NCBI GenBank assembly: GCA_025150425.1
Contig: CP102281.1
Span: forward strand, 62,001-126,000
Direction: 5' to 3'
Length of the DNA stretch: 64,000 nt
Source of the DNA: [Eubacterium] siraeum
GTDB lineage: Bacteria > Bacillota > Clostridia > Oscillospirales > Ruminococcaceae
Shown here: in pieces, positions 1 to 64,000 of the stretch
Numbering within the stretch: the stretch's first letter is position 1
Layout of the letters: each line of letters begins with the position of its first letter
The notes under the pieces: model-generated
Database searches by the model: none
Told to the model about the DNA's origin: nothing
What the model saw: the letters and a program-made list of their open reading frames with translations, nothing else
Program-made: the position numbers and the translations under genes

Positions 1-105
1 CCGCTGTCGGCATATAACGGATTTTTCGGCTGCCGTCATTTTTCAAAGGTGAACGAATTTCTGAAAAGCAACGGCATAGAACCGATCGACTGGAGCATAC
101 ATTGA
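1..105 (+). CDS. C-terminal end of an unidentified protein (partial)
   Basis: Frame 1 is open from the window edge to a TGA at 103-105 and encodes the last 34 residues of a protein ending in IEPIDWSIH. Codon use (ggc, ata, aaa) matches the neighbours, so this is probably the true end of a gene that begins outside the window. The fragment is too short to assign to a family. The next gene starts 49 bases downstream on the same strand. Confidence 0.6.
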
Positions 106-154
106 TCGTAAATACGGACAAAGACAATAAGAGAACGGAAGAAGGATATAGCTT

Positions 155-928
155 ATGATATGTGTTACAGGCGACCTGCACGGCGATATAACACGATTCA
201 GGTCCCCGGTGCTGAAAAAGCTCAGACGTGGCGATGCACTGATAATAACGGGCGATTTCGGCTGTATTTGGGACGGCAGTAAAAAGGAAAAGAAAATGCT
301 TAAAAAGCTCGGCAAAAAGAAGTACAACGTGCTTTTTGCGGAGGGCGTACACGAAAATTTCGACCTGCTCGAAGAATATCCCGTAGAGCAGTGGTGCGGC
401 GGTAAAACAAGGCTTATATCGGGCAATCTGCGTCAGCTTATGAGAGGGCAATATTATACGATTGCCGAAAAGACCGTGTTCGTTTTCGGCGGCGGTCAGA
501 GCGAGGAAAACAACAGCTATCTTGAGCCGGACGATGAGAAGAGCTGGATAAAGGAGCTTCCGACCGATGAGGAGCTTGAAGAAGGACTTCGCAACCTTGA
601 ACAGCACGGCAACGAGGCGGATTTCATAATCAGCTATGAGCCGCCCGCAAGAATGATAGAGTTCATCGACATAGGCAAAACCAGCCGTAATCATATAAAT
701 ACATATCTTGACAAGGTGCTTGATACGGCAAAGTTTAAGATGTGGTATTTCGGTAAAAGGCATATAAATAAGCTGATACCGCCAAGATACCGTTGTATAT
801 TCGATGCGGTCGATGTGGCGGACGATACACGGCTTCCGAAGCAGAAAAAGCAGAAGCCGGAAAAGGTGAAGAAAGAAAAACCCGAAAAGAAAACAAAAAA
901 GGATAAAACAGCAGGAGAAGAGGAATAA
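155..928 (+). CDS. Metallophosphoesterase-fold protein with degraded active site
   Basis: This 257-residue protein has the layout of a calcineurin-like phosphoesterase: GDLHGD at residues 6-11, GDFG at 33-36, an HENF block at 66-69 and a WYFG..H block near 197-203. D7, H9 and D34 are present. The usual GNHE is GVHE (V65), the usual TH..P block is SYEPP (Y161), and the usual GHxH is GKRH (K201). These positions normally hold metal ligands or catalytic residues, so the protein may be a pseudoenzyme or may have altered chemistry. The last 35 or so residues are very Lys/Glu-rich and could bind nucleic acid (inference). An AGAAGGA site precedes the ATG. It leads a run of four plus-strand genes. 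Confidence 0.8.
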   Translation: MICVTGDLHGDITRFRSPVLKKLRRGDALIITGDFGCIWDGSKKEKKMLKKLGKKKYNVLFAEGVHENFDLLEEYPVEQWCGGKTRLISGNLRQLMRGQYYTIAEKTVFVFGGGQSEENNSYLEPDDEKSWIKELPTDEELEEGLRNLEQHGNEADFIISYEPPARMIEFIDIGKTSRNHINTYLDKVLDTAKFKMWYFGKRHINKLIPPRYRCIFDAVDVADDTRLPKQKKQKPEKVKKEKPEKKTKKDKTAGEEE

Positions 929-981
929 ATCCTCTTTAATATAAAAATTAAAAACTCCGTATAAAGAAAGGAACTAAGGAC

Positions 982-1215
982 ATGGCAGAATTCAAGTATG
1001 AAATAACACAGGAGCTTGGCGTTATCAGTGAGGGCAAGTACAACATTGAGCTTAATATGGTAAGCTGGAACGACAGAGAGCCTAAGTACGACATTCGTTC
1101 ATGGGCGCCCGACCACAGCAGAATGGGTAAGGGCATTTCTCTCACAGAAGAAGAAATGGAGCGTCTGGTCGAGCTGTGGAACACAAGAAACGAAGAGGAC
1201 AGCTTTGAAGAATAA
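982..1215 (+). CDS. YdbC/PC4-like single-strand nucleic acid-binding protein
   Basis: This 77-residue protein matches the YdbC family, small bacterial relatives of the eukaryotic coactivator PC4. Recognisable features are the central block VSWNDREPKYDIRSWAPDH followed by MGKGISLTEEE. Family members form dimers that bind single-stranded DNA through a curved beta-sheet, and the cellular role is unclear. The N-terminal strand motif (EFKYEITQELGVISE) and the overall length fit the family. It sits 53 bases after the phosphoesterase-like gene and 20 bases before the GH27 gene, and has its own GAAAGGA ribosome site. Family identity is fairly secure; no role is claimed. Confidence 0.8.
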   Translation: MAEFKYEITQELGVISEGKYNIELNMVSWNDREPKYDIRSWAPDHSRMGKGISLTEEEMERLVELWNTRNEEDSFEE

Positions 1216-1235
1216 TTACTGAAAGGGAAACAAAA

Positions 1236-2426
1236 ATGGAAAAGTTACTCGGAATGACGCCCCCTATGGGCTGGAACAGTTGGAACACGTTCACCTGGGA
1301 AATAAACGAAGAGCTTATAAAGCAGGCGGCTGACGCATTCATCGAAAACGGCCTTAAGGACGCAGGCTATGAATATGTTGTTATAGACGACTGCTGGAGC
1401 GAAAAACAGAGAAATGAAAAGGGCGAGCTTGTGCCTGATCATTGGAAGTTCCCGAACGGTATCAAGCCCGTTGCGGATTACGTTCACTCAAAGGGTCTTA
1501 AGTTCGGCATCTATTCGTGTGCCGGCACGCATACCTGCGCAGGTCACCCCGGCAGCTTTGAGCACGAATTTCAGGACGCAGAAACATTTGCAGAGTGGGG
1601 CGTTGACTACCTGAAATATGACTATTGCTACAAGCCCGTACATATACCCGGCGAGATACTCTACAAGCGTATGTCTACCGCCCTCAGAAACTGCGGCAGA
1701 CCGATAATGTTCTCGGCTTGCAACTGGGGTAATGACGATATTTACAAGTGGATAAGAGAGAGCGGCGCTCATCTTTTCCGTTCGACAGGCGATATTCAGG
1801 ATAACTGGGAGTCGATAAAGCGCCTTGCGCTGTCGCAGATGGGCAACGAGTGCTACGGCGGCTGCTTCTGTCACAATGATATAGATATGCTCGTAGTCGG
1901 TATGCACGGCGGCTCGAACAACCAGTACATAAACGGCGAGAGCGACGATCAGTTCGGCAATAAGGAAGGCAAGGGCCTTGGCGGCTGTACCGATACAGAG
2001 TACAAGACGCATTTCTCACTGTGGGCAATGATGAATTCACCGCTTATGATGGGCTGTGATATCCGTCATATGACCGACAGGACAAAGGAGATACTTACCA
2101 ATAAGGAAGTTATCGCAATAAATCAGGACATTGAGTGCAGAGGACCCTACCGCATAAGCCAGTGGAACAACCCCGAAAATGTATTCTCACTTGTAAAGCC
2201 GCTCGCCAACGGCGACTACGCTATAGGCATGTATAACTTCAGCGATGTTCCTGCGGAAATGTCGTTACAGTTCTGGGATATAGGGCTCAGCACTGCGGCA
2301 GGCAGAGGACTTGAAATGCACGATTGCTGGTCACACGAGGATATAGGCAGATTCTCCGAGAGATATGTAACTACCTTACAGCCTCATGACTGTGCAGTAT
2401 ATACTGCAAAGGTAGTAAAGCTGTAA
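1236..2426 (+). CDS. GH27 alpha-galactosidase
   Basis: This 396-residue retaining alpha-galactosidase removes terminal alpha-1,6-galactose from galactosides or galactomannan. The N-terminal TPPMGWNSWNTF block, VIDDCW and the YLKYDYC loop are hallmarks of GH27. D129 in YLKYDYC is the expected nucleophile and D186 in RSTGDIQDNW the expected acid/base. A C-terminal beta domain follows from about residue 310. There is no signal peptide, so the enzyme is probably cytoplasmic and acts on imported oligosaccharides. Its TAA stop shares a base with the ATG of the next small gene, which suggests translational coupling. A GH36 enzyme of the same activity lies at 40.5 kb and a GH5 mannanase lies next door. 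Confidence 0.93.
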   Translation: MEKLLGMTPPMGWNSWNTFTWEINEELIKQAADAFIENGLKDAGYEYVVIDDCWSEKQRNEKGELVPDHWKFPNGIKPVADYVHSKGLKFGIYSCAGTHTCAGHPGSFEHEFQDAETFAEWGVDYLKYDYCYKPVHIPGEILYKRMSTALRNCGRPIMFSACNWGNDDIYKWIRESGAHLFRSTGDIQDNWESIKRLALSQMGNECYGGCFCHNDIDMLVVGMHGGSNNQYINGESDDQFGNKEGKGLGGCTDTEYKTHFSLWAMMNSPLMMGCDIRHMTDRTKEILTNKEVIAINQDIECRGPYRISQWNNPENVFSLVKPLANGDYAIGMYNFSDVPAEMSLQFWDIGLSTAAGRGLEMHDCWSHEDIGRFSERYVTTLQPHDCAVYTAKVVKL

Positions 2427-2629
2427 TGGCAAACTACAAGACCTGCAAGAAGTGCGGCGCTTTGCTTGGCGGCGATGATATAGCGATCTACAGAAAGCTG
2501 GTCACACGCAACGCCGATGAGTTTTTCTGCATAGACTGCCTTGCGGAGTATTACAACACCACCCGTGAGGTAATAGAGGAACGCATAGCGTATTACAGGA
2601 AAAGCGGAGAATGTACGCTTTTCAGATAA
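2426..2629 (+). CDS. Small protein with two CxxC pairs, probably zinc-binding
   Basis: This 67-residue protein has CKKCG at residues 7-11 and CIDC at 36-39, an arrangement typical of a single structural zinc site, followed by a helical C-terminus. The ATG overlaps the GH27 stop by one base (TAATG), so translation probably depends on reinitiation. I do not recognise a named family. The hairpin at 2646-2674, just downstream, is its likely terminator. Confidence 0.75.
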   Translation: MANYKTCKKCGALLGGDDIAIYRKLVTRNADEFFCIDCLAEYYNTTREVIEERIAYYRKSGECTLFR

Positions 2630-2645
2630 TTCGAATAAAAAAATA

Positions 2646-2674
2646 ACGGAGCATATCTTCCTGATATGCTCCGT
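2646..2674. terminator. Terminator-like hairpin, copy 1 of an identical pair
   Basis: A 12-bp perfect stem (ACGGAGCATATC / GATATGCTCCGT) encloses the loop TTCCT, with A-rich sequence upstream and TTTC downstream. It follows the 2426-2629 gene. The same 29 bases, with the same loop in the same orientation, recur at 3316-3344. Confidence 0.8.
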
Positions 2675-2823
2675 TTCGGTCTGTCGATAAACTGATTGTT
2701 ATTACAAAGCCACACAGTGAGATATATCACCAACACCGCCGGAAACACTTTCCTTACCGACAAGGCATTAATAATTTCGTGACCTTATCAGTGCAACTGC
2801 ACTGACATTGACCCTTTTAAAAA

Positions 2824-2983
2824 ACGCACTATCCCTCGAAAAGCACCATCACACTTGCCTCCCTTGTCAAAGTGAGGTGGATTGACGGCAAGGCACAAGC
2901 CTTGATTTTATTGCTTTCTGCTTGCGATATGTCCACCCTTTTTATGCTGCAAACTTTTCTGCCGTCAAGACGGAGGGATTGCC
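2824..2983 (+). repeat. Long-range-stem module, TTGACGGCA version
   Basis: The left end is CGCACTATCCCTCG. A CCTCCCTT-type hairpin follows (imperfect here), then TTGACGGCA at 2882-2890, which pairs perfectly with TGCCGTCAA at 2960-2968 across about 70 bases. The right end is CGGAGGGATTGCC. The same arm sequence occurs at 17543/17621 and 44308/44385. Confidence 0.75.
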
Positions 2984-3045
2984 TCCCGTTGCACCGAATA
3001 TTGCTGCCTTCACAACCATTGCAAAAGGACAACACACCCTCGCTC

Positions 3046-3121
3046 CGCACTAAACTTGCCTCGCCAAAGGTGAACTTCTGTTGCTCGGTCAAGCCGAGCC
3101 AACTACAGTGGGGATTGTAGT
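3046..3121 (-). repeat. Bulged-G hairpin module, CTCGG version
   Basis: Read on the minus strand, 3080-3103 is GTTG, an unpaired G, CTCGG, a 5-nt loop, CCGAG, CAAC. On the plus strand it is preceded by TCGCTCCGCAC and followed by GTGGGGATTG. Copies with the same helix are at 17728-17751 and 32951-32974. Confidence 0.7.
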
Positions 3122-3315
3122 TGCTTAGAAGTTGTTTCCCTAATCGCTTTGGTTCTTGTTCTTTCCCTCGTTAATATTGACAAGTGCATCGATTTGAATA
3201 GCGAACCCGAGAAGTGCTGTCCGACAAACAGAACTATCGGTAGCTTGCTATCATAGTTAAATACTAAAAGATATAACAGAAGCACATTAAACAAAAGACT
3301 ATTTATACAAGCAAA

Positions 3316-3344
3316 ACGGAGCATATCTTCCTGATATGCTCCGT
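3316..3344. terminator. Terminator-like hairpin, copy 2 of an identical pair
   Basis: The 29 bases are identical to 2646-2674, including the asymmetric TTCCT loop. Flanking bases extend the stem (GCAAA on the left, TTTGC on the right, one base bulged). It lies 17 bases beyond the stop of the minus-strand mannanase gene and probably serves as its terminator. Confidence 0.8.
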
Positions 3345-3361
3345 TTGCTGTTATTATGCTT

Positions 3362-6300
3362 TTATTTTGCGTTTGTCACAGCGGCAAGTCTTGTGTAGTT
3401 GCTGTAGATGACTGTGTCGCCTGAGGTCTTGTATGCTCTTATGCGGAATGTGTAGGTCGCACCTGCCTTAAGGTCGCCCGCTATAAAGCCTACTGTATTA
3501 TTTGTGCAGGTTCTTAATGCTTCCGTCCATTTGCCGCCCCTGTACAGTTCAACGATATATCCTTCTGCGGAGTTGTTCATTGCCCAGCCTATTATAAGCT
3601 CGGATGATGTCGCTGAGATTTTTCTGAAGGATGTAACGTTTGAAACGCCTGAGCTTTCCACTGTTTTAGCGGCAAGTCTTACATAGTCGCTGTACTGTAC
3701 AGATCCGCCGGATGTCTTGTACGCTCTTATACGGAAGGTATATGTCGAGTTAGCGTTAAGTCCTTTAGCCGTACAACTTGCGGAGTTGCCTTTATATATC
3801 TCGTTCCACTTGCCGCCCTTGTATATTTCAACCGAGTAGCCGTCAGCCTTGCTGTTTGCTGCCCAGCCGAGTGTAACAGAATTTGCGGTTGCGGATCTAC
3901 AGGTGAATGATGTAACGGGGCTCAGTACGGATGAATCTGCCGTTTTAGCGGCAAGTCTTGTGTAGTTGCTGTAATACGTTGTATCGCCCGAGGTCTTGTA
4001 TGCTCTTATACGGAATGAGTAGGTCGAGGAATCTTTAAGTCCTGTAGCTGTACAACTTGCGGAGTTGCCGTTATATATCTCGTTCCACTTGCCGCCCTTG
4101 TATATTTCAACCGAGTAGCCGTCAGCCTTGCTGTTCTTGTTCCACGCAAGAGTGAGCGATGAATCGGTTGCGTTTGTGCTTGTGAAGCCTGTGACATTAT
4201 CAACCGTAGTATCATCTGTTACCGAGGAATTGATAACGGTGAGAGTAAATGTGTCTGTAGTGCTGTCGCTGAAATGATATACTATTTCGTGTTTGCCGTT
4301 GGAGAGGGTCTTCATGAACGGCGTGTTGAGTGCCACCTGACTTCCGCTCCATGAGTAGTCTGTACTGCTGTCAAGCGTTTTGCCGCCGCAGGTTATCTTT
4401 GATATAGTCTGACCGTTCAGCACGAGCTTTGTAAGTACAGTTGCAGGAGCAGAGCCGTCAAATGTGCCTGTCTTGTTGATAAGGTGTGCGCCCTCGGCTT
4501 CCTGCTTTTCGCCGTAGAAGTATACATCATCAATTATGTAAGCGCCTGTGTCGGTGTTACCGCCATTGCCTGCATAGAATGCGACCTGTACAATACCCGT
4601 TGTGTCAAGTGTAGCGGATTCTGACTGCCAGCTTGGAGCGATAAATTCCTCGAAAGGTATCTCAAATGTTTTTTCGCCGGAGAAGTTGACCGTTATTTGT
4701 TTTTCAAAATAGTTGTTGTTCTTATCCCTGAGCTGAATAGTAAAGCTGTTACCGCTGTTGTCGCCGGTAAGGTTTATGCTGACACCCGTGTAATTTGCAA
4801 CGTTACGCTGTGACAGCGTGCGGTTTACACCGCAGTATCCGTTGGGCGAGCCTACATTGTACTCAAATTTCATCGCTTTGCCGTTTGCGTTGTCAACAAG
4901 CGAAACCGTTACGTCGTTTCCGCTTGTATTCATCGTGTATGCACTGCTTAACTGAGAATCGCCTGTGTAGCTTTCAAAAGTATCTATATCCTCAAGTGCC
5001 GATGTATCTGTTACGGTAAGCATGAATTCACAATCCGCACCCTCATAGAAGTCGAACACGAGCGTTACGTTGCCCTCGCTGAGAGATTTTATAAAGCTGT
5101 CTGAGAATGTGACTAAGCCGCCGTTATCTGTATAATCCGTACCTGCCTTGAGATATTTGCCGTTTACCGTTATACCTCTGAATTCGCTTGTCTTCTTGTC
5201 ATAGCCTACATTCACCTTCTTGTAGTGACGCAGGTTCTTGTCAACTGTAGCGATATATTTATCAAGCGTCGGTGCGGGGATCGATACATCGGTTACGTTT
5301 ACTGTGAACTTCGGGCTGCTGCCTGCCGTACAGTTAAGCGTGAACACATGGTTTTTAAGCTCAAGTGTTTTAAGATAGCTTGCCTTTATAGTTACGGAGT
5401 TATTGTTTATCGTGAAGTCCTTACCTTCTGTAAGCGCATTTCCGTCAAGGGTTATACCGCTTATTGCACCCTCCTTCATAGTTGCTGTTACCGTAAGGTC
5501 GCTATTGTCCGCTCTGTCGAAGCTCAGCTTGTCGTTTACTATCGTGTTGACGTTATTCTTTGCCGTCATATTTGCGGCGTGCTTCATAATAAGCTGCCTT
5601 GTGCTTTCGGTCTCTGTTCCCTCCGGACCGTAAACGGTATACTGGTCATAGTCGGGATAAAGTGCGCCGTCAATGTATGAGGCTATCATCCAGTAGTTTG
5701 TGCCTGCATATTCGACCGTATCGTAGACATTACCTTCAAGCACCTCAAACCACTGCTTATACTCACTGTCACGGATTGTTCTATCTGTAAGACCGAACTC
5801 TTCGAGTATAACGGGCTTGTCAAGCTCCGCACAGGTTTCGCCGTGTATCTTAAACCAGAGCAGATCGTCCTGTCCTGTGCCTGTGTGCTTCATTCCCCAC
5901 TGATCGAGATAAAGATGAGGAGTACCGAAGTCGAGCGTGTCGATTGTCATCAGTTTTTCAAAGTCAACGCCCTCTGCACCGTAAAAGGCATAATTGGATG
6001 TAGTATATTCGTCGTAATACCCGTAAGGTTTATTGTAAAAGCCCTCGTCGCCGAGCGATACCATGTGATTCGGATCGATGCTCTTTACATATTCGCTCAT
6101 TTCCTTTGCCCAGTTATAAAGTATATTGTCCTTACACTGAGCGTCGGAACTGCATCTCGGCTCGTTTGAAAGCTCCCACGCAAATACGGAAGGCTCATCC
6201 TTCAGCTTTCTGTTTGTATACGGGTTCGTATGGTTCAGCAGACCGTTGACATAATCCTTATACCAGCCCTTGAGCGTTTCGTTTGTGTAGAAGTCGTCTT

Positions 6301-6883
6301 TTTTAAGTCCGGTTATGCCAAGCTCCTCTGCCCACTTGACGTATTGACCCATACCGCCGAAAGCATCCCAGTAGTTAGTAAAGGTGATAAGCAGCTTTAT
6401 ACCGTGCTTTTCTGCCTGATATAATGCGTAGTCGAGCTTCTTTATGCCGTCTTCACCGAAGTTTGTTACCGGCTTACCCAGAGCCTTGTCGAAATACTGA
6501 AAATATATTCCGTCCTTTTCGCCCGGGCCGTCATTGTTGTTTGTAAATACCGGCTTTCCTTCGCTGTCTGTCGTACCTGTCTTGACACCTACATCAAGGT
6601 TGCCCCAGACTCTGATAACTTTCAGCCCCATCGCCTCTGCGTCTTTGAATACGTTGTCTACCGCCTCCTGCGATTTGAACGTAAGGTAGTAGCAGTTTGT
6701 GCCTGCGTAGTAGAACGGGCTTCCGTCAAGCATGAATCTTGTTCCCTGCGCATACGCAAATCCGCTCGGAACACCCTCAGCCGCCGCACCCGTGCTTATG
6801 AAAAACACGGATACAGGTAAAGCTGTAAGCGTCATCGCCGTGGCAAGCGCCGAGCTTGCCAGTTTTTTCTTAAAACCTGTCAT
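3362..6883 (-). CDS. Secreted GH5 endo-beta-mannanase with X2, CBM and FN3 modules
   Basis: This 1173-residue protein has a signal peptide at about residues 1-36. A GH5 catalytic domain (about 40-440) follows and resembles GH5 subfamily 7 mannanases, which cut beta-1,4-mannan internally. E241 in WELSNEP is the expected acid/base and E362 in VILEEFG the nucleophile. Next come two X2-type beta modules (about 445-635), a CBM11-like jelly-roll (about 640-800), a third X2 (about 805-890) and three FN3 units (about 895-1173), each with GGKW. I see no dockerin, S-layer or LPXTG motif, so attachment is unclear. An AAGGAG site precedes the ATG. The mannanase call rests on motif resemblance, and a related GH5 specificity is possible. 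Confidence 0.88.
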   Translation of the reverse strand: MTGFKKKLASSALATAMTLTALPVSVFFISTGAAAEGVPSGFAYAQGTRFMLDGSPFYYAGTNCYYLTFKSQEAVDNVFKDAEAMGLKVIRVWGNLDVGVKTGTTDSEGKPVFTNNNDGPGEKDGIYFQYFDKALGKPVTNFGEDGIKKLDYALYQAEKHGIKLLITFTNYWDAFGGMGQYVKWAEELGITGLKKDDFYTNETLKGWYKDYVNGLLNHTNPYTNRKLKDEPSVFAWELSNEPRCSSDAQCKDNILYNWAKEMSEYVKSIDPNHMVSLGDEGFYNKPYGYYDEYTTSNYAFYGAEGVDFEKLMTIDTLDFGTPHLYLDQWGMKHTGTGQDDLLWFKIHGETCAELDKPVILEEFGLTDRTIRDSEYKQWFEVLEGNVYDTVEYAGTNYWMIASYIDGALYPDYDQYTVYGPEGTETESTRQLIMKHAANMTAKNNVNTIVNDKLSFDRADNSDLTVTATMKEGAISGITLDGNALTEGKDFTINNNSVTIKASYLKTLELKNHVFTLNCTAGSSPKFTVNVTDVSIPAPTLDKYIATVDKNLRHYKKVNVGYDKKTSEFRGITVNGKYLKAGTDYTDNGGLVTFSDSFIKSLSEGNVTLVFDFYEGADCEFMLTVTDTSALEDIDTFESYTGDSQLSSAYTMNTSGNDVTVSLVDNANGKAMKFEYNVGSPNGYCGVNRTLSQRNVANYTGVSINLTGDNSGNSFTIQLRDKNNNYFEKQITVNFSGEKTFEIPFEEFIAPSWQSESATLDTTGIVQVAFYAGNGGNTDTGAYIIDDVYFYGEKQEAEGAHLINKTGTFDGSAPATVLTKLVLNGQTISKITCGGKTLDSSTDYSWSGSQVALNTPFMKTLSNGKHEIVYHFSDSTTDTFTLTVINSSVTDDTTVDNVTGFTSTNATDSSLTLAWNKNSKADGYSVEIYKGGKWNEIYNGNSASCTATGLKDSSTYSFRIRAYKTSGDTTYYSNYTRLAAKTADSSVLSPVTSFTCRSATANSVTLGWAANSKADGYSVEIYKGGKWNEIYKGNSASCTAKGLNANSTYTFRIRAYKTSGGSVQYSDYVRLAAKTVESSGVSNVTSFRKISATSSELIIGWAMNNSAEGYIVELYRGGKWTEALRTCTNNTVGFIAGDLKAGATYTFRIRAYKTSGDTVIYSNYTRLAAVTNAK

Positions 6884-6941
6884 GATTTCACTCCTTCTGC
6901 TATTATTCTGATATAGCCTCCTGGTTTCTTAGCTTAACTTT

Positions 6942-6971
6942 ATAATATCATGCAACTTTATTTGAAGTCAA
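6942..6971 (-). promoter_or_regulatory. Sigma-A promoter of the mannanase gene
   Basis: On the minus strand TTGACT (6966-6971) is separated by 18 bases from TATTAT (6942-6947), placing the start about 50 bases ahead of the ATG at 6883. Confidence 0.6.
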
Positions 6972-7227
6972 CAGATTTAGCTAAATTTACTTAACAAAGC
7001 TGATTTTTTCGGTGGATTTCACAACAGTTCGAAGTGTTATATGTGTATTTAATACAATTTAAAGTAGTATTTACACAAAATTTCGCCAAAACGATACTTA
7101 AATAACGGCTTTATCGGTCAGTTAGTCTGTTTTTTAGTTGCTTAATGTAACGTTTCATGAAACTAACGAAATTTACATTTATTAGTTAAGTTAAAAAGAG
7201 GGAAACGGCTGTGTAACAGACAAAAAA

Positions 7228-7258
7228 ACGAGCGGCGGTTCATAAAACCGTCGCTCGT
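7228..7258 (-). terminator. Terminator of the LRR/FN3 surface protein gene
   Basis: A 13-bp stem (ACGAGCGACGGTT / AACCGCCGCTCGT, minus strand, one mismatch) with a short loop is followed by seven T. It starts 13 bases past the stop at 7271. Confidence 0.9.
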
Positions 7259-7270
7259 AAAGCCGTGATA

Positions 7271-10200
7271 TTATTTTGTTGTCTGCACCGTTCTTACATT
7301 ATCACTGTATATTGTCGAACCGTTTACGGTAAGATATGCTCTTACACGGAAGGTATATGACGTACCTGCCTTAAGATTCGTTATCTGGCAGGAGGTGACT
7401 GTGTTTGAGGTGGTTTTTGTTACAAGATTCCATTTCCCACCCTTATAGATCTCTACGATATATCCTGTTGCACAGCTTTTTCTTGCCCACGAAAACCGGA
7501 TTGATGAAGCTGTGCTGTTTGACTGCTCCCCAAGCTTTGCAACGGGGTTAAGACCTGTTGTAGCGGAGCTTTTCAGATATTCGCTGAATACGGTTCTGCC
7601 GTTTTTCACCTTGTAGCTTTTTATGCGTACAGAATAGGTCGAGCCTTCCGCAAGACCTGTTATCTTACAGGAAAGCTTTGTGTTCGAGGTTGCACACAGC
7701 ACCTGCTCCCATTTTCCGCCCCTGTAGATTTCTACTGTATATCCGTCGGCTGCAGCATTCCTTTTCCAGCTGAGAGTTATCTGTGAAGCGGAATCCGCTT
7801 TATATGTAAGGCTTGTAACGTTGGGTATACGGGTGTCGGCTGAGAACGTAAGATAATCGCTGAAATATGTGGTTGCTGTTGTCTTCCTGAAGGACTTTAT
7901 GCGCACTGAATATGTTGCATTTGCCGAAAGCCCTGTTGCTGTGCAGGTAAGGGTTGTGTTGCTTTTTGCGTTTAAAATCTGCGTCCACTTACCGCCCTTG
8001 TAAATCTCAACGATATAGCCTGTAGCGGCGGTATTCTTATTCCACGAGAATGTTATTGATGATGCTGTATTGCCGGAAGCCTTGAAGCCTGTAACGTTTG
8101 CTATCCTTGTGTTCACGTCAGCTTCAAGGTATTCGCTGAATGAGTACGCACCGTTTGTAAGGCGGTAGCACTTGATACGGGCTTTATATGTTGAGCCTGC
8201 CGCAAGACCCGTTACCTTGCAGGAAAGAGCAGTGTTGTTCTTTGTGGTAAGGACTGTATTCCACTTTCCGCCCTTATAGATTTCAACGACATATCCCGTG
8301 GCCGAAGCAACCTTGTTCCACGAAAGTGTAACAGAAGAAACGGTTGATGACTTCGCCGTAAGACCTGAAACACACGCAATTCTTGTAGTTGCCGCAATAT
8401 TCGTATAATCGCTGCAGACAACAACACTGCCTGTTTTCTTGTATGACTTCATGCGGAATGAATAGCGTGTTTCGGGAGCGAGTGAGGACGCTGTACATTG
8501 TAAGGTCGTGTTGCCTGTTGTCTTTAGAATCTGAGTCCATTTTCCGCCCTTGTACTGCTCAATGATATAGCCTGTGGCATCGGCATTCTTATCCCATTTG
8601 AGCGTTATTGTCCTGCTTGTTGTCTGAGGAGCTGTGAACGAGGCTGTATTTGGCAAAGCGGTAGTCGCAACGGCTCTTGTGTAACCGCCGTACTGAACGG
8701 TAGAACCTGACACTTTACGCAGTCTTACACGGAATGTATAGGATGTACCGGGAGTAAGATTTGTGACGGTGAGAGCGCAATTGGCACTGCTGTCGGTCTT
8801 GGAAATCCGTACCCATTTGCCGCCCTTGTACTGCTCGACCTCATAGCCGCTGCCATCGGTTGACATTGACCACTCGAGCGTTATGAATTTTGGGTTTTGA
8901 CGGGTTACTTTGAGGTTCTTGACATAGCCGAGAACGAGAATATCGGTGTAGTCGGACTTGTAGGAATAGCCGCAAACCGAGCATTTATGCAGGGTGTAGC
9001 CCTTTGCGTCATAGGTCGCATCGACCACGGTATCAACGTATTTATGACCCAACGGATCAAGCTCTCTTGTAAGCACCTTGCCGCAGACCGTGCAGCTGCA
9101 CCGTTGCTCACCGGGTTTAGTACAGTCGGGATTTTTGGTTGTTTTCCAGGCGGTATAAGTATGGTTTCCTGTGGGGGAAACATATATTACATCTGTCTTT
9201 TTATCGCACTTCGTACAGTGGCGTGACTGCGAGCCTTGCTCGGCGCAGGTGGGCGCTTTGTCGAGCGTCCATGTCGATGAAAAGCTGTGTCCTGTGGCAT
9301 AAGTGGTATCTTCGGTTCTGTGGGAATTGCAGACCGTGCAACGGTAAGTTATACAGCCGTCATTTGTACAGGTTTCCGACTTTATTGCATCGACCTTATA
9401 GTCGTGATAAAGATTCGACTTCGGAATGGTATAAGTTTTCGACGAACCTGTTGAAAAATTGACTTTCAGTTCACCGTCACTTTCACAGGTGGGCTTTTTG
9501 GTAAACGTTCTGCCGGTCAATGTGCCTGATGTATCAACAAGCAGGTTTTGAATTTCGTCGTTGCCTGTAAGCTTCTGTGAAATCTCTCCATCCGGGCAGA
9601 TCACAAGTATGATTTCAGCCCAGTTGAAAGCATCATAGCTGAAAGAGGTCACAGAAGAGGGAATGTTGAGTGAAATCAGTTTTGTTGTCTGGAAGGCTCT
9701 GGATTCGACAGTGGTAAGTCCGTTACCCTCGATTATAACATTGCGTAAATTGTCGCAGGAGGCGAAAGCGGCATAGCTTATCTTCTTGACGGTTGCAGGG
9801 ATCGTGATATCAACTATATGGTCGTTTCCGCAGAATGCGTCGTCGCCGATAACTTCAACGAAGCTTGGGATTTTTGTCATTGACGAACCTGTGGCGGAAA
9901 CAAGCGTTTTGCCGTCCTTAGAGTAAAGGTCGCCGTTTATAGCCTGAAAATACTTGTTGTTGCTGTCAACAGTGAATTTAAGACAGTTGTTTCCCGAGAA
10001 TACATCGGCGGCTATAGTCTTTACCGAGCTTGAAATAGAAATGCTCTGTATGCGTTTTGTGTAAACGAAAGCGCCACGCTTGATCTCGGTAACGGTATTG
10101 GGTATGGTTACCTTTGAAACACCGATACAGCCTCTGGTAAACTCTGCTGCTATTACCTCTATCTTGTGACCGTCGATATATCCGGGGATATTCATAACGG

Positions 10201-10840
10201 TCTTGGTAGCCTTGTCATAGCCTTTTACCTCATCGTCAAACTGTATCCACGAATAAACAGCGTATTTGTTTTTTGAAATCTCTTTATAAAGGAATCGTGA
10301 ATTCAACTTCTGTGAAATGAAAGTTTTCTGACCGAGTACGTCGCCGCCGATATAAAGCAGATAAACCGAGCCGTCACCGAGCCTTACCGCAGTGGTCGCC
10401 ATAGATGTGGCTGTTTTCATAGGTATCTCTTCATTTTCACTGTACGCATATCTTGTTTTTGCGGTCAGACCTACCTCACCCAGCATATAAACGGCAAGTT
10501 TTGCGCTGGCATAATCGCTGCCTGAACCGTTCAGCACCATAAGATACGGATCGGAATTGCTCTTGTCGTAAGTGAACGATGCCACATACGCCGCAACCTT
10601 ATCCATCTTGGAAACGTCCGCAATGCCGTTGGGTATGTTCTTGGCGATATAGTCGGCGATTATCTGCTGTGCCTGCTCACGCTGTGCTTTTGTTGCGCTG
10701 ACAGAAGCGATGCTGACATCTTCCGTCATCACGTCGGATACTTCGGGAACATAGCTGTTTGCCGATACAGCAACAGCCGAGAGCGATACAATAACCGCAA
10801 CAGACGCTATCACCGCCGGTATTTTCTTGAAAATGTTCAT
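7271..10840 (-). CDS. Secreted LRR_5 / Cys-repeat / FN3 surface protein with degenerate transglutaminase-like N-domain
   Basis: This 1189-residue protein has a signal peptide (about 1-28). A region at about 50-190 resembles a transglutaminase core, but the GxCxxYA motif reads GSGSDYA near 105-111, so the catalytic Cys appears lost. BspA-type leucine-rich repeats (LRR_5) follow at about 210-425 (units such as VTIPNTVTEIKRGAF). At about 450-615 there are repeats of the form PTC...G...CxxC...GH. The C-terminus holds six FN3 units, each with GGKW. BspA-like LRRs often mediate adhesion; here that is inference. No anchor motif is visible. It lies between the alpha/beta hydrolase gene and the mannanase gene. 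Confidence 0.82.
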   Translation of the reverse strand: MNIFKKIPAVIASVAVIVSLSAVAVSANSYVPEVSDVMTEDVSIASVSATKAQREQAQQIIADYIAKNIPNGIADVSKMDKVAAYVASFTYDKSNSDPYLMVLNGSGSDYASAKLAVYMLGEVGLTAKTRYAYSENEEIPMKTATSMATTAVRLGDGSVYLLYIGGDVLGQKTFISQKLNSRFLYKEISKNKYAVYSWIQFDDEVKGYDKATKTVMNIPGYIDGHKIEVIAAEFTRGCIGVSKVTIPNTVTEIKRGAFVYTKRIQSISISSSVKTIAADVFSGNNCLKFTVDSNNKYFQAINGDLYSKDGKTLVSATGSSMTKIPSFVEVIGDDAFCGNDHIVDITIPATVKKISYAAFASCDNLRNVIIEGNGLTTVESRAFQTTKLISLNIPSSVTSFSYDAFNWAEIILVICPDGEISQKLTGNDEIQNLLVDTSGTLTGRTFTKKPTCESDGELKVNFSTGSSKTYTIPKSNLYHDYKVDAIKSETCTNDGCITYRCTVCNSHRTEDTTYATGHSFSSTWTLDKAPTCAEQGSQSRHCTKCDKKTDVIYVSPTGNHTYTAWKTTKNPDCTKPGEQRCSCTVCGKVLTRELDPLGHKYVDTVVDATYDAKGYTLHKCSVCGYSYKSDYTDILVLGYVKNLKVTRQNPKFITLEWSMSTDGSGYEVEQYKGGKWVRISKTDSSANCALTVTNLTPGTSYTFRVRLRKVSGSTVQYGGYTRAVATTALPNTASFTAPQTTSRTITLKWDKNADATGYIIEQYKGGKWTQILKTTGNTTLQCTASSLAPETRYSFRMKSYKKTGSVVVCSDYTNIAATTRIACVSGLTAKSSTVSSVTLSWNKVASATGYVVEIYKGGKWNTVLTTKNNTALSCKVTGLAAGSTYKARIKCYRLTNGAYSFSEYLEADVNTRIANVTGFKASGNTASSITFSWNKNTAATGYIVEIYKGGKWTQILNAKSNTTLTCTATGLSANATYSVRIKSFRKTTATTYFSDYLTFSADTRIPNVTSLTYKADSASQITLSWKRNAAADGYTVEIYRGGKWEQVLCATSNTKLSCKITGLAEGSTYSVRIKSYKVKNGRTVFSEYLKSSATTGLNPVAKLGEQSNSTASSIRFSWARKSCATGYIVEIYKGGKWNLVTKTTSNTVTSCQITNLKAGTSYTFRVRAYLTVNGSTIYSDNVRTVQTTK

Positions 10841-10883
10841 TTCTTCTTATCTCCTGATTTTCCTTATTTTATAACGTCAAACG

Positions 10884-11984
10884 TTATTTATGACTTTTCT
10901 TTTTCCCCTGCGACCCCGCACTGCTGAAACCCTTCCCACTCTGAGCCGTTTCGTAAAAATCGGCTATCAGCTTCATCAGCTTGCCGTCAAGCTCGTAGTA
11001 GATTTGCTTATCGACCTTTTCGCTGAACAGTTCTCTTCTGTTCTTGTTAGTCCTTTGATTTTTCGGATAGGTCGTTTCAAAAAGCGTGTCAAGCTGTGCC
11101 TTGTGCTTTATCGCTCTGTCGCTGTCAAGAGAGTTGTGACCCTTGTTCTTTTCGGTTATAAGAGTGATATTATCGTTTTTTTCAACGTTTGCAAGCACGC
11201 TGTTTTTAAGGCTTATCGTCTTATCGTCCGTGCTGTGCAGTATAAGGAACTTAGTGCCGTTTGCGGTTGCTTTCGCTATTCCTGCGTGGGCTGTGTAGCC
11301 TGCCGCCTTGCCGTATTTCATACGCTCATACAGCTTTATATAGGCTCTAAGGATATATATCCACCTGCCCATCATGGCAGAGCCTTCTTCAAGCACCATT
11401 TCGCTTGTTCTGTCAAATCCGCTCTGTACGAATACAGCCTTTATGTCATAAAGATGATAGCAATGCACAGCAGATACCGCATATCCTCCCCAGCTGTGAC
11501 CGAACAGATACAGCGGAAGCGTGTTTGTTTTGGTAACAAAACTGAGCGCCGCATCAAGATCCTCCGCCGACTGAGGAAGCCCACGCAGTGACTTTCCGCC
11601 GCTTAAATGACTGCCGCTGTTGTCAAAGGCGAATATCTTGTATCCCCGTCTTGCAAAATACGCTATTTCGGGCAGATAGCTGAGCTGTCCGTCAAATATG
11701 CCGTGTGAGAAAACTATAAGCCCCCTGAAGCTGTCATAGCTTTCATCGTGGTAGTAAAACCCCGTGTACTTATAGCCTCGCTTTGACGGGAATGTGACCG
11801 GCTCATTTACAAGCCCCTTATAATCGTTAAGGTCGGGCAGATGTGCGGAATCGTATATCTCGAACCGCTTTCCGAAAACGCTCTCATAAAGTATAGCGGA
11901 CAGCAGAAGGGATATTATCATTATCAGCAGTACAGCGCCGAGAATGATTCCGGCGACCGACAGCACCGAAAGAAAAACGTCCAC
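10884..11984 (-). CDS. Membrane-anchored alpha/beta hydrolase
   Basis: This 366-residue protein has one N-terminal membrane helix (about 5-32) followed by an alpha/beta-hydrolase domain. The nucleophile elbow is GHSWGG with S164. The likely acid is in LHSTDDKTI and the likely histidine in NKGHNSLD. VFSHGIFDG near residue 91 fits the oxyanion region. The C-terminus is basic and disordered. Lysophospholipase-like proteins share this layout, but the substrate cannot be read from the sequence. The start is 12 bases from the glmU stop, so the two are probably co-transcribed. Confidence 0.8.
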   Translation of the reverse strand: MDVFLSVLSVAGIILGAVLLIMIISLLLSAILYESVFGKRFEIYDSAHLPDLNDYKGLVNEPVTFPSKRGYKYTGFYYHDESYDSFRGLIVFSHGIFDGQLSYLPEIAYFARRGYKIFAFDNSGSHLSGGKSLRGLPQSAEDLDAALSFVTKTNTLPLYLFGHSWGGYAVSAVHCYHLYDIKAVFVQSGFDRTSEMVLEEGSAMMGRWIYILRAYIKLYERMKYGKAAGYTAHAGIAKATANGTKFLILHSTDDKTISLKNSVLANVEKNDNITLITEKNKGHNSLDSDRAIKHKAQLDTLFETTYPKNQRTNKNRRELFSEKVDKQIYYELDGKLMKLIADFYETAQSGKGFSSAGSQGKKKSHK

Positions 11985-11996
11985 CTGTTTTCCTCC

Positions 11997-13379
11997 TTAT
12001 GCCTTTTTTATACGCTTGCTGTTCTTTTCCCAGTGTTCTATAATTCTTGTCTGACCACGTTCCACCGCAAGAGAATCCGCAGGAACGTTCTTCGTGATAG
12101 TCGAGCCTGCCGCAGTAGTTGCATTATCCCCGATAGTAACGGGCGCTATCAAATTTGTGTTACAGCCGATAAATGCGTTGTCGCCTATTGTGGTGCGGTA
12201 CTTCTTGATACCGTCATAGTTTGCCGTTACACAGCCACAGCCGAAGTTTACACCCTTGCCCACATCGCTGTCACCGACATATGTAAGATGCGCTATGCAG
12301 GTGTTTATGCCGACCTCCGAGTTCTTCACCTCTACAAAGTCGCCTATCTTTACACCGCTGTGCAGATGAGTATTCGGGCGCAGATGTACAAACGGACCAG
12401 CCTTAGCCTTGCTATCTACCTTGCTTTCGTGCGCCTGTACGTTGTTCAGGATAACATTATCCTCTATAACGCAGTCGGCTATATAGCTGTTAGGACCTAT
12501 CTCACAGCCGTTACCGATAACAGTATTTCCCTTGATTATCGTATTCGGAAGTATAACCGTATCGTGACCGATCTTTACATCCTTACCGATTATGATTCCG
12601 TCCGACAGAGGAATATCCACACCCTCGTCCATAAGCTCAGCGAGCTTTCTCTTTCTTGCGACTTCATTCAGAGCGGCAAGCTGACTGCGGCTGTTTGCAC
12701 CGAGTACAACGTCCGTGCTGTCTGCCGTGTATACGCCCTTCTTTTCCGCAACGGCAACAGTATCGGTAAGATAATATTCGCCTGCGGCATTGTTGTTGCC
12801 GAGCTTATCTAAAAGTCCGGACAGCTTTTCCGCTTTGAACCAGTAGATACCCGAGTTTATTTCTCTTACCTTTGCCTGTTCGCTGTCGCAGTCCTTCTGC
12901 TCAACGATAGCCTTGAAAGTATCGTTTTCCTTTATTATTCTGCCGTAGCCTGTGGGATTATCGACAATAGCGGAAACTACCGTAACATCGTTGCCGCTGT
13001 TTTTGTGATACTCATAAGAGCCTGTTATGGTGTCTGCGTCAATGAACGGAGCATCACCGCACGCCACCAGTATATCCGCATTTTCAGCCTGTGCCTTTTC
13101 GATAAAAGATTTTGCCTGCATTACTGCGTGACCCGTACCGAGCCTTTCCTTCTGCTCAAATGCGGGGTATTCGCCGAGCGTATCAAGATAAGCCGTTACC
13201 TGCTCCTTGTGAGCGCCGACTATAACTGCGGTATTGTCAACTCCGGCCTGCTTTACAGCGTCAAGCACCCAGCGGAGCATGGGCTGAAACAGTACCTCGG
13301 CAAGAACCTTCGGCTTGTCGGATTTCATTCTTTTGCCATCACCTGCGGCAAGTATTACTGCGTATTTTTTGTTATCCAA
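11997..13379 (-). CDS. glmU: Bifunctional GlcNAc-1-P uridylyltransferase / GlcN-1-P acetyltransferase
   Basis: This 460-residue enzyme makes UDP-GlcNAc for peptidoglycan in two steps. The N-terminal pyrophosphorylase domain (about 1-230) has LAAGDGKRMKSDKPKVL, and the middle has EINSGIYWF. The C-terminal half is a left-handed beta-helix of hexapeptide repeats (about 250-450), with acetyltransferase blocks such as HLTYVGDSDVGKGVNFG. Length and both halves are complete. It is the first gene of a minus-strand group and is divergent from the SecA-like gene. Confidence 0.96.
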   Translation of the reverse strand: MDNKKYAVILAAGDGKRMKSDKPKVLAEVLFQPMLRWVLDAVKQAGVDNTAVIVGAHKEQVTAYLDTLGEYPAFEQKERLGTGHAVMQAKSFIEKAQAENADILVACGDAPFIDADTITGSYEYHKNSGNDVTVVSAIVDNPTGYGRIIKENDTFKAIVEQKDCDSEQAKVREINSGIYWFKAEKLSGLLDKLGNNNAAGEYYLTDTVAVAEKKGVYTADSTDVVLGANSRSQLAALNEVARKRKLAELMDEGVDIPLSDGIIIGKDVKIGHDTVILPNTIIKGNTVIGNGCEIGPNSYIADCVIEDNVILNNVQAHESKVDSKAKAGPFVHLRPNTHLHSGVKIGDFVEVKNSEVGINTCIAHLTYVGDSDVGKGVNFGCGCVTANYDGIKKYRTTIGDNAFIGCNTNLIAPVTIGDNATTAAGSTITKNVPADSLAVERGQTRIIEHWEKNSKRIKKA

Positions 13380-13491
13380 AGTAAGTCATTCCTTTACAGA
13401 TTTTTAGTAATTTATCGTGTGGCATAAAACCGCCATAGTAATATTATTATCGCACATTTATCCGTATTTTTCAAGTGCTTTTTAAAAATAA

Positions 13492-13520
13492 TTGCTTTTT
13501 TCATTTCACTGTGGTAAAAT
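13492..13520 (+). promoter_or_regulatory. Sigma-A promoter of the secA-like/mnmE operon
   Basis: TTGCTT, a 17-base spacer and TAAAAT lie about 70 bases ahead of the ATG at 13593, in the divergent gap with glmU. Confidence 0.65.
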
Positions 13521-13592
13521 AAACGATATAGACGGCTTTGAAATGCCGTTTTCACGGCACTGCAATAATTCTATTCTGAAAGGACAGCAAAA

Positions 13593-15923
13593 ATGGCTGA
13601 AACTTATATATCCATCGAAAAAATACGCTCACTCGCCGAGGTCGGCACAATAGACGAGTTTAAAGACAGTACGGATATGAATGAGATATTCGCCGCCTGC
13701 GCTATCGCAAGCAAGGAGCATCTCGGCCTTATCCCTTATGACGAACAGCTTACCGCCGCCGCAGAGCTTACAAAGGGCAGGATCACCGAGATGAAAACGG
13801 GCGAGGGCAAGACGCTTTGCGCCGCATTTGCCGCAAGCTATATGGCGAAAAACGGTCACAATGTCAGAATACTCACCTTCAACGACTATCTCGCAAAGCG
13901 TGACAGCGAGTGGATGAAGCCGATATATGAGGCACTCGGCATAAGTTCGGCTTGTATCCTGCATTCGACAGATATTGCGGATAAAAAAGAGATGTATAAA
14001 AATCAGATAGTATATATAACCGCAAGAGAGGCAGGCTTTGACTTTTTGCGTGACTTCGTTGCGAATACGCCTGAGGACTGCGTGCAGACGGATTTCGACT
14101 TCTGCATAGCCGATGAAGCTGACAGCATGATGATAGACGAGGCAAGAGTACCGCTTGTAATAGCAGGCGAAACCGCCGTAAAGCCCGATGAAAAGCTGCC
14201 CGAGGTATACGAGTTTGTCAAGGATTTTGACAGCAGTATGTATGAGATAAACGAGGAGCTCGGCACTATCTACCTTACCGAAAAGGGCGAGGATAAGTGC
14301 GAGGAGCTTATAACGGACGGCTCGGGACTTTATGACGAAGAGAACAACGAGCTTCTGATACGCATTACGGATTGTCTTAAAGCGTGCTTCTTACTAAAAA
14401 AGGACGTTGATTATATCGTCAAGGACGGCAATATAAGAATAATAGACGAGTTCACAGGCAGAGCGGCAGAGAACCGCCGCTATCCCGGCTCGTTACAGCC
14501 TGCCGTTGAACTTAAAGAGGGCATCACCTGTACGAGCAGAGGCGTCATAATGGGCGTTGTGCCTATGCAGTTTTATCTGCGCCGTTATCCGCTTCTCAGC
14601 GGTATGACCGGTACTGCGAAAAGCTCGGAGGACGAGTTCTGGCAGTTATACGACCTTAAAGTAACCGTTATACCTACCCATACGCCCTGCAGACGTGTCG
14701 ACCACCCGTATGAAGTATATCTCACAAAAGCGGCAAAGGACAACGCAATTGTTGACTGCATAAAGACCGCCCACGCAAAGAATCAGCCTGTGCTTGTCGG
14801 AACGTCAAGCATTGAACTCAGCGAGGAGCTGAGCGGTCGTCTTGCGGCGGAGGGCATCACCGCAAACGTACTCAATGCAAAGAACGATGAGCTTGAAGCC
14901 GAGATAATAAAGGAAACCGGCAGACCCGGCGCTGTCACCATATCAGCCAATATGTCGGGCAGAGGTGTTGACATAAAGCTGGGCGGCGCTGACGAATCGC
15001 AGAAGGACGAGGCTGTAGCGGCTGGCGGTCTGCTTATACTCGGCACATTTATGAGTGAGAGCGAACGAGGCGATATGCAGTTGCGTGGCAGAAGCGGCAG
15101 ACAGGGTGACATAGGCGAGAGCCGTTTCATAATCTCTCTTGAAGACGAGATTATGACAAAATACGAGATAAAGAAGTTAATACCGAAAAGGCATTATCCC
15201 ACTGCCGAAACGGGCAGACCGATTGACAATAAGATCGTACTGCGTGAGGTAGACCGCATTCAGCGTATAGCACAGGGCGATACGCTCGAGTTGCGTAAAC
15301 GTCTGCTCAAGTTCACTATGATAGGCGAAAAGCACCGTGACGCTGTGTTCGGCAGAAGAAGAGCATTCCTGACAGGCGAGTCTGAGGTCGATATATGGCA
15401 GAACGAATTTGCCGATGATTACAGTACCGCCGCGCAGAAGTTCGGCGAGGACAAGGTAAATGCTCTGCAGAAGCGTGTCATATTACAGGTAATAAACGAA
15501 TACTGGAGCGATTATCTCGATTACACCTCCTATCTGCGTGACGGTATCCACCTTACGAGAATAGGCGGAAAGAATCCTGCCGACGAGTATAACATAACCT
15601 GCGAGGAATTTTTCTCAGGTATGGAGGAGCAGGTGATAGATACTATGGGCGAGCGGCTTCAGACGCTTCTCAGCCTTGATAATATAGACGATTTTGTTAT
15701 AAATACTCCGACAGAGCTGTGGACATATACGCTTAACGAAAGCGGAGAGGAGCTGCTCAAAAAGAGCTTTATCGAAACGGCGCTTTCCGAAGAGGAGGAA
15801 GAAAGCTATTACGATAACGGCGATGACAGCGACAGCAGGGACGAAGACGAAACGGAAGAACAGACAGACGAAAAGCCGGCAAAAAAAGGCTTTTTCGCAA
15901 AATTATTCGGTAAGAAGGATTAA
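13593..15923 (+). CDS. SecA-type translocase ATPase, divergent (SecA2-like)
   Basis: This 776-residue SecA-family motor powers protein export through SecYEG. Visible motifs are MKTGEGKT (Walker A, residues 67-74), DEAD at 174-177, SGMTGTAKSSEDEFW, GRGVDIKLGG and LRGRSGRQGD. It is shorter than a canonical SecA (about 840-900), lacks the C-terminal Cys-rich zinc motif, and ends in an acidic stretch followed by KKGFFAKLFGKKD. Usually invariant blocks are altered: GTERHESRRID reads GTFMSESERGD here. That fits an accessory SecA2 better than the housekeeping one. No accessory SecY or glycosyltransferases lie nearby. mnmE follows after 6 bases. Confidence 0.85.
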   Translation: MAETYISIEKIRSLAEVGTIDEFKDSTDMNEIFAACAIASKEHLGLIPYDEQLTAAAELTKGRITEMKTGEGKTLCAAFAASYMAKNGHNVRILTFNDYLAKRDSEWMKPIYEALGISSACILHSTDIADKKEMYKNQIVYITAREAGFDFLRDFVANTPEDCVQTDFDFCIADEADSMMIDEARVPLVIAGETAVKPDEKLPEVYEFVKDFDSSMYEINEELGTIYLTEKGEDKCEELITDGSGLYDEENNELLIRITDCLKACFLLKKDVDYIVKDGNIRIIDEFTGRAAENRRYPGSLQPAVELKEGITCTSRGVIMGVVPMQFYLRRYPLLSGMTGTAKSSEDEFWQLYDLKVTVIPTHTPCRRVDHPYEVYLTKAAKDNAIVDCIKTAHAKNQPVLVGTSSIELSEELSGRLAAEGITANVLNAKNDELEAEIIKETGRPGAVTISANMSGRGVDIKLGGADESQKDEAVAAGGLLILGTFMSESERGDMQLRGRSGRQGDIGESRFIISLEDEIMTKYEIKKLIPKRHYPTAETGRPIDNKIVLREVDRIQRIAQGDTLELRKRLLKFTMIGEKHRDAVFGRRRAFLTGESEVDIWQNEFADDYSTAAQKFGEDKVNALQKRVILQVINEYWSDYLDYTSYLRDGIHLTRIGGKNPADEYNITCEEFFSGMEEQVIDTMGERLQTLLSLDNIDDFVINTPTELWTYTLNESGEELLKKSFIETALSEEEEESYYDNGDDSDSRDEDETEEQTDEKPAKKGFFAKLFGKKD

Positions 15924-15929
15924 GATATA

Positions 15930-17303
15930 ATGGCAGACTGCATAGCGGCAATATCAACACCTATGGCAAGCGGCGGTGTTTCAATGATAAGAATATCCGG
16001 AGCGGACGCACTTAAAGTTGCGGCAAAGGTATTTATACCGAAGTACCCCGTGCGTGATATTGAAAAGATGGACGGCTATACCGCCGCATACGGAGATATT
16101 ACGGCAGACGGTACAAAGCTCGACGATGGAGTGCTTTTAATATTCCGTGCGCCCCACAGCTATACCGGAGAAAACACAGCCGAGATAACCTGTCACGGCG
16201 GCATCCACGTTACCAAAAGGGTACTGCAGGCGGTATTATCGGCAGGAGCGGTAATGGCTCAGGCAGGCGAATTTACAAAGCAGGCACTTGTAAACGGCAA
16301 GCTGTCGCTGACAGAAGCAGAGGGTGTGATTGACCTTATAAACGCAGGCAACGATCAGCTTCTTTCCTGTGCGAGAGCGCAGACGGACGGCGCATTATAC
16401 CGCAGGATAGAGGCACTGTGCGAGGAAATAATCGCTATTACATCGGAGATTGCCGTGTGGATAGATTATCCCGATGAGAGCGAGGACGAGGACGAAATAG
16501 CAAAGGCGGACTGGCTCAGAAGTACGCTTGCCGTAAAAGAGAACATCGACAGTCTTATAGCAACTTATGACTGCGGAGAGATACTCAGAAACGGCATCGC
16601 CACAGCCATAGTCGGAAAGCCCAACGCAGGAAAGTCAACGCTTATGAATCGGCTTACAGGCGTACAGAAGAGCATAGTGACCGATATTGAGGGTACTACC
16701 CGTGATATAGTCGAGGATACGGTACAGCTTGGCGATATAATGCTGAAGTTAGCCGATTGCGCAGGCATAAGGGAAACAGAAGATACTGTCGAGAACATCG
16801 GCGTACAGCGTATGATAGAACGTATAGGTACGGCACAGCTTATCCTTGCGGTGTTTGACGGCTCAAGAGAGCTGTCCGATGACGATAAGCGGCTGATAGA
16901 GCTTCTCCACGGTAAGACGGTAATCCCGATAATAAATAAATCCGACCTTGAAGCAAGGGCGGACACGGCATTTATAGAAAACGAACTCGGTAAAGCGGTA
17001 ATAATCAGCGCAAAGACGGGTGGCGGCGCAGACGAACTTGAACAGGCGATAAAACAGCGTTGCGGAATAAGCAATCTTGACGCAGGCGCAGGCTTCCTTG
17101 CAAACGAGCGTCAGCGGCAGTGCGCCTTATCGGCACAGGCGGCGGTCGACAGAGCCTATAACGCACTTCACGGCGGCATGACCGCAGACGTTGCAGGGCT
17201 TGAGCTTGAAGCGGCGCTTAGCAGCCTTTATGAGCTTAGCGGAAAGACCGCAAGCGAAGAGGTAATAGACAGAATATTTTCACGCTTCTGCGTGGGAAAA
17301 TAA
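15930..17303 (+). CDS. mnmE: tRNA uridine-5-carboxymethylaminomethyl modification GTPase
   Basis: This 457-residue enzyme, with MnmG, modifies the wobble uridine of certain tRNAs. The N-terminal tetrahydrofolate-binding domain starts ADCIAAISTPMASGGVSMIR. A G domain is inserted in the helical region (GKPNAGKS, DIEGTTRD, DCAGI, NKSD, SAK). The C-terminus ends FSRFCVGK with the catalytic Cys of the family. The ATG is 6 bases after the SecA-like stop. A strong hairpin follows directly. Confidence 0.97.
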   Translation: MADCIAAISTPMASGGVSMIRISGADALKVAAKVFIPKYPVRDIEKMDGYTAAYGDITADGTKLDDGVLLIFRAPHSYTGENTAEITCHGGIHVTKRVLQAVLSAGAVMAQAGEFTKQALVNGKLSLTEAEGVIDLINAGNDQLLSCARAQTDGALYRRIEALCEEIIAITSEIAVWIDYPDESEDEDEIAKADWLRSTLAVKENIDSLIATYDCGEILRNGIATAIVGKPNAGKSTLMNRLTGVQKSIVTDIEGTTRDIVEDTVQLGDIMLKLADCAGIRETEDTVENIGVQRMIERIGTAQLILAVFDGSRELSDDDKRLIELLHGKTVIPIINKSDLEARADTAFIENELGKAVIISAKTGGGADELEQAIKQRCGISNLDAGAGFLANERQRQCALSAQAAVDRAYNALHGGMTADVAGLELEAALSSLYELSGKTASEEVIDRIFSRFCVGK

Positions 17304-17310
17304 GAGTAAT

Positions 17311-17343
17311 AAAGGCGGTACTCATTATACGGGTACCGCCTTT
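17311..17343 (+). terminator. Terminator of mnmE
   Basis: An 11-bp perfect stem AAAGGCGGTAC / GTACCGCCTTT with an 11-base loop starts 8 bases past the stop. A close relative in the same orientation lies at 17814-17844, on the other side of repeat copy B. Confidence 0.85.
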
Positions 17344-17488
17344 CAGTTTGCCGAAAAAACCATTTTTATTAAAGCTACACAGTGAAATATATCGCCAACA
17401 CCGCTTAAAATACTTCCCTTGCCGATAAGGCATTAATAATTTCGTGAGTGTATCAGTGCAACTGCTCTGACATTGACCTTTTTAAAAA

Positions 17489-17643
17489 CGCACTATCCAT
17501 CGCTTCGCACTAAACTTGCCTCCCTTGTCAAAGGGAGGTGGATTGACGGCAAGCCACAAGCTGTTGCTTTGTTGCTTTCTGCTTGCGATATGCCCACCCT
17601 TTTTATATTGCAAACTTTTCTGCCGTCAAGACGGAGGGATTGC
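17489..17643 (+). repeat. Long-range-stem module, TTGACGGCA version
   Basis: A perfect 8-bp hairpin CCTCCCTT / AAGGGAGG (17519-17538, loop GTCA) is followed by TTGACGGCA (17543-17551), which pairs with TGCCGTCAA (17621-17629). The right end is ACGGAGGGATTGC. Confidence 0.8.
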
Positions 17644-17669
17644 TTTACACCACCAACCCTCCCAAAAAC

Positions 17670-17770
17670 CGCACTATCCCTCGCCTTGCACCACCACACT
17701 TTCCCCCTCGAAAAAGGGTGAGGTTCTGTTGCTCGGTCAAACCGAGCCAACTAAGGTGGGGATTGCAATT
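17670..17770 (-). repeat. Bulged-G hairpin module, CTCGG version
   Basis: The core at 17728-17751 reads, on the minus strand, GTTG-G-CTCGG-TTTGA-CCGAG-CAAC. The left end on the plus strand is CGCACTATCCCTCG and the right end GTGGGGATTGC. Confidence 0.7.
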
Positions 17771-17813
17771 GCTTAGAAGTTGTTTTCCTGATCCCTTTTT
17801 TCCACATAAACTG

Positions 17814-17844
17814 AAAGGCGGCACTCAATACAAGTACCGCCTTT
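17814..17844 (-). terminator. Terminator of the NSS transporter gene
   Basis: The arms AAAGGCGGCAC / GTACCGCCTTT (one C-A mismatch) enclose a 9-base loop, 12 bases past the transporter stop. It resembles 17311-17343 in both arms and in the ACTCA start of the loop. Confidence 0.75.
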
Positions 17845-17855
17845 TCCTATCTTGC

Positions 17856-19229
17856 TTAGCCATTAACAAGTCCCACCAGCCCCATAATAAACACAAACAT
17901 CACAAGTACCGGCAGAACATACGTCATATAGCCCCTCATAAACTTCTTTATCTTAAGACCCTTGCCGGTATTCGCTTCATTTACGAAGTTATCCCAGCCC
18001 CAGCCCTTTTTCGTCACACAGAACAGAATGAATACAAGCGAGCCGAGCGGAAGAATGAAGTTGCTGACTGCAGTATCCTCAAGGTCAAGTATCGTGCTTC
18101 CTGCGCCGAGCGGCTGAAAACCGCCCAGAACATTGAATCCCAGACAGCAGGGAACAGACAGTAAAAACAGCAGTATGCCGTTTATAATGCAGGCCTTCTT
18201 TCTGCTAAGCCCCCATAGGTCCATTGTGTTCGCTATTATACATTCAAACACGGCAAGCACCGTTGACAGCGCCGCAAATGACAAGAATACGAAGAAAAGA
18301 CTTCCCCACAGCCTGCCGAGAGGAATGTTGTTGAAAATGTTCGGCAGAGTTATAAATAACAGCTTCGGACCGCTTGTAACGTCCACTCCGTATGCCGAGC
18401 AGGCGGGAAAAATAATAAGTCCGGACGCTACCGCAACAAACGTGTCAAGCATTGCTACATTTACCGATTCTCCGAGAAGCGACCTGTCCTTGCCGATATA
18501 ACTGCCGAATATAGCCATACTTCCCATACCGATGCTCAGCGTGAAGAACGCCTGATTCATTGCGCTTACAAGGATATTTGTTATACCGACCTTTTCTATA
18601 GCACTGAAATCAGGCAGCAGATAGAACGAAAGTCCTTCCGCTCCGCCGGGCATTGTAAAGCTGTTTATCGCAAGTACCACCATAATTGCGAGCAGGGCGA
18701 GCATCATTATCTTAGTGACCTTTTCAAGACCGTTCTGCACACCTATAAGGCAGACAGCAACGCCTATCGCAACAACTATGCCCATATATACTATAAGCGA
18801 AACAGGGTCGCCCAGAACGTCAACGTTGAAATGGTTCTCCACAGCCGCCGTATCCATTCCGACGATCTCTCCGGATGCGGTCGAAACAAAGAACTTCAGC
18901 ATCCAGCCTGCCACCGTTGTATAGAACATCATCAGCAGATAACAGCCTATAAGCGAAACCTTTCCGTGCAGGTGCCACTTACTGCCTTTCGGTTCAAGCT
19001 GTTCGTACATTTTCGCAGGGCTTTTCTGAGCCGCTCTGCCTATGGAAAACTCCATAGTAAGCACGGGTATGCCGAGTATTACAAGGAAGAACAGATATAT
19101 AAGGACGAAAAGGCCGCCGCCGTTTTGACCTACCACATAAGGAAACTTCCATACGTTTCCTATACCTATTGCACAGCCTGCGCTGAGCAGTATAAAGCCA
19201 AGACGGCTGCCGAGTTTATCTCTTCCCAT
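17856..19229 (-). CDS. Sodium-dependent transporter, neurotransmitter:sodium symporter (NSS) family
   Basis: This 457-residue membrane protein with about 12 helices opens with the NSS signature GSRLGFILLSAGCAIGIGNVWKFPYVVGQNGGG, here described by its ends only: the unwound TM1 region GIGNVWKFPY binds sodium and substrate in LeuT-type carriers. Bacterial members import amino acids or related compounds using sodium. The substrate cannot be predicted. It stands alone between the convergent repeat region and pgsA, 41 bases upstream of which the minus-strand run continues. Confidence 0.9.
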   Translation of the reverse strand: MGRDKLGSRLGFILLSAGCAIGIGNVWKFPYVVGQNGGGLFVLIYLFFLVILGIPVLTMEFSIGRAAQKSPAKMYEQLEPKGSKWHLHGKVSLIGCYLLMMFYTTVAGWMLKFFVSTASGEIVGMDTAAVENHFNVDVLGDPVSLIVYMGIVVAIGVAVCLIGVQNGLEKVTKIMMLALLAIMVVLAINSFTMPGGAEGLSFYLLPDFSAIEKVGITNILVSAMNQAFFTLSIGMGSMAIFGSYIGKDRSLLGESVNVAMLDTFVAVASGLIIFPACSAYGVDVTSGPKLLFITLPNIFNNIPLGRLWGSLFFVFLSFAALSTVLAVFECIIANTMDLWGLSRKKACIINGILLFLLSVPCCLGFNVLGGFQPLGAGSTILDLEDTAVSNFILPLGSLVFILFCVTKKGWGWDNFVNEANTGKGLKIKKFMRGYMTYVLPVLVMFVFIMGLVGLVNG

Positions 19230-19270
19230 AGTTCCTCCGGGTTGTTGAAATTTTTAAGGTAATACCGCAT

Positions 19271-19849
19271 TTACGCATCGGTTTTCAGAACCTCTCTGTA
19301 ATCCCACAGATATTTGATTCCCGAAACCGTTGTAAGTATGCAGGATATGTACATAAGTATATCGCTGATAATCTGCACGGGGAAGGTTTCCGCAGTGACA
19401 GCACCGAAATCGACAAGAATATGCAGTATTATGATAACGCATATCGCAACCATTGTAGATGCTGTTTTCAGCTTGCCCCATATACTTGCCGCAATAACCG
19501 TCTTTTTCTCGCTTCCTGCGGCGATAAGCCGTATTCCCGATACCACGAATTCACGGGCGACTATTATAGCCGTTACCCATGCGCTTGCCCAGCCAAGTTC
19601 AACAAAGCAGATGAGCGCCGTAACGACAAGCACCTTGTCGGCAAGCGGATCTAAAAACTTGCCGAAGTTTGTCACCATATTGTATTTTCTTGCAATTTTA
19701 CCGTCTGCCGTGTCGGTTATGCTGGCAACGGCAAAGATTACAGCCGCCCACAGATAGCTGTATGGAACAATATCGCCTGCGAGCATAAAGAACGCAAAGA
19801 ACGGAACAAGTATCACCCGAAGCAGTGTGAGCTTATTAGCTAGATTCAT
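19271..19849 (-). CDS. pgsA: CDP-diacylglycerol--glycerol-3-phosphate 3-phosphatidyltransferase
   Basis: This 192-residue CDP-alcohol phosphatidyltransferase carries out the committed step of phosphatidylglycerol synthesis in the membrane. The family motif DG..AR..G...D...D is present as DTADGKIARKYN followed by FGKFLDPLADK. Several membrane helices surround it and the length is normal. The start is 18 bases after the rimO stop, and the rimO-pgsA order is common in Firmicutes. Confidence 0.95.
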   Translation of the reverse strand: MNLANKLTLLRVILVPFFAFFMLAGDIVPYSYLWAAVIFAVASITDTADGKIARKYNMVTNFGKFLDPLADKVLVVTALICFVELGWASAWVTAIIVAREFVVSGIRLIAAGSEKKTVIAASIWGKLKTASTMVAICVIIILHILVDFGAVTAETFPVQIISDILMYISCILTTVSGIKYLWDYREVLKTDA

Positions 19850-19867
19850 ACCTCTGTCCTTTCAGCT

Positions 19868-21208
19868 TTATACCCGCTCGCCGAGCAGATTATTTTCCAG
19901 AACATCGGTGATCTTGACATTTACAAAGTCGCCAATCGTAAGCGGGCCTTTATCTTTTGCCGATGTGAAGTATATCATTCCGTCAATTTCGGGAGCGAAG
20001 TGCATACTTCTGCCGAAATACATATCGGAGTAGCGGTCAAAGCCCTCACAGACTACCTCGTAGGTGTTGCCTATCATACCTGCGTAATATTCGCCCATGC
20101 GTATTTCCTGTTCGCCTGTGATTATATCCGCTCTGCGCTGTCTTTCGCCCTCGTCTACCTGGTCGGGCATTTCGGCGGCGGGAGTATCCTCTTCCGCAGA
20201 ATAGGCAAAGCAGCCAAGACGCTCAAACTTTATATCGTTTACAAATTCGGCAAGTTCGCTGAACTGCTCCTCCGTTTCACCGGGGAAGCCTGTGATAAGC
20301 GTTGTTCTCAGCACCACACCGGGAATTTCACGGCGAAGCTTTGCAAACAGCTCACGCAGGCTCTGCTCGTCGCCGCCACGGTACATATTGCGGAGAATTT
20401 CCTTGTTGCAGTGCTGTATCGGAATATCAATATAATTCAGCACCTTGTCCTCTGTCTTTATCGTTTCGATAAGTTCGTCCGTCATTCTTTCGGGATAGCA
20501 GTAAAGCAGTCTTATCCACTTTATGCCGTCTATCTTACACAACTGCTTAAGCAGATCCGGCAGAGCGTATTTCTTATAAAGGTCAATGCCGTATGCCGTA
20601 ACGTCCTGTGCTACTATTACAAGCTCCTTTACGCCGTTTTCGGCAAATTTCTTTGCTTCCTCTATTATGTTCTCCATCTTTCTGGAACGCATTTTACCTC
20701 TTATAAGCGGTATTGCGCAGTAAGAACATTTGTTTGAACAGCCGTCCGCAATTCTCAGATATGCATAGTGGGGCAGAGTAGACTGCAGCTTGTCGCCCTC
20801 CATATTGTGACACAGCTTGTCACCGAAGGTAATGACTCTCCTGTCCAGCATTACCGAGTTTATGATTTCAACTATATCATCGTTCTTTGCAATACCTACC
20901 ACTGCGTCTATTTCGGGGAATTCTTCGTCCATCTGCTTCTGATAACGCTCGGCAAGACAGCCCGTTACGATTATCTTCTTGTTGATACCGTCATTTTTAC
21001 GGCTTATTGCCTCCATTATCTCCTCGATGGCTTCTTCCTTTGCACTTTGTATAAAGCCGCAGGTGTTGATAATAACAACATCCGCAAGACCTGCCTCGTT
21101 TACTATCTTGAAGCCTGCTTTCGCTATCTTTGCAAGCATAAGCTCAGCGTCGCACTGGTTTTTCGGACATCCGAGAGATACCATTCCGACCTTTATCGTT
21201 TCTGCCAT
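19868..21208 (-). CDS. rimO: Ribosomal protein uS12 methylthiotransferase
   Basis: This 446-residue radical-SAM enzyme adds a methylthio group to an Asp of ribosomal protein S12. The N-terminal UPF0004 domain has three cluster cysteines in SLGCPKNQCD, NTCGFI and TGCLAERY. The radical-SAM triad is CSNKCSYCAIP. A C-terminal TRAM domain covers roughly the last 65 residues. The SLGCPKNQ start and the FIQSAKEEAIEEI stretch favour RimO over MiaB. It lies between recX and pgsA on the minus strand. Confidence 0.95.
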   Translation of the reverse strand: MAETIKVGMVSLGCPKNQCDAELMLAKIAKAGFKIVNEAGLADVVIINTCGFIQSAKEEAIEEIMEAISRKNDGINKKIIVTGCLAERYQKQMDEEFPEIDAVVGIAKNDDIVEIINSVMLDRRVITFGDKLCHNMEGDKLQSTLPHYAYLRIADGCSNKCSYCAIPLIRGKMRSRKMENIIEEAKKFAENGVKELVIVAQDVTAYGIDLYKKYALPDLLKQLCKIDGIKWIRLLYCYPERMTDELIETIKTEDKVLNYIDIPIQHCNKEILRNMYRGGDEQSLRELFAKLRREIPGVVLRTTLITGFPGETEEQFSELAEFVNDIKFERLGCFAYSAEEDTPAAEMPDQVDEGERQRRADIITGEQEIRMGEYYAGMIGNTYEVVCEGFDRYSDMYFGRSMHFAPEIDGMIYFTSAKDKGPLTIGDFVNVKITDVLENNLLGERV

Positions 21209-21255
21209 TATTTTTCCTTACCTTTCCGTTTTCCTTATATTCTGAATATTACGGT

Positions 21256-21744
21256 CTATTCGTCATATTCGTCATAATCCCCGTCTTTTATGCGGGATAA
21301 TGCGAGCTTTATATCATCATACGCAAAGCCTCTGCGCGCAAGCGCCGCAGTAACACGCTGTACGCTTTTATAGTCCGAAAAATCCAGCTTGCTTGCGTAT
21401 TTCTTATCTACAAGATGCATAATCTCGTCGATAAAATCCTCCGTGTCGTATTCTTCTTCCTGTTGCGATATAAGGCTGTCGGGTAAGCCCTTTCTCCGCA
21501 GTTCAAAGCGGATTTTGGACTTACCCCAACCCTTGTTTATATATGCCCTGTATAGCTTTTCCGTATACTTTTCCTCATTTATGAGGTCATGCTCGCACAT
21601 AAGCCCGACTACCATCTCACACAGATCGGGAGGATAGTTTTTTATCAGCTTGTCATAAAGCTCTTTTTTGGAGTGGTCACGCTGAGCGAGTATGTACAGC
21701 GCTCTGCGTTTTGCCCTTATTCTTTCGTCATCCGTATATGACAT
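21256..21744 (-). CDS. recX: RecA-regulatory protein RecX
   Basis: This 162-residue helical protein controls RecA filaments. The tandem three-helix repeats are recognisable in RALYILAQRDHSKKELYDKL and in the INKGWGKSKIRFELRRKGL segment. The start codon overlaps the recA stop by one base (TGATG), so it is translationally coupled to recA, the usual arrangement for this regulator. Confidence 0.92.
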   Translation of the reverse strand: MSYTDDERIRAKRRALYILAQRDHSKKELYDKLIKNYPPDLCEMVVGLMCEHDLINEEKYTEKLYRAYINKGWGKSKIRFELRRKGLPDSLISQQEEEYDTEDFIDEIMHLVDKKYASKLDFSDYKSVQRVTAALARRGFAYDDIKLALSRIKDGDYDEYDE

Positions 21745-23003
21745 CAGCCGAGATCCTCAGGCGAAAATTCCTCGAAGTCGCTGTCTGCTTCCACAACAAC
21801 GCTCTTCTTTGCCGCACCCTTTTTCTTGGGAGCGGGGGCAGGTGCGGGAGCGTCTGCCTTTGCGGCCTCATCACCGATTTCCTTAAGTTCGTTTTCTGCC
21901 GCCGATTCTGAAGTGTCAGCATTGTCCGTGCCTTCTCCGTCCTCGCTTGCCGACATATCGAGTTTTGACATATTCTCTTTTATCTTGCCCTCGATTTCAA
22001 GGCGCAGATCGTCATTTTCTTTAAGGAACTTCTTGGTCTTTTCCTTGCCCTGTCCGAGCCTCTCTCCGTTATAGCTGTACCATGCGCCGCTTTTCTTTAT
22101 AAATCCAAGTTCCTCGCCCATGGTTATGATTTCGCCGAGCCTTGATATACCCTCGCCGAATATCATATCGAACTGCGTTTCCTTGAACGGAGGTGCGACC
22201 TTGTTCTTTACGACTTTGCACTTAGTAGTATAACCTATTATCTCGCCATCGTCAACTATCTTTTCACCCTTGCGGACCTCTATACGCACACTCGCATAGA
22301 ACTTGAGTGCACGGCCGCCCGGAGTAGTTTCGGGATTTCCGTACATAACGCCTATCTTTTCACGCACCTGGTTTATGAAGATAGCGACAGTATTCGACTT
22401 TGATATAACGCTTGTCAGCTTTCTCATAGCCGCCGACATAAGTCTTGCCTGAACGCCCACAAAGCTGTCGCCTATCTCGCCGTCGATTTCTGCCTTTGTG
22501 ACCATAGCGGCAACCGAGTCAAGTACGACAATATCAATAGCACCCGAGCGTGCAAGCGTTTCCATAATTTCAAGCGCCTGCTCGCCCGTATCGGGCTGAG
22601 ATACGATAAGGTGGTCAATATCAACGCCGAGCGACTTTGCATAAACAGGGTCGAGTGCGTGCTCAACGTCTATGAATGCCGCCATTCCGCCGAGCTTCTG
22701 CGTTTCTGCGATAGCGTGGAGCGTAACCGTTGTCTTACCGCCCGACTCCGGTCCGTATATCTCAATAATTCTGCCCTTCGGCAGACCGCCTATACCGAGC
22801 GCATAGTCAAGACCTATAGAGCCTGTCGGCACGCTTTCAACATCCAGCTTTTTATTTCCCTCTCCGCCGAGGAACATTACAGCACCCTGACCGTAGTTCT
22901 TGATTATCTGCTCCATAGCGGTATCAAGAGCCTTTTTCTTCTCCTCCGGAGTGGTAGGATGATTTACGGTAGGTGTCGCCTTTTTTGTGTTTGCCTTTGC
23001 CAT
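21744..23003 (-). CDS. recA: DNA recombinase RecA with extended C-terminal tail
   Basis: This 419-residue RecA carries out homologous strand exchange and SOS coprotease activity. Walker A reads GPESGGKTT (usually GPESSGKTT). [12 protein letters not shown]-type loop L2 and [10 protein letters not shown] are present. The core ends near residue 335. A tail of about 80 residues follows that is acidic, then Ala/Pro-rich, then has KKKGAAKK and an acidic end, making the protein longer than the usual 340-360. The upstream 100 bases show only GTTCGG half-sites and no complete LexA box (GAACnnnnGTTC). recX overlaps the 3' end. Confidence 0.97.
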
Positions 23004-23130
23004 ATTATTTTACCCGTCCTTTCTGTGTTCGGTTTTATCCTGTGACTATATTCTATCATAATTGCTGTACCATAAAATGCACAGCTGTGTTCGGTTTATA
23101 GATATCAATCTGAACTTATGTGATATCATG

Positions 23131-23302
23131 TATTCTCTATCCCTGACCCCAAACCCCTTCCCCATGGTGAAGGGCTGTGTATGCTTGGTTGGCTCTGCAT
23201 CGTGCAGAGCCTTTTGGCATACACGCCCGGCATCCGTGCCGGGGCTATATTGCTGGGGCTGCCGCCCCTAGTCCCTGCCGGGGGCTTTGCCCCTGCGACC
23301 CC
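23131..23302 (+). repeat. GC-rich intergenic repeat F carrying an embedded three-stem module
   Basis: The outer sequence (ACCCCAAACCCCTTCCCC ... GGGGCT.CCGCCCCTAG ... TGCGACCCC) matches the reverse complement of 47131-47232. A block at about 23166-23242, absent from that copy, contains the three-stem module at 23177-23243. It is noncoding and lies between the recA upstream region and the prmC end. Confidence 0.75.
23177..23243 (+). repeat. Three-stem module, GTGTATGC version
   Basis: Outer stem GTGTATGC (23177-23184) / GCATACAC (23217-23224); inner stem GGCTCTGCA (23191-23199) / TGCAGAGCC (23203-23211); third stem CCCGGCA / TGCCGGG (23226-23243). All are perfect. Related modules with different but still paired arms are at 32772, 44580 and 45054. 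Confidence 0.8.
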
Positions 23303-23367
23303 ATTTAATATGTTAAAGAGGTTTATTGGCATTTACTGCTGTGCTATAAAATGTACAAATTTTGTTT

Positions 23368-24195
23368 TCATCGCTTTATAGAGCTGACTATTCTGTCGTG
23401 ACCGCTGTAATCCCTGATAATTTCCGGATTAAATCCCGCACCTTCGAATATCCTGCTTACAGCCTGTCCCTGTTCTTCTCCGATTTCAACTGCAAAAAGT
23501 CCTCCGCTTCTGAGCTTTCCTGCCCACATCGGTATCAGCCTGCGATAAAAATCCAGACCGTCCTCACCGCCGAAAAGCGCAAGCTCAGGCTCGAACGTTA
23601 CTTCCTTCTGCAAGGCTTTCATATCCGCAGAGGAGATATACGGCGGATTTGACAGCACAGCGTAAAGCGAATCATCTTCGAACCGTCCGAGTATATTCTT
23701 ATCGAAAATATCTCCGTTTATCGCAGTGACCGACCTTTCGGCTTTGTTCTGCTCTATATTTTTCAGAAAATACCCGTATGCTTTGTCGGAGATTTCGATC
23801 CCCACAGCTTTTACATTCGCCTCAAGCGCAACAGTGACAGCGATACATCCGCTCCCCGAGCATAAGTCCACCGCCGTACCGCCCGTATTTTTAAGATGAG
23901 CCTTTGCTATATCGCACAGAAGCTCCGTTTCGGGACGGGGGATAAGCACTCCCTCCCCGACAAAATATTTTCTGCCGTAAAATTCCCAGTTTCCTAAAAT
24001 ATATTGCAGCGGCTCGCCCGTTTTACGTCTTTTCGCCTTATCCTCACACTCGATAAGCTGTGCATCGGTGATTTCCTCAAACGGCATTTTACCGCCGCTG
24101 ATTTCGCTTACTATCTGCCTTGCCTCAAAATACGCATCGTCGGTAACGCTTTCAAGCATGTCGCTTATAAGCCGTACCGCCTGCCTTATTACCAC
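23368..24195 (-). CDS. prmC: Peptide chain release factor N5-glutamine methyltransferase
   Basis: This 275-residue SAM methyltransferase modifies the GGQ glutamine of release factors. The N-terminal helical domain contains GEPLQYILGNWEFYG, which is typical of PrmC. The Rossmann domain has DLCSGSGCIAVTVA (SAM loop) and the catalytic NPPY (SNPPYISSADM). Its start overlaps the end of the DUF1385 gene by 7 bases. This pairing is common in Firmicutes, usually near prfA, which is not seen here. Confidence 0.95.
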   Translation of the reverse strand: MVIRQAVRLISDMLESVTDDAYFEARQIVSEISGGKMPFEEITDAQLIECEDKAKRRKTGEPLQYILGNWEFYGRKYFVGEGVLIPRPETELLCDIAKAHLKNTGGTAVDLCSGSGCIAVTVALEANVKAVGIEISDKAYGYFLKNIEQNKAERSVTAINGDIFDKNILGRFEDDSLYAVLSNPPYISSADMKALQKEVTFEPELALFGGEDGLDFYRRLIPMWAGKLRSGGLFAVEIGEEQGQAVSRIFEGAGFNPEIIRDYSGHDRIVSSIKR

Positions 24196-25244
24196 TTTGC
24201 GTCCTCCGCATTTTCGGGTAGAACAGGCTTCATTGATGCAATAGCCACCTCTATCATCTCATCGGCAGGCTCCTTTGTGGTAAGACGCTGTATAGCAAGT
24301 CCCGGAGCGGAAATTATCTTTGTCAGCACATTGTCATACTTTCCTGCGATACGGATAAGTTCGTATGAGATACCTACGACTATCGGCAGGAAAATTATCT
24401 TACAGCATACTCTCAGCATATCGCCGATAAGCTTTGATACGCCGAACGCTTCAATGAACAGCTCGCTGTTTATCGGGAGCAGGGTATATACCAGTATGCT
24501 TATCGCAAGCGTCAGGAATATAAAGCTTGTACCGCATCTGGGGTGGAAACGCTTGTACTTTCTGACGTTCTCCACAGTCAGTTCCTCGCCGTGTTCATAG
24601 CAGAATATCGTCTTATGCTCCGCACCGTGATACTGATACAGCCTTTTCATCGTTTTCATAAGAGAGGTCAGCCACAGATAGCCGACAAAAAGCGCTATCT
24701 TTATGATACCCTCCGTCAGTGAGCGGAATGCGGATATATCCGTATCGCCGAACAGCGTCTGTATCCCTGTGAATATAAGCGTAGGCAGTATCACAAACAG
24801 TGCGACCGCAAGCCCTACGCCGAGAATGCCCGATATGACCGCAACAGCCGTTGTCAGAGCGGCACTATCGCCGTCTTTCTTTTCGTCCTTTTTATCTTCC
24901 GGCTTTTCTTCGCTTACGTTATCTGTCGGTTTGTCCTGCTCTTTTTCTTTTTTCTTCTTGTCCTTTTCGTCCTCTTCTTCATCGAACATTCCGCTGACTT
25001 CGCCCGACTTGTTAAGATACTTGTAACCGTCTGCCAGCTGAGAAACGAAATTTATACAGCCTCTGATAAACGGTGCTTTGTTATACCACTTCGGAGTTTT
25101 CCTGTCCCACACCTCCGTGTATATCTCCCTGTCGGGCTGACGTACAGCCATACAGCCTTTTTTCGGCCCCAGCATCATAACGCCCTCTATGAGAGCCTGA
25201 CCGCCGACCTTCGTTTTTATAACTTCTTTCTTCTGTTCGCTCAT
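24189..25244 (-). CDS. DUF1385 family membrane protein
   Basis: This 351-residue protein begins with the DUF1385 hallmark KVGGQALIEGVMMLGPK. It has a Lys/Glu/Asp-rich cytoplasmic insert at about 90-125, several membrane helices, and the conserved YHGAEHKTIFCYEHG block followed by FHPRCGTSF. Molecular function is unknown. The HGAEHK histidines and RCGT cysteine look like a metal or catalytic site, but that is inference. It overlaps prmC by 7 bases. Confidence 0.88.
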   Translation of the reverse strand: MSEQKKEVIKTKVGGQALIEGVMMLGPKKGCMAVRQPDREIYTEVWDRKTPKWYNKAPFIRGCINFVSQLADGYKYLNKSGEVSGMFDEEEDEKDKKKKEKEQDKPTDNVSEEKPEDKKDEKKDGDSAALTTAVAVISGILGVGLAVALFVILPTLIFTGIQTLFGDTDISAFRSLTEGIIKIALFVGYLWLTSLMKTMKRLYQYHGAEHKTIFCYEHGEELTVENVRKYKRFHPRCGTSFIFLTLAISILVYTLLPINSELFIEAFGVSKLIGDMLRVCCKIIFLPIVVGISYELIRIAGKYDNVLTKIISAPGLAIQRLTTKEPADEMIEVAIASMKPVLPENAEDAKW

Positions 25245-25259
25245 ATTAAACCTTTCTTA

Positions 25260-25432
25260 GGCAACACCGCACAATTAACGGCTATCGCCTTTGCCGCACG
25301 CTAAGCTTGCATATTTTCCGCCATCTTGCACAAATTTCGCTTGACAGGTGTCAGCCTGCCTGCACTCAATTTATACAATCTGACGAAAAATCTGACTAAG
25401 CAATCGCACGACAATAATTGTGAGGTATTGCC
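25260..25432. mobile_element. MITE-like element with 18-bp terminal inverted repeats
   Basis: The left end GGCAACACCGCACAATTA (25260-25277) and the reverse complement of the right end, GGCAATACCTCACAATTA (25415-25432), agree at 16 of 18 positions. The 173-base element has no coding capacity. It fills the gap between the DUF1385 start and the histidine-kinase stop, ending one base before that stop codon. No clear target duplication is visible. Confidence 0.6.
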
Positions 25433-25433
25433 C

Positions 25434-26861
25434 TTATTGTTCGTCCTTTTTCGCTACAGGCAGTGTGATGACCACTCTTGTGTACCGTCCAAGCTCACTT
25501 TCTATCTCCAGCGTTCCGTCGTGTGCGGCTACTATTTCGTCAGCGACCGCAAGCCCTATTCCCGAGCCTCTGACAGTGCTGTTCGCCTTGTAGAACTTCG
25601 CTTTGACCTTTGTTAAGTCGGACGACGCAATGCCGCATCCGTCATCCTCGACCGTAATTATTACAGCCTTGTCCGTTACCGCCGTCGCAACGATTATATG
25701 ACCGTATGCGGCGGAGTATTTTATAGCGTTGTCTATTATATTTATAAACACCTGCCTTATACGGTTTCTGTCGCCGAATATAGTAACTATCTCCTGCGGC
25801 TCGTCATAAAGCAGTGTCTTGTTTTCCTGTCTTGCCTTTTCGGAATATATTATAACTGCGTCGGTAAGCTCAGCAAACACGTCCATATTTGCTTTGTTCA
25901 GATTGAATCTTCCGCCCTGTATCCTTGAGAAGTCAAGAAGCTCCTCAACCATGTTTGAAAGCCTTTCCGATTCTTCCGAAATTACCTTCATTCCTTTTTT
26001 GGTGACCTCTTTGTCACCGGGACTTGTGGCGATAGTTTCGCTCCAGCCCTTGATAGCCGTAAGAGGTGTCCTCAGTTCGTGGGATACCGATGAGATAAAG
26101 TCGTTTTTTATCTTCTCCGAGTTTTCAAGTTCGTCAGCCATATAGTTGAATACACGGCACAGTTCACCCAACTCATCGTCGGTCTTTTCTTCGATATGCA
26201 CACCGAAGTCGCCCTTTGCTATCTTTCGTGCGTTGACGCTTATCTGCCTTAACGGCATTACTATCGACTGTATGAAATAAAGCCCGAGAACCAGCATCAG
26301 TATTATGATTGCTCCGCTTATCGCTATAATGAATATCATTATTATACCAAGCTGTTTATCGACCTTCGAAAGCGAGGTTATGACCCTCACCGCATTGTAG
26401 TTTGTATTGCCCGTTTCGAGCAGGCTCGTGACAGCCATTACCTTTTCGCCGTTGCTCTGATAACCGCTGTATGTGCCTATTCCCCCTGCGTCCTTTACAG
26501 CATAGTCATAGTCGGGCATATCATAGGAGTTGCTGGGCTCAAAACCGCTTGACGTAATAACGACTTTGCCCTCGGAGTTTATCATCATAAGCTCCATGCG
26601 GTCTTTTTTTGTGAAGCTCTCGACCGTGTTTCTCACTTCGTTTGAATAGTTTGTTCCGCTTCCCGTTGAACTGCTGTTGTAGTACCGTGTAAGTACGGTC
26701 GATATAACGTTCAGCTCACTGCGGAGCGTCTGTTCAACGGTACTGTAGAAATATGACCTGAACATGCAGTACAGGACTATATCAAGCAGTACCAGAACTA
26801 TAACCACCGCACTGAAGCTCTTCAGAAACCATCGGTTAGCTATCGTCGTGCGTCTTGCCAA
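25434..26861 (-). CDS. Two-component sensor histidine kinase
   Basis: This 475-residue membrane kinase has TM1 at about 14-34, an extracellular sensor at 35-170, TM2 at about 172-200, a HAMP linker at about 200-250, HisKA with H261 in SVSHELRTPL, and a HATPase domain with DNAIKYS (N box), VEDDGCGI (G1) and GSGIGLAV (G2). The architecture is that of WalK/ResE/PhoR-type kinases. It follows the response-regulator gene by 20 bases and the two form a cognate pair. The signal is unknown. The extracytoplasmic part has little similarity to a named sensor that I can recognise. Confidence 0.92.
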   Translation of the reverse strand: MARRTTIANRWFLKSFSAVVIVLVLLDIVLYCMFRSYFYSTVEQTLRSELNVISTVLTRYYNSSSTGSGTNYSNEVRNTVESFTKKDRMELMMINSEGKVVITSSGFEPSNSYDMPDYDYAVKDAGGIGTYSGYQSNGEKVMAVTSLLETGNTNYNAVRVITSLSKVDKQLGIIMIFIIAISGAIIILMLVLGLYFIQSIVMPLRQISVNARKIAKGDFGVHIEEKTDDELGELCRVFNYMADELENSEKIKNDFISSVSHELRTPLTAIKGWSETIATSPGDKEVTKKGMKVISEESERLSNMVEELLDFSRIQGGRFNLNKANMDVFAELTDAVIIYSEKARQENKTLLYDEPQEIVTIFGDRNRIRQVFINIIDNAIKYSAAYGHIIVATAVTDKAVIITVEDDGCGIASSDLTKVKAKFYKANSTVRGSGIGLAVADEIVAAHDGTLEIESELGRYTRVVITLPVAKKDEQ

Positions 26862-26881
26862 AGCCTTTTACCCCCGTTTGT

Positions 26882-27616
26882 CTACCTGCTGAACTCGCCT
26901 GCGGCGGCAAGCTCATCCACACACCACTTATAGCCGTAGCCCCATATAGTAGTTATGTATCTCGGATTTGACGGATCTTCCTCTATCTTCATTCTCAGCC
27001 GCCTTATGTTGACATCGACTATTTTATCATCGCCGTAATAGTCATTGCCCCATATATGAGTAAGAATGCTCCTGCGGTCAAGCGCCGAGCCGCTGTTTTC
27101 CATGAAATATTCCAGCAGCTGATATTCCACCTGCGTTATCTCTATGCCTGTTCCGTTCTTTGTGAAAATACGGCTCTTGGTGTTTATCGAGAACGGACCG
27201 GAGATAAGTGTTCTTCCCTCGTCCTCAGGAGGCCTTGCAACGCTGAGGCTTACCCTGCGGTATACCGCATCGACCCTTGCAACAAGCTCAGACGGAGAGA
27301 ACGGCTTTGTCACATAGTCGTCCGCACCCTGCGTAAGACAGCGTATCTTGTCTACCTCCTGGCTTTTTGCGGAGAGCATGATTATGCCCATAGTATCGCT
27401 TTTCTGCCTTAGCCACCTGCAAAGCTCACTGCCGTCCATACCCGGCATCATTATATCAAGCAGCGCAACGTCTATAAGACCGCCGTAATGCACATAAGCG
27501 TCCATCGCCTGTGCCGCATTGCTGACATCTATAACATCATATCCGCTGCGCTTCAGATTTATAACGACAAAATCTCTTATAGCGTCCTCGTCCTCGCAAA
27601 CAAGTATTCTTTTCAT
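26882..27616 (-). CDS. OmpR-family response regulator
   Basis: This 244-residue regulator has a receiver domain with acidic pocket EDED, phosphoacceptor D54 in LLDIMMPGMDG, and the conserved Lys in VTKPFSPSELVARV. A winged-helix DNA-binding domain follows (IEITQVEYQLLEYFMEN, then VDVNIRRLRMKIE and ITTIWGYGYKW). It lies directly upstream of the partner kinase. The downstream order kinase then MITE, with the lipoprotein and membrane protein upstream, suggests an envelope-related regulon (inference). Confidence 0.94.
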   Translation of the reverse strand: MKRILVCEDEDAIRDFVVINLKRSGYDVIDVSNAAQAMDAYVHYGGLIDVALLDIMMPGMDGSELCRWLRQKSDTMGIIMLSAKSQEVDKIRCLTQGADDYVTKPFSPSELVARVDAVYRRVSLSVARPPEDEGRTLISGPFSINTKSRIFTKNGTGIEITQVEYQLLEYFMENSGSALDRRSILTHIWGNDYYGDDKIVDVNIRRLRMKIEEDPSNPRYITTIWGYGYKWCVDELAAAGEFSR

Positions 27617-27646
27617 GTCCGAACCTGCCTTTCTTATTATAATTTT

Positions 27647-29116
27647 TTATCGGTTGCTTGCCGTAAACGGTACAGGGCTTCCGTTTCCTTCGGGACGGAC
27701 TTTAAGCGCCGCCTCTATTTCGTCGTCGGTAAGAGAAAGTCCCTCATACACTATGCTCTTGCAGTAAACAACCTTTTCGCTGTCCTCGTAGAACAGTCTG
27801 TAGCCGTCACGGCTTGCACCTGCCGTATCCGTTGCACTTTGCGCAGAGATGCTGTTATTTTTAAGCACCGTCTTTATAGTCAGCAGAGCATATTCGTTTT
27901 CCTTGAGTTCGCCCTCGTGCTTCCAGAATGTAACGGAATTATCCGATGAGTTTATTGTAGCCGTCACTATACCTACCCATCTTCCCGGGAAAACAAGCAT
28001 ATAGTTAAGCCCCGGATCTATAAACGTATATGCCGTAAGCTCAATCTTATTGCAGTTTTGCCTGTACCACAGCACAGCGTTAAGCTGTTCGGGGAACGTG
28101 AGGTTTTCATATCCCGGAAGTGTGGCAGTAGCCGGAACGTCTATAATACCGTCGCCGTCAATATCCTGCGACTGTACCTTGGGTGTGTAGTTGTTCGTCC
28201 TTCTTGAGTAGCTTATATTGCTTGAGTCCATTACTATCGTATCCGCCGTTGCAAATGAGCTTCCCTTATAGTAAAGGACCGCCGTATTATACTGGTTTTC
28301 GGCTGTCAGATAATCGACCGTTATACACGGCTTTTCCTTTTCGAGTATAAGACAGCGTGCTATAGTTATCTTGTCAAATTCGGCAACGCCTTCTCCGAAC
28401 GAAACCACGGGAAACGCCGTATGAAGTTCGCCGTTTTCACCGCAGGAGTATACGCTCATACTTCCGTTTTTCTTTGCACCGTTGCGGCCAAAGCAGGCGA
28501 TATATTCGCCCTTTTTATCAATGCCGTTCAGAAAGATATAAGACGAATATCCTATTGTACCTAGCTGTTTGGCAACTCCGTTCTTGTAATCTATGACCGA
28601 CAGTATCTTGTCGGACGAGCCGAGTACGGAGTAGCTTACTATCAGCTTTTCCTCATCGGAGCCGAGTTTGGAAAAGGCGACGCTTTCGATCTCCGTTCCT
28701 GCCGCAGGAAGCTCATATGTCGCCTTCCAGTTTCCGTTTTCATCCTTGTCAAGAAAGCTGATACGCAGGTTTCCTACCGCCGTATCATTCTGTGCAGGCT
28801 CTTTCGCCGCATCCGTCTTGTTCTGCTCATAAAAGACTATCGCCTCGTCGGTCGGTTCATTGTCTATGTTGCGTATAACAAACGCACTGCGGTACGAGCC
28901 TGTATGCGGATAACGCAAATCAACCCTGCCCGCACTTGCGGTCAGGGCGTTGTATATTTCTGTCTGTTCGTCTGTAAGTCTGGGCGATGTCAGCAGATCT
29001 CCTGAGAAAAAGCCTGCAGAACAGCCGCAGAGCATAGTAACAAGGCACAGCACTGCCATAAGTGCCGATGCTTTCCGGAGTATTTTATTAAGACGTAATA
29101 CAGTGATGCTTTTCAT
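27647..29116 (-). CDS. Putative lipoprotein of unknown function
   Basis: This 489-residue protein starts with a basic N-terminus and hydrophobic stretch ending in a lipobox, LCGC, so the mature protein should be lipid-anchored with Cys near residue 32. The rest looks like a beta-rich repeat fold with several segments of the form IDGDGIIDVPA and GNWKATYELPA, reminiscent of FG-GAP/VCBS or propeller-like repeats. No family is claimed. It starts 30 bases upstream of the response regulator and may be co-transcribed with the two-component system and regulated by it. Confidence 0.75.
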   Translation of the reverse strand: MKSITVLRLNKILRKASALMAVLCLVTMLCGCSAGFFSGDLLTSPRLTDEQTEIYNALTASAGRVDLRYPHTGSYRSAFVIRNIDNEPTDEAIVFYEQNKTDAAKEPAQNDTAVGNLRISFLDKDENGNWKATYELPAAGTEIESVAFSKLGSDEEKLIVSYSVLGSSDKILSVIDYKNGVAKQLGTIGYSSYIFLNGIDKKGEYIACFGRNGAKKNGSMSVYSCGENGELHTAFPVVSFGEGVAEFDKITIARCLILEKEKPCITVDYLTAENQYNTAVLYYKGSSFATADTIVMDSSNISYSRRTNNYTPKVQSQDIDGDGIIDVPATATLPGYENLTFPEQLNAVLWYRQNCNKIELTAYTFIDPGLNYMLVFPGRWVGIVTATINSSDNSVTFWKHEGELKENEYALLTIKTVLKNNSISAQSATDTAGASRDGYRLFYEDSEKVVYCKSIVYEGLSLTDDEIEAALKVRPEGNGSPVPFTASNR

Positions 29117-29141
29117 TTTTTCTCCTAAGATGTTACGATTG

Positions 29142-30104
29142 TCAGCCTTGAGTGTCGTCTTGCATATCGTCCTGTGCTTCTTCTGAAGCTGTGCCGTTTT
29201 CCGTGTCCTCGGTGTCAGTGCTTTCAGCCTCCGTGCTTACGGATACATTTTCAAAAGCGGTCTGCTTCGGTTCTCCCGTTGCTTCTCTCTTTTTTGAAAA
29301 CTGTACTACAGCCGCCAGTAATGCCGGTACAAGAGCGGTAACCATTATTTCAAGATCGGGCAAAGTTTCGGGAGAATTCTGAGCGATGACCGCCCACTTT
29401 TCGCTGTCAACCGCAAGAAGCACATAACAGCTTATAATATATGCCACTGCGCTTGCAGAGCAGAAATAGCCCGATGCGATAAGAGCCGTTCTTGTCAGTT
29501 TCTTTTCTGCGCCGCATAAGAATCTTCCCGCATTGATCCAGAAAAGCACGGTGAGGACGTAAAACAGCATCATCATCAGCTTCTGCGGCATACCCGTGAT
29601 TATCGGGCTTGAAAGATAGAATTTTACTGCAACTATAAGATAGTTGATTATTATGAAGATTGCGCTTATGCAATGAGCCGGTACGATTTTTGCGGATGCC
29701 ATCATACTCATACCGCCTATGAGATATGCGATACAGCAGGCAAGCGAGGTTATGGTGGTAAATCCTACGCTTCCGGATGAAAAATCGTTTATTACCGGTA
29801 ATATCCACACCGCACCTGCGATGATCATTATAATACCGAATATGTTACTGCCTTTTTCCGAAAGCTCACCTGCCGCTGTGACCTTTGCATTCTTTACGTC
29901 AAAGTATGCCAGGACGCTTATTACTGCCGCCGATATTATCAGCAGTACGTTTAGCACGGTATTGAACGCCTCGCAGCCGTTAGCATACAGGAGCGAGGGA
30001 TATTCGGTGCAGGATATAAGCTGTATGATTCTCATTACAGTGAGGACAACAGCCGAAACCGCTCCCGCAAGGACAGCTTTTTTATCGGAAAGAAAACCTT
30101 TCAT
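29142..30104 (-). CDS. Polytopic membrane protein of unknown function
   Basis: The preferred start is the ATG at 30104, giving 320 residues, because ATTGAAAGGC lies 7 bases ahead of it. An in-frame ATG at 30140 would overlap the citrate synthase stop and has no clear ribosome site. The protein has about seven to eight membrane helices and a Thr/Glu/Asp-rich acidic cytoplasmic tail of about 45 residues (ending DDMQDDTQG). No homologue is recognised. It lies between citrate synthase and the lipoprotein gene on the minus strand. Confidence 0.72.
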   Translation of the reverse strand: MKGFLSDKKAVLAGAVSAVVLTVMRIIQLISCTEYPSLLYANGCEAFNTVLNVLLIISAAVISVLAYFDVKNAKVTAAGELSEKGSNIFGIIMIIAGAVWILPVINDFSSGSVGFTTITSLACCIAYLIGGMSMMASAKIVPAHCISAIFIIINYLIVAVKFYLSSPIITGMPQKLMMMLFYVLTVLFWINAGRFLCGAEKKLTRTALIASGYFCSASAVAYIISCYVLLAVDSEKWAVIAQNSPETLPDLEIMVTALVPALLAAVVQFSKKREATGEPKQTAFENVSVSTEAESTDTEDTENGTASEEAQDDMQDDTQG

Positions 30105-30136
30105 TATTACGCCTTTCAATTGTTCCTGAGATATAA

Positions 30137-31477
30137 TCAACGTTCGTCAAGAGCAATATAATCCCTGTTCTTGATAAGCGTTCTGTAGGCAGGTCGCATG
30201 ATACGCTTGCCGTTTTCTATTTCTTCCATTCTGTGAGCGCACCAGCCGGGCATTCTTGCACAGGCAAACAGTGCGGTATACATTTCTACCGGTATTCCGA
30301 GCAGCTTGTATACAAGACCCGAGTACATATCCACGTTTGCACACATCGTCTTTATATCGCCCTTGTTCTTTGCAAAAAGCTGGGGAGTAAGACGCTCGAT
30401 AGTATCGAGAAGTCTGAACTCGGCTTCTACCTCTGTACCCTTAGCCAGCTTGAGCGCCGACTTCTTGAGCTGTACGGCTCTGGGGTCTGACAGCGTGTAG
30501 ACAGCGTGACCCATACCGTATATAAGTCCGCTGTGGTCATTTTCTTCCTTGTTCAGTATCTTTGTGAGGAAGTCAGCGACCTCGCCCTCGTTTTCCCAGT
30601 TCTTTACGCCGTTTTCGATGCAGTTAAGCATCTCCATAACCTTAATATTTGCACCGCCGTGACGGGGACCCTTAAGTGCCGATATAGCCGAAGCGTAAGC
30701 CGCATAAGCGTCTGTGCCGGTCGAGGTTACACAGCGGCAGGTAAATGTCGAGTTGTTACCGCCGCCATGCTCTGCGTGGAGCATAAGACAAAGGTCGAGG
30801 AGCTTTGCCTCCTCCTTTGTGTACTCACGGTTGTCACGCAGGGTTGACAGAATGCTCTCCGCAAGGCTTTCGTCAAGGTTTATCGGGTGCATTACCATGC
30901 TTGAGTTATACAGATAGCGGCGCATTACCTGATATGCGCCTACCATTATTGCAGGAAGTCTTGCAATAACCGAGATAGCCTTGAGCATCTCGCTTTCCAT
31001 GCTCTTGTTCTCAGGCTCTTTATCGTATGTGTAAAGTGCCAGCACCGACTGCGCCATCTTGTTCATTATGTTAGATGACGGACAGCGCATAAGCACATCC
31101 TCCGCAAAATAAGGGGGCAGGGTACGGTAGTGGGTAACTATCTTCTTGAAGTCCTCAAGATGCTCCTTGTCGGGAAGATTACCGAAAAGAAGAAGATATG
31201 CCGTTTCCTCAAAGCCGTATCTTCCGTCCTTTTCCACGCCGCTTATAAGGTCGCATATATCATAGCCCCTGTATATAAGCTGACCGGGAGCGGGACGCTT
31301 TTCGCCTTCGTCGATAACATAGCCGTGTACACAGCATATATTTGTAAGACCTACAACAACACCGCTTCCGTCGTTGTTACGAAGTCCTCTTTTTACGTTA
31401 TATTTGTCATATAATCTCGGGTCGATTGCCGTCTGGATTTTATAGTCACGGCATAGCTTCTGAAATCGCTCGTTCAT
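30137..31477 (-). CDS. gltA: Citrate synthase
   Basis: This 446-residue enzyme condenses acetyl-CoA with oxaloacetate, here most likely for glutamate synthesis in an anaerobe with a partial TCA cycle. Family blocks are HAEHGGGNNSTF, LKGPRHGGAN and YGMGHAVYTLSDPRA, which hold the catalytic His residues, plus FARMPGWCAHRMEE near the C-terminus. 2-methylcitrate synthase is the alternative and cannot be excluded from motifs alone. A strong promoter lies upstream at 31593-31621. Confidence 0.93.
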   Translation of the reverse strand: MNERFQKLCRDYKIQTAIDPRLYDKYNVKRGLRNNDGSGVVVGLTNICCVHGYVIDEGEKRPAPGQLIYRGYDICDLISGVEKDGRYGFEETAYLLLFGNLPDKEHLEDFKKIVTHYRTLPPYFAEDVLMRCPSSNIMNKMAQSVLALYTYDKEPENKSMESEMLKAISVIARLPAIMVGAYQVMRRYLYNSSMVMHPINLDESLAESILSTLRDNREYTKEEAKLLDLCLMLHAEHGGGNNSTFTCRCVTSTGTDAYAAYASAISALKGPRHGGANIKVMEMLNCIENGVKNWENEGEVADFLTKILNKEENDHSGLIYGMGHAVYTLSDPRAVQLKKSALKLAKGTEVEAEFRLLDTIERLTPQLFAKNKGDIKTMCANVDMYSGLVYKLLGIPVEMYTALFACARMPGWCAHRMEEIENGKRIMRPAYRTLIKNRDYIALDER

Positions 31478-31592
31478 ATAATTATTATTCCTTTCCTGTG
31501 TGTTTTAATAGCCTCCTGAATTCTATACCGCAAAAGCGGTGAATATAATGAATTACGGACGAACCGGTTTACCGAAGTGTCTATTCTTTATT

Positions 31593-31621
31593 ATTATACT
31601 CTATTTCCGACAATAAGTCAA
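31593..31621 (-). promoter_or_regulatory. Sigma-A promoter of citrate synthase
   Basis: Minus strand TTGACT (31616-31621), a 17-base spacer, TATAAT (31593-31598). It sits only 20 bases from the ATG of the divergent SpoIID-like gene, so the two transcription units may interfere. The leader contains an ACCGC/GCGGT hairpin. Confidence 0.8.
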
Positions 31622-31640
31622 GAAAGGAAAAGCAGACAAA

Positions 31641-32537
31641 ATGAAAAAGAAGCATCTGTATCTGTTAATAGCTACGCTCACCGCAGCGGCTGTACTGCCG
31701 ATAATTATCCTTGTGTGCTTTTCTTCGGCAAACGAACCGCAAAGACCGGTTACGATAATTTACCGCAACACCGAATATGCGTATAAGGAATTTCTTACCG
31801 GTTGCGTGCTTAGCTGTCTTAAAACGCTGGACGAACCGCCTGCGGACGATGAAAGCGAGGGTATAAATGCCGTAGCCGTTGCGCTCGACTGCTCATTGAG
31901 GTATCTGCATAGGGCAGGGAAGTCTTTTGACAGCGGTTACCCTTATGTTGAATATATGGATGAAAAGGAGAGCATACAGCATTTCGGAGCGGAGACAGGC
32001 ATATACAGAAAATACGCCGAGCACTCAGCGGAATATGCCATATCGCTTAACCTTACCGTACAGGAAGGGACAGCCTTTCTCCCCGTCTGCCGCATTTCGT
32101 CGGGCATAACTATCTCGCCTGAGGACAGCGGAAATCCACTTGTAAAAAAGCTGTATTGCGAAAAGGACAGATCGGCTGAATACTATCACAGCACCTGTCA
32201 GCTTACGGCAGACGGAATAGCCGAGATAATGCTGACAGCGTACCCCTCTCTTATAATCCCTCCCGATGAATCAAAGTGGATAAGCGACATCCGCCGTGAT
32301 GCAGACGGAAACGTACTCAGGCTGAATGTGTGTGGGATAGATATGTCCTGCGAGGAGTTCAGACGGCTGTTCGACATACGCTCGCCTGCATTTGAAATGA
32401 GCTATACACAGCGCCTTTACAGCTTTGATATAAGAGGCGACGGCTGTAACAGCGGAATGAGCGTATATTCGGCATTGATGCTGTCAAAACGTGGATACTC
32501 CTGTCGGGAGATACTGAATGAATTTTACGCTTTGTAA
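31641..32537 (+). CDS. SpoIID-like protein lacking the usual catalytic motifs
   Basis: This 298-residue protein has an N-terminal membrane helix (about 5-28) and the outline of SpoIID, the lytic transglycosylase of spore engulfment. The segment YKEFLTGCVLSCL aligns with the SpoIID block (L)EEYVxGVVAxEMP, with C59 where the catalytic Glu is expected. The C-terminal RGDGCNSGMSVYSALMLSKRGYSCREIL aligns, by its ends, with the conserved GHGVGMSQYGA...GYSYEEIL region but lacks GHGVG. It is probably catalytically dead or functionally reassigned. The closest family call is inferred from these two blocks. Confidence 0.65.
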   Translation: MKKKHLYLLIATLTAAAVLPIIILVCFSSANEPQRPVTIIYRNTEYAYKEFLTGCVLSCLKTLDEPPADDESEGINAVAVALDCSLRYLHRAGKSFDSGYPYVEYMDEKESIQHFGAETGIYRKYAEHSAEYAISLNLTVQEGTAFLPVCRISSGITISPEDSGNPLVKKLYCEKDRSAEYYHSTCQLTADGIAEIMLTAYPSLIIPPDESKWISDIRRDADGNVLRLNVCGIDMSCEEFRRLFDIRSPAFEMSYTQRLYSFDIRGDGCNSGMSVYSALMLSKRGYSCREILNEFYAL

Positions 32538-32771
32538 AAACAGATGTAATTATACTAAAAGAAATAAGCAGTCACGCAATTCCCCTCTCTCCGTCCAACC
32601 CTTCCAAAACCGCACTATCCCTTGCTTTGCACCATCACGCTTGCCTTATGAACGCTCCGTTTGTTTTGCATCCGCACTATCCCACCCACTTTTCGTAGGG
32701 CGAGGTTCTATGTATAATTGTACGGTTTCACATTTGAACTATCCCACCCACTTTTCGTAGGGTGAGCGTCT

Positions 32772-32839
32772 GTGTGTGCTTAGTTGGCTTTGCGTCCTTG
32801 CAAAGCCCTTGGGCACACACGCTAAGGCATCCTTGCCTT
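32772..32839 (+). repeat. Three-stem module, GTGTGTGC version
   Basis: Outer GTGTGTGC / GCACACAC (32772-32779, 32813-32820), inner GGCTTTGC / GCAAAGCC (32786-32793, 32800-32807), third AAGGCA / TGCCTT (32824-32839). It is identical to the copy at 44580-44647. Confidence 0.8.
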
Positions 32840-32909
32840 GCTTGCCCCTCCCGTTGCATCGACCCTCTCCATCCCCACAACCATTGTAAAAGGACAACAC
32901 ACCCTCGCT

Positions 32910-32990
32910 CCGCACTAAACTTGCCTCCCCTCGAAAAAGGGTGAGGTTCTGTTGCTCGGTCAAGCCGAGCCAACTATGGTGGGGATTGAA
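32910..32990 (-). repeat. Bulged-G hairpin module, CTCGG version
   Basis: The core 32951-32974 has the same helix as the copies at 3080 and 17728. The right end is GTGGGGATTG. Confidence 0.65.
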
Positions 32991-33348
32991 TTTGATAGAA
33001 CTTCTATCCTTAAAACTTCAAAGCATTCGCTCTGCCACAATTCGCACTGCACCAACCCTTCCAAAACCGCACTATCCCACCTGCTTTTCGTAGGGCGAGG
33101 TTCTATGTATAATTGTACGGTTTCACATTTGAACTATCCCACCCACTTTTCGTAGGGGAGCGGGCTTGCCCCTCCCGTTGCATCCAACCTTTCCATCCTC
33201 ACAACCATTGTAAAAGGACAATAATCCCTTTGCCTTGCACTATCACCCTTGCCTTTTAATGAACGCTCTGCCGGTTTCGCATCCGCACTATCCCTCGCCC
33301 TGCACCACCACACTTGCCTCTCTTGTCAAAGGTGAGGTGCTGTCGCCC

Positions 33349-33449
33349 TCTTGATTACCGAACAGCAAAGACGGGCGGGGCTGTCAACGGCGGCGCATTT
33401 CCGCCGTTCATCTTGACCGTTGGCAGGCTCGGCTGGGTTTGCTATCTGC
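33349..33449. other. Junction sequence between repeat cluster C and the anti-sigma gene
   Basis: From 33349 the sequence no longer resembles the repeats. It is GC-rich and contains the hairpin AACGGCGG / CCGCCGTT (about 33387-33409) nested in GTCAA / TTGAC arms. It could be the end of an acquired segment. I cannot name the source. Confidence 0.4.
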
Positions 33450-34154
33450 TCACGGCAATTCACTCTCATTGATAGGAATTGCTTCAAGCTCCTTATTCAA
33501 ATTGTTCCAATAAGAGCCAATATCCGCACTTGTGAAATACTTAAAACCGCCTGCTTCTGACTTCAATTCGCCGTTTTTAACTCCATAGCAGGCGTAAATC
33601 AAATCGTAGCTTGTTCCATCTGAGAGGTTAAATCTAAAGCCGGTCACATCTGCTCCGGCAGTTTCCTCAGTTGTTTTGTCTTTTAAGGATAAGCCCTTGA
33701 ACTTATCATACAGGGTCTTTATATCACTTTCAGCAACAACTACTTTCTTTTCTGCTGATGCAGGCACTCCGTCATAGTGGTACATTTCAACGCTTTCGAC
33801 ATCTTCAACCTCAAATGGGAAGTCGATTTTGACAGGCTCATAAGCAATGTTTATAGGTAACATAAAGAGAGCTGTAAAAATTGCAATGATACAAAGAGCG
33901 ATGGAAACGAGAACAGCAATCGTTATCTTTTTTCTGCCTCTCTGCTTTTCTTTTGCCTCATGGCGCATAATAACGCTTTCGCTTTCTTCGTGAAGAACAT
34001 CTTCGTTCGTGTGAGAAAGCAATTTCTGATAAATTGCGTTACAGTCAGCACAGGCGTTCAAATGCTCTTTTACCATCTCTGCGCTTGCTTCGCTGCAAGC
34101 ACCGTCAACATACAGCGGAAGAATATCTCGAACAATATCGCACTGTTTACTCAT
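33450..34154 (-). CDS. Anti-sigma factor with zf-HC2 domain
   Basis: This 234-residue protein has an N-terminal zinc-binding anti-sigma domain with the HC2 pattern H....C..C (HLNACADCNAIYQ) after CDIVRDILPLYVDG. A basic linker, one membrane helix (about 75-100) and an extracytoplasmic domain of unknown fold follow. Such proteins hold an ECF sigma factor at the membrane until a signal arrives. The gene begins 4 bases after the stop of its partner sigma gene, and the pair has a lower GC content and more AT-ending codons than the surrounding genes. Confidence 0.88.
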   Translation of the reverse strand: MSKQCDIVRDILPLYVDGACSEASAEMVKEHLNACADCNAIYQKLLSHTNEDVLHEESESVIMRHEAKEKQRGRKKITIAVLVSIALCIIAIFTALFMLPINIAYEPVKIDFPFEVEDVESVEMYHYDGVPASAEKKVVVAESDIKTLYDKFKGLSLKDKTTEETAGADVTGFRFNLSDGTSYDLIYACYGVKNGELKSEAGGFKYFTSADIGSYWNNLNKELEAIPINESELP

Positions 34155-34158
34155 ACTT

Positions 34159-34632
34159 TTAATCCATCCTTTCTTGAATTTTTAGCTTTGCACGATGATA
34201 AGTAACTCTCGCCCATGATTCTGTTTTTCCAAAAATTGCGGCGATTTGCGCAAAAGAGAGTTCACCGAATACGCGAAGCTGAAAGACTTCTTTGTATGGT
34301 TCTTCCAAACGGTGAAGAACGAGGTGTATGCGGAACGCCATGTCAGAATCTGCAACTGAGTTCTCAACATTTTCATTTGATGGCAAGTCATTGATTTCAC
34401 TCACATCAGCTACTCGCTGACGGCTTCGCATTTCATCATGGTAAAGATTTTTTGCTATGGAGCAGAGCCATGTCAATTCATCTGACTTACCTTTGAATTG
34501 TGATGTTGTAGAAACAGCCTTATAGAATGTGTTCTGCGTGATTTCCTCTGCTATCTCACGATTTTTGGCAAGAGAAATAGTATACGAGTATACCTGTAAA
34601 TAGTAGGCTTTATAGAGCTTTTCATAGTCCAT
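34159..34632 (-). CDS. ECF-type RNA polymerase sigma factor
   Basis: From the ATG at 34632 the product is 157 residues. That start is preferred because AAGGAGGTG lies 9 bases upstream, whereas the in-frame ATG at 34659 precedes that ribosome site. Region 2 is visible as YYLQVYSYTISLAKNREIAEEITQ followed by TWLCSIAKNLYHDEMR, and region 4 as EVFQLRVFGELSFAQIAAIFGKT-type helix-turn-helix ending SWARVTYHRAK. It directs transcription of an unknown regulon, probably including its own operon, and is controlled by the anti-sigma factor encoded next to it. Confidence 0.9.
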   Translation of the reverse strand: MDYEKLYKAYYLQVYSYTISLAKNREIAEEITQNTFYKAVSTTSQFKGKSDELTWLCSIAKNLYHDEMRSRQRVADVSEINDLPSNENVENSVADSDMAFRIHLVLHRLEEPYKEVFQLRVFGELSFAQIAAIFGKTESWARVTYHRAKLKIQERMD

Positions 34633-34659
34633 ACTTGTCATCACCTCCTTCAGCTTCAT

Positions 34660-35044
34660 AGGTTAGACGGAGAAATCGGAATTTCGTTACAAAGAAGTTT
34701 GAAATTTTTATACCTTTACGCTACTCTTGCTTTCTGCGGACTATTGGTAGACGCACATTAACGGCAAGAAAAGAGATTGCTGTGTCAGCTTGATATGTTC
34801 AAATGCTAATTAAGTATAGCATACAGCTATGAATTTTTCTATTGCGTTCCCCTGACTTCGGAATAGTGGCAGGGCTGGCTGTCTTTGTTTTGCTTTGTGC
34901 TTCTCTACCGTACATGAGCATTTACACAAGGGAGCTATTTGCGATACTTCTTTTTTCACACGTTGCGCTCAACCCGGAACCTCTTAAAGCTCAATATCAT
35001 TCACATTATATTAAGCACTATTCCTTTTTCATCATTCATTATAC
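34660..35044. other. Intergenic region with no recognised gene
   Basis: This is AT-rich sequence between the sigma gene and the MATE terminator. An 82-codon plus-strand frame at 34842-35090 has a hydrophobic start but runs into the terminator hairpin and has no ribosome site, so I do not call it. The sigma operon promoter should lie here, but I could not place it with confidence. Confidence 0.4.
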
Positions 35045-35075
35045 AAAAAGTCCGCCGTCTTTTCAGACAACGGAC
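35045..35075 (-). terminator. Terminator of the MATE gene
   Basis: On the minus strand GTCCGTTGTCT, loop GAAA, AGACGGCGGAC form an 11-bp stem with two G-T pairs, followed by five T. Confidence 0.85.
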
Positions 35076-35127
35076 CTTGATATAAATTAATGTAAAATTA
35101 AAGTATGCCGTCCGCCGGTAACGGAGT

Positions 35128-36525
35128 TTAAGCCGATCGCTGATCGTCAGAACGGCGAACAGTTTGCGGCGACTCGCCGCCGCTCGCCGTAAAGGCTTTG
35201 CCTTTTCTTATGTAGTAATTGTAGAAGAACAGATCTACAACCAGCGCAAGCACCCAGCCTACGGGCCACGACAGCCATATTCCGTCCGAGCCGAAGAACG
35301 GAGAGAGGATATAGGCGAAAATAACACGCAATGCAAGGTCAAGACAGGTGCTTATCATAAACGGCGTCATAACGCCGCAACCTCTTACACCGCCGTCAAT
35401 TACTATCTTTATGCAGACAAAGAAATAGAACGGGGAAACGATAGTCAGAAACTTACTGCCTGTTGCTATAATCTCCGCATTTGCTTGTGTCGCAAACAGG
35501 TTTACAAGCGTTCCGCCGAAAAGCAGGAAGCACACTACAAAAGGTATCGCTATAACAAGACACATCAGCATACCCGACTTCACACCCGTTTTAACACGGT
35601 CGGTCTTGTCTGCGCCTATGTTCTGCGCACAGAAATTAGACACGCTGTTTGAAAGCGTTGAGAAACAGGTTATTGCGAAAGTATTCAGCTTGATAGCAGA
35701 CGCATAACCGCCTATTACCGATGAACCGAAGCTGTTTACAAGACTTTGCACGAACAGATTTCCTACCGATACAAAACTGCTCTGTAATATTGACGGTATA
35801 GAAATACGGCTTATTTGCTTGAGTGCGTCAGAAGAGAATATTTTAGGCTTTTCGGGAGTATCCGACTGTATCTTTCCGACACGTCTTAAAAGCACGAAGA
35901 ACGCCGCAATACCTGCTGCACCCTGAGCGGCGAATGTAGCCCATGCAACGCCTGCGACGCCCATCTGAAATACTATTACAAACAGCAGGTCAAGCCCGAT
36001 ATTTCCGAGTGACGACGCTATCAGGAAGAACAACGGTGTTTTCGAGTCGCCGAGGGCGGTAAATATACCGTTGCAGGCGTTATAGATAAACAGAAACAGC
36101 AGTCCGAGTACATATACCCTCAGATATATGTCGCTGTCCGCAAATATATCATCCGGTGTGCCGAGCAATGTCAGCATCGGTGAACATAAGGCACAGCCTA
36201 TCACGGTAAGCACTCCGGCGATTGCCGCAAACGAAACCAGCGCCGTGTTTATCGCCGTTTTCATATATGTATAGTTCTTTGAACCGAAAAGTCGTGCAAC
36301 AACGACCGACGCACCGACGCTTCCGCCTGTTGCCACTGCCATGAATATCATTGTGACGGGGTAGCTTGCGCCTATTGCACCCAGCGCCATATCGCTTACA
36401 AAGTTGCCTGCAATAACGCTGTCAACAATGTTATAAAGCTGTTGAAATGCAACGCTGAGCAGCATCGGCAGAGAGAATTTCAGCAGAACGGAAAAGGTCC
36501 TGCCGCTAGTCATATCCGTGACCAT
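35128..36525 (-). CDS. MATE family efflux transporter
   Basis: This 465-residue, 12-helix antiporter of the multidrug and toxin extrusion family exports drugs or metabolites using sodium or proton gradients. The N-terminal block FSLPMLLSVAFQQLYNIVDSVIAG (described by its ends), FMAVATGGSVGASVVVARLFG and the pseudo-symmetric second half (ISIPSILQSSFVSVGNLFVQ) are typical. Its substrate is unknown. The start lies 18 bases from the ADP-ribosylglycohydrolase stop, so the two may share a transcript. Confidence 0.92.
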   Translation of the reverse strand: MVTDMTSGRTFSVLLKFSLPMLLSVAFQQLYNIVDSVIAGNFVSDMALGAIGASYPVTMIFMAVATGGSVGASVVVARLFGSKNYTYMKTAINTALVSFAAIAGVLTVIGCALCSPMLTLLGTPDDIFADSDIYLRVYVLGLLFLFIYNACNGIFTALGDSKTPLFFLIASSLGNIGLDLLFVIVFQMGVAGVAWATFAAQGAAGIAAFFVLLRRVGKIQSDTPEKPKIFSSDALKQISRISIPSILQSSFVSVGNLFVQSLVNSFGSSVIGGYASAIKLNTFAITCFSTLSNSVSNFCAQNIGADKTDRVKTGVKSGMLMCLVIAIPFVVCFLLFGGTLVNLFATQANAEIIATGSKFLTIVSPFYFFVCIKIVIDGGVRGCGVMTPFMISTCLDLALRVIFAYILSPFFGSDGIWLSWPVGWVLALVVDLFFYNYYIRKGKAFTASGGESPQTVRRSDDQRSA

Positions 36526-36543
36526 TCTTTTATAATCGCTTCC

Positions 36544-37626
36544 TTATTTTTTCATAAAACCTTTTGGAGCGGCTTTAGTCATCCTTCCCGCATAGTCTTT
36601 TATCAGCTCCGCAAACTGCAGCTTTTTCACAAATCCCGACGGAATCTCCGAATATCCGAGCAGTGCGCCTTTCAGTGCGCCTGCTGTAAATGCGCATATA
36701 TCGCTTATACCGTCCTGATTTGCGGCAAGCTGTACCGCACTGAGATAGTCATAATGCACACAGGCACAGTATACGCCTATGGCAAGCGCAGAGTCCGCCG
36801 TACTGCCGTTTCCAAGCTCCGCAACATCGGTCAGCGGCGAGGTTTCCTCGTCAAGCAGTGAAAGAGCCTTGTCGAGCGCCGCAAAGCACTCCTCAAAGCC
36901 GTCATGCTCCTTGAGTATCTTCATCGTGTTCAGCACCGAGCGTTCAATGGTATTTCCCTTGCAGATAAATGCGATAATGGCAGAAAGACAGCCTGTTGCA
37001 AGGTATCCTGTCGGGTGCGAATGTGTAATGGCGGCAAGGTCACAGCCTACCGAGAATGCAAGCTCAGGGTCGCTGTAAAAATACAGCCCCGCAGGAATCG
37101 CTCTCGGCAGACAGTCAAACAGCTTGTTCTGATTTATCGGACGGCGCTTCCTGCCGTAGTCGTTTTCGGATTTTATTCCTGCAAGCGTCTGTACAAGCTG
37201 TTTCGTGGGATTACGCTTCTTGCAGAATGCGGATATTCCGAGCAGATCGCACGGAAAACCTGTTTCGTTGTCATCAAGTATCCACTGCAGGTCGATTGAA
37301 GAAGTACCGCCTGTCTGCGAATAAAGCCACTGCTGAAGCGCAAGGAAAACATAATCCGCACAGTTTGCTTCTCCCGTTCTCAGCCCTGCCGCATCAGCCC
37401 ACAGTATACCGTGTGCCGTAAACAGCATCATCTGTGTCTCGTCTGATATACGGGCGGTTTTCTGTCGCTTCTCAGGACTTAACTTAAGTATGCCCTTTTT
37501 GCCGTACAGATCCTTGATCTGACTTCTTGTCAATGTCTTTACGGGAGAACCGAGAGCGTCGCCTGCGGCGGCACCTACAATACAGCCCGAAAACCTTTCT
37601 TTCTTGTACAATTTCTTATTTGTCAT
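36544..37626 (-). CDS. ADP-ribosylglycohydrolase family protein
   Basis: From the ATG at 37626 the protein has 360 residues. This start has AGGAG 7 bases upstream, and an upstream in-frame extension would translate the repeat array at 37637-37850. Family blocks are FSGCIVGAAAGDALGSPVK, SDETQMMLFTA (the DDT-type metal site, here DET) and AITHSHPTGYLATGCLSAII. The late GGDTDT-type motif reads NQDGISD, so the second metal site is altered. Family members remove ADP-ribose from proteins (DraG-like), but with this change the activity is uncertain. It lies upstream of the MATE gene. Confidence 0.82.
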   Translation of the reverse strand: MTNKKLYKKERFSGCIVGAAAGDALGSPVKTLTRSQIKDLYGKKGILKLSPEKRQKTARISDETQMMLFTAHGILWADAAGLRTGEANCADYVFLALQQWLYSQTGGTSSIDLQWILDDNETGFPCDLLGISAFCKKRNPTKQLVQTLAGIKSENDYGRKRRPINQNKLFDCLPRAIPAGLYFYSDPELAFSVGCDLAAITHSHPTGYLATGCLSAIIAFICKGNTIERSVLNTMKILKEHDGFEECFAALDKALSLLDEETSPLTDVAELGNGSTADSALAIGVYCACVHYDYLSAVQLAANQDGISDICAFTAGALKGALLGYSEIPSGFVKKLQFAELIKDYAGRMTKAAPKGFMKK

Positions 37627-37636
37627 AAAATCTCCT

Positions 37637-37850
37637 GCGGCAATGTGCCGCCCCAAACTCCGACCTTGTGAAAACAAGGCATTTACCTTAGCTTTGCGTA
37701 ACGGTCGGGAACAAATGTTACTGCCTTTTAAGCAGTCAACGGCAATGTGCCGCCTCAAATTCCGACCTGCGGCAATGTGCCGCCTCAAATTCCGACCTTG
37801 TGAAAACAAGGTGCTTACTTTAGCTTTTCATAACGGTCGGGAACAAATGA
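37637..37850. repeat. Array of nested stem-loops ahead of the ADP-ribosylglycohydrolase gene
   Basis: There are two full copies and one partial copy of a module. Each full module has a hairpin GCGGCA-ATG-TGCCGC, then TCCGACC, a hairpin CCTTGT-GAAA-ACAAGG, then GGTCGGGA, which pairs with TCCGACC. Full copies span 37637-37713 and 37768-37845. The middle partial copy (37740-37767) has only the first hairpin and TCCGACC. On the minus strand this would be the 5' leader of the 36544-37626 gene. Confidence 0.7.
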
Positions 37851-37879
37851 TAATTATATTTATAACGCTGTACAGCGTT

Positions 37880-39025
37880 TTATTCACTTGCCTGCATTTT
37901 TTCGTAGCTTATCATCAGATCCACGAATCTGCCGTAAGACTTCTTGCCGTCAGACTGCCCCTGCGACTTAAGATAGGTATCGTTCACCGTTGTGGCGACA
38001 GCAGCGACCGGCGTTTCGTATTTCTTCCAGTATTCGCTGTTTGATTTAAGTTCTGCTACTATCCTGCTGTCCGCATAGCTCATAAGTTCGCTGTATATTT
38101 CCGCTCCTGCCGCCGAATAAAGCGCATTTGCGGCATAGATAAGAGCATATACCCACCCCGCATATTGCAGATACACGTTATCCGAGCCTGTGCAGGCGAG
38201 ATAAGCGATGAAGTTCGCCTCGTCCTCACGCATAAAGCCCTTCAGGTGCGACAGCTCATGACACACCGTGAACGGTTTTGCAAAGTCCGGCGCATTTGCG
38301 TTATAATTTGCCTCTATGGTAAACGGCGCATACATACCGAGTATTTTCATATAAGACATACCCTCTGACGCAATTACAGCCTTTGCGTCCGGATAAAACC
38401 CCGACAGGCTGTCATACCTTTCGCCGAGCCGGTTCATTGCCTTTTTACATTCTTCATCGAGATCGATTTTACCGTCAAGCGATACCGTCAGCGTTTCGTC
38501 CGTTTCTATTTTTCCGGCAGCGTCGTTTGCGTTCTTCAGAATATACACGCAAAGATCCGCAAGCTCCTGCGCCGTATATGTTTCAACGGTAAATCCGCTC
38601 ACCTCGGAAAATGTAAAACGGTTGTAGTTTATTCCGCAGAAAAGCGTAAACACCATAAACACGCTTACCGCAAAGCATACCACGACCGCAAGCACCCTCA
38701 TCAACAGCTTTTTCCGCTTGCCCTTACCCTTTACAAAGCGTATCACGGTAAAGACAACGCCGACGGCGGCAAGTATGATAACCGCATAAAGCAGTATCTC
38801 GCACAGCGAAAAGGGCAGTACGGACGAGATTCGTCCTACAGTACCCACAAAAAACGGGTATATCGTTGTGCTGTACCACTGCGCAAAGTCTGCCGTGTTT
38901 TTTGCAAGCAGTGTGAGAGCAAGCGACAGCAGGAACGCAGGAACGGCATAATACAGCCATTTCGGCAGCTTTTTAAAAAACGCTTTTATTGTCGCTGACA
39001 ATGTTACCACAGCCTTTCGGATCAA
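37880..39025 (-). CDS. DUF3810 family membrane zinc peptidase-like protein
   Basis: This 381-residue protein has three N-terminal membrane helices (about 20-45, 55-80 and 85-125) and a C-terminal domain with a zincin motif, CHELSHLKGF, followed by EDEANFIAYLAC, where the second Glu would be the third zinc ligand. This is the DUF3810 arrangement. Family members are presumed membrane-bound metallopeptidases with no known substrate. The start overlaps the end of the WYL regulator gene by 4 bases. Confidence 0.82.
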   Translation of the reverse strand: MIRKAVVTLSATIKAFFKKLPKWLYYAVPAFLLSLALTLLAKNTADFAQWYSTTIYPFFVGTVGRISSVLPFSLCEILLYAVIILAAVGVVFTVIRFVKGKGKRKKLLMRVLAVVVCFAVSVFMVFTLFCGINYNRFTFSEVSGFTVETYTAQELADLCVYILKNANDAAGKIETDETLTVSLDGKIDLDEECKKAMNRLGERYDSLSGFYPDAKAVIASEGMSYMKILGMYAPFTIEANYNANAPDFAKPFTVCHELSHLKGFMREDEANFIAYLACTGSDNVYLQYAGWVYALIYAANALYSAAGAEIYSELMSYADSRIVAELKSNSEYWKKYETPVAAVATTVNDTYLKSQGQSDGKKSYGRFVDLMISYEKMQASE

Positions 39026-39996
39026 TACATATCTCTGAGGCTGTCGATAAAAGCGACAAAGTCGTTTCTTGCCGACAACGGCTCGATTATTTCCGCCTTT
39101 ACACCCAGCTGGAACAGCCAGCCGTAAAAGGTCGGGCTTACGTTTATATCCTTTGATATATAGAAGTTATTCTCGTCCAGCTTGTGCATGGTTATATCCG
39201 ACCCGAATTTATCCATAACAACGCTTGTGAGCGAGTTGTCGAACCTCAGCTTTATTCTTATCGTTTCCTTGCCTGCGAACATACCGAATATTTTCCGTGT
39301 ATATTCCGCAAGGTTGAAGTCCTCCGAGATTATCGCAGGCTCATCGGACACCTCAACGTCTTCCATACGGTCAACCCTGAAGTTTGAAACCGAGTTGTAT
39401 TTTTCGTAAAAGCCTATGCAGTAGTAGTTTTCGTCCTCCCACGCAAGATGATACGGCGACATAGTATAACGTCCGTCCGCATTTCTGAATATCTTTCTCT
39501 TTTTTATATCGTAGTTGAAGTAGTGGAAGGTTATCTTTCTGCCGTTTTCAATGGCTTCGTGTATCTTGTTTATGCTGTAGTATATCTTCTTGTTTACGGT
39601 TTTTACACGGTTTGCGACAATAACGCTCCGCTGAAGCTCATTTGCACGGAAGTTGCTTGTAAGGTGGGCGATCTTGCCGATAAGCGCCCTTGATTTTTCT
39701 TCTGAAATGAATTTCGAGCAGGCTACAGCGTCCGCAAGCAGCTGTAATTCCTCAAACTCAAAATCACGGGAGGCAAGATAATACGTTCCGTTCTTATCCG
39801 AGCATATATCCATTCCGAGAATGTCACGGAGCGTTTCAATGTCGGAGTAGAGTGCCTTGCGTTCCGCCGTTATTCCGAGCCTTTCCAGCTTTTCCTGTAT
39901 TCCGGCAACCGTCAGAGCGTGAAGCTCGTCCGATTCCTCACGGAACATTTTTTCAATATAAAGAATTTTCTGCTTCTGGTTGGATGAACGTGCCAT
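39022..39996 (-). CDS. WYL-domain transcriptional regulator
   Basis: From the ATG at 39996 (AAAGGA 8 bases upstream) the protein has 324 residues. An upstream in-frame extension to 40230 would read through the neighbouring gene in another frame and is rejected. An N-terminal winged helix-turn-helix (KILYIEKMFREES, then RKALYSDIETLRDILG) precedes a WYL ligand-binding domain with YHLAWEDENYYCIGFYEKY and FRVDRME. WYL regulators sense small ligands or nucleic acids. The gene overlaps the DUF3810 peptidase gene, which is a candidate target or partner. Confidence 0.88.
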   Translation of the reverse strand: MARSSNQKQKILYIEKMFREESDELHALTVAGIQEKLERLGITAERKALYSDIETLRDILGMDICSDKNGTYYLASRDFEFEELQLLADAVACSKFISEEKSRALIGKIAHLTSNFRANELQRSVIVANRVKTVNKKIYYSINKIHEAIENGRKITFHYFNYDIKKRKIFRNADGRYTMSPYHLAWEDENYYCIGFYEKYNSVSNFRVDRMEDVEVSDEPAIISEDFNLAEYTRKIFGMFAGKETIRIKLRFDNSLTSVVMDKFGSDITMHKLDENNFYISKDINVSPTFYGWLFQLGVKAEIIEPLSARNDFVAFIDSLRDMY

Positions 39997-40010
39997 AACA
40001 TAAGTCCTTT

Positions 40011-40415
40011 CTATTCGTGCTTTATCTGCATTACAACCGATATTACCAGCACCGCCGCAAGCAATGCGGATATTATCACGGTAAAAACGTTGAACGTCAT
40101 TATAATGTACGGTACAGCCGACATCGCAAGAGCAATGGCGGAAAGCACCGTAATAGGTGTCTGCCGTTTCTTCCCGAAGAATATCCACAGCAGAGAAAGC
40201 ATAGCCGTAATAGTAGTTGTCACAGCGCATATCATATAGTGGAACATTGCGTATCCGAAAGGCGTGACATCGAAATATGAGTAATTTTCAAACCTGAAAA
40301 TCAAATGACCGTTGTCGGACATCAATCCGTATTTAAGCACTGCGCCGAGCGGCAAAAGCTCTGTTATTATCGCCGCAATGCAGATAAACAGCCGTATAAC
40401 ACCGAGTTTTTTCAT
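40011..40415 (-). CDS. Small four-helix membrane protein
   Basis: This 134-residue protein consists almost entirely of four predicted membrane helices separated by short loops, ending MQIKHE. I recognise no family. It lies 14 bases upstream of the WYL regulator start and 40 bases downstream of the GH36 stop, so it may be in the same transcript as either. Confidence 0.65.
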   Translation of the reverse strand: MKKLGVIRLFICIAAIITELLPLGAVLKYGLMSDNGHLIFRFENYSYFDVTPFGYAMFHYMICAVTTTITAMLSLLWIFFGKKRQTPITVLSAIALAMSAVPYIIMTFNVFTVIISALLAAVLVISVVMQIKHE

Positions 40416-40432
40416 AATATTTCACCTTTAAA

Positions 40433-40450
40433 GCAGGGAAAATACCCTGC
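40433..40450 (-). terminator. Weak terminator or processing hairpin after the GH36 gene
   Basis: The hairpin GCAGGG-6 nt-CCCTGC lies just past the GH36 stop. The T-run is only three bases, so partial read-through into the membrane-protein gene is likely. Confidence 0.45.
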
Positions 40451-40455
40451 ATATC

Positions 40456-42648
40456 TCACTTCACCCTTACAAAATGTGCGATAAACGACCTGAAATCGCC
40501 CCAAAGTGACGGAATGTCAAATCCGCTGTTCATCAGAAGCTCTGCCGAATAAACCCTTCCCGTCTGCTCGTGTCTGTAATAACAACCCTTTTCAAGACCC
40601 TTCAGCTTTACTCTGTGCAGGAACACGCTCGGCTCCTTGAGAACCTGTACATATTCGAGGAGCGTTTCGCTCTTGTCCTTTGCGACAAACTGCCATGCGT
40701 CAAAGCGGTCGTTTGCAAACGGATTTCCGATTCTGTAATAATCGCCCGTTCTCACAAGCGGATTGTACTTGTTGAATTCTTCTATCTGTTCCTTTATCGC
40801 ATATTTGTCATCGTCCGAAATCTTCGTAACGTCAAGCTCATAGCCGAACGTACCCGACATCGCAACGTGTCCTCTCGTTTCAAACGGAGTGATTCTGCCT
40901 ACACAGTGGTTCGGGCTGTCCGAAACGTGAGCGCCGAAGCAGGAGCAGGGATAGCACATAGAAGTGCCGTACTGTATCTTGAGCCTTTCTATAGCGTCGG
41001 TATCATCGCTTGTCCATATCTGAGGAGAGTAGTAGAGCATACCTGCGTCAAAGCGTGAACCGCCGCCTGCACAGTTTTCAAGGAGCAGGTCAGGGAAGTC
41101 TGTCAGCAGTCTTTCCTGCATTTCATATACGCCGAGGACATATCTGTGCCATATCTCACGCTGTCTTTCGGGAGGGAATACCTCGTTGCCGACCTCGCTG
41201 AGCTGTCTGTTCATATCCCATTTTACATATTCTATGTTTGCACTTGAAAGGATAGCCTTCATCTGCTCATAGATATAGTCACGCACTTCTTTTCTTGAAA
41301 AATCAAGTACAAGCTGGCTTCTTACAGTTGTGCGGTGTCTGCCGGGAATGTGTATGCACCAGTCCTGATGCTCCGCATACAGCTTGCTGTCAGGGCTTAT
41401 CATCTCAGGCTCGAACCATATACCGAACTTAAGACCTATCTTGTTTACCTCGTCTACAAGGTGCTTAAGACCGCCCTTTATCTTGTTCTCGTTCACAAAC
41501 CAGTCGCCGAGGGAAGATTTATCATCGTTTCTGTGACCGAACCAGCCGTCGTCCATGACGAGCATCTCTATTCCGGCTTTCTTAGCCTCTCTTGCTATAT
41601 CAAGGAGCTTGTCCGTGTCAAAGTTGAAATAGGTCGCTTCCCAGTTATTAATAAGTATAGGACGGCGCATATTCTTCCACTTTCCTCTGATAAGGTTGTT
41701 CCTCATTACATCGTGGAAGTTTCTCGACATCTGACCTAAGCCCTCGCCGGAATAGGTCATGATGACCTCAGGTGCCTGAAAATCCTCTCCCGGCTCTAAG
41801 TGCCACGAGAAGTCATACGGATTTATACCGAGCAGCGCCCTTGTCTTTTCATACTGACCTACCTCTACCATTCCGAGGAACGAACCCGAATACACCAGAG
41901 CAAAGCCGTACGCTTCGCCGAAGTCCTCTGTTGCGGTGTGGTCGCACAGCGCAAAGAAGTTGTTGTGAGCGTGGCTTGTAGCACCTCTGTTGGAATCTAT
42001 CGACTGCTTGCCGAAACGTACAGGAAAACGCTGTACATGGCGTTCTCTTGCCCATGTTCCGTGCAGTGTTATCATATCGTAGTCCATTCTGTCAAGATCA
42101 AGGCTCATTGATATGATACGGCGCAGGTCGATAGCGGCAAGACCGTTGTTTTCGACCTTTACGCTTCTTGTAATAACGTCAAATTTCGGGAAAACGCTGT
42201 ACATAAGCGTAATATCAAGACCGCTGTGCGGATCGTAGCAGAACACCTCAAGCGTCTGCGCCTCATCGTCTGCGGCGTATGTAGCGGGAAGCCCCTTTAA
42301 TTTCGGCTTGCCGTTTGAAATTCTGTAATCCTTGTAGTAGCATTCACAGGCGGACATACCGTTTATATCCATTACCTGCATTGCCGGTTCTCTGAAATCC
42401 GCAACGCCCGATGTCGGAAATTCGATAGGCGCACAGTCAAAGCTGTGAGGTCCCATAGCGTCGTGTACCGCAGGTACAAACGGCTCGTCATTCGGTATGC
42501 GGAGCATATGAGTTATATCAGTTTCCGGAATATACCCGCCGTAGTACAGGTGGAGCAGGTTTCTGCTGTCGGTGATATGAAATGCGTAGCTCGATTTTTC
42601 CGTGTCGAGCTTGAATACACGCTTGTTTTCGTCAAATACGATAGACAT
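40456..42648 (-). CDS. GH36 alpha-galactosidase
   Basis: From the ATG at 42648 (AAAGGACGG about 10 bases upstream) the protein has 730 residues, the normal length for GH36. An N-terminal beta-supersandwich is followed by a TIM barrel with MLVMDDGWFG, D478 in YVKWDMNRQ (nucleophile) and D548 in WTSDDTDAIERL (acid/base), and a C-terminal beta domain. It hydrolyses alpha-galactosides such as raffinose, stachyose or galactomannan side chains. It has no signal peptide, so cytoplasmic action on imported sugars is likely. A longer in-frame N-terminus is open to 42756 but lacks a ribosome site. Confidence 0.95.
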   Translation of the reverse strand: MSIVFDENKRVFKLDTEKSSYAFHITDSRNLLHLYYGGYIPETDITHMLRIPNDEPFVPAVHDAMGPHSFDCAPIEFPTSGVADFREPAMQVMDINGMSACECYYKDYRISNGKPKLKGLPATYAADDEAQTLEVFCYDPHSGLDITLMYSVFPKFDVITRSVKVENNGLAAIDLRRIISMSLDLDRMDYDMITLHGTWARERHVQRFPVRFGKQSIDSNRGATSHAHNNFFALCDHTATEDFGEAYGFALVYSGSFLGMVEVGQYEKTRALLGINPYDFSWHLEPGEDFQAPEVIMTYSGEGLGQMSRNFHDVMRNNLIRGKWKNMRRPILINNWEATYFNFDTDKLLDIAREAKKAGIEMLVMDDGWFGHRNDDKSSLGDWFVNENKIKGGLKHLVDEVNKIGLKFGIWFEPEMISPDSKLYAEHQDWCIHIPGRHRTTVRSQLVLDFSRKEVRDYIYEQMKAILSSANIEYVKWDMNRQLSEVGNEVFPPERQREIWHRYVLGVYEMQERLLTDFPDLLLENCAGGGSRFDAGMLYYSPQIWTSDDTDAIERLKIQYGTSMCYPCSCFGAHVSDSPNHCVGRITPFETRGHVAMSGTFGYELDVTKISDDDKYAIKEQIEEFNKYNPLVRTGDYYRIGNPFANDRFDAWQFVAKDKSETLLEYVQVLKEPSVFLHRVKLKGLEKGCYYRHEQTGRVYSAELLMNSGFDIPSLWGDFRSFIAHFVRVK

Positions 42649-43060
42649 AATTTTTTCCGTCCTTTTAATTTTTCGGGATACGGCCAGTTCCCATATACAA
42701 TTAATATAACATATTTCACGGCTTTTCTCAATCCTTTTAAGTAAAATTTTAAGCATTTTTCATTTTTGCAAAACAATCCTCAAGCAATCCCCCAAACAAT
42801 TCCGTTGTATAAGAGGTATATTACAGCACCATTTCACCCACCCTTTTTATCACAAAAACACAACTTAATTCACTGTTAATCTTAAATTTACTTAAATTAC
42901 GCCCTTTATGCCGTGTAATGCCGTGAGTTTCAATAAATTTTCACCTATATTTTAGGCATAATGCACATTGACATTAAAAAACCGAAATGTTAAAATAATT
43001 GTGTAAAGTTACATAAGTATGTAACAAAACGAAAATAAGTTTTATAGGAGGATTTTTCCA
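42649..43060. other. Divergent AT-rich regulatory region
   Basis: This gap separates the GH36 gene (minus) from the surface-protein gene (plus). It holds the strong promoter at 42968-42996, the 13-mer TAAATTTACTTAA at 42883-42895 that is also found upstream of the mannanase gene, and AGGAGG at 43046-43051. The GH36 promoter must also lie here but was not placed. Confidence 0.6.
42968..42996 (+). promoter_or_regulatory. Strong sigma-A promoter of the surface-protein gene
   Basis: A consensus TTGACA, a 17-base spacer and TAAAAT lie 65-93 bases before the ATG. With AGGAGG spaced 9 bases from the ATG this predicts high expression. Confidence 0.85.
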
Positions 43061-43936
43061 ATGAAGTTAAGAAAAATCATGGCTGGCGTTGTAGCTACTG
43101 CTCTCGCAGCAAGCACATTAGCCGTAGCAGCAAGCGCTGCTTGCCTCACAAAGGTTGAAGGCACAGAATCAACATTAAGCACAGGCACAGGCATGTGGCT
43201 TCTCCAGCTCTACAACAAGGGCAATGAAGCTGAGAACAAGCCCGAAACAAAGCTCGACATCGACTACTCAAAGATCGCTGCTCTTACATTTACTTTCCAG
43301 GTAAATGAAGAAGATAAGGAACTGTGGGACGGTACAATCGGCGGTTCTGTTGTATTCTCATGCAACGGTGAAAAGCTCGGCGTTCAGAACGATGAAGACG
43401 CTGCAAAGGCAGCACTCTTCGATAAGTATAACTGGCCCAGCTGCGAATTCTGGGGCGTTCTTGATGAAGAGTTACTCGGTCCTGTAGGCGAAGGCTCTAC
43501 ATACGATGACACAAAGCCCGGTAAGGTAGAAAAAGTCGGTGATTACACATACGCTGTCACAAACGACCAGCTCGTTAACCCCATCACAGCAGGCGACGTT
43601 TCTTCTATTGAAGATATCGGATGCATGCAGGTTGGTCTTCAGGAATGGGGCAACGGTATCGCAGCAGTAACAGTTACTAAGCTTGAGGTTAAGGATGCAA
43701 GCGGTAATGTTCTCGTTTCATTCGATGAAAAGGGCGTTCCCACAATCGGCGGTGCTTCAACTCCCGCTGACACAACAGCTCCCGCTGACACAACAGCTCC
43801 TGCTGATACAACAAAGCCCACAACAGGTGATTCTACAAAGCCCAACACAAACACAGGTGTTGAGAGCGTTGCAGTAGTAGCAGGCATCGCAGTCCTCGCT
43901 ACAGGCGCTGTTATCGTTGCTAAGAAGAGAAAGTAA
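43061..43936 (+). CDS. Abundant surface protein with C-terminal membrane anchor
   Basis: This 291-residue protein has a signal peptide (about 1-26, ending ASA), a beta-rich domain (about 30-225) that looks like a small jelly-roll (blocks KIAALTFTFQVNEED and TVTKLEVKDASGNVLVSFD), a low-complexity linker with PADTTA repeats, then NTGVESV, a hydrophobic helix and KKRK. The last part is laid out like a sortase or membrane anchor but lacks a clear LPXTG. Gct/aag/gca-rich codon use, the consensus promoter and ribosome site, and a strong terminator all point to high expression. A glycan-binding role is inferred only. It is divergent from the GH36 gene. Confidence 0.78.
   Translation: MKLRKIMAGVVATALAASTLAVAASAACLTKVEGTESTLSTGTGMWLLQLYNKGNEAENKPETKLDIDYSKIAALTFTFQVNEEDKELWDGTIGGSVVFSCNGEKLGVQNDEDAAKAALFDKYNWPSCEFWGVLDEELLGPVGEGSTYDDTKPGKVEKVGDYTYAVTNDQLVNPITAGDVSSIEDIGCMQVGLQEWGNGIAAVTVTKLEVKDASGNVLVSFDEKGVPTIGGASTPADTTAPADTTAPADTTKPTTGDSTKPNTNTGVESVAVVAGIAVLATGAVIVAKKRK
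43762..43815 (+). repeat. Three 18-base repeats encoding PADTTA units
   Basis: CCCGCTGACACAACAGCT occurs twice in tandem, followed by a diverged third unit ending ACAACAAAG. It encodes the Thr/Pro linker of the surface protein and could vary in length by slippage. Confidence 0.75.
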
Positions 43937-43966
43937 TTTCGGCTTTAAGCAATAAATAAGCAATTT

Positions 43967-43995
43967 ATCCCCCGCAGAAACTGCGGGGGATTTTT
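43967..43995 (+). terminator. Terminator of the surface-protein gene
   Basis: An 11-bp perfect stem ATCCCCCGCAG / CTGCGGGGGAT with an AAA loop is followed by TTTT. Confidence 0.93.
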
Positions 43996-44013
43996 GTCGT
44001 TTCTTTCACTTTT

Positions 44014-44110
44014 GCACTATTCCTCGAAAATCGCCAACACCCTTGCCCTCCCTTGTCAAAGGTGAGATGCTGTCGCCCGAAAAAATTCGGGCGACTACCG
44101 GAGGGATTGC
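44014..44110 (+). repeat. GTCGCCCGAA hairpin module
   Basis: A 10-bp perfect stem GTCGCCCGAA / TTCGGGCGAC (44072-44095, loop AAAA) sits between CTCCCTTGTCAAAGGTGAG and CCGGAGGGATTGC. Confidence 0.8.
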
Positions 44111-44150
44111 TTTTCTACCGCACCCTTTCCGTTTCTCAGACACCTCCGTT

Positions 44151-44230
44151 AACAATCCCTCAATAGTTGGCGGTGCTTCGCGCTGCAACAGAAGCTCACC
44201 TTTACACAAGGGTGCTAAAGGTGATAGTGC
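44151..44230 (+). repeat. Bulged-G hairpin module, CGGTG/CGCTG version
   Basis: The core 44166-44189 reads GTTG-G-CGGTG-CTTCG-CGCTG-CAAC. The whole module is inverted relative to its neighbours: AACAATCCCTC lies at its left and GATAGTGC at its right. Confidence 0.7.
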
Positions 44231-44249
44231 TTTACCAACCATTCCAAAA

Positions 44250-44407
44250 CCGCACTATCCCTCGAAAATCGCCAACACCCTTGCCTCCCTTGTCAAAGGG
44301 AGGTGGATTGACGGCAAGGCACAAACTGTCGCTTTGTTGCGTTTTGCTTGCGATACATCCGCCTTTTTTATTCACCAAACTTTTTGCCGTCAAGACGGAG
44401 GGATTGC
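44250..44407 (+). repeat. Long-range-stem module, TTGACGGCA version
   Basis: Hairpin CCTCCCTT / AAGGGAGG (44284-44303), then TTGACGGCA (44308-44316) pairing with TGCCGTCAA (44385-44393), right end CGGAGGGATTGC. Confidence 0.8.
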
Positions 44408-44437
44408 TACATCACCCTTCGCTCAGCACCACATCTA

Positions 44438-44503
44438 TGCCTCCCTTGTCAAAGGTGAGGTGCTGTCGCCCGAAAAAATTCGGGCGACTACCGGAGGGAT
44501 TGC
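44438..44503 (+). repeat. GTCGCCCGAA hairpin module
   Basis: Core 44465-44488, identical to the one at 44072, between GCCTCCCTTGTCAAAGGTGA and CCGGAGGGATTGC. Confidence 0.8.
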
Positions 44504-44579
44504 CTCACCACTATCCCTCGCTTGCACCAACCCTTCCAAAACCGCACTATCCCACCCACTTTTCGTAGGGTGAGCGTCT

Positions 44580-44647
44580 GTGTGTGCTTAGTTGGCTTTG
44601 CGTCCTTGCAAAGCCCTTGGGCACACACGCTAAGGCATCCTTGCCTT
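44580..44647 (+). repeat. Three-stem module, GTGTGTGC version
   Basis: Outer 44580-44587 / 44621-44628, inner 44594-44601 / 44608-44615, third AAGGCA / TGCCTT (44632-44647). Identical to the 32772 copy. Confidence 0.8.
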
Positions 44648-44829
44648 GCTTGCCCCTCCCGTTGCATCGACCCTTTCCATCCCCACAACCATTGCAAAAG
44701 GATAACAATCCCTCGCTCCGCACAAAGTCCTTGCCTTTCTTGCTTCTCTCATTACACCGACCCTTTCCATTCCCACAACCGTTGCAAAATCACAACCGCC
44801 CCTCGCCTCTCACCAACCCTTCCAAACCC

Positions 44830-44983
44830 GCACTATCCCACGCTTAGCACCACATTCTTGGCTCCCTTGCCAAAGGGAGCTGGATTGCGACAAGGCTATT
44901 TCTTATTATAAATCGCAACATTCTGCGATTTCATAAACGTTAATATTCGCTCAGCCCTATCTGTCGCAAGACTGAGGGATCGC
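44830..44983 (+). repeat. Long-range-stem module, TTGCGACA version
   Basis: Hairpin GCTCCCTT / AAGGGAGC (44861-44880, loop GCCA), TTGCGACA (44885-44892) pairing with TGTCGCAA (44962-44969), internal hairpin AAATCGCA / TGCGATTT (44910-44931), right end CTGAGGGATCGC. All three stems differ from the TTGACGGCA version yet pair perfectly. Confidence 0.8.
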
Positions 44984-45053
44984 CCACCAACCTTTCAATC
45001 CCCACAACCTTCTCAAAAGCACATCCCTTGCCTCGCACCACATTCTTGCCATA

Positions 45054-45118
45054 TGAACGCTCTGTTGGTTTCGCATCCTTGCGAAACTCTGGGCGTTCAA
45101 CTTCGGGCATCCATGCCC
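45054..45118 (+). repeat. Three-stem module, TGAACGC version
   Basis: Outer TGAACGC (45054-45060) / GCGTTCA (45093-45099), inner GTTTCGC (45068-45074) / GCGAAAC (45081-45087), third GGGCAT / ATGCCC (45105-45118). Truncated relatives lacking the closing arms are near 32650 and 33261. Confidence 0.8.
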
Positions 45119-45181
45119 GTCCCTTGTCAAAGGTGAGGTGCTGTCGCCCGAAAAAATTCGGGCGACTACCGGAGGGATAGC
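45119..45181 (+). repeat. GTCGCCCGAA hairpin module
   Basis: Core 45143-45166, joined directly to the three-stem module on its left. Right end CCGGAGGGATAGC. Confidence 0.78.
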
Positions 45182-45224
45182 TTTTCTACCGCACCCTTTC
45201 TGTTTCTCAGACACCTCCGTTAAC

Positions 45225-45297
45225 AATCCCTCAATAGTTGGCGGTGCTTCGCACTGCAACAGAAGCTCACCTTTACACAAGGGAGCTAAAGGTGATA
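45225..45297 (+). repeat. Bulged-G hairpin module, CGGTG/CACTG version
   Basis: The core 45237-45260 reads GTTG-G-CGGTG-CTTCG-CACTG-CAAC. Compared with the 44166 copy, one G in the right arm is A, turning a T-G pair into T-A. Confidence 0.7.
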
Positions 45298-45328
45298 CTG
45301 CTTTACTAACCCTTTTAAAAACCGCACT

Positions 45329-45475
45329 ATCCACTTGCTTTGCACCAACACCCTTGCCTCCCCTCGAAAAAGGGGAGGTGGCACGGCTGTAGAGTTTTTT
45401 CGCTTGCTGTACAGTATTCAGATAGTCCTGCTTTTACAATTCTGAAACTATTCCGAGCCGTGACGGAGGGGATTG
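45329..45475 (+). repeat. Long-range-stem module, CACGGCT version
   Basis: Hairpin CCTCCCCT / AGGGGAGG (45357-45378), CACGGCT (45382-45388) pairing with AGCCGTG (45456-45462), right end CGGAGGGGATTG. The extra C in the left hairpin is matched by an extra G in the right end. Confidence 0.78.
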
Positions 45476-45609
45476 TGAATACTTAGAAGCTTTTATGTTA
45501 GCACTCCTATCAATTTCAATTCCCTTCACCCCACACCAACCCTTCCACAACCTCACCCCTCAATTTCCCGTTATTCATCATCGAACATTCATTTCCTCCC
45601 TGTATACCC

Positions 45610-45638
45610 TTGACAACTTCCGCCGATAATTCTATAAT
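45610..45638 (+). promoter_or_regulatory. Sigma-A promoter of the AI-2E-family gene
   Basis: A perfect consensus, TTGACA-17-TATAAT, lies 40 bases before the ATG at 45679. Confidence 0.88.
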
Positions 45639-45678
45639 AAAAGCAGTAACTTCCATATCAATATAAAGGTGTGATGTA

Positions 45679-47085
45679 ATGAACTTCAAATGGGATAAAA
45701 AATATCTCTACTGGGGAGTGACCGCATTCCTCGTTATCGCCGCCGCTATCGTGTTCTTCCTCGGTCTGTCACAGATTAAAGAAATACTCGACAGCGTCTT
45801 CTCGTTCCTGTCGATACTGACCCCCGTCCTATACGGCTTTGTTATAGCATATATTCTCTGCCCGATAGCGACTTTCATCGAAAAGCCGTGCCTGCGCAGA
45901 TTGTTCTATACAATACAGGACAAAAAGCGTGAAAAGTTCGAGCGTGAACACCCCGGCGAAGAGCCGCCGCCCAAGACCTTCCCCGTCCGTAAGGTCGCAA
46001 GAGTTATGAGCGTGGCTATAACTATGATTCTTGCCCTGCTTATACTCACAGGTATAATCTGGGTACTTCTCCCTCAGCTTATCGACACTATCACTATGCT
46101 CGTAAACAATATGCCTACCTATGTCACACAGGTCAGCGACTGGGTATCGCAGACCCTCAGAAACTACCCCGAGGTAGAGGCTTATGTCCTCCAGTTCACC
46201 GGCGGCATTTCCGATATGCTCAACAACTGGCTGTCAACCGAGCTTCTCCCTCAGATGAACAATATATGGAATCTGATTTCGTCCAACGTTATGAACATAA
46301 TCAGCGTGTTCATGAACCTCCTGCTCGGCTTCGTTATCGCCATCTACTTTCTCAACAGCAAGGAGCTTTTCGCCGCTCAGTTCAAAAAAATCCTCTACTG
46401 CCTGTTCAAGCCTAAGGTCGCTACAAAGATTATCAACAGCACCCGTGAGGTAAACAAGTCCTTCGGTCAGTTTATCACAGGAAAGATACTCGACAGCTTT
46501 ATTATCGGTATGGTCTATGTACTGCTTATGAGCATCTTCAATATGCCCTATGCCGTACTCTGCGGCGTTGTTATGGGTATATTCTGCATCATTCCCTATT
46601 TCGGACCGTTTATTGGATTTATCCCGTGTATGCTGCTGCTCGTCCTCGTTGACCCGATCCAGTGCATCTATTTCACCATTATGGTCGTTATCATCCAGAA
46701 CATTGACGGTAACGTCCTCGCCCCGAAGATTATCGGCGACTCGACCGGACTTTCGAGCTTTTGGGTCATCTTCGGTATGCTTGTCGGTCAGGGCTTGTTC
46801 GGCTTTGTCGGTCTTATTATCGGTATACCCCTGTTCGCCGTTGTATACAGCTTCACAAAGAACAGGGTCAAAAAACGACTCGAAAAGAAAGACCTTCCCT
46901 CCGACTCAAACGTGTACCGTGACATCGACCATATAGATGACGAAACAAACGAGCCGGTCTACTTCCCTCACCCTCCTTATATGAAAAAGGAAAAGGAAAA
47001 GCACGAGTTTAAAGATATAAAGAAAATCTTCGTCAAGAACAAAAATTCCGACAGCAAAAACACGGATGACAAAAAGCAGAAATAA
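45679..47085 (+). CDS. AI-2E family (PerM-like) membrane transporter
   Basis: This 468-residue protein has about eight membrane helices in the AI-2E/PerM arrangement. The family blocks FGQFITGKILDSFIIGMVYVL, IPYFGPFIGFIP and NIDGNVLAPKIIGDSTGLSSFWVI are clear (the first described by its key stretch GQFITGKILDS). The Lys-rich C-terminal tail of about 60 residues is cytoplasmic. Members have been linked to AI-2 export and to sodium/proton antiport, and the substrate is not predictable here. Codons in this gene and the next end in C more often than in genes at 20-30 kb. Confidence 0.9.
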   Translation: MNFKWDKKYLYWGVTAFLVIAAAIVFFLGLSQIKEILDSVFSFLSILTPVLYGFVIAYILCPIATFIEKPCLRRLFYTIQDKKREKFEREHPGEEPPPKTFPVRKVARVMSVAITMILALLILTGIIWVLLPQLIDTITMLVNNMPTYVTQVSDWVSQTLRNYPEVEAYVLQFTGGISDMLNNWLSTELLPQMNNIWNLISSNVMNIISVFMNLLLGFVIAIYFLNSKELFAAQFKKILYCLFKPKVATKIINSTREVNKSFGQFITGKILDSFIIGMVYVLLMSIFNMPYAVLCGVVMGIFCIIPYFGPFIGFIPCMLLLVLVDPIQCIYFTIMVVIIQNIDGNVLAPKIIGDSTGLSSFWVIFGMLVGQGLFGFVGLIIGIPLFAVVYSFTKNRVKKRLEKKDLPSDSNVYRDIDHIDDETNEPVYFPHPPYMKKEKEKHEFKDIKKIFVKNKNSDSKNTDDKKQK

Positions 47086-47130
47086 TGTTATTATTTCAGT
47101 CTGTCGAAAAACCTCTATCGTTGATAAAAA

Positions 47131-47232
47131 AGGGGTCGCAGGGGCGTAGCCCCCGACAGGGTCTAGGGGCGGTAGCCCCTGTAATATAGCCCCTTCCCAC
47201 GGGGAAGGGGTTTGGGGTTAAGGATAGAGAAT
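47131..47232 (-). repeat. GC-rich intergenic repeat G (no embedded module)
   Basis: Three hairpins occur in a row: GGGGC-GTA-GCCCC, AGGGGC-GGTA-GCCCCT and CCCCTTCCC-ACG-GGGAAGGGG. On the minus strand it matches 23131-23302 except for the block carrying the three-stem module, so it looks like the uninterrupted form. Confidence 0.75.
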
Positions 47233-47471
47233 TTGCTCTATTTTTATAAAAACAGACTTTTTCTACAAGCTGAATGTAATTATATGCCTTTTATTAAGGC
47301 GAAAAACACCGTGTTTTTAAAAACTACATTATTCATCACCCTGACGCATCATTGATGTCTTACTTTTCGTGATAGGTAAGCCATTCTGCATTTTCTGAAT
47401 CATCAGGTGTGATTGTAAATCAATGGCAGGGAGAAAAATACTCACCTGCCATTTTCTGAAAGGAAGTTTTT
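47233..47471. other. Intergenic leader of the nnr gene
   Basis: No gene is seen. It contains a small hairpin GCCTT-TTATT-AAGGC (about 47286-47300) that may end the AI-2E transcript, and a stronger hairpin AATGGCAGG / CCTGCCATT at 47422-47453 followed by TTTTC only a few bases before the ribosome site of nnr. The latter could act as a leader or attenuator structure. Confidence 0.45.
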
Positions 47472-48998
47472 ATGGCAAAACAGTATGTTGTAACTCCGTC
47501 ACAGATGAAAAAAGCGGAAGCGATGTGTGAGCAGAAAGGCACGTCATGTGCCGTTCTTATGCGGAATGTAGGCTCTGCCATCGCCCTTCACATCTCCCGT
47601 ATCGTAAAGCCCTGCCGTGCGGCTGTCCTTGTCGGAAGCGGAAACAACGGCGGCGACGGCTTCGCAGTTGCCCATAATCTGCGTAAACGGGGCTTCTCCC
47701 CCCTCATAGTCCTCGTCGGCTCCGCCCCGAAAACCGACCTCGCCATAGACTGCTTTAACGAGTACAAACCCGATTACGAAGCCGTTTTAAGCTACCACGA
47801 CCAACCGGAAACGGTGCTGAGTGAGCTTGGCTCCTGCGGCATCATCATTGACTGCGTTTATGGCACAGGCTTCCACGGCGAGCTTGCTCCCCCGGTCAGA
47901 AGGCTCTTCTCCTACTGCAACGGGAGCGCCGCCCTGCGCTTCTGTGCCGACATCGCTTCCGGCTGTAACGCAACCGACGGGAACGCCGATGAATACTCGT
48001 TTCGTGCGGATATGACCTTTGCACTCGGAGCCGTAAAAACGGGTCAGCTTTACGTCCCCTGCAGTGAGTTTTCGGGCGATATTGTACTGCTCGACATAGG
48101 CATATCCGAGGCCTGCTTCAGCGAATATGACGCCGAGTTGAACGGCGATTCCCTCGCCTCTCACTTTGTCAACCGCAGCCGTATCACCCACAAGGGAACG
48201 TTCGGAAGGCTACTGAATGTTTCGGGCAGTGAGAACTGTATCGGGGCGGCGTGGATGTCCACCAATGCAGCTCTGCGAACGGGTTCAGGGCTTGTTACGC
48301 TTGCCTCGGTGAGCGAGGTCACAACAAGCGTTGCCACCTCGTTACACGAATGTATCTACCTTCCGCTCGGCAGTAAAACGCTTACCTCGGACTGTGCGGA
48401 CAAGCTGTGCAAAAATGCCGGTACCGCCACTGCAATCCTGTTCGGATGCGGGGTAGGCAACAGCGACGAAGCCTACCGTCTGCTCTGTGCCTTGATTGAT
48501 AATACCTCCTGCCCGATAGTTATCGACGCAGATGGAATAAATTCCCTCGCCCCGCATATAAATGAGCTGAAGGACAACACAGGCAGGCTCATACTTACCC
48601 CTCATATCAAGGAATTCAGCAGGCTGAGCGGACTTGACACCGATTACATCCTCCGTCACAAGCTGAGCTGTGCCAAAGATTTCGCTGTAAAATACGGCGT
48701 TCACGTTCTGCTCAAGGACGCATACTCCGTATATGCCTCGCCGGACGGATTTACCGCAGTAAATATGAGCGGTAATGCGGCTTTAGCCAAGGGTGGAAGC
48801 GGTGATACGCTTGCAGGAACTATCGGCGGACTGCTTGCACAAGGCATTGAAACGGGCAATGCGGTAAGGCTCGGAGCGTATCTTTTCGGCTTATCCGCAC
48901 AGTATGCCGCACGGGAGCGCAGTATGAGCGGAATTCTGCCGTCAGAGCTGCCGCAGCTTTACCCATATATCCTGCGTGAATTCTACGGAATAGCTTAA
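47472..48998 (+). CDS. nnr: Bifunctional NAD(P)H-hydrate epimerase / ADP-dependent dehydratase
   Basis: This 508-residue repair enzyme restores damaged NADH and NADPH. The N-terminal epimerase domain (about 1-215) has GSGNNGGDGFAVA and DCVYGTGFHG. The C-terminal ribokinase-like dehydratase (about 225-505) has THKGTFGRLLNVSGS, VIDADGIN, LTPHIKEFSRLSG and the NMSGNAALAKGGSGDTLAG block with the catalytic GSGD. Both halves are full length. A lipoprotein gene follows 43 bases downstream. Confidence 0.95.
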   Translation: MAKQYVVTPSQMKKAEAMCEQKGTSCAVLMRNVGSAIALHISRIVKPCRAAVLVGSGNNGGDGFAVAHNLRKRGFSPLIVLVGSAPKTDLAIDCFNEYKPDYEAVLSYHDQPETVLSELGSCGIIIDCVYGTGFHGELAPPVRRLFSYCNGSAALRFCADIASGCNATDGNADEYSFRADMTFALGAVKTGQLYVPCSEFSGDIVLLDIGISEACFSEYDAELNGDSLASHFVNRSRITHKGTFGRLLNVSGSENCIGAAWMSTNAALRTGSGLVTLASVSEVTTSVATSLHECIYLPLGSKTLTSDCADKLCKNAGTATAILFGCGVGNSDEAYRLLCALIDNTSCPIVIDADGINSLAPHINELKDNTGRLILTPHIKEFSRLSGLDTDYILRHKLSCAKDFAVKYGVHVLLKDAYSVYASPDGFTAVNMSGNAALAKGGSGDTLAGTIGGLLAQGIETGNAVRLGAYLFGLSAQYAARERSMSGILPSELPQLYPYILREFYGIA

Positions 48999-49041
48999 CT
49001 CCTCACGTTGTCCTATATTACTTTATAAAGGACGACGTATT

Positions 49042-49587
49042 ATGAGTAAAAGAATGATTATCACGACAGCAGTTTTATCCTGCCTTTTATGCACATCCTG
49101 CACTGCCGCAGAAAAGGCGGAAATCCCCGACCTGAAGGGAGATATGAGCATCAGCGGCAGGGTCGCCTGCGACGGCGTTACGGCACAGGCAGAGTTTACC
49201 CGAAGTGCAGGTGTATGGACCGTATGCTTTACTTCGCCGGACAGCGTGAAGGGGCTTACCGTGACCGATGACGGCAACACCGTAAGGTACAGCCTTGACG
49301 GGATAGAGTATGAATACGGCAGTTCCTCGCCGCAGTTTGCCTCAGCCGCAGAGCTTCTCACACAGTGCATTGACAGTGCAGGAACAGCAGAAAACGTCAC
49401 CGCCCGTAAAGGTGCAGACAGGCTGACCTTAAGCGGCACGGCAGGCGATAGCAGCTATACGCTGACGCTTGACGGCAACGGCGAAATAACCGGAATTTCG
49501 GTCGGCGGATATACGCTTGACTGCTCGGGTAATCCCGCACCCGAAACCTCTGCGCCTGCTGTAGATGTGGGTAAATACTTAAAGTAA
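49042..49587 (+). CDS. Small lipoprotein of unknown function
   Basis: This 181-residue protein has a type II signal sequence ending in the lipobox CTSC (Cys about residue 19). The mature part is beta-rich, with blocks GDMSISGRVACDG and VKGLTVTDDGNTVRYSLDGIEY that resemble LolA/LppX-type lipid- or ligand-binding folds, but I do not assign a family. A strong terminator follows. Confidence 0.75.
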   Translation: MSKRMIITTAVLSCLLCTSCTAAEKAEIPDLKGDMSISGRVACDGVTAQAEFTRSAGVWTVCFTSPDSVKGLTVTDDGNTVRYSLDGIEYEYGSSSPQFASAAELLTQCIDSAGTAENVTARKGADRLTLSGTAGDSSYTLTLDGNGEITGISVGGYTLDCSGNPAPETSAPAVDVGKYLK

Positions 49588-49604
49588 AACCGGTATACAA
49601 GACC

Positions 49605-49643
49605 GAATCCCCATTGCCAAAACAGGCAGTGGGGATTCTTTTT
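49605..49643 (+). terminator. Terminator of the lipoprotein gene
   Basis: A 14-bp stem GAATCCCCATTGCC / GGCAGTGGGGATTC (one G-T pair) with a 6-base loop is followed by TTTTT. Confidence 0.92.
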
Positions 49644-49722
49644 ATGCTTTCCGATTCGGGTTAATTGTCGTCGTTGGGAAGTGTGATGAGAGGTTTATTG
49701 TAGTTGTGGGAAGGGTGGTGTA

Positions 49723-49818
49723 GCAATCCCTCCGGTAGTCGCCCGAATTCTTTCGGGCGACAGCACCTCACCTTTGACAAGGGAGGCAAGGGTGTTGGCG
49801 ATTTTCGAGGGATAGTGC
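49723..49818 (-). repeat. GTCGCCCGAA hairpin module, isolated copy E
   Basis: This is a single module, inverted relative to those in cluster D: GCAATCCCTCCGG at left, hairpin arms at 49738-49747 and 49752-49761 (loop AGAA on the minus strand instead of AAAA), GAGGGATAGTGCGG at right. It shows what one complete unit looks like when it stands alone. Confidence 0.78.
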
Positions 49819-49835
49819 GGTTTTGGGAGTTTGGT

Positions 49836-49988
49836 GAGGGGCAGTGGTGCAAATTTTGAGCAAAAAACGCAAGTTTTGCAAAACGGTTGAAAACGGAGGG
49901 CGGAGAGTGTATTCTTGAATCAGGATGGCAGTATTAATAATCATATTATACTGTTGGTTTTTATTCTGAATTATAAGGAGAGGTTTCT
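49836..49988 (+). promoter_or_regulatory. Duplicated upstream region of the first CHAP/lectin gene
   Basis: These 153 bases differ from 53318-53470 at only about half a dozen positions. They contain the perfect palindrome GTTTTGCAAAAC (49873-49884) and the ribosome site AAGGAGAGG. The exact promoter hexamers are uncertain. TATACT near 49946 is a possible -10. Confidence 0.6.
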
Positions 49989-52900
49989 ATGAAGCTGAAA
50001 AGAACATTGACGGCTGTTGTTGCGGCGGTAATGGCTTTTACTGCGGTCGCTACACCGCTGGGCGACAATATCCCTGCGCTTGAAGGAGCGTTTTCCGCAG
50101 GTGCGTATTACAGTGTTAAGGATAGCTTTTATCCTGTTACACTGACAGGTGACGGGGCTGTGGATATGGTCAATGTTGCTGTGGCACAGAACGGTAGGAA
50201 AGATGATGATGCCGGATGGTATCCCAGCAGTGAGGCGTGGTGTGCCGATTTCGTCCTTGACGTTGCCAGAGTTGCCGGTCAGACAGTGGCAGTTCCGGAC
50301 GCACCTGCTAATGCGGCTTGCGGTACTTTCAGAAATGCACTGCTGAAAGCAGGGGCGATGGAGGTTGAAACCGCACAGGCGGGCGACCTTGTATTTTACT
50401 GCAGTACAAGCGGTGATACTACATATCATGTAGGAATAATGAAAGACAGCAGATATTCTGTTGAGGGCAATGCACTTTTGAACCGTGTATTTCAGGTTGT
50501 AGACAACAGGGATACAATGACATACACTACCACCAAAGGTCTGTCTATTGCCAACGGTGATATTAAAAGGGTGTTTATAAGACCGAACTACAGCAATTCT
50601 ACAAATGATGTTGCGGTTACAAGCATCGTTGCGAGTGAACTTGCAAATAAAATAAACTGGTTAAGCACACAGTATAAACATGGCGAATACTGGAATCAAT
50701 ATAACGGTTCATTGGATAAAACCGGTCCGAATCCGTGCCCATGTAAAGCAATGGGTTATACATGGTGCGGACAGCAACATAACGGATATTGTGACTGCAA
50801 ATGCGGTGTATTCCACGGCGGCGAGCAGTGTTACGGCTTTGCTTCCAAAATGTTTTATTTAACATTCGGAACATATCAGGAAAACGCAGAGAAAATATAC
50901 AGCATAAATGATGTGTGTGCCGGCGATGTAATCAGATACGGAGGAACAGCAGGACATTCCGTATTTGTTATTAAGGTAATCGGTGATACGATCTATTATG
51001 TTGACTGTAACGGAAACGGAGTTCCTTGTCAGGTAAGATGGAATGCAACGGTAAATAAATGGGGTAAGGTTGCAGGATATTCATTTGGATACAGATACCA
51101 CATGAGAGGTAACACAATAAAGAATCCATGGGGAGAGCCTGATCCAACACCTGATCATGTCGTTCCCAACCCTTCAAACTATCCTGTTGCCAACAACACA
51201 TATACAATCAAGAACGTTGCTACAGGCAAGATGATGAATGTATATGCAGGCACTGACAAAGACGGCACAAAGGTTACGCTTTGGGACAGAGACGGTACTA
51301 CAGAGCAGAAGTTCAGACTTGAACACATAAGCAACGGTTCATATTGGATTTTTGCAATGTGCTCATCAAACGGCAGTAACAGAGTAGTAGATACAAATAT
51401 CGGTTCAGACCATGTATGCAATGTCGGAGATTATATTGATATTTGGGGCAGAGGAAGTTATGACAACTGCCAGAAATTCAACGTCGTATCTGTCGGAAAC
51501 AACAAATATGTATTTGAGCTTTCAACGATAGATAATGCTGTTATCGGCATATCGGGCAGTGGAAACGGCGATCAGCTCCAGCTACAGAAATATAAGGAAA
51601 ACGATAATCAGTTTTGGTATTTCTGTGATATGAACGGTAATGTTGTAAACCCTGCGCCTCACACCCATTCCTACGGCGCATGGTATGATAAAACAAAACC
51701 TACCTGCACGAGTGCCGGTGTTCAGGAACAGAAATGTTCATGCGGTGATATAAAAACAAGAACTGTAGCCGCTCTCGGTCACAGCTGGGGCGGTTGGGCA
51801 ACAGCAACAAAGCCCACCTGTACGGCACAGGGCGTTGAGCAGCGTACCTGCTCCAGATGCTCAAAGGCAGAAACAAGATATATTACGGCACTCGGACACA
51901 ATTATTCTTCTGAATGGACGATAGACAAGCAGGCTACCTGCTCGGCAGAGGGTTCTAAATCAAAGCACTGCACACGCTGCAGTTCGGTTACAGAAGTAAC
52001 AGCAATACCCAAGACAGCGCACAGCTATAAAACCACTGTTGTGGCACCTACGCTTACATCGCAGGGATATACTGTTCACGAATGTACGGTGTGCCACTAC
52101 AGCTATAAGGACAGCTACACCTCGCAGATAACACTGTCTGCTGTTACCGGTGCAAAGGTAAAGACGCAGGGTACTACCTCGCTCACACTTGCATGGAACA
52201 AGAATGCAAGTGCAAACGGTTATGTTGTTGAGCAGTACAAGGGCGGTAAGTGGACGCAGATTGCAAAGACGAGCAGTAACGCAACGGTTACATATACTGT
52301 AAACGGACTGAAGGCGGACACCACCTATACGTTCAGAATAAAGGGCTATGTGGTTTCCGGCACAACGGAATACAGTGGTGAGTATACAAGACTTGCGGCT
52401 AAGACGAGGATAGCGAATGTCGGTACGTTCAAAGGCTCGACGGTTTCCGGCAGTGCGGTAAAGCTTGATTGGAGCAAGAATGACAAAGCTACAGGCTACG
52501 TTATCGAGCAGTATAAGGGTGGAAAGTGGACGGCACTTGCTACCACAAAGAACAACACCACGCTTACGTTTACTGTCAAGGGACTTGCAAAGGGTACGGC
52601 TTATTCTTTCAGAATAAAATCGTTCAGAAAGACAGGAAGTACGACCGAGTTCAGTGAGTATACGGCTATAAAGGCGGCTACGCTTCTTGACAGTGTGTCC
52701 GATTTCAAGGTCACATCGGTAACAGGCTCGTGGATAACTCTCGAATGGGCTAAGAATGATAAGGCTACCGGCTATTCTATCGAGCAGTACAAGGGCGGTA
52801 AGTGGACGGTAATTGCTACCACGAAGAATAATACCACGCTTAAGTTTACTGTTAAGGGACTTAAGAACGATACTACATATTCGTTCAGAATAAGGGCGTA

Positions 52901-53243
52901 TAAGACTGCCGGCGGTGTTACAGCTTACAGCGATTATGTGAGAATAGCAGGCAAGACGAGGATACCGAATGTTGCAAAGTTCACAGGTTCTGCGGTTTCT
53001 GCAAGTGCGGTGAAGCTCGACTGGAGCAAGAATGACAAGGCTACGGGCTACGTTATCGAGCAGTATAAGGGCGGAAAGTGGACGGTGCTTGCGACTACAA
53101 AGAACAACACCACGCTTTCGTTTACTGTGAAGGGGCTTGCAAAGGGTACTACTTATTCTTTCAGAATAAAATCGTTCAGAAAGACGGGAAGTACGACCGA
53201 GTTCAGTGAGTATACGGCTATAAAGGCGGCTACAAGGAAATAA
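49989..53243 (+). CDS. Secreted two-domain CHAP-type cysteine peptidase with ricin lectin, Cys repeats and FN3
   Basis: This 1084-residue protein has a signal peptide (about 1-25). A CHAP-like domain at about 55-200 has C85 (EAWCADFV), H147 (YHVGIM) and N161 (VEGNA). A second papain-fold domain at about 215-375 has C281 (QCYGFAS), H323 (GHSVFV) and D339, preceded by a Cys-rich insert (250-272). A ricin-type beta-trefoil covers about 400-545, Cys-x2-Cys repeats about 555-710 and four GGKW-type FN3 units 716-1084. CHAP domains usually cut peptidoglycan; a role in lysis, competition or cell-wall turnover is inference. It is the paralogue of the next gene. Confidence 0.82.
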   Translation: MKLKRTLTAVVAAVMAFTAVATPLGDNIPALEGAFSAGAYYSVKDSFYPVTLTGDGAVDMVNVAVAQNGRKDDDAGWYPSSEAWCADFVLDVARVAGQTVAVPDAPANAACGTFRNALLKAGAMEVETAQAGDLVFYCSTSGDTTYHVGIMKDSRYSVEGNALLNRVFQVVDNRDTMTYTTTKGLSIANGDIKRVFIRPNYSNSTNDVAVTSIVASELANKINWLSTQYKHGEYWNQYNGSLDKTGPNPCPCKAMGYTWCGQQHNGYCDCKCGVFHGGEQCYGFASKMFYLTFGTYQENAEKIYSINDVCAGDVIRYGGTAGHSVFVIKVIGDTIYYVDCNGNGVPCQVRWNATVNKWGKVAGYSFGYRYHMRGNTIKNPWGEPDPTPDHVVPNPSNYPVANNTYTIKNVATGKMMNVYAGTDKDGTKVTLWDRDGTTEQKFRLEHISNGSYWIFAMCSSNGSNRVVDTNIGSDHVCNVGDYIDIWGRGSYDNCQKFNVVSVGNNKYVFELSTIDNAVIGISGSGNGDQLQLQKYKENDNQFWYFCDMNGNVVNPAPHTHSYGAWYDKTKPTCTSAGVQEQKCSCGDIKTRTVAALGHSWGGWATATKPTCTAQGVEQRTCSRCSKAETRYITALGHNYSSEWTIDKQATCSAEGSKSKHCTRCSSVTEVTAIPKTAHSYKTTVVAPTLTSQGYTVHECTVCHYSYKDSYTSQITLSAVTGAKVKTQGTTSLTLAWNKNASANGYVVEQYKGGKWTQIAKTSSNATVTYTVNGLKADTTYTFRIKGYVVSGTTEYSGEYTRLAAKTRIANVGTFKGSTVSGSAVKLDWSKNDKATGYVIEQYKGGKWTALATTKNNTTLTFTVKGLAKGTAYSFRIKSFRKTGSTTEFSEYTAIKAATLLDSVSDFKVTSVTGSWITLEWAKNDKATGYSIEQYKGGKWTVIATTKNNTTLKFTVKGLKNDTTYSFRIRAYKTAGGVTAYSDYVRIAGKTRIPNVAKFTGSAVSASAVKLDWSKNDKATGYVIEQYKGGKWTVLATTKNNTTLSFTVKGLAKGTTYSFRIKSFRKTGSTTEFSEYTAIKAATRK

Positions 53244-53265
53244 TCGTAAATATATGACAGGCATC

Positions 53266-53297
53266 ACAGGCATCGTGCAGACGGTGCCTGTTTTGTT
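53266..53297 (+). terminator. Terminator of the first CHAP/lectin gene
   Basis: ACAGGCATCG / CGGTGCCTGT (10 bp, one G-T pair), loop TGCAGA, then TTTGTTTT. Identical to 56850-56881. Confidence 0.85.
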
Positions 53298-53317
53298 TTG
53301 CGGCGGTGGGGAGGTGT

Positions 53318-53470
53318 GAGGGGCAGTGGTGCAAAGTTTGAGCAAAAAACGCAAGTTTTGCAAAACGGTTGAAAACGGAGGGTGAAGAGTGTATTCTTGA
53401 ATCAGGATGGCAGTATTAATAATCGTATTATACTGTTGGTCTCTATTCTGAATTATAAGGAGAGGTTTCT
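53318..53470 (+). promoter_or_regulatory. Duplicated upstream region of the second CHAP/lectin gene
   Basis: A near-copy of 49836-49988, including GTTTTGCAAAAC at 53355-53366 and the same ribosome site. The conservation suggests shared regulation or a recent duplication. Confidence 0.6.
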
Positions 53471-56400
53471 ATGAAGCTGAAAAGAACAGCGGCGGCTGTT
53501 GTTGCGGCGGTAATGGCTTTTACTGCGGTTGCTACGCCGCTGGGCGACAATCTGCCGGCAGTAAGGGACAGCGTGAGCATTACAGCGGAGGCTCTGTCGG
53601 TGGGCGATATTGATAATAAAATGCAGCAGCTGTCTCAAAAATATCCGAACGGTGCGAACTGGCAGAATTACTTTGGCGGCGGCTATTACCAGGGTACAAG
53701 CCAGTGCTTCGGTTTTGCACGGTTTATCTTCAATCAGCTGTTTGGCTGTGATGTGGCTAAATCCTATTCGGCATATTATAAATTGTCATCAAACCAGAAT
53801 GTAAACTGTCTTGGTACGATAACAAGCTGTAATTACACCAGCGCATATAATCTGCTCAGGCAGGCGAAGAAAGGCGACTTTATACAGGCACAGAGCTCGT
53901 ATGGTCCTCATTCGATGATAGTTGTCGGCGCTGATAACAACAACATCTACATATATGACGCAAACTGGGATACAAGCCCGAGTTCAGATGTCATCAGATA
54001 CAATGCGGCGATTTCATACTCGAAATTTGCGAGTACGTTCAGCTACGGAATATCGCTTTACAGATATAATAATTATCCGAGCGAAACCTGGTATGGCAAC
54101 AGAAATGTTGAAAACATCGGTACGGGCTTCTATGCGAATATAATCAACGCTTATTCGTCAAAGCCTGTTGCGGTAAACGGTACTAATGTCGAGCTTGCGG
54201 ATCCGACGAGCGAAAAACATGCGGTATGGTATTTTGAACGACGTGACGACGGTTCATACAAAATAACGAACTGTAAGAATAATCAGGCACTTGATGTAAA
54301 GGGCTGTTCGGCTGAGCCTGAGGCGAATGTACAGACCTATGAAAGCAATGATACCGATGCACAGAGGTGGTTCCTTTACCGCTCCGGAGACGGCTACCTT
54401 TTAAGACCGAAATGTGCCGACAATGTTCTTGACGCTCACAACGGAGGAACTACTGCCGGAACCAATATCAAGACATGGATATTGAACGAAAGCGGAGCAC
54501 AGGTGTACAAGATATGGAAGTTGAATGTGCCTTCGGCAAGTAAGGTGAGCGTAAAGGTCGGCACAAGCTATACACCTACTGTTTTTACATGGACAGCTAC
54601 AAGCGACACCACAGAGTACACTGTGAAGATATGGAAGGGCAAGCTGTGGGCAGGCGATCCTTATCATATAAAGTGGAATGCAACCGGAAATACATATTCA
54701 ATACAGTTGCCCGAAGGCCATTATGAGGCTTATGTCGATTCGTGCAATACATTCTCTGTCACGAAGAGCTCAAACAATGTTTCGTTTGATGTTGTGAAAG
54801 GCGAGTGCCCGCATTCATACGGTGCATGGTCGGTAGTGACGTATCCCACCTGTACGGCACAGGGAGAGGAAAAACAGGTCTGCTCGATATGTCAGAAGGT
54901 CAACACAAGAAAAACGAAGGCACTCGGACACAATTATTCTTCTGAGTGGACGATTGACAAGCAGGCTACCTGCTCGGCAGAGGGTTCTAAGTCAAAGCAC
55001 TGCACACGCTGCAGTTCGGTTACAGAAGTAACAGCAATACCCAAGACAGCGCACAGCTATAAAACCACTGTTGTGGCACCTACGCTTACATCGCAGGGAT
55101 ATACTGTTCACGAATGTACGGTGTGCCACTACAGTTATAAGGACAGCTACACCTCGCAGATTACACTGCCTGCAGTTACCGGTGTAAAGGTAAAGACGCA
55201 GGGTTCGACTTCGCTCACACTTGCGTGGGATAAGAACGCAAGCGCAAACGGTTATGTCGTTGAGCAGTACAGTGGCGGTAAGTGGACACAGATAGCAAAG
55301 AGCTTCGGCAACGATGTTGTTGACTATACTGTAAAGGGACTTAAGGCGGATACGCTGTATACGTTCAGAATAAAGGGTTATGTGGTTTCCGGCACAACGG
55401 AATACAGCGGTGAGTATACAAGACTTGCGGCTAAGACGAGAATAGCGAATGTCGGTACGTTCAAGGGTTCGACGGTTTCCGGCAGTGCGATAAAGCTCGA
55501 CTGGAGCAAGAATGACAAAGCTACAGGCTACGTTATCGAGCAGTACAAGGGCGGAAAGTGGACGGCACTTGCTACCACAAAGAATAACACCACGCTTTCG
55601 TTTACTGTGAAGGGGCTTGCAAGTGCGACTGTATATTCGTTCAGAATAAAGTCGTTCAGAAAAGCCGGCGGTAAAATCGAATACAGCGAGTACGCAAGTC
55701 TTAAGGCGGCTACTTCATTCAGCGGTGTGAATAACCTTACGGTAAAGAGCTATACGGCTTCGGCAATTACGCTTGCGTGGAACAAGAATGCAAGTGCAAA
55801 CGGTTATATAATCGAGCAGTACAAGGGCGGCAAGTGGATACAGATTGCAAAGACTTCAAGCAATGCGGTTGTATCGTACACAGTAAGCGGACTTGCGGCG
55901 GATGCCACCTATACGTTCAGGGTAAGAGCGTATAAAACTGCGGCAGGCAAGACGATATACAGTGAGTATACAAGACTTGCGGCTAAGACGAGAATAGCGA
56001 ATGTCGGCACGTTCAAGGGTTCGACGGTTTCCGGCAGTGCGGTAAAGCTTGATTGGAGCAAGAATGACAAAGCTACAGGCTACGTTATCGAGCAGTACAA
56101 GGGTGGAAAGTGGACGGCACTTGCTACCACAAAGAATAACACCACGCTTACGTTTACTGTGAAGGGACTTGCAAGTGCGACTGTATATTCGTTCAGAATA
56201 AAGTCGTTCAGAACCGTAAACGGCAAGACAGATTACAGCGAATATACAAGTCTTAAGGCGGCTACTTCATTCGGCGGCGTGAATAACCTTACGGTAAAGA
56301 GCTATACAGCTTCGGCAATTACGCTTGCATGGAACAAGAATGCCGGCGCTACAGGATATGCACTTGAGCAGTACAAGGGCGGTAAGTGGACGCAGATTGC

Positions 56401-56827
56401 AAAGACGAGCAGTAACGCAACGGTTACATATACTGTAAACGGACTGAAGGCGGATACCACCTATACGTTCAGGGTAAGAGCGTATAAGACTGCCGGTGCT
56501 TCAAATGTTTACAGCGATTATGTGAGAATCGCAGGCAAGACGAGGATACCGAATGTGGCTACGTTCAAGGGCAGTGCAGTTTCACAATCGGCGGTGAAGC
56601 TCGACTGGAGCAAGAATGACAAGGCTACGGGCTACGTTATCGAGCAGTATAAGGGCGGTAAGTGGACGGTGCTTGCGACTACAAAGAACAACACCACGCT
56701 TTCGTTTACTGTGAAGGGGCTTGCAAAGGGTACTACTTATTCTTTCAGAATAAAATCGTTCAGAAAGACGGGAAGTACGACCGAGTTCAGTGAGTATACG
56801 GCTATAAAGGCGGCTACAAGGAAATAA
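53471..56827 (+). CDS. Secreted cysteine-peptidase-like protein with ricin lectin, Cys repeats and six FN3 units
   Basis: This 1118-residue paralogue of the preceding gene shares the signal peptide and propeptide start almost exactly. It has a single papain-fold domain (about 45-205) with C79 (SQCFGFA), H147 (GPHSMIVV) and D163 (YIYDANW), equivalent to the second domain of the neighbour. A ricin-type lectin covers about 215-355, a beta-sandwich about 360-455 and the Cys repeat region about 460-595. Six GGKW-type FN3 units alternate between two subtypes. The last FN3 and the 3' end are nearly identical in DNA to the neighbour. The catalytic activity is unproven. Confidence 0.8.
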   Translation: MKLKRTAAAVVAAVMAFTAVATPLGDNLPAVRDSVSITAEALSVGDIDNKMQQLSQKYPNGANWQNYFGGGYYQGTSQCFGFARFIFNQLFGCDVAKSYSAYYKLSSNQNVNCLGTITSCNYTSAYNLLRQAKKGDFIQAQSSYGPHSMIVVGADNNNIYIYDANWDTSPSSDVIRYNAAISYSKFASTFSYGISLYRYNNYPSETWYGNRNVENIGTGFYANIINAYSSKPVAVNGTNVELADPTSEKHAVWYFERRDDGSYKITNCKNNQALDVKGCSAEPEANVQTYESNDTDAQRWFLYRSGDGYLLRPKCADNVLDAHNGGTTAGTNIKTWILNESGAQVYKIWKLNVPSASKVSVKVGTSYTPTVFTWTATSDTTEYTVKIWKGKLWAGDPYHIKWNATGNTYSIQLPEGHYEAYVDSCNTFSVTKSSNNVSFDVVKGECPHSYGAWSVVTYPTCTAQGEEKQVCSICQKVNTRKTKALGHNYSSEWTIDKQATCSAEGSKSKHCTRCSSVTEVTAIPKTAHSYKTTVVAPTLTSQGYTVHECTVCHYSYKDSYTSQITLPAVTGVKVKTQGSTSLTLAWDKNASANGYVVEQYSGGKWTQIAKSFGNDVVDYTVKGLKADTLYTFRIKGYVVSGTTEYSGEYTRLAAKTRIANVGTFKGSTVSGSAIKLDWSKNDKATGYVIEQYKGGKWTALATTKNNTTLSFTVKGLASATVYSFRIKSFRKAGGKIEYSEYASLKAATSFSGVNNLTVKSYTASAITLAWNKNASANGYIIEQYKGGKWIQIAKTSSNAVVSYTVSGLAADATYTFRVRAYKTAAGKTIYSEYTRLAAKTRIANVGTFKGSTVSGSAVKLDWSKNDKATGYVIEQYKGGKWTALATTKNNTTLTFTVKGLASATVYSFRIKSFRTVNGKTDYSEYTSLKAATSFGGVNNLTVKSYTASAITLAWNKNAGATGYALEQYKGGKWTQIAKTSSNATVTYTVNGLKADTTYTFRVRAYKTAGASNVYSDYVRIAGKTRIPNVATFKGSAVSQSAVKLDWSKNDKATGYVIEQYKGGKWTVLATTKNNTTLSFTVKGLAKGTTYSFRIKSFRKTGSTTEFSEYTAIKAATRK

Positions 56828-56849
56828 TCGTAAATATATGACAGGCATC

Positions 56850-56881
56850 ACAGGCATCGTGCAGACGGTGCCTGTTTTGTT
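56850..56881 (+). terminator. Terminator of the second CHAP/lectin gene
   Basis: The same hairpin as 53266-53297, within a 3' region copied together with the end of the coding sequence. Confidence 0.85.
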
Positions 56882-56946
56882 TTGTGGCGGTGGGAAGGTG
56901 TGAGGTGAAAATAATGCGAAATTTACCGAAAACTGCGTTATTACAC

Positions 56947-56975
56947 TTGCAAAAGTATCGGATTTCTGTTATAAT
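56947..56975 (+). promoter_or_regulatory. Sigma-A promoter of pheST
   Basis: TTGCAA, a 17-base spacer and TATAAT. The predicted leader to the pheS ATG is about 185 bases. Confidence 0.82.
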
Positions 56976-57062
56976 GTCTATCGTGTAGGCATAGGCTTTG
57001 ATTTTAATTTCCATAAAAAGCCATATTACATAACCATATTATAATTAACCGACGCAGGAAAA

Positions 57063-57170
57063 ATGCGTGAAAGGTCGTGTTATCAGTGGAACGATTCGGT
57101 TCCATCGTCTTTGCCTGACGGCAAGATCAAATACAGGATAATAAATAACGAGGAAAGAATAAAGGTATGA
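57063..57170 (+). CDS. Possible 35-codon upstream ORF overlapping the pheS start
   Basis: An ATG at 57063 opens a frame of 35 codons whose TGA at 57168-57170 overlaps the pheS ATG (ATGA). A weak GCAGGA lies upstream. The frame contains two hairpins (TGGAAC/GTTCCA and TTGCC/GGCAA) and no Phe codons, so it is not a classic Phe attenuator peptide. It could couple translation to pheS or be fortuitous. Confidence 0.35.
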   Translation: MRERSCYQWNDSVPSSLPDGKIKYRIINNEERIKV

Positions 57171-58189
57171 AAGAACAGTTACAGAATATAAAGGAGCAGG
57201 CGCTGAAAACTATCGGCGACTGCGTTGACGTTAAGCAGCTTGACGAGCTGAGAGTAAAGTACCTTGGCAAGAAGGGCGAGCTTACAGCTATACTCAAGAG
57301 CATGGGTAAGCTGTCCGCTGAGGAAAGACCTGTTATGGGTCAGCTTGCAAACGATGTAAGACAGTCGCTTGAGGGCTTTATTGCACAGAAGCAGGCACAG
57401 CTTAAATCTGCGCTTATGGAGCAGAAATTAAAGAAGGAAACGCTGGACGTTACCATGCCCGGAAAGCAGCAGGCGATGGGAGTACGTCATCCGCTGAATA
57501 TAGTTCTTGACGAGCTTAAGGAAATATTCAGAGGAATGGGATACACTGTAGTAGACGGTCCTGAGGTCGAGGAAACGAAGTATGTTTTCGATATGCTTTT
57601 AACAGAGGACGGTCACCCTGCAAGAGATGAGCAGGATACATTCTATATTACCGATGAAATCCTTCTGCGTACACAGACATCTTCCGTGCAGATAAGAACA
57701 ATGCTTAAAAACAAGCCTCCTATAGCTATCATAAGCCCCGGACGTGTTTATCGTCCCGACGCTGTTGACGGCACGCACTCGCCTATTTTCCACCAGTGCG
57801 AAGGCCTTGTAATAGATAAGAATATCACATTCGGCGATCTTAAGGGTACGCTTGAAACGTTTGCTAAGCGTCTTTACGGCGACGAGGTAAAGCTCCGCTT
57901 CCGTCCTCACCACTTCCCGTATACAGAGCCGTCAGCCGAGGTTGACTTACAGTGCTTCAAGTGCGGAGGCAAGGGCTGTCCGCTCTGCAAGGGCGAGGGC
58001 TGGATAGAGATGCTCGGTTCAGGCATCGTTCATCCGCAGGTACTTATCAACTGCGGAATAGATCCCGAAGAATACAGCGGTTTCGCTTTCGGTATAGGAC
58101 TTGAGCGTATTGCTATGATGAGATACAACATAGACGATATGCGTCTGCTGTACGAGAACGATCAGCGTTTCCTCGCACAGTTCAGATAA
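57167..58189 (+). CDS. pheS: Phenylalanyl-tRNA synthetase alpha subunit
   Basis: This 340-residue catalytic subunit charges tRNA-Phe. An N-terminal coiled-coil arm (about 1-90) precedes the class II core: HPLNIVLDELKEIFRGMGY, PLLRTxTS-type motif (EILLRTQTSSVQIRTM), GRVYRPDAVDGTHSPIFHQ and motif 3 FGIGLERIAMMRY. A C..C..C..C cluster (CFKCGGKGCPLCKGEG) in the insertion is probably a zinc site, as in many bacterial PheS. pheT follows 45 bases downstream. Confidence 0.97.
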   Translation: MKEQLQNIKEQALKTIGDCVDVKQLDELRVKYLGKKGELTAILKSMGKLSAEERPVMGQLANDVRQSLEGFIAQKQAQLKSALMEQKLKKETLDVTMPGKQQAMGVRHPLNIVLDELKEIFRGMGYTVVDGPEVEETKYVFDMLLTEDGHPARDEQDTFYITDEILLRTQTSSVQIRTMLKNKPPIAIISPGRVYRPDAVDGTHSPIFHQCEGLVIDKNITFGDLKGTLETFAKRLYGDEVKLRFRPHHFPYTEPSAEVDLQCFKCGGKGCPLCKGEGWIEMLGSGIVHPQVLINCGIDPEEYSGFAFGIGLERIAMMRYNIDDMRLLYENDQRFLAQFR

Positions 58190-58234
58190 GAGAATTCAGA
58201 AATACCGATAGGAATCGTAAAAGGAGATATTAAC

Positions 58235-60622
58235 GTGGATTTATCAATGAGATGGCTTAACGACTATGTTAAAGCCGATATGCCAATAAAGGAATTCGTA
58301 GCGGATATGACGATGAGCGGTTCAAAGGTTGAAACCTATCATAAGATGTCCGATCCTATAAATAACGTGGTAGTTGCAAAGGTGCTGAAGCTGGAGCGTC
58401 ACCCCGACAGCGAAAAGCTGTGGATATGCCAGCTTGACGCAGGCAGAGAAGAACCTGTGCAGATAGTTACTGCGGCGCAGAATCTGTTCGAGGGGGCTAT
58501 AGTTCCCGCTTGTATGCACAACAGTACGATTGCAGACGGAACAAAGATAACAAAGGGCAAGCTGAGAGGCGTTGCAAGCAACGGTATGATGTGCTCTTAT
58601 GCGGAGCTTGGTCTTACAAAGGATGATTTTGACTATCCCGTAGCAGACGACGGAATACTTATACTGAATAACGATCCCGATGTTGATTCTTTCAGAATGG
58701 GTATGGATATATGCGAGGCTTTACAGACAGACGATACTATAGTAGAGTTTGAGATAACGAACAACCGCCCCGACTGTCTTTCCGTACTCGGACTTGCACA
58801 GGAGGCAAGCGCAACGTTTGATATTCCTATGAACTACACCGAGCCTTCGTTCAAGGGCGTTGACGGTGATATTACAAAGGAAATCAGCGTAAGCGTTGAA
58901 AATACAAAGCTCTGCTCACGCTATATGGCGGCGCTTGTAAAGAACGTAAAGATAGGACCTTCGCCCAAGTGGATGGCAAGAAGGCTGAGAGCGAGCGGTG
59001 TAAGACCTATCAACAACCTTGTTGATATAACGAACTTCGTAATGCTTGAATACGGTCACCCGATGCACGCATTCGATTTAAGATATGTCGAGGACAACAG
59101 GATAGTTGTAAGAAACGCAAAAGAGGGAGAAACATTAAAGCTGCTCGACGAAATGGCAGAGCCTGTAAAGCTGACTCCCGAAATGCTGATAATCGCAGAC
59201 GGAAAGAAGCCTATCGCCATAGCCGGCGTTATGGGCGGCGAGCATAGCGGTATCATGGAGGATACGACCACTGTCGTATTTGAGGCTGCCTGCTTTGACG
59301 GCGTATCGGTAAGACGTACAGCAAGAAAGATAGGCGAGCGTACCGAGGCAAGCTCACGTTTTGAAAAGGGTCTTAACCCGGTAAACGCAGAAAAGGCGCT
59401 CAAGAGAGCGTTACAGCTTATCGAGATGCTGGGCTGCGGTGAGGTAGTGAATACTATCATTGACGAGAACCACAGCGAGTATGTTCCCGAAAGATTAAAG
59501 CACGACTATAAGTGGGTGAACGAGCATTTAGGCTCGGATATAAGCGAGAACGAGCAGATAGAGATTTTAAAGAAGCTCGGCTTCGGCTATGAAAACGGCG
59601 AGATAATCGTTCCGCCTACCCGTATAGATATGCACCGTGCATGCGATGTTGCGGAGGAGGTTGCCCGTATATACGGCTACAACAGAATCCCCTCGACTAT
59701 ACCGAAGCTGTCATCACAGGGCAAGAGAACGCCCGAACAGATATTCGAGGACAAGGTAATTTCGCTTGCACTGGCACTCGGATTCTACGAGGTAATGACC
59801 TACAGCTTTATTTCACCTAAGGACTATGAACTTCTGCGTATGGACGAGAAGTCCAGAAAGAGCGTTGTGTTAAGACGTCCGCTCGGCGAGGATACAAGCG
59901 TAATGCGTACTTCTGCGCTTACTTCTATGATGGAAGTTGTAAGAAGAAACTGGAGCAACAGAAACCTTGAGGGCAGATTCTTCGAGATAGCAAGAGAGTA
60001 TTTCCCGACAGGTGAGAATCAGCTCCCTGTTGAAAGAGATGTTCTGTGCTATGCGCTTTACGGAAACGGCGAGGATTTCTTCACGGCAAAGGGCGTTGCC
60101 GAGGAAGTTATGGCAAAACTCGGACTGAAGAATGTCGTATACACGGCTGAAAAGAACAATCCTACATTCCACCCCGGAAGATGCGCAAAGGTCACTGTAA
60201 ACGGCGAACTTATCGGCTATGTCGGTCAGCTTCATCCGGAGGCTGCGGCTAATTTCGGCGTAAATGCAGAGGTTTACTGTGCTACGCTCAGCATGGAGGT
60301 AATGTTCAATAATGCGGACGGTGATGTAAAGTACACCGCACTGCCCAAGTTCCCCTCAACATACAGAGATCTGAGCCTTGTGTGCAACGAGGACGTTCCG
60401 AGCGGAGATATAGTTGCTGTGATAGAAAAGACCGCAAAGCATCTTGAGGCTGTACGTCTGTTCGATATGTACAAGGGCGAGCAGGTACCTGCAGGTATGA
60501 AGAGCCTTTCATACAAGCTGATACTCAGAAAGAAAGACGCTACGCTGACAGACGATGAGGCGGACGCAGTTGTTGCAAAGGTGCTTAAGGCACTTGAGAA
60601 TATAGGCGTTACATTAAGATAA
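58235..60622 (+). CDS. pheT: Phenylalanyl-tRNA synthetase beta subunit
   Basis: This 795-residue partner of PheS binds tRNA and edits mischarged Tyr. Order of domains: B1, tRNA-binding OB fold (about 40-150, KVLKLERHPDSEKLWIC), B3/B4 editing domain (about 205-395, RPDCLSVLGLAQE precedes it), B5 DNA-binding-like domain (about 400-475), inactive class II core, and the C-terminal anticodon-binding FDX-ACB domain (about 700-795, FPSTYRDLSLV). Length is standard. Confidence 0.97.
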   Translation: MDLSMRWLNDYVKADMPIKEFVADMTMSGSKVETYHKMSDPINNVVVAKVLKLERHPDSEKLWICQLDAGREEPVQIVTAAQNLFEGAIVPACMHNSTIADGTKITKGKLRGVASNGMMCSYAELGLTKDDFDYPVADDGILILNNDPDVDSFRMGMDICEALQTDDTIVEFEITNNRPDCLSVLGLAQEASATFDIPMNYTEPSFKGVDGDITKEISVSVENTKLCSRYMAALVKNVKIGPSPKWMARRLRASGVRPINNLVDITNFVMLEYGHPMHAFDLRYVEDNRIVVRNAKEGETLKLLDEMAEPVKLTPEMLIIADGKKPIAIAGVMGGEHSGIMEDTTTVVFEAACFDGVSVRRTARKIGERTEASSRFEKGLNPVNAEKALKRALQLIEMLGCGEVVNTIIDENHSEYVPERLKHDYKWVNEHLGSDISENEQIEILKKLGFGYENGEIIVPPTRIDMHRACDVAEEVARIYGYNRIPSTIPKLSSQGKRTPEQIFEDKVISLALALGFYEVMTYSFISPKDYELLRMDEKSRKSVVLRRPLGEDTSVMRTSALTSMMEVVRRNWSNRNLEGRFFEIAREYFPTGENQLPVERDVLCYALYGNGEDFFTAKGVAEEVMAKLGLKNVVYTAEKNNPTFHPGRCAKVTVNGELIGYVGQLHPEAAANFGVNAEVYCATLSMEVMFNNADGDVKYTALPKFPSTYRDLSLVCNEDVPSGDIVAVIEKTAKHLEAVRLFDMYKGEQVPAGMKSLSYKLILRKKDATLTDDEADAVVAKVLKALENIGVTLR

Positions 60623-60682
60623 CGGCAGAATTTGCAGAAATAATCGGGGCACAGCCCCTTATAAACAGTAAGGAGAAAAGCA

Positions 60683-61915
60683 ATGAAATATTTTAAAAGG
60701 CTGGCAGCGGCAATATGCGCCGTGGCAATCACATTAAGCGTTGCAGGCTGTGCGGATGTATCGACTATAGGCTCGGTTGACAATCAGACCATAAATGCGG
60801 GCATATATCTTCTTTATGAGCAGACGGCTATAGGCGAGGCTCAGCAGGAGGTTGACGATCAGCTTAAGGCTATGGGAACAAGCGCATCAAAGATAGAGAA
60901 TTTCAGCTACTATAACTACAATGTACAGGACAAGACGTTCTCACAGTATGTTCAGGACCGTACATTAGAGCAGGTAAAGCAGTATGTTGCTATCCAGAAC
61001 AAGTTCAAGGAACTGAACCTTTCACTCACAGACGAGGAAGAGGAAACCGTAAAGACCTCTGTAAAGAAGATGTGGGATACGGAAATCTCGTATTACGGAT
61101 ACAGCACAGGAAAAACCTACGGTCAGAACTATGAGGCAGGCGGAATAAGCAAGAAGTCATACGAGGCTGTTCAGCTTGTAAACAAGATGAGCGAGAAGGT
61201 ATTTGACGCTTACTATGAGAAAAACGGCATATCCGCAACAGACGAAAAGGATATAGCTACTTATTTCTATGACAATTACGGCAGATTCCAGATAATACAG
61301 GTTTCTCTTAAAGAGGGCAACGGCGACAAGATAACGACCGACGAGGGCAAGAAGGCAAAGAAGGAACAGGCTCAGGGCTATGTTGACAGACTGCTTGCCG
61401 GCGAGGACTACGATAAGGTATATCACGAGTATCAGGATCTTGTGGCAAAGGAAAAGGCTGAGGCCGAAGCCGAGAGCAACTCGGATGCCGAGAGCAAATC
61501 GGGCAATTCATCGGCAGCTTCTTCTGCGGCATCATCTGTAACTTCTTCGACAAGCGAAACCGCATCGGACGATACAACGAGCAGCGGAACATCGGGAAGT
61601 AAAGAAGAGGAGCATGACCACGAATTCCTGCTCGGCAAGACGGATACTTCACCGAGCGAGGAGTTTGTAAAGTGGGCATTTGAGCTTGACACAGACAAGG
61701 GTGGAGTTTACGAGGACGACAGCGTTTACTATGCGGTAGTACGCCGTGATATAAAGGAACGTGAGGACTGGCTCACGGAGAATCACAGCAACGTGCTTCA
61801 CGTTATGAAGGATGACGACTACAAGGCTATGCTCAACGAGACGGCTAAGGACTATGCGCTTGATCTCAACAATGACGCACTCATCAAGTACAAGCCCGAA
61901 AATTTAAAGAAGTAA
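60683..61915 (+). CDS. PrsA/SurA-like lipoprotein, probable foldase
   Basis: This 410-residue protein has a lipobox SVAGC (Cys about residue 28), a SurA/PrsA-type N-terminal helical domain (QTINAGIYLLYEQTA), and a C-terminal segment of roughly 200-400 that could contain a degenerate parvulin domain, interrupted by a Ser/Ala/Thr-rich stretch of about 60 residues. Such proteins fold secreted proteins outside the membrane, which would suit the many exported proteins encoded here. I cannot confirm a functional peptidyl-prolyl isomerase site. Confidence 0.7.
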   Translation: MKYFKRLAAAICAVAITLSVAGCADVSTIGSVDNQTINAGIYLLYEQTAIGEAQQEVDDQLKAMGTSASKIENFSYYNYNVQDKTFSQYVQDRTLEQVKQYVAIQNKFKELNLSLTDEEEETVKTSVKKMWDTEISYYGYSTGKTYGQNYEAGGISKKSYEAVQLVNKMSEKVFDAYYEKNGISATDEKDIATYFYDNYGRFQIIQVSLKEGNGDKITTDEGKKAKKEQAQGYVDRLLAGEDYDKVYHEYQDLVAKEKAEAEAESNSDAESKSGNSSAASSAASSVTSSTSETASDDTTSSGTSGSKEEEHDHEFLLGKTDTSPSEEFVKWAFELDTDKGGVYEDDSVYYAVVRRDIKEREDWLTENHSNVLHVMKDDDYKAMLNETAKDYALDLNNDALIKYKPENLKK

Positions 61916-61945
61916 ACAAAGCATAAAGAAAAGTACAAAGATATG

Positions 61946-61978
61946 CGGTCAGAGCAGGAAATACTCTGACCGTTATTT
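61946..61978 (+). terminator. Terminator of the foldase-like gene
   Basis: A 9-bp perfect stem CGGTCAGAG / CTCTGACCG with a 9-base loop is followed by TTATTTTT. Confidence 0.88.
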
Positions 61979-61998
61979 TTCGGAAAGGACAATGCGGT

Positions 61999-63912
61999 AT
62001 GATAGTATTATCCGGTAATGATATTTCGGTGTCCTTCGGCGGTGAAACGCTGTTTCACGATGTGAATTTTCGGCTTGAAGAAAACGGCAGAGCCGGACTT
62101 GTAGGTGTAAACGGGTGCGGAAAAACCACGCTGATGCACGTTATAAACGGCAGGCAGGAGGCTGAAACAGGCGGTATAAGCAAGGCGGCGGGGATAAAGA
62201 TCGGCTGTATGGAGCAGTATGTTATCCGTGACGATAATATCACTTTATATGACGAGGTACTGGAGATATTCCGTCCGCTTATCGACGCTGAAAACGAGCT
62301 TGCGGATATAGCGGTTGCGATAGATACGGGCGACCACAGCGAGCAGACGCTGTCAAGGCAGATGCAGTTGCAGGAAAGATTTGAGCGTGAGGGCGGACTT
62401 ACCTATAAATCAATGACTTGCTCGGCGCTTGCCGGTCTGGGCTTTTCGGAAGAGGATTTCGGCAAGCCGATAAGCGTTATGAGCGGTGGTCAGAAAAGCA
62501 AGGCACAGCTTGCGAAGCTGCTTCTTTCGGGGAGTAATATACTGCTTCTTGACGAGCCTACGAACCACCTTGATATAACCGCCTGCGAATGGCTCGAAAA
62601 GTTCCTTACGGAATATAAGGGCGCATATATCGTAATATCGCACGACCGTTATTTCCTCGACAAAGTCACCGACACGACTTTTGAAATGGAAAACAAGACG
62701 CTTCGTGAATATAAGGGCAACTATACACGCTATCTTGAGCTGAAGTCCGAGGCGAGAGAGGCTCAGCAGAGGGTGTACGACAGGACGGTAAAGGAAATTA
62801 ACCGTATCGAAGGCATTGTAGAGCAACAGAAGCGGTGGGGGCAGGAGCATAACTTCATCACGGCGGCATCAAAGCAGAAGCAGGCGGACAGGCTGAAGGA
62901 AACGCTCGAAAAGCCGGAGGATCTGCCGGAGGCTATAAAGTTCACGTTCAGGGCGAAGGAAGGCGGCGCAAACGATGTGCTTATCGCAAAGGGCCTGTCG
63001 AAATCGTTTGACGGGACGGCGGTTTTCACAAATGCAGAGCTTGACATAAAGAAGAACACGACAACATTTATATTAGGTGAGAACGGCTGTGGAAAGACTA
63101 CGCTTCTGAAAATCCTTACGGGAGAATATCAGGCGGATAGCGGAGAGTATAAATTCGGCAACAATATACAATTTGGATATTATGATCAGGCACAGACGGA
63201 TCTTGACCCGTCAAAGACGGTGATAGACGAGGTGTGGGACAGGTATCCCAAAATGACGCAGACGCAGGTACGCTCTGCACTGGCGCAGTTTTTGTTCAAA
63301 GGCGATGATGTGTTCAAGAATGTGGGCAAGCTCAGCGGAGGAGAAAAGGCAAGGGTGTCGCTCCTTAAGCTGATGCTGAGCAAGGCGAATATGCTGCTGC
63401 TCGACGAGCCTACAAACCATCTGGACATACATTCGAGAGAGGCTCTGGAAAACGCACTGGCAAGCTACGGCGGAACGCTTCTTATCGTGTCGCACGACAG
63501 ATACCTTATCAACAAGCTGGCCGACAGAATAGTGTGGCTCGGAAAGACGGGTACTGTAAACATAGACGGAAACTATGACAGGTATATCGAACTCAAGGAA
63601 GCGAAGGCACAGTCCGAGCAGGCAGTACAGGTAAAGGCGGCTGAAGGCAAGAAGAACGACTACAAGGAGCGCAAGGAGCGTGAAAGCACGCTCAGAAAGC
63701 TCAGCGGTGCGCTGAAGCGTTGCGAGCAGGCGATAGATGAGATCGGGCTGAAAACGGCGGAGCTGGCACAGCAGATGTCACAGCCGGAGATAGCGACCGA
63801 CTATGAAAAAACGAGTGCGCTTGCACAGGAAATAGAGGCGCTGAAGGAAAAAGAGGAGGCGCTTACTGCCGAGTGGATGGAGCTGAGTGAGCAAATCGAA
63901 GCGTTTACATGA
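61999..63912 (+). CDS. ABC-F family ATPase
   Basis: This 637-residue protein has two ABC domains and no membrane segments, as in ABC-F factors that act on the ribosome. ABC1 has GVNGCGKTT, MSGGQKSKAQL and LLLDEPTNHLDI. ABC2 has GENGCGKTT, LSGGEKARVSL and LLLDEPTNHLDI. Between them lies the linker (about 230-320), and a C-terminal charged coiled coil covers about 545-637, as in Uup/EttA-like proteins. It may relieve ribosome stalling; antibiotic protection is possible but not indicated. GGAAAGGA precedes the ATG. The window ends 88 bases further on without another gene. Confidence 0.93.
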   Translation: MIVLSGNDISVSFGGETLFHDVNFRLEENGRAGLVGVNGCGKTTLMHVINGRQEAETGGISKAAGIKIGCMEQYVIRDDNITLYDEVLEIFRPLIDAENELADIAVAIDTGDHSEQTLSRQMQLQERFEREGGLTYKSMTCSALAGLGFSEEDFGKPISVMSGGQKSKAQLAKLLLSGSNILLLDEPTNHLDITACEWLEKFLTEYKGAYIVISHDRYFLDKVTDTTFEMENKTLREYKGNYTRYLELKSEAREAQQRVYDRTVKEINRIEGIVEQQKRWGQEHNFITAASKQKQADRLKETLEKPEDLPEAIKFTFRAKEGGANDVLIAKGLSKSFDGTAVFTNAELDIKKNTTTFILGENGCGKTTLLKILTGEYQADSGEYKFGNNIQFGYYDQAQTDLDPSKTVIDEVWDRYPKMTQTQVRSALAQFLFKGDDVFKNVGKLSGGEKARVSLLKLMLSKANMLLLDEPTNHLDIHSREALENALASYGGTLLIVSHDRYLINKLADRIVWLGKTGTVNIDGNYDRYIELKEAKAQSEQAVQVKAAEGKKNDYKERKERESTLRKLSGALKRCEQAIDEIGLKTAELAQQMSQPEIATDYEKTSALAQEIEALKEKEEALTAEWMELSEQIEAFT

Positions 63913-64000
63913 GTTACACACAAAAATTAAGTAATATCCGGAATGATTAGCTAAAAAAATCGCCGAAAATATTTGTGCATATTCAACAAAGTTTGATTAA

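Follow-up and report, generated by a model that had tools for sequence, protein, structure and literature searches.

Relation to described repeat families

REP/BIME sequences, which occur with RAYT (a Y1 transposase), are short hairpins that lie between genes as mosaics, often in inverted pairs. The repeats that we analysed in a 64,000-nucleotide stretch of the [Eubacterium] siraeum genome (the window) resemble them in being hairpins in intergenic mosaics with inverted pairs, but here it is the hairpin itself that varies, set between constant sequence, and Y1_Tnp gave no match in two module-rich genomes (G460 and G411) or in a module-bearing one (G463), some genomes possibly being incomplete. 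In Streptococcus pneumoniae, the BOX elements (boxA-boxB(n)-boxC) form clusters, seem to insert into each other and differ in length from strain to strain (PMC3049150). Like our repeats they are small and modular, constant at the ends and variable inside; in the available description of BOX, however, it is the number of boxB units that varies (PMC3049150), whereas here an unrelated hairpin replaces the core.

Two further systems are relevant to the larger elements that enclose some of our repeats, which we call carriers. The BrickBuilt MITE of Porphyromonas gingivalis has leader and tail subunits around a repetitive inside and, in 10 of 19 instances, a predicted position next to a terminator or polyadenylation site; according to the available text, a 23-nt minisatellite makes up the inside and the duplications vary in length and sequence, being CT in one example (PMC4596501), whereas our carrier duplicates a whole hairpin. 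The long-TSD subgroup of the IS1202 family produces duplications of 16-28 bp for which the target is reported as not found, and its Acinetobacter members have 5'-TGT at their outer ends (PMC10132070). Our carriers have flanking repeats of 20-33 bp, which overlap yet exceed this range, and TGT near their ends, which offers a lead only; terminator targeting, in contrast, is absent from the available part of its description (PMC10132070). Among the matches listed, the open-licence literature showed no earlier description of these sequences or of terminator duplication.

Module architecture, distribution and core exchange

In each unit, about 45-125 nt long, a head hairpin, CTCCCTTGTCAAAGG, is followed by a core that can be replaced and by a near-constant tail, GGAGGGATTG; units are found alone, in rows or as tail-to-tail inverted pairs (Table 1). 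The near-constant ends, the GTCGCCCGAA hairpin and the bulged-G hairpin modules lie where the first-pass annotation had placed them, left ends resembling CGCACTATCCCTCG being at 13 places (at most two mismatches); the members of its "long-range stem" group were also correctly located, but this group comprises three distinct cores (T1, T5 and T2) rather than one. The two antisense T6 modules that pair tail-to-tail with T3 had been overlooked.

Table 1. Modules, carriers and flanking hairpins, in window coordinates.
Feature	Position	Strand	Remarks
Terminator hairpin (AACGGAGCATATC..GATATGCTCCGTTT), left copy	2645..2676	.	Exact 32-bp direct repeat; scored terminator-like, minus strand, 13 pairs
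Same AACGGAGCATATC..GATATGCTCCGTTT hairpin, right copy	3315..3346	.	Terminator-like, plus strand
Element A, 638-bp MITE-like carrier, ends CGGTCTGTCGATAAAC / TTGCTTGTATAAATAG	2677..3314	.	Cargo T1 + T4
T1 module, long-range stem core GACGGCA...TGCCGTC	2858..2981	+	
T4 module, bulged-G hairpin core	3065..3117	+	Head partly degraded
Element B hairpin, left copy	17311..17343	.	Duplicated then diverged; no terminator score in scan
Element B hairpin, right copy	17814..17844	.	Terminator-like, minus strand
Element B, 470-bp carrier	17344..17813	.	Cargo T1 + T4
T1 module	17519..17642	+	
T4 module	17712..17765	+	
Cluster C: left ends, T4 (32935-32988), T3 cut off after GTCGCCC	32611..33352	+	Stretch between flanking matches: 2571 bp here (including ORFs 33450-34659), 256 bp in G031
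T3 module, GTCGCCCGAA hairpin core	44047..44109	+	
T6 module	44153..44216	-	Tail-to-tail with T3 at 44047
T1 module	44284..44406	+	
T3 module	44440..44502	+	
T5 module	44861..44982	+	
T3 module	45119..45180	+	
T6 module	45224..45287	-	Tail-to-tail with T3 at 45119
T2 module, core CACGGC...GCCGTG	45357..45475	+	
T3 module	49724..49786	-	Left end 49806-49819

The sharing of ends extends beyond the window. Throughout the 2.69-Mb genome to which it belongs (G000), we identified 40 heads with at most one mismatch to CTCCCTTGTCAAAGG and 23 copies of the T1 right end with at most three mismatches (none in the control in either case, the sequence being reversed for the heads). The T4 count is six, including one fuzzy match within an ORF at window position 22514 that is probably due to chance. 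Another 14 genomes, most of them Clostridia-type MAGs, also contain modules, and there an inverted tail lies within 110 nt downstream of 53 of 80 modules (reversed control, 0/80). Of the 71 genomes of the genus, five have the exact head, as do nine of the 391 in the class sample (G000 counted). Several genomes contain single modules with unrelated flanks. The gap that contains the insert in G460 is about 280 bp long, whereas its counterparts in the 11 aligned sisters measure about 30-95 bp; this comparison omits five of 16 sister gaps, those of G498 (about 956 bp), G470 (242 bp), G471 (368 bp), G472 (97 bp) and G478 (contig end), so that the short gap is not universal among the sisters.

The cores differ between genomes, and in several groups of equal length both arms change together. 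Among the 25-nt cores (14 distinct sequences) double-sided changes numbered 15, where shuffles gave 4.1 and 0 of 500 reached the observed count; among the 16-nt cores (five distinct) they numbered four, where shuffles gave 1.0 and 1 of 500 reached the count. These shuffles ignore relatedness among the cores. The signal is weak in the 24- and 26-nt groups, and the 19-nt group (five distinct) showed no compensating change. Of the two outcomes that the first-pass annotation had named as refuting it, neither a lack of shared ends among genome-wide copies nor a general lack of covarying arms was observed, the 19-nt group being an exception to the covariation seen in the 25-nt and 16-nt cores. These results show that compensating changes keep the cores hairpin-capable in several core groups. 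Folded as a single RNA strand, T3 (z = -4.3) and T5 (z = -3.5) are clearly better than their shuffles and one G460 module also folds strongly, whereas T1 (-0.9), T2 (-1.75), T4 (-0.55) and T6 (-0.9) do not differ significantly from theirs.

Comparison with other strains, represented by unverified metagenomic scaffolds of the same species that are filed in GenBank as "Bacteriophage sp.", shows that whole cassettes have been swapped in place at two loci. At 266.7 kb, the flanks on both sides are common to two strains, of which one carries core T2 and the other T3. The insertion at 483.5 kb and the duplicated hairpin around it are likewise common to both strains, and the interiors differ. The exchange most likely arose when dispersed copies with common constant ends underwent homologous recombination or gene conversion, judging from these two loci. 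Differences by single modules in orthologous gaps, which had been suggested for comparison, were also found: one T3 is present or absent between strains at 490.5 kb, at the extreme end of the comparison scaffold, where it is flanked by GTGCGG repeats, and the G460 gap differs from those of the 11 sister species.

Carriage by phages was rejected: IMG/VR gave no match to the modules, and two of the "Bacteriophage sp." scaffolds encode leucine--tRNA ligase and 6-phosphofructokinase, match G000 at 95-97% and were treated as bacterial. The plasmid search also gave no match to the modules.

Enclosing carriers and duplicated hairpins

Larger elements, overlooked in the first-pass annotation, surround clusters A and B between duplicated hairpins. 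Of the 25 module clusters in G000, eight, including two in the window, are flanked on both sides by a copy of the same terminator-like hairpin, as against 6 of 600 mismatched pairs in the control; two of the eight are weaker, with scores of 16.0 and 17.5. Framing was scored by a hairpin-pair test, a strict inverted-repeat scan having missed known carriers. The remaining 17 clusters have no detectable frame, and the frame is not enriched in other genomes (7/62 clusters versus 36/269 mismatched); it follows from these unframed clusters that the carrier cannot be the sole way of spread.

The carrier itself has 57 partial or full matches in G000. Among the 28 fuller copies, some of them merged from two matches, a duplicated hairpin was found in 13 (12 without L227, whose hairpin is that of a module and not a terminator), compared with 4 of 1722 in the control; partial copies (L194, L195, L198, L236 and L237) were left out of this set, and module-bearing copies entered the test of the 25 clusters. 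In the sister genome G031, the duplication is kept in 1 of 14 carrier copies. Imperfect terminal inverted repeats, approximately CAGTCTGTCGAAAA, were seen at many ends of the 12 elements compared and are weak at several carriers (2139, L188 and the right ends of 1380 and 2159). Two empty sites were identified: a 24-bp duplication at 484.66 kb corresponds to a single copy in MT835546, and a 20-bp duplication in G031 corresponds to one copy, with one extra base, at 917-937 of the window. Both concern module-free elements, a carrier and a related 180-bp repeat. No ORF longer than 87 aa overlaps element A. The carrier therefore has the features of a MITE: inverted repeats, a duplication with an empty site, multiple copies and no transposase gene of its own.

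The flanking repeats of carriers span 20-33 bp. In most copies examined, the A- and T-rich tracts beside the hairpin remain outside, and at most duplicated hairpins examined a T-tract lies outside the far copy (L193 and 2159 have no good one). Each neighbouring gene would consequently keep a hairpin and T-tract downstream, across the element, and the carrier's cargo may be transcribed, since the T-tract stays with the far copy at most copies examined. In the reading that we favour, some units of G000 ride as cargo within a MITE-like element with short imperfect terminal inverted repeats, which inserts at intrinsic-terminator-like hairpins and leaves a hairpin copy on each side, the duplication being 24 and 20 bp at the two empty-site loci and up to 33 bp by the flanking repeats. 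A putative transposase acting in trans would move it.

Weighing the explanations

We consider it probable that the units are non-autonomous interspersed mosaic elements whose cassettes are exchanged by recombination and which are partly carried by terminator-targeting MITEs. The first-pass proposal of a non-autonomous family, its ends constant and its hairpin-forming centre variable, is borne out by the genome-wide copies, the 14 other genomes, the covariation and the exchange in place. The core changes in two ways, by compensating changes in its arms and by exchange of the whole cassette at a fixed locus. A stronger, two-level version, in which a transposition system recognising intrinsic terminators duplicates the whole hairpin and founds permanent docking loci, with a MITE outside and swapped constant-end cassettes inside, is one that we hold tentatively and with some doubt.

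It is important to consider the mobiliser in this context. The first reading had noted no transposase. A Pfam scan of 10 window proteins (out of 91 ORFs of at least 100 aa) found none either, and none was tied to the module or the carrier level. RAYT mobilisation was rejected as a general cause because Y1_Tnp, with seven matches in G000, is missing from several module-bearing genomes. A longer autonomous version was also rejected: 21 of the 23 T1 right ends lie 101-103 nt past a head and none of these encloses a gene, the other two having no head among the matches listed. Integron attC sites, and G-quadruplexes whose loop is a hairpin, were considered on inspection of the sequence.

It could nevertheless be supposed that the modules themselves transpose, as MITE- or REP-like units whose folded ends are recognised by a transposase, strain differences reflecting excision and re-insertion. 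The lone modules with unrelated flanks, the long G460 gap, the GTGCGG repeats and the constancy of heads and tails across genomes (which the search pattern required, leaving the core free) favour this view, but we find it rather unlikely: no consistent target duplication was seen around the modules that were inspected by eye; the 483.5-kb insertion is common to both strains and its interior alone differs; no protein family beside the modules recurs in more than five of the 14 other genomes, none being convincing; and G460, G411 and G463 are without a Y1_Tnp match. The earlier suggestion that module ends are recognised, as by a transposase, is conjectural; the best-defined mobile ends in G000 belong to the enclosing MITE-like element, and 17 of 25 clusters are unframed. 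The modules might instead be non-coding debris, old repeats surviving where insertions are tolerated and exchanged by general homologous recombination with no dedicated system. This would suit modules that are truncated or nested, that lie at or near rearrangement breakpoints relative to G031, and whose exact head is as patchy as the genus and class counts indicate. Recent spread is suggested, however, by heads identical over 15 bases and tails over 10 in 15 genomes with different cores (an identity imposed by the exact search pattern) and by amplification to 28 exact heads in G000 versus 0 in G031, so that we judge debris unlikely.

Selection on RNA, with the modules acting as structured RNAs or transcription terminators, appears to us improbable. 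The compensating changes, the strong folds of T3, T5 and the G460 module, the possible transcription of cargo between split terminators and the head in RGIG1997, where A-rich bases outside it mean that outward reading gives a hairpin and then T's, would all agree with such a role. However, DNA-level template switching in quasi-palindromes is also able to keep arms complementary, T1, T2, T4 and T6 do not fold significantly better than shuffles, and cluster D is positioned past the upstream gene's own terminator. The proposal of a small structured RNA family found no backing in the Rfam covariance models (no match in the window reached the gathering score), in the mixed folding or in the orientation of flanking genes, which is near background: convergent gaps are not clearly enriched (25/86 modules versus 41/175 gaps). 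A terminator function of the modules was rejected on this last result.

The explanation that we prefer joins three things that are usually apart, namely hairpin repeats in mosaics, mobile elements that duplicate long targets, and terminators that serve as sites of insertion. Repeats of this kind may interfere with gene prediction and assembly, and terminator hairpins are a possible target class for the long-TSD transposases that have been reported without a target in the available text (PMC10132070). If our reading is true, it would describe a way for an element to settle between genes while both neighbours keep a terminator, and it would show how intergenic filler keeps changing in these bacteria.

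Constant ends and interchangeable cores

The modules (head hairpin, exchangeable core and tail) combine constant ends with different, partly covarying cores, and occur in inverted pairs. The first-pass annotation had suggested that intergenic hairpin modules of this kind form an element family or are structured RNAs, and each feature it named was found at its place in the window, which spans positions 62001-126000 of the genome. In a whole-genome pattern scan of the [Eubacterium] siraeum genome (G000; 2,694,742 bases, one contig), the head CTCCCTTGTCAAAGG was found in 40 copies at one mismatch or fewer, 28 of them exact, and the reversed control pattern gave no match. Six core types stand behind the common ends (T1, 20; T2, 7; T3, 14; T4, 6, one probably by chance; T5, 2; T6, 4) in a tally covering the window and the fetched loci of this genome. 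T1-T3 share a left extension (consensus CCAAAACCGCACTATCCCTCGC..GCACCA.CAC.CTTGC) and a GGAGGGATTG-like tail. The "long-range stem" class proposed earlier is present, but it comprises three cores (T1, T2 and T5) rather than one.

Using a pattern of head, 12-42 free bases and tail, we scanned the genome_contigs collection, in which each species is represented by a single genome, and obtained 58 matching stretches from 14 genomes, as judged by record prefix: Gemmiger E37, Candidatus Gemmiger stercoripullorum, Clostridia RGIG1997, RGIG1827 and RGIG7205, several other Clostridia, Clostridiales and Oscillospiraceae MAGs, a Ruminococcus and a Eubacterium MAG, and, with single matches, MAGs labelled Bacteroides and Margulisiibacteriota. 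Adding G000 gives 15 genomes with 41 distinct cores. Overlapping loci may cause some G000 copies to be counted twice, which leaves the number of distinct cores unaffected. RGIG1997, for example, joins common ends to the differing cores GGCACGAAGTGCC, GGCCTGAAAGGCC and GCCCGAAGGGC. The exact head is patchily distributed (5/71 genomes of the genus and 9/391 of the class sample, G000 being in both counts).

Since the core was left free in the search pattern, hairpin formation within it is an independent result. With one representative per genome, cores fold at a mean of -9.5 kcal/mol versus -4.9 for two-genome core chimeras; only 12 of the 41 lie within the best 1% of their own shuffles. A looser head gave 77 distinct cores of 8-45 nt, whose longest perfect stem averages 5.5 versus 3.2 in shuffles, 42 of them being individually at or below 0.05. 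Among same-length groups, compared with shuffles that ignore the relatedness of cores, the 25-nt cores (14 distinct) have 15 cells altered on both sides versus 4.1 (0/500 shuffles reach 15), the 16-nt cores (5 distinct) have 4 versus 1.0 (1/500 reach 4), and the 22-nt cores (9) have 5 versus 1.7 (2/500); the signal is weaker in cores of 24 and 26 nt (49/500 and 43/500), and the 19-nt group has no such change.

Within the 14 other genomes, an inverted tail follows at most 110 nt downstream in 53 of 80 modules (reversed control, 0/80), same-strand tails occur in 5/80, and inverted tails within 60 nt upstream in 0/80. The spacing of these pairs is nearly fixed in Gemmiger E37 (43-44 nt in 19/20) and RGIG1997 (20-23 nt in 18/18) and variable in Candidatus G. 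stercoripullorum. Four loci of the latter species and Gemmiger E37 (L036, L041, L069 and L072) also have a further recurrent hairpin repeat, GGGACGATGC...GCATCGTCCC, close to modules. Among the open-licence literature matches listed, judged by title and start of abstract, neither the module sequences nor a terminator-duplicating MITE is described.

Carrier elements that duplicate hairpins

Some modules lie between the ends of a carrier, a MITE-like repeat of about 510 bp (G000 484663-485179; L132:13364-13880) inserted at terminator-like hairpins. The carrier matches G000 at 57 places, partially or over its full length, and the sister genome G031 at 30. Carrier ends flank modules, with the carrier middle missing, at three clusters, and in many carrier-type elements a complete hairpin is repeated directly at both borders (24-33 bp), the hairpin differing from element to element. 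The carrier family duplicates these hairpins: the module-free element at 484.66 kb corresponds to an empty site with a single hairpin copy in the related record MT835546. A repeated flanking hairpin frames 8/25 module clusters of G000, two of which score only 16.0 and 17.5, versus 6/600 mismatched pairs; it also frames 13/28 chosen carrier copies in G000 (12 without L227) and 1/14 in G031, versus 4/1722. Module clusters of other genomes show no such enrichment (7/62 versus 36/269).

Module pairs, carrier-enclosed clusters and flanking hairpin repeats
Feature	Location	Detail
T3-T6 pair, arranged as in other genomes	window	T3 44047-44109, T6 44153-44216
T3-T6 pair, arranged as in other genomes	window	T3 45119-45180, T6 45224-45287
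Module cluster inside carrier ends	window 2722-3309	
Module cluster inside carrier ends	G000 2138.8-2139.3 kb	
Module cluster inside carrier ends	G000 2159.0-2159.8 kb	
Flanking hairpin repeat	element A, window 2677-3314	32 bp
Flanking hairpin repeat	element B, window 17344-17813	33/31 bp, diverged
Flanking hairpin repeat	G000 483.5 kb	33 bp
Flanking hairpin repeat	G000 1380 kb	33 bp
Flanking hairpin repeat	G000 2159 kb	29 bp
Flanking hairpin repeat	L188	31 bp
Flanking hairpin repeat	L189	31 bp
Flanking hairpin repeat	L192	26 bp
Flanking hairpin repeat	L193	26 bp
Flanking hairpin repeat	G000 484.66 kb	24 bp

Related to the carrier is a 180-nt intergenic repeat (window 47095-47274; ends TTCAGTCTGTCGAAAAA / TTTTTCTACAAGCTGAA) with dozens of matches in the sister genomes G031 and G052; one G031 copy lies between copies of a 20-bp palindrome, of which the window has a single copy, an empty site, at 917-937. 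At L115, a locus fetched around a Y1_Tnp gene, a 173-bp element with similar ends has a 32-bp hairpin duplication.

Differences between strains and species

Three records labelled Bacteriophage sp. from human faeces, Mexico (MT835489.1, MT835777.1 and MT835546.1), share long regions of 95-98% identity with G000, and the two that were checked for bacterial genes carry leucine--tRNA ligase and 6-phosphofructokinase; all three appear to be bacterial chromosome scaffolds of the window's species. At two loci we observed exchange in place. At 266.7 kb, adjoining the leucine--tRNA ligase gene, T2 in G000 stands against T3 in MT835489 between flanks that are nearly identical on both sides, the identity on the right running from GGGATTGCTCCCTATCCGCACCAACCCTCCCAAA onwards. 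At 483.5 kb, both G000 and MT835546 have an element between copies of one hairpin (GAAATCCGACAGGGTGTTCCTGTCGGATTT), with 98.5% identity over 272 bp (right part of the element, hairpin copy and flank). The interiors differ, G000 having 306 nt with T1 and MT835546 having 410 nt in which T4-like and T2 modules lie. Such exchange probably proceeds by recombination between dispersed copies. The T3 module at 490.5 kb in G000 is absent from MT835546, a record that stops a few dozen bases beyond, and MT835777 has T3 and T5 modules at a locus that is a short gap in G031 and is occupied by other, longer sequence in G000.

G031 and G000 share about 77-92% identity in longer matches; G031 has no exact head and does have T4- and T5-like modules. 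Compared with G031, one segment of the window is inverted; the module clusters at window 2.7-3.2 and 17.4-17.8 kb sit on or close to its breakpoints, and the G031 junctions are without the two clusters. In Gemmiger E37, the gap holding a composite measures ~280 bp versus ~30-95 bp in 11 aligned sister species; three of five more fetched sisters, outside the alignment, have longer gaps. The window has other repeats: a 54-nt unit (window 35106-35159) forms a tandem array with four extra copies in G031, and large ORFs at 3362-10840 and 49989-56827 carry 276-bp repeats. The former block has no counterpart at the syntenic position in G031, and its part 3362-6883 matches fibronectin III, CBM_X2, CBM_11 and cellulase domains.

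Mobilization, RNA role and terminators

A transposase acting in trans may move the carrier. A link to IS1202-type transposases, which are reported to make long target duplications at a target not found (PMC10132070), is only a lead. Seven Y1_Tnp (IS200-like) genes, six of equal score, occur in G000; Y1 transposases are absent from the module-rich Gemmiger E37 and G411, and from G463, another module-bearing genome.

An RNA role for the modules is unsupported. Core covariation and possible read-through into the carrier cargo would fit it, but DNA-level processes can give the same covariation, folding is mixed, the window has no Rfam match, and there is no clear orientation bias (25/86 modules convergent versus 41/175 gaps, with crude ORF calling in which 72/196 modules overlapped a predicted ORF). 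Similar repeats yield spurious ORFs in Clostridia databases.

Returning to hairpin duplication by the carrier, a terminator scan scored both hairpin copies of element A, in opposite directions, and only the right copy of element B. In most pairs compared, an A-rich tract lies outside the left copy and a T-rich tract outside the right one, the inner side being the element end; tracts are poor at L193 and 2159 kb. This pattern would be expected from splitting a bidirectional terminator with its stem duplicated. In such pairs the hairpin with the T-tract is the far copy for each neighbouring gene, so the cargo may be transcribed, and insertion may be harmless because both neighbouring genes would keep a terminator.
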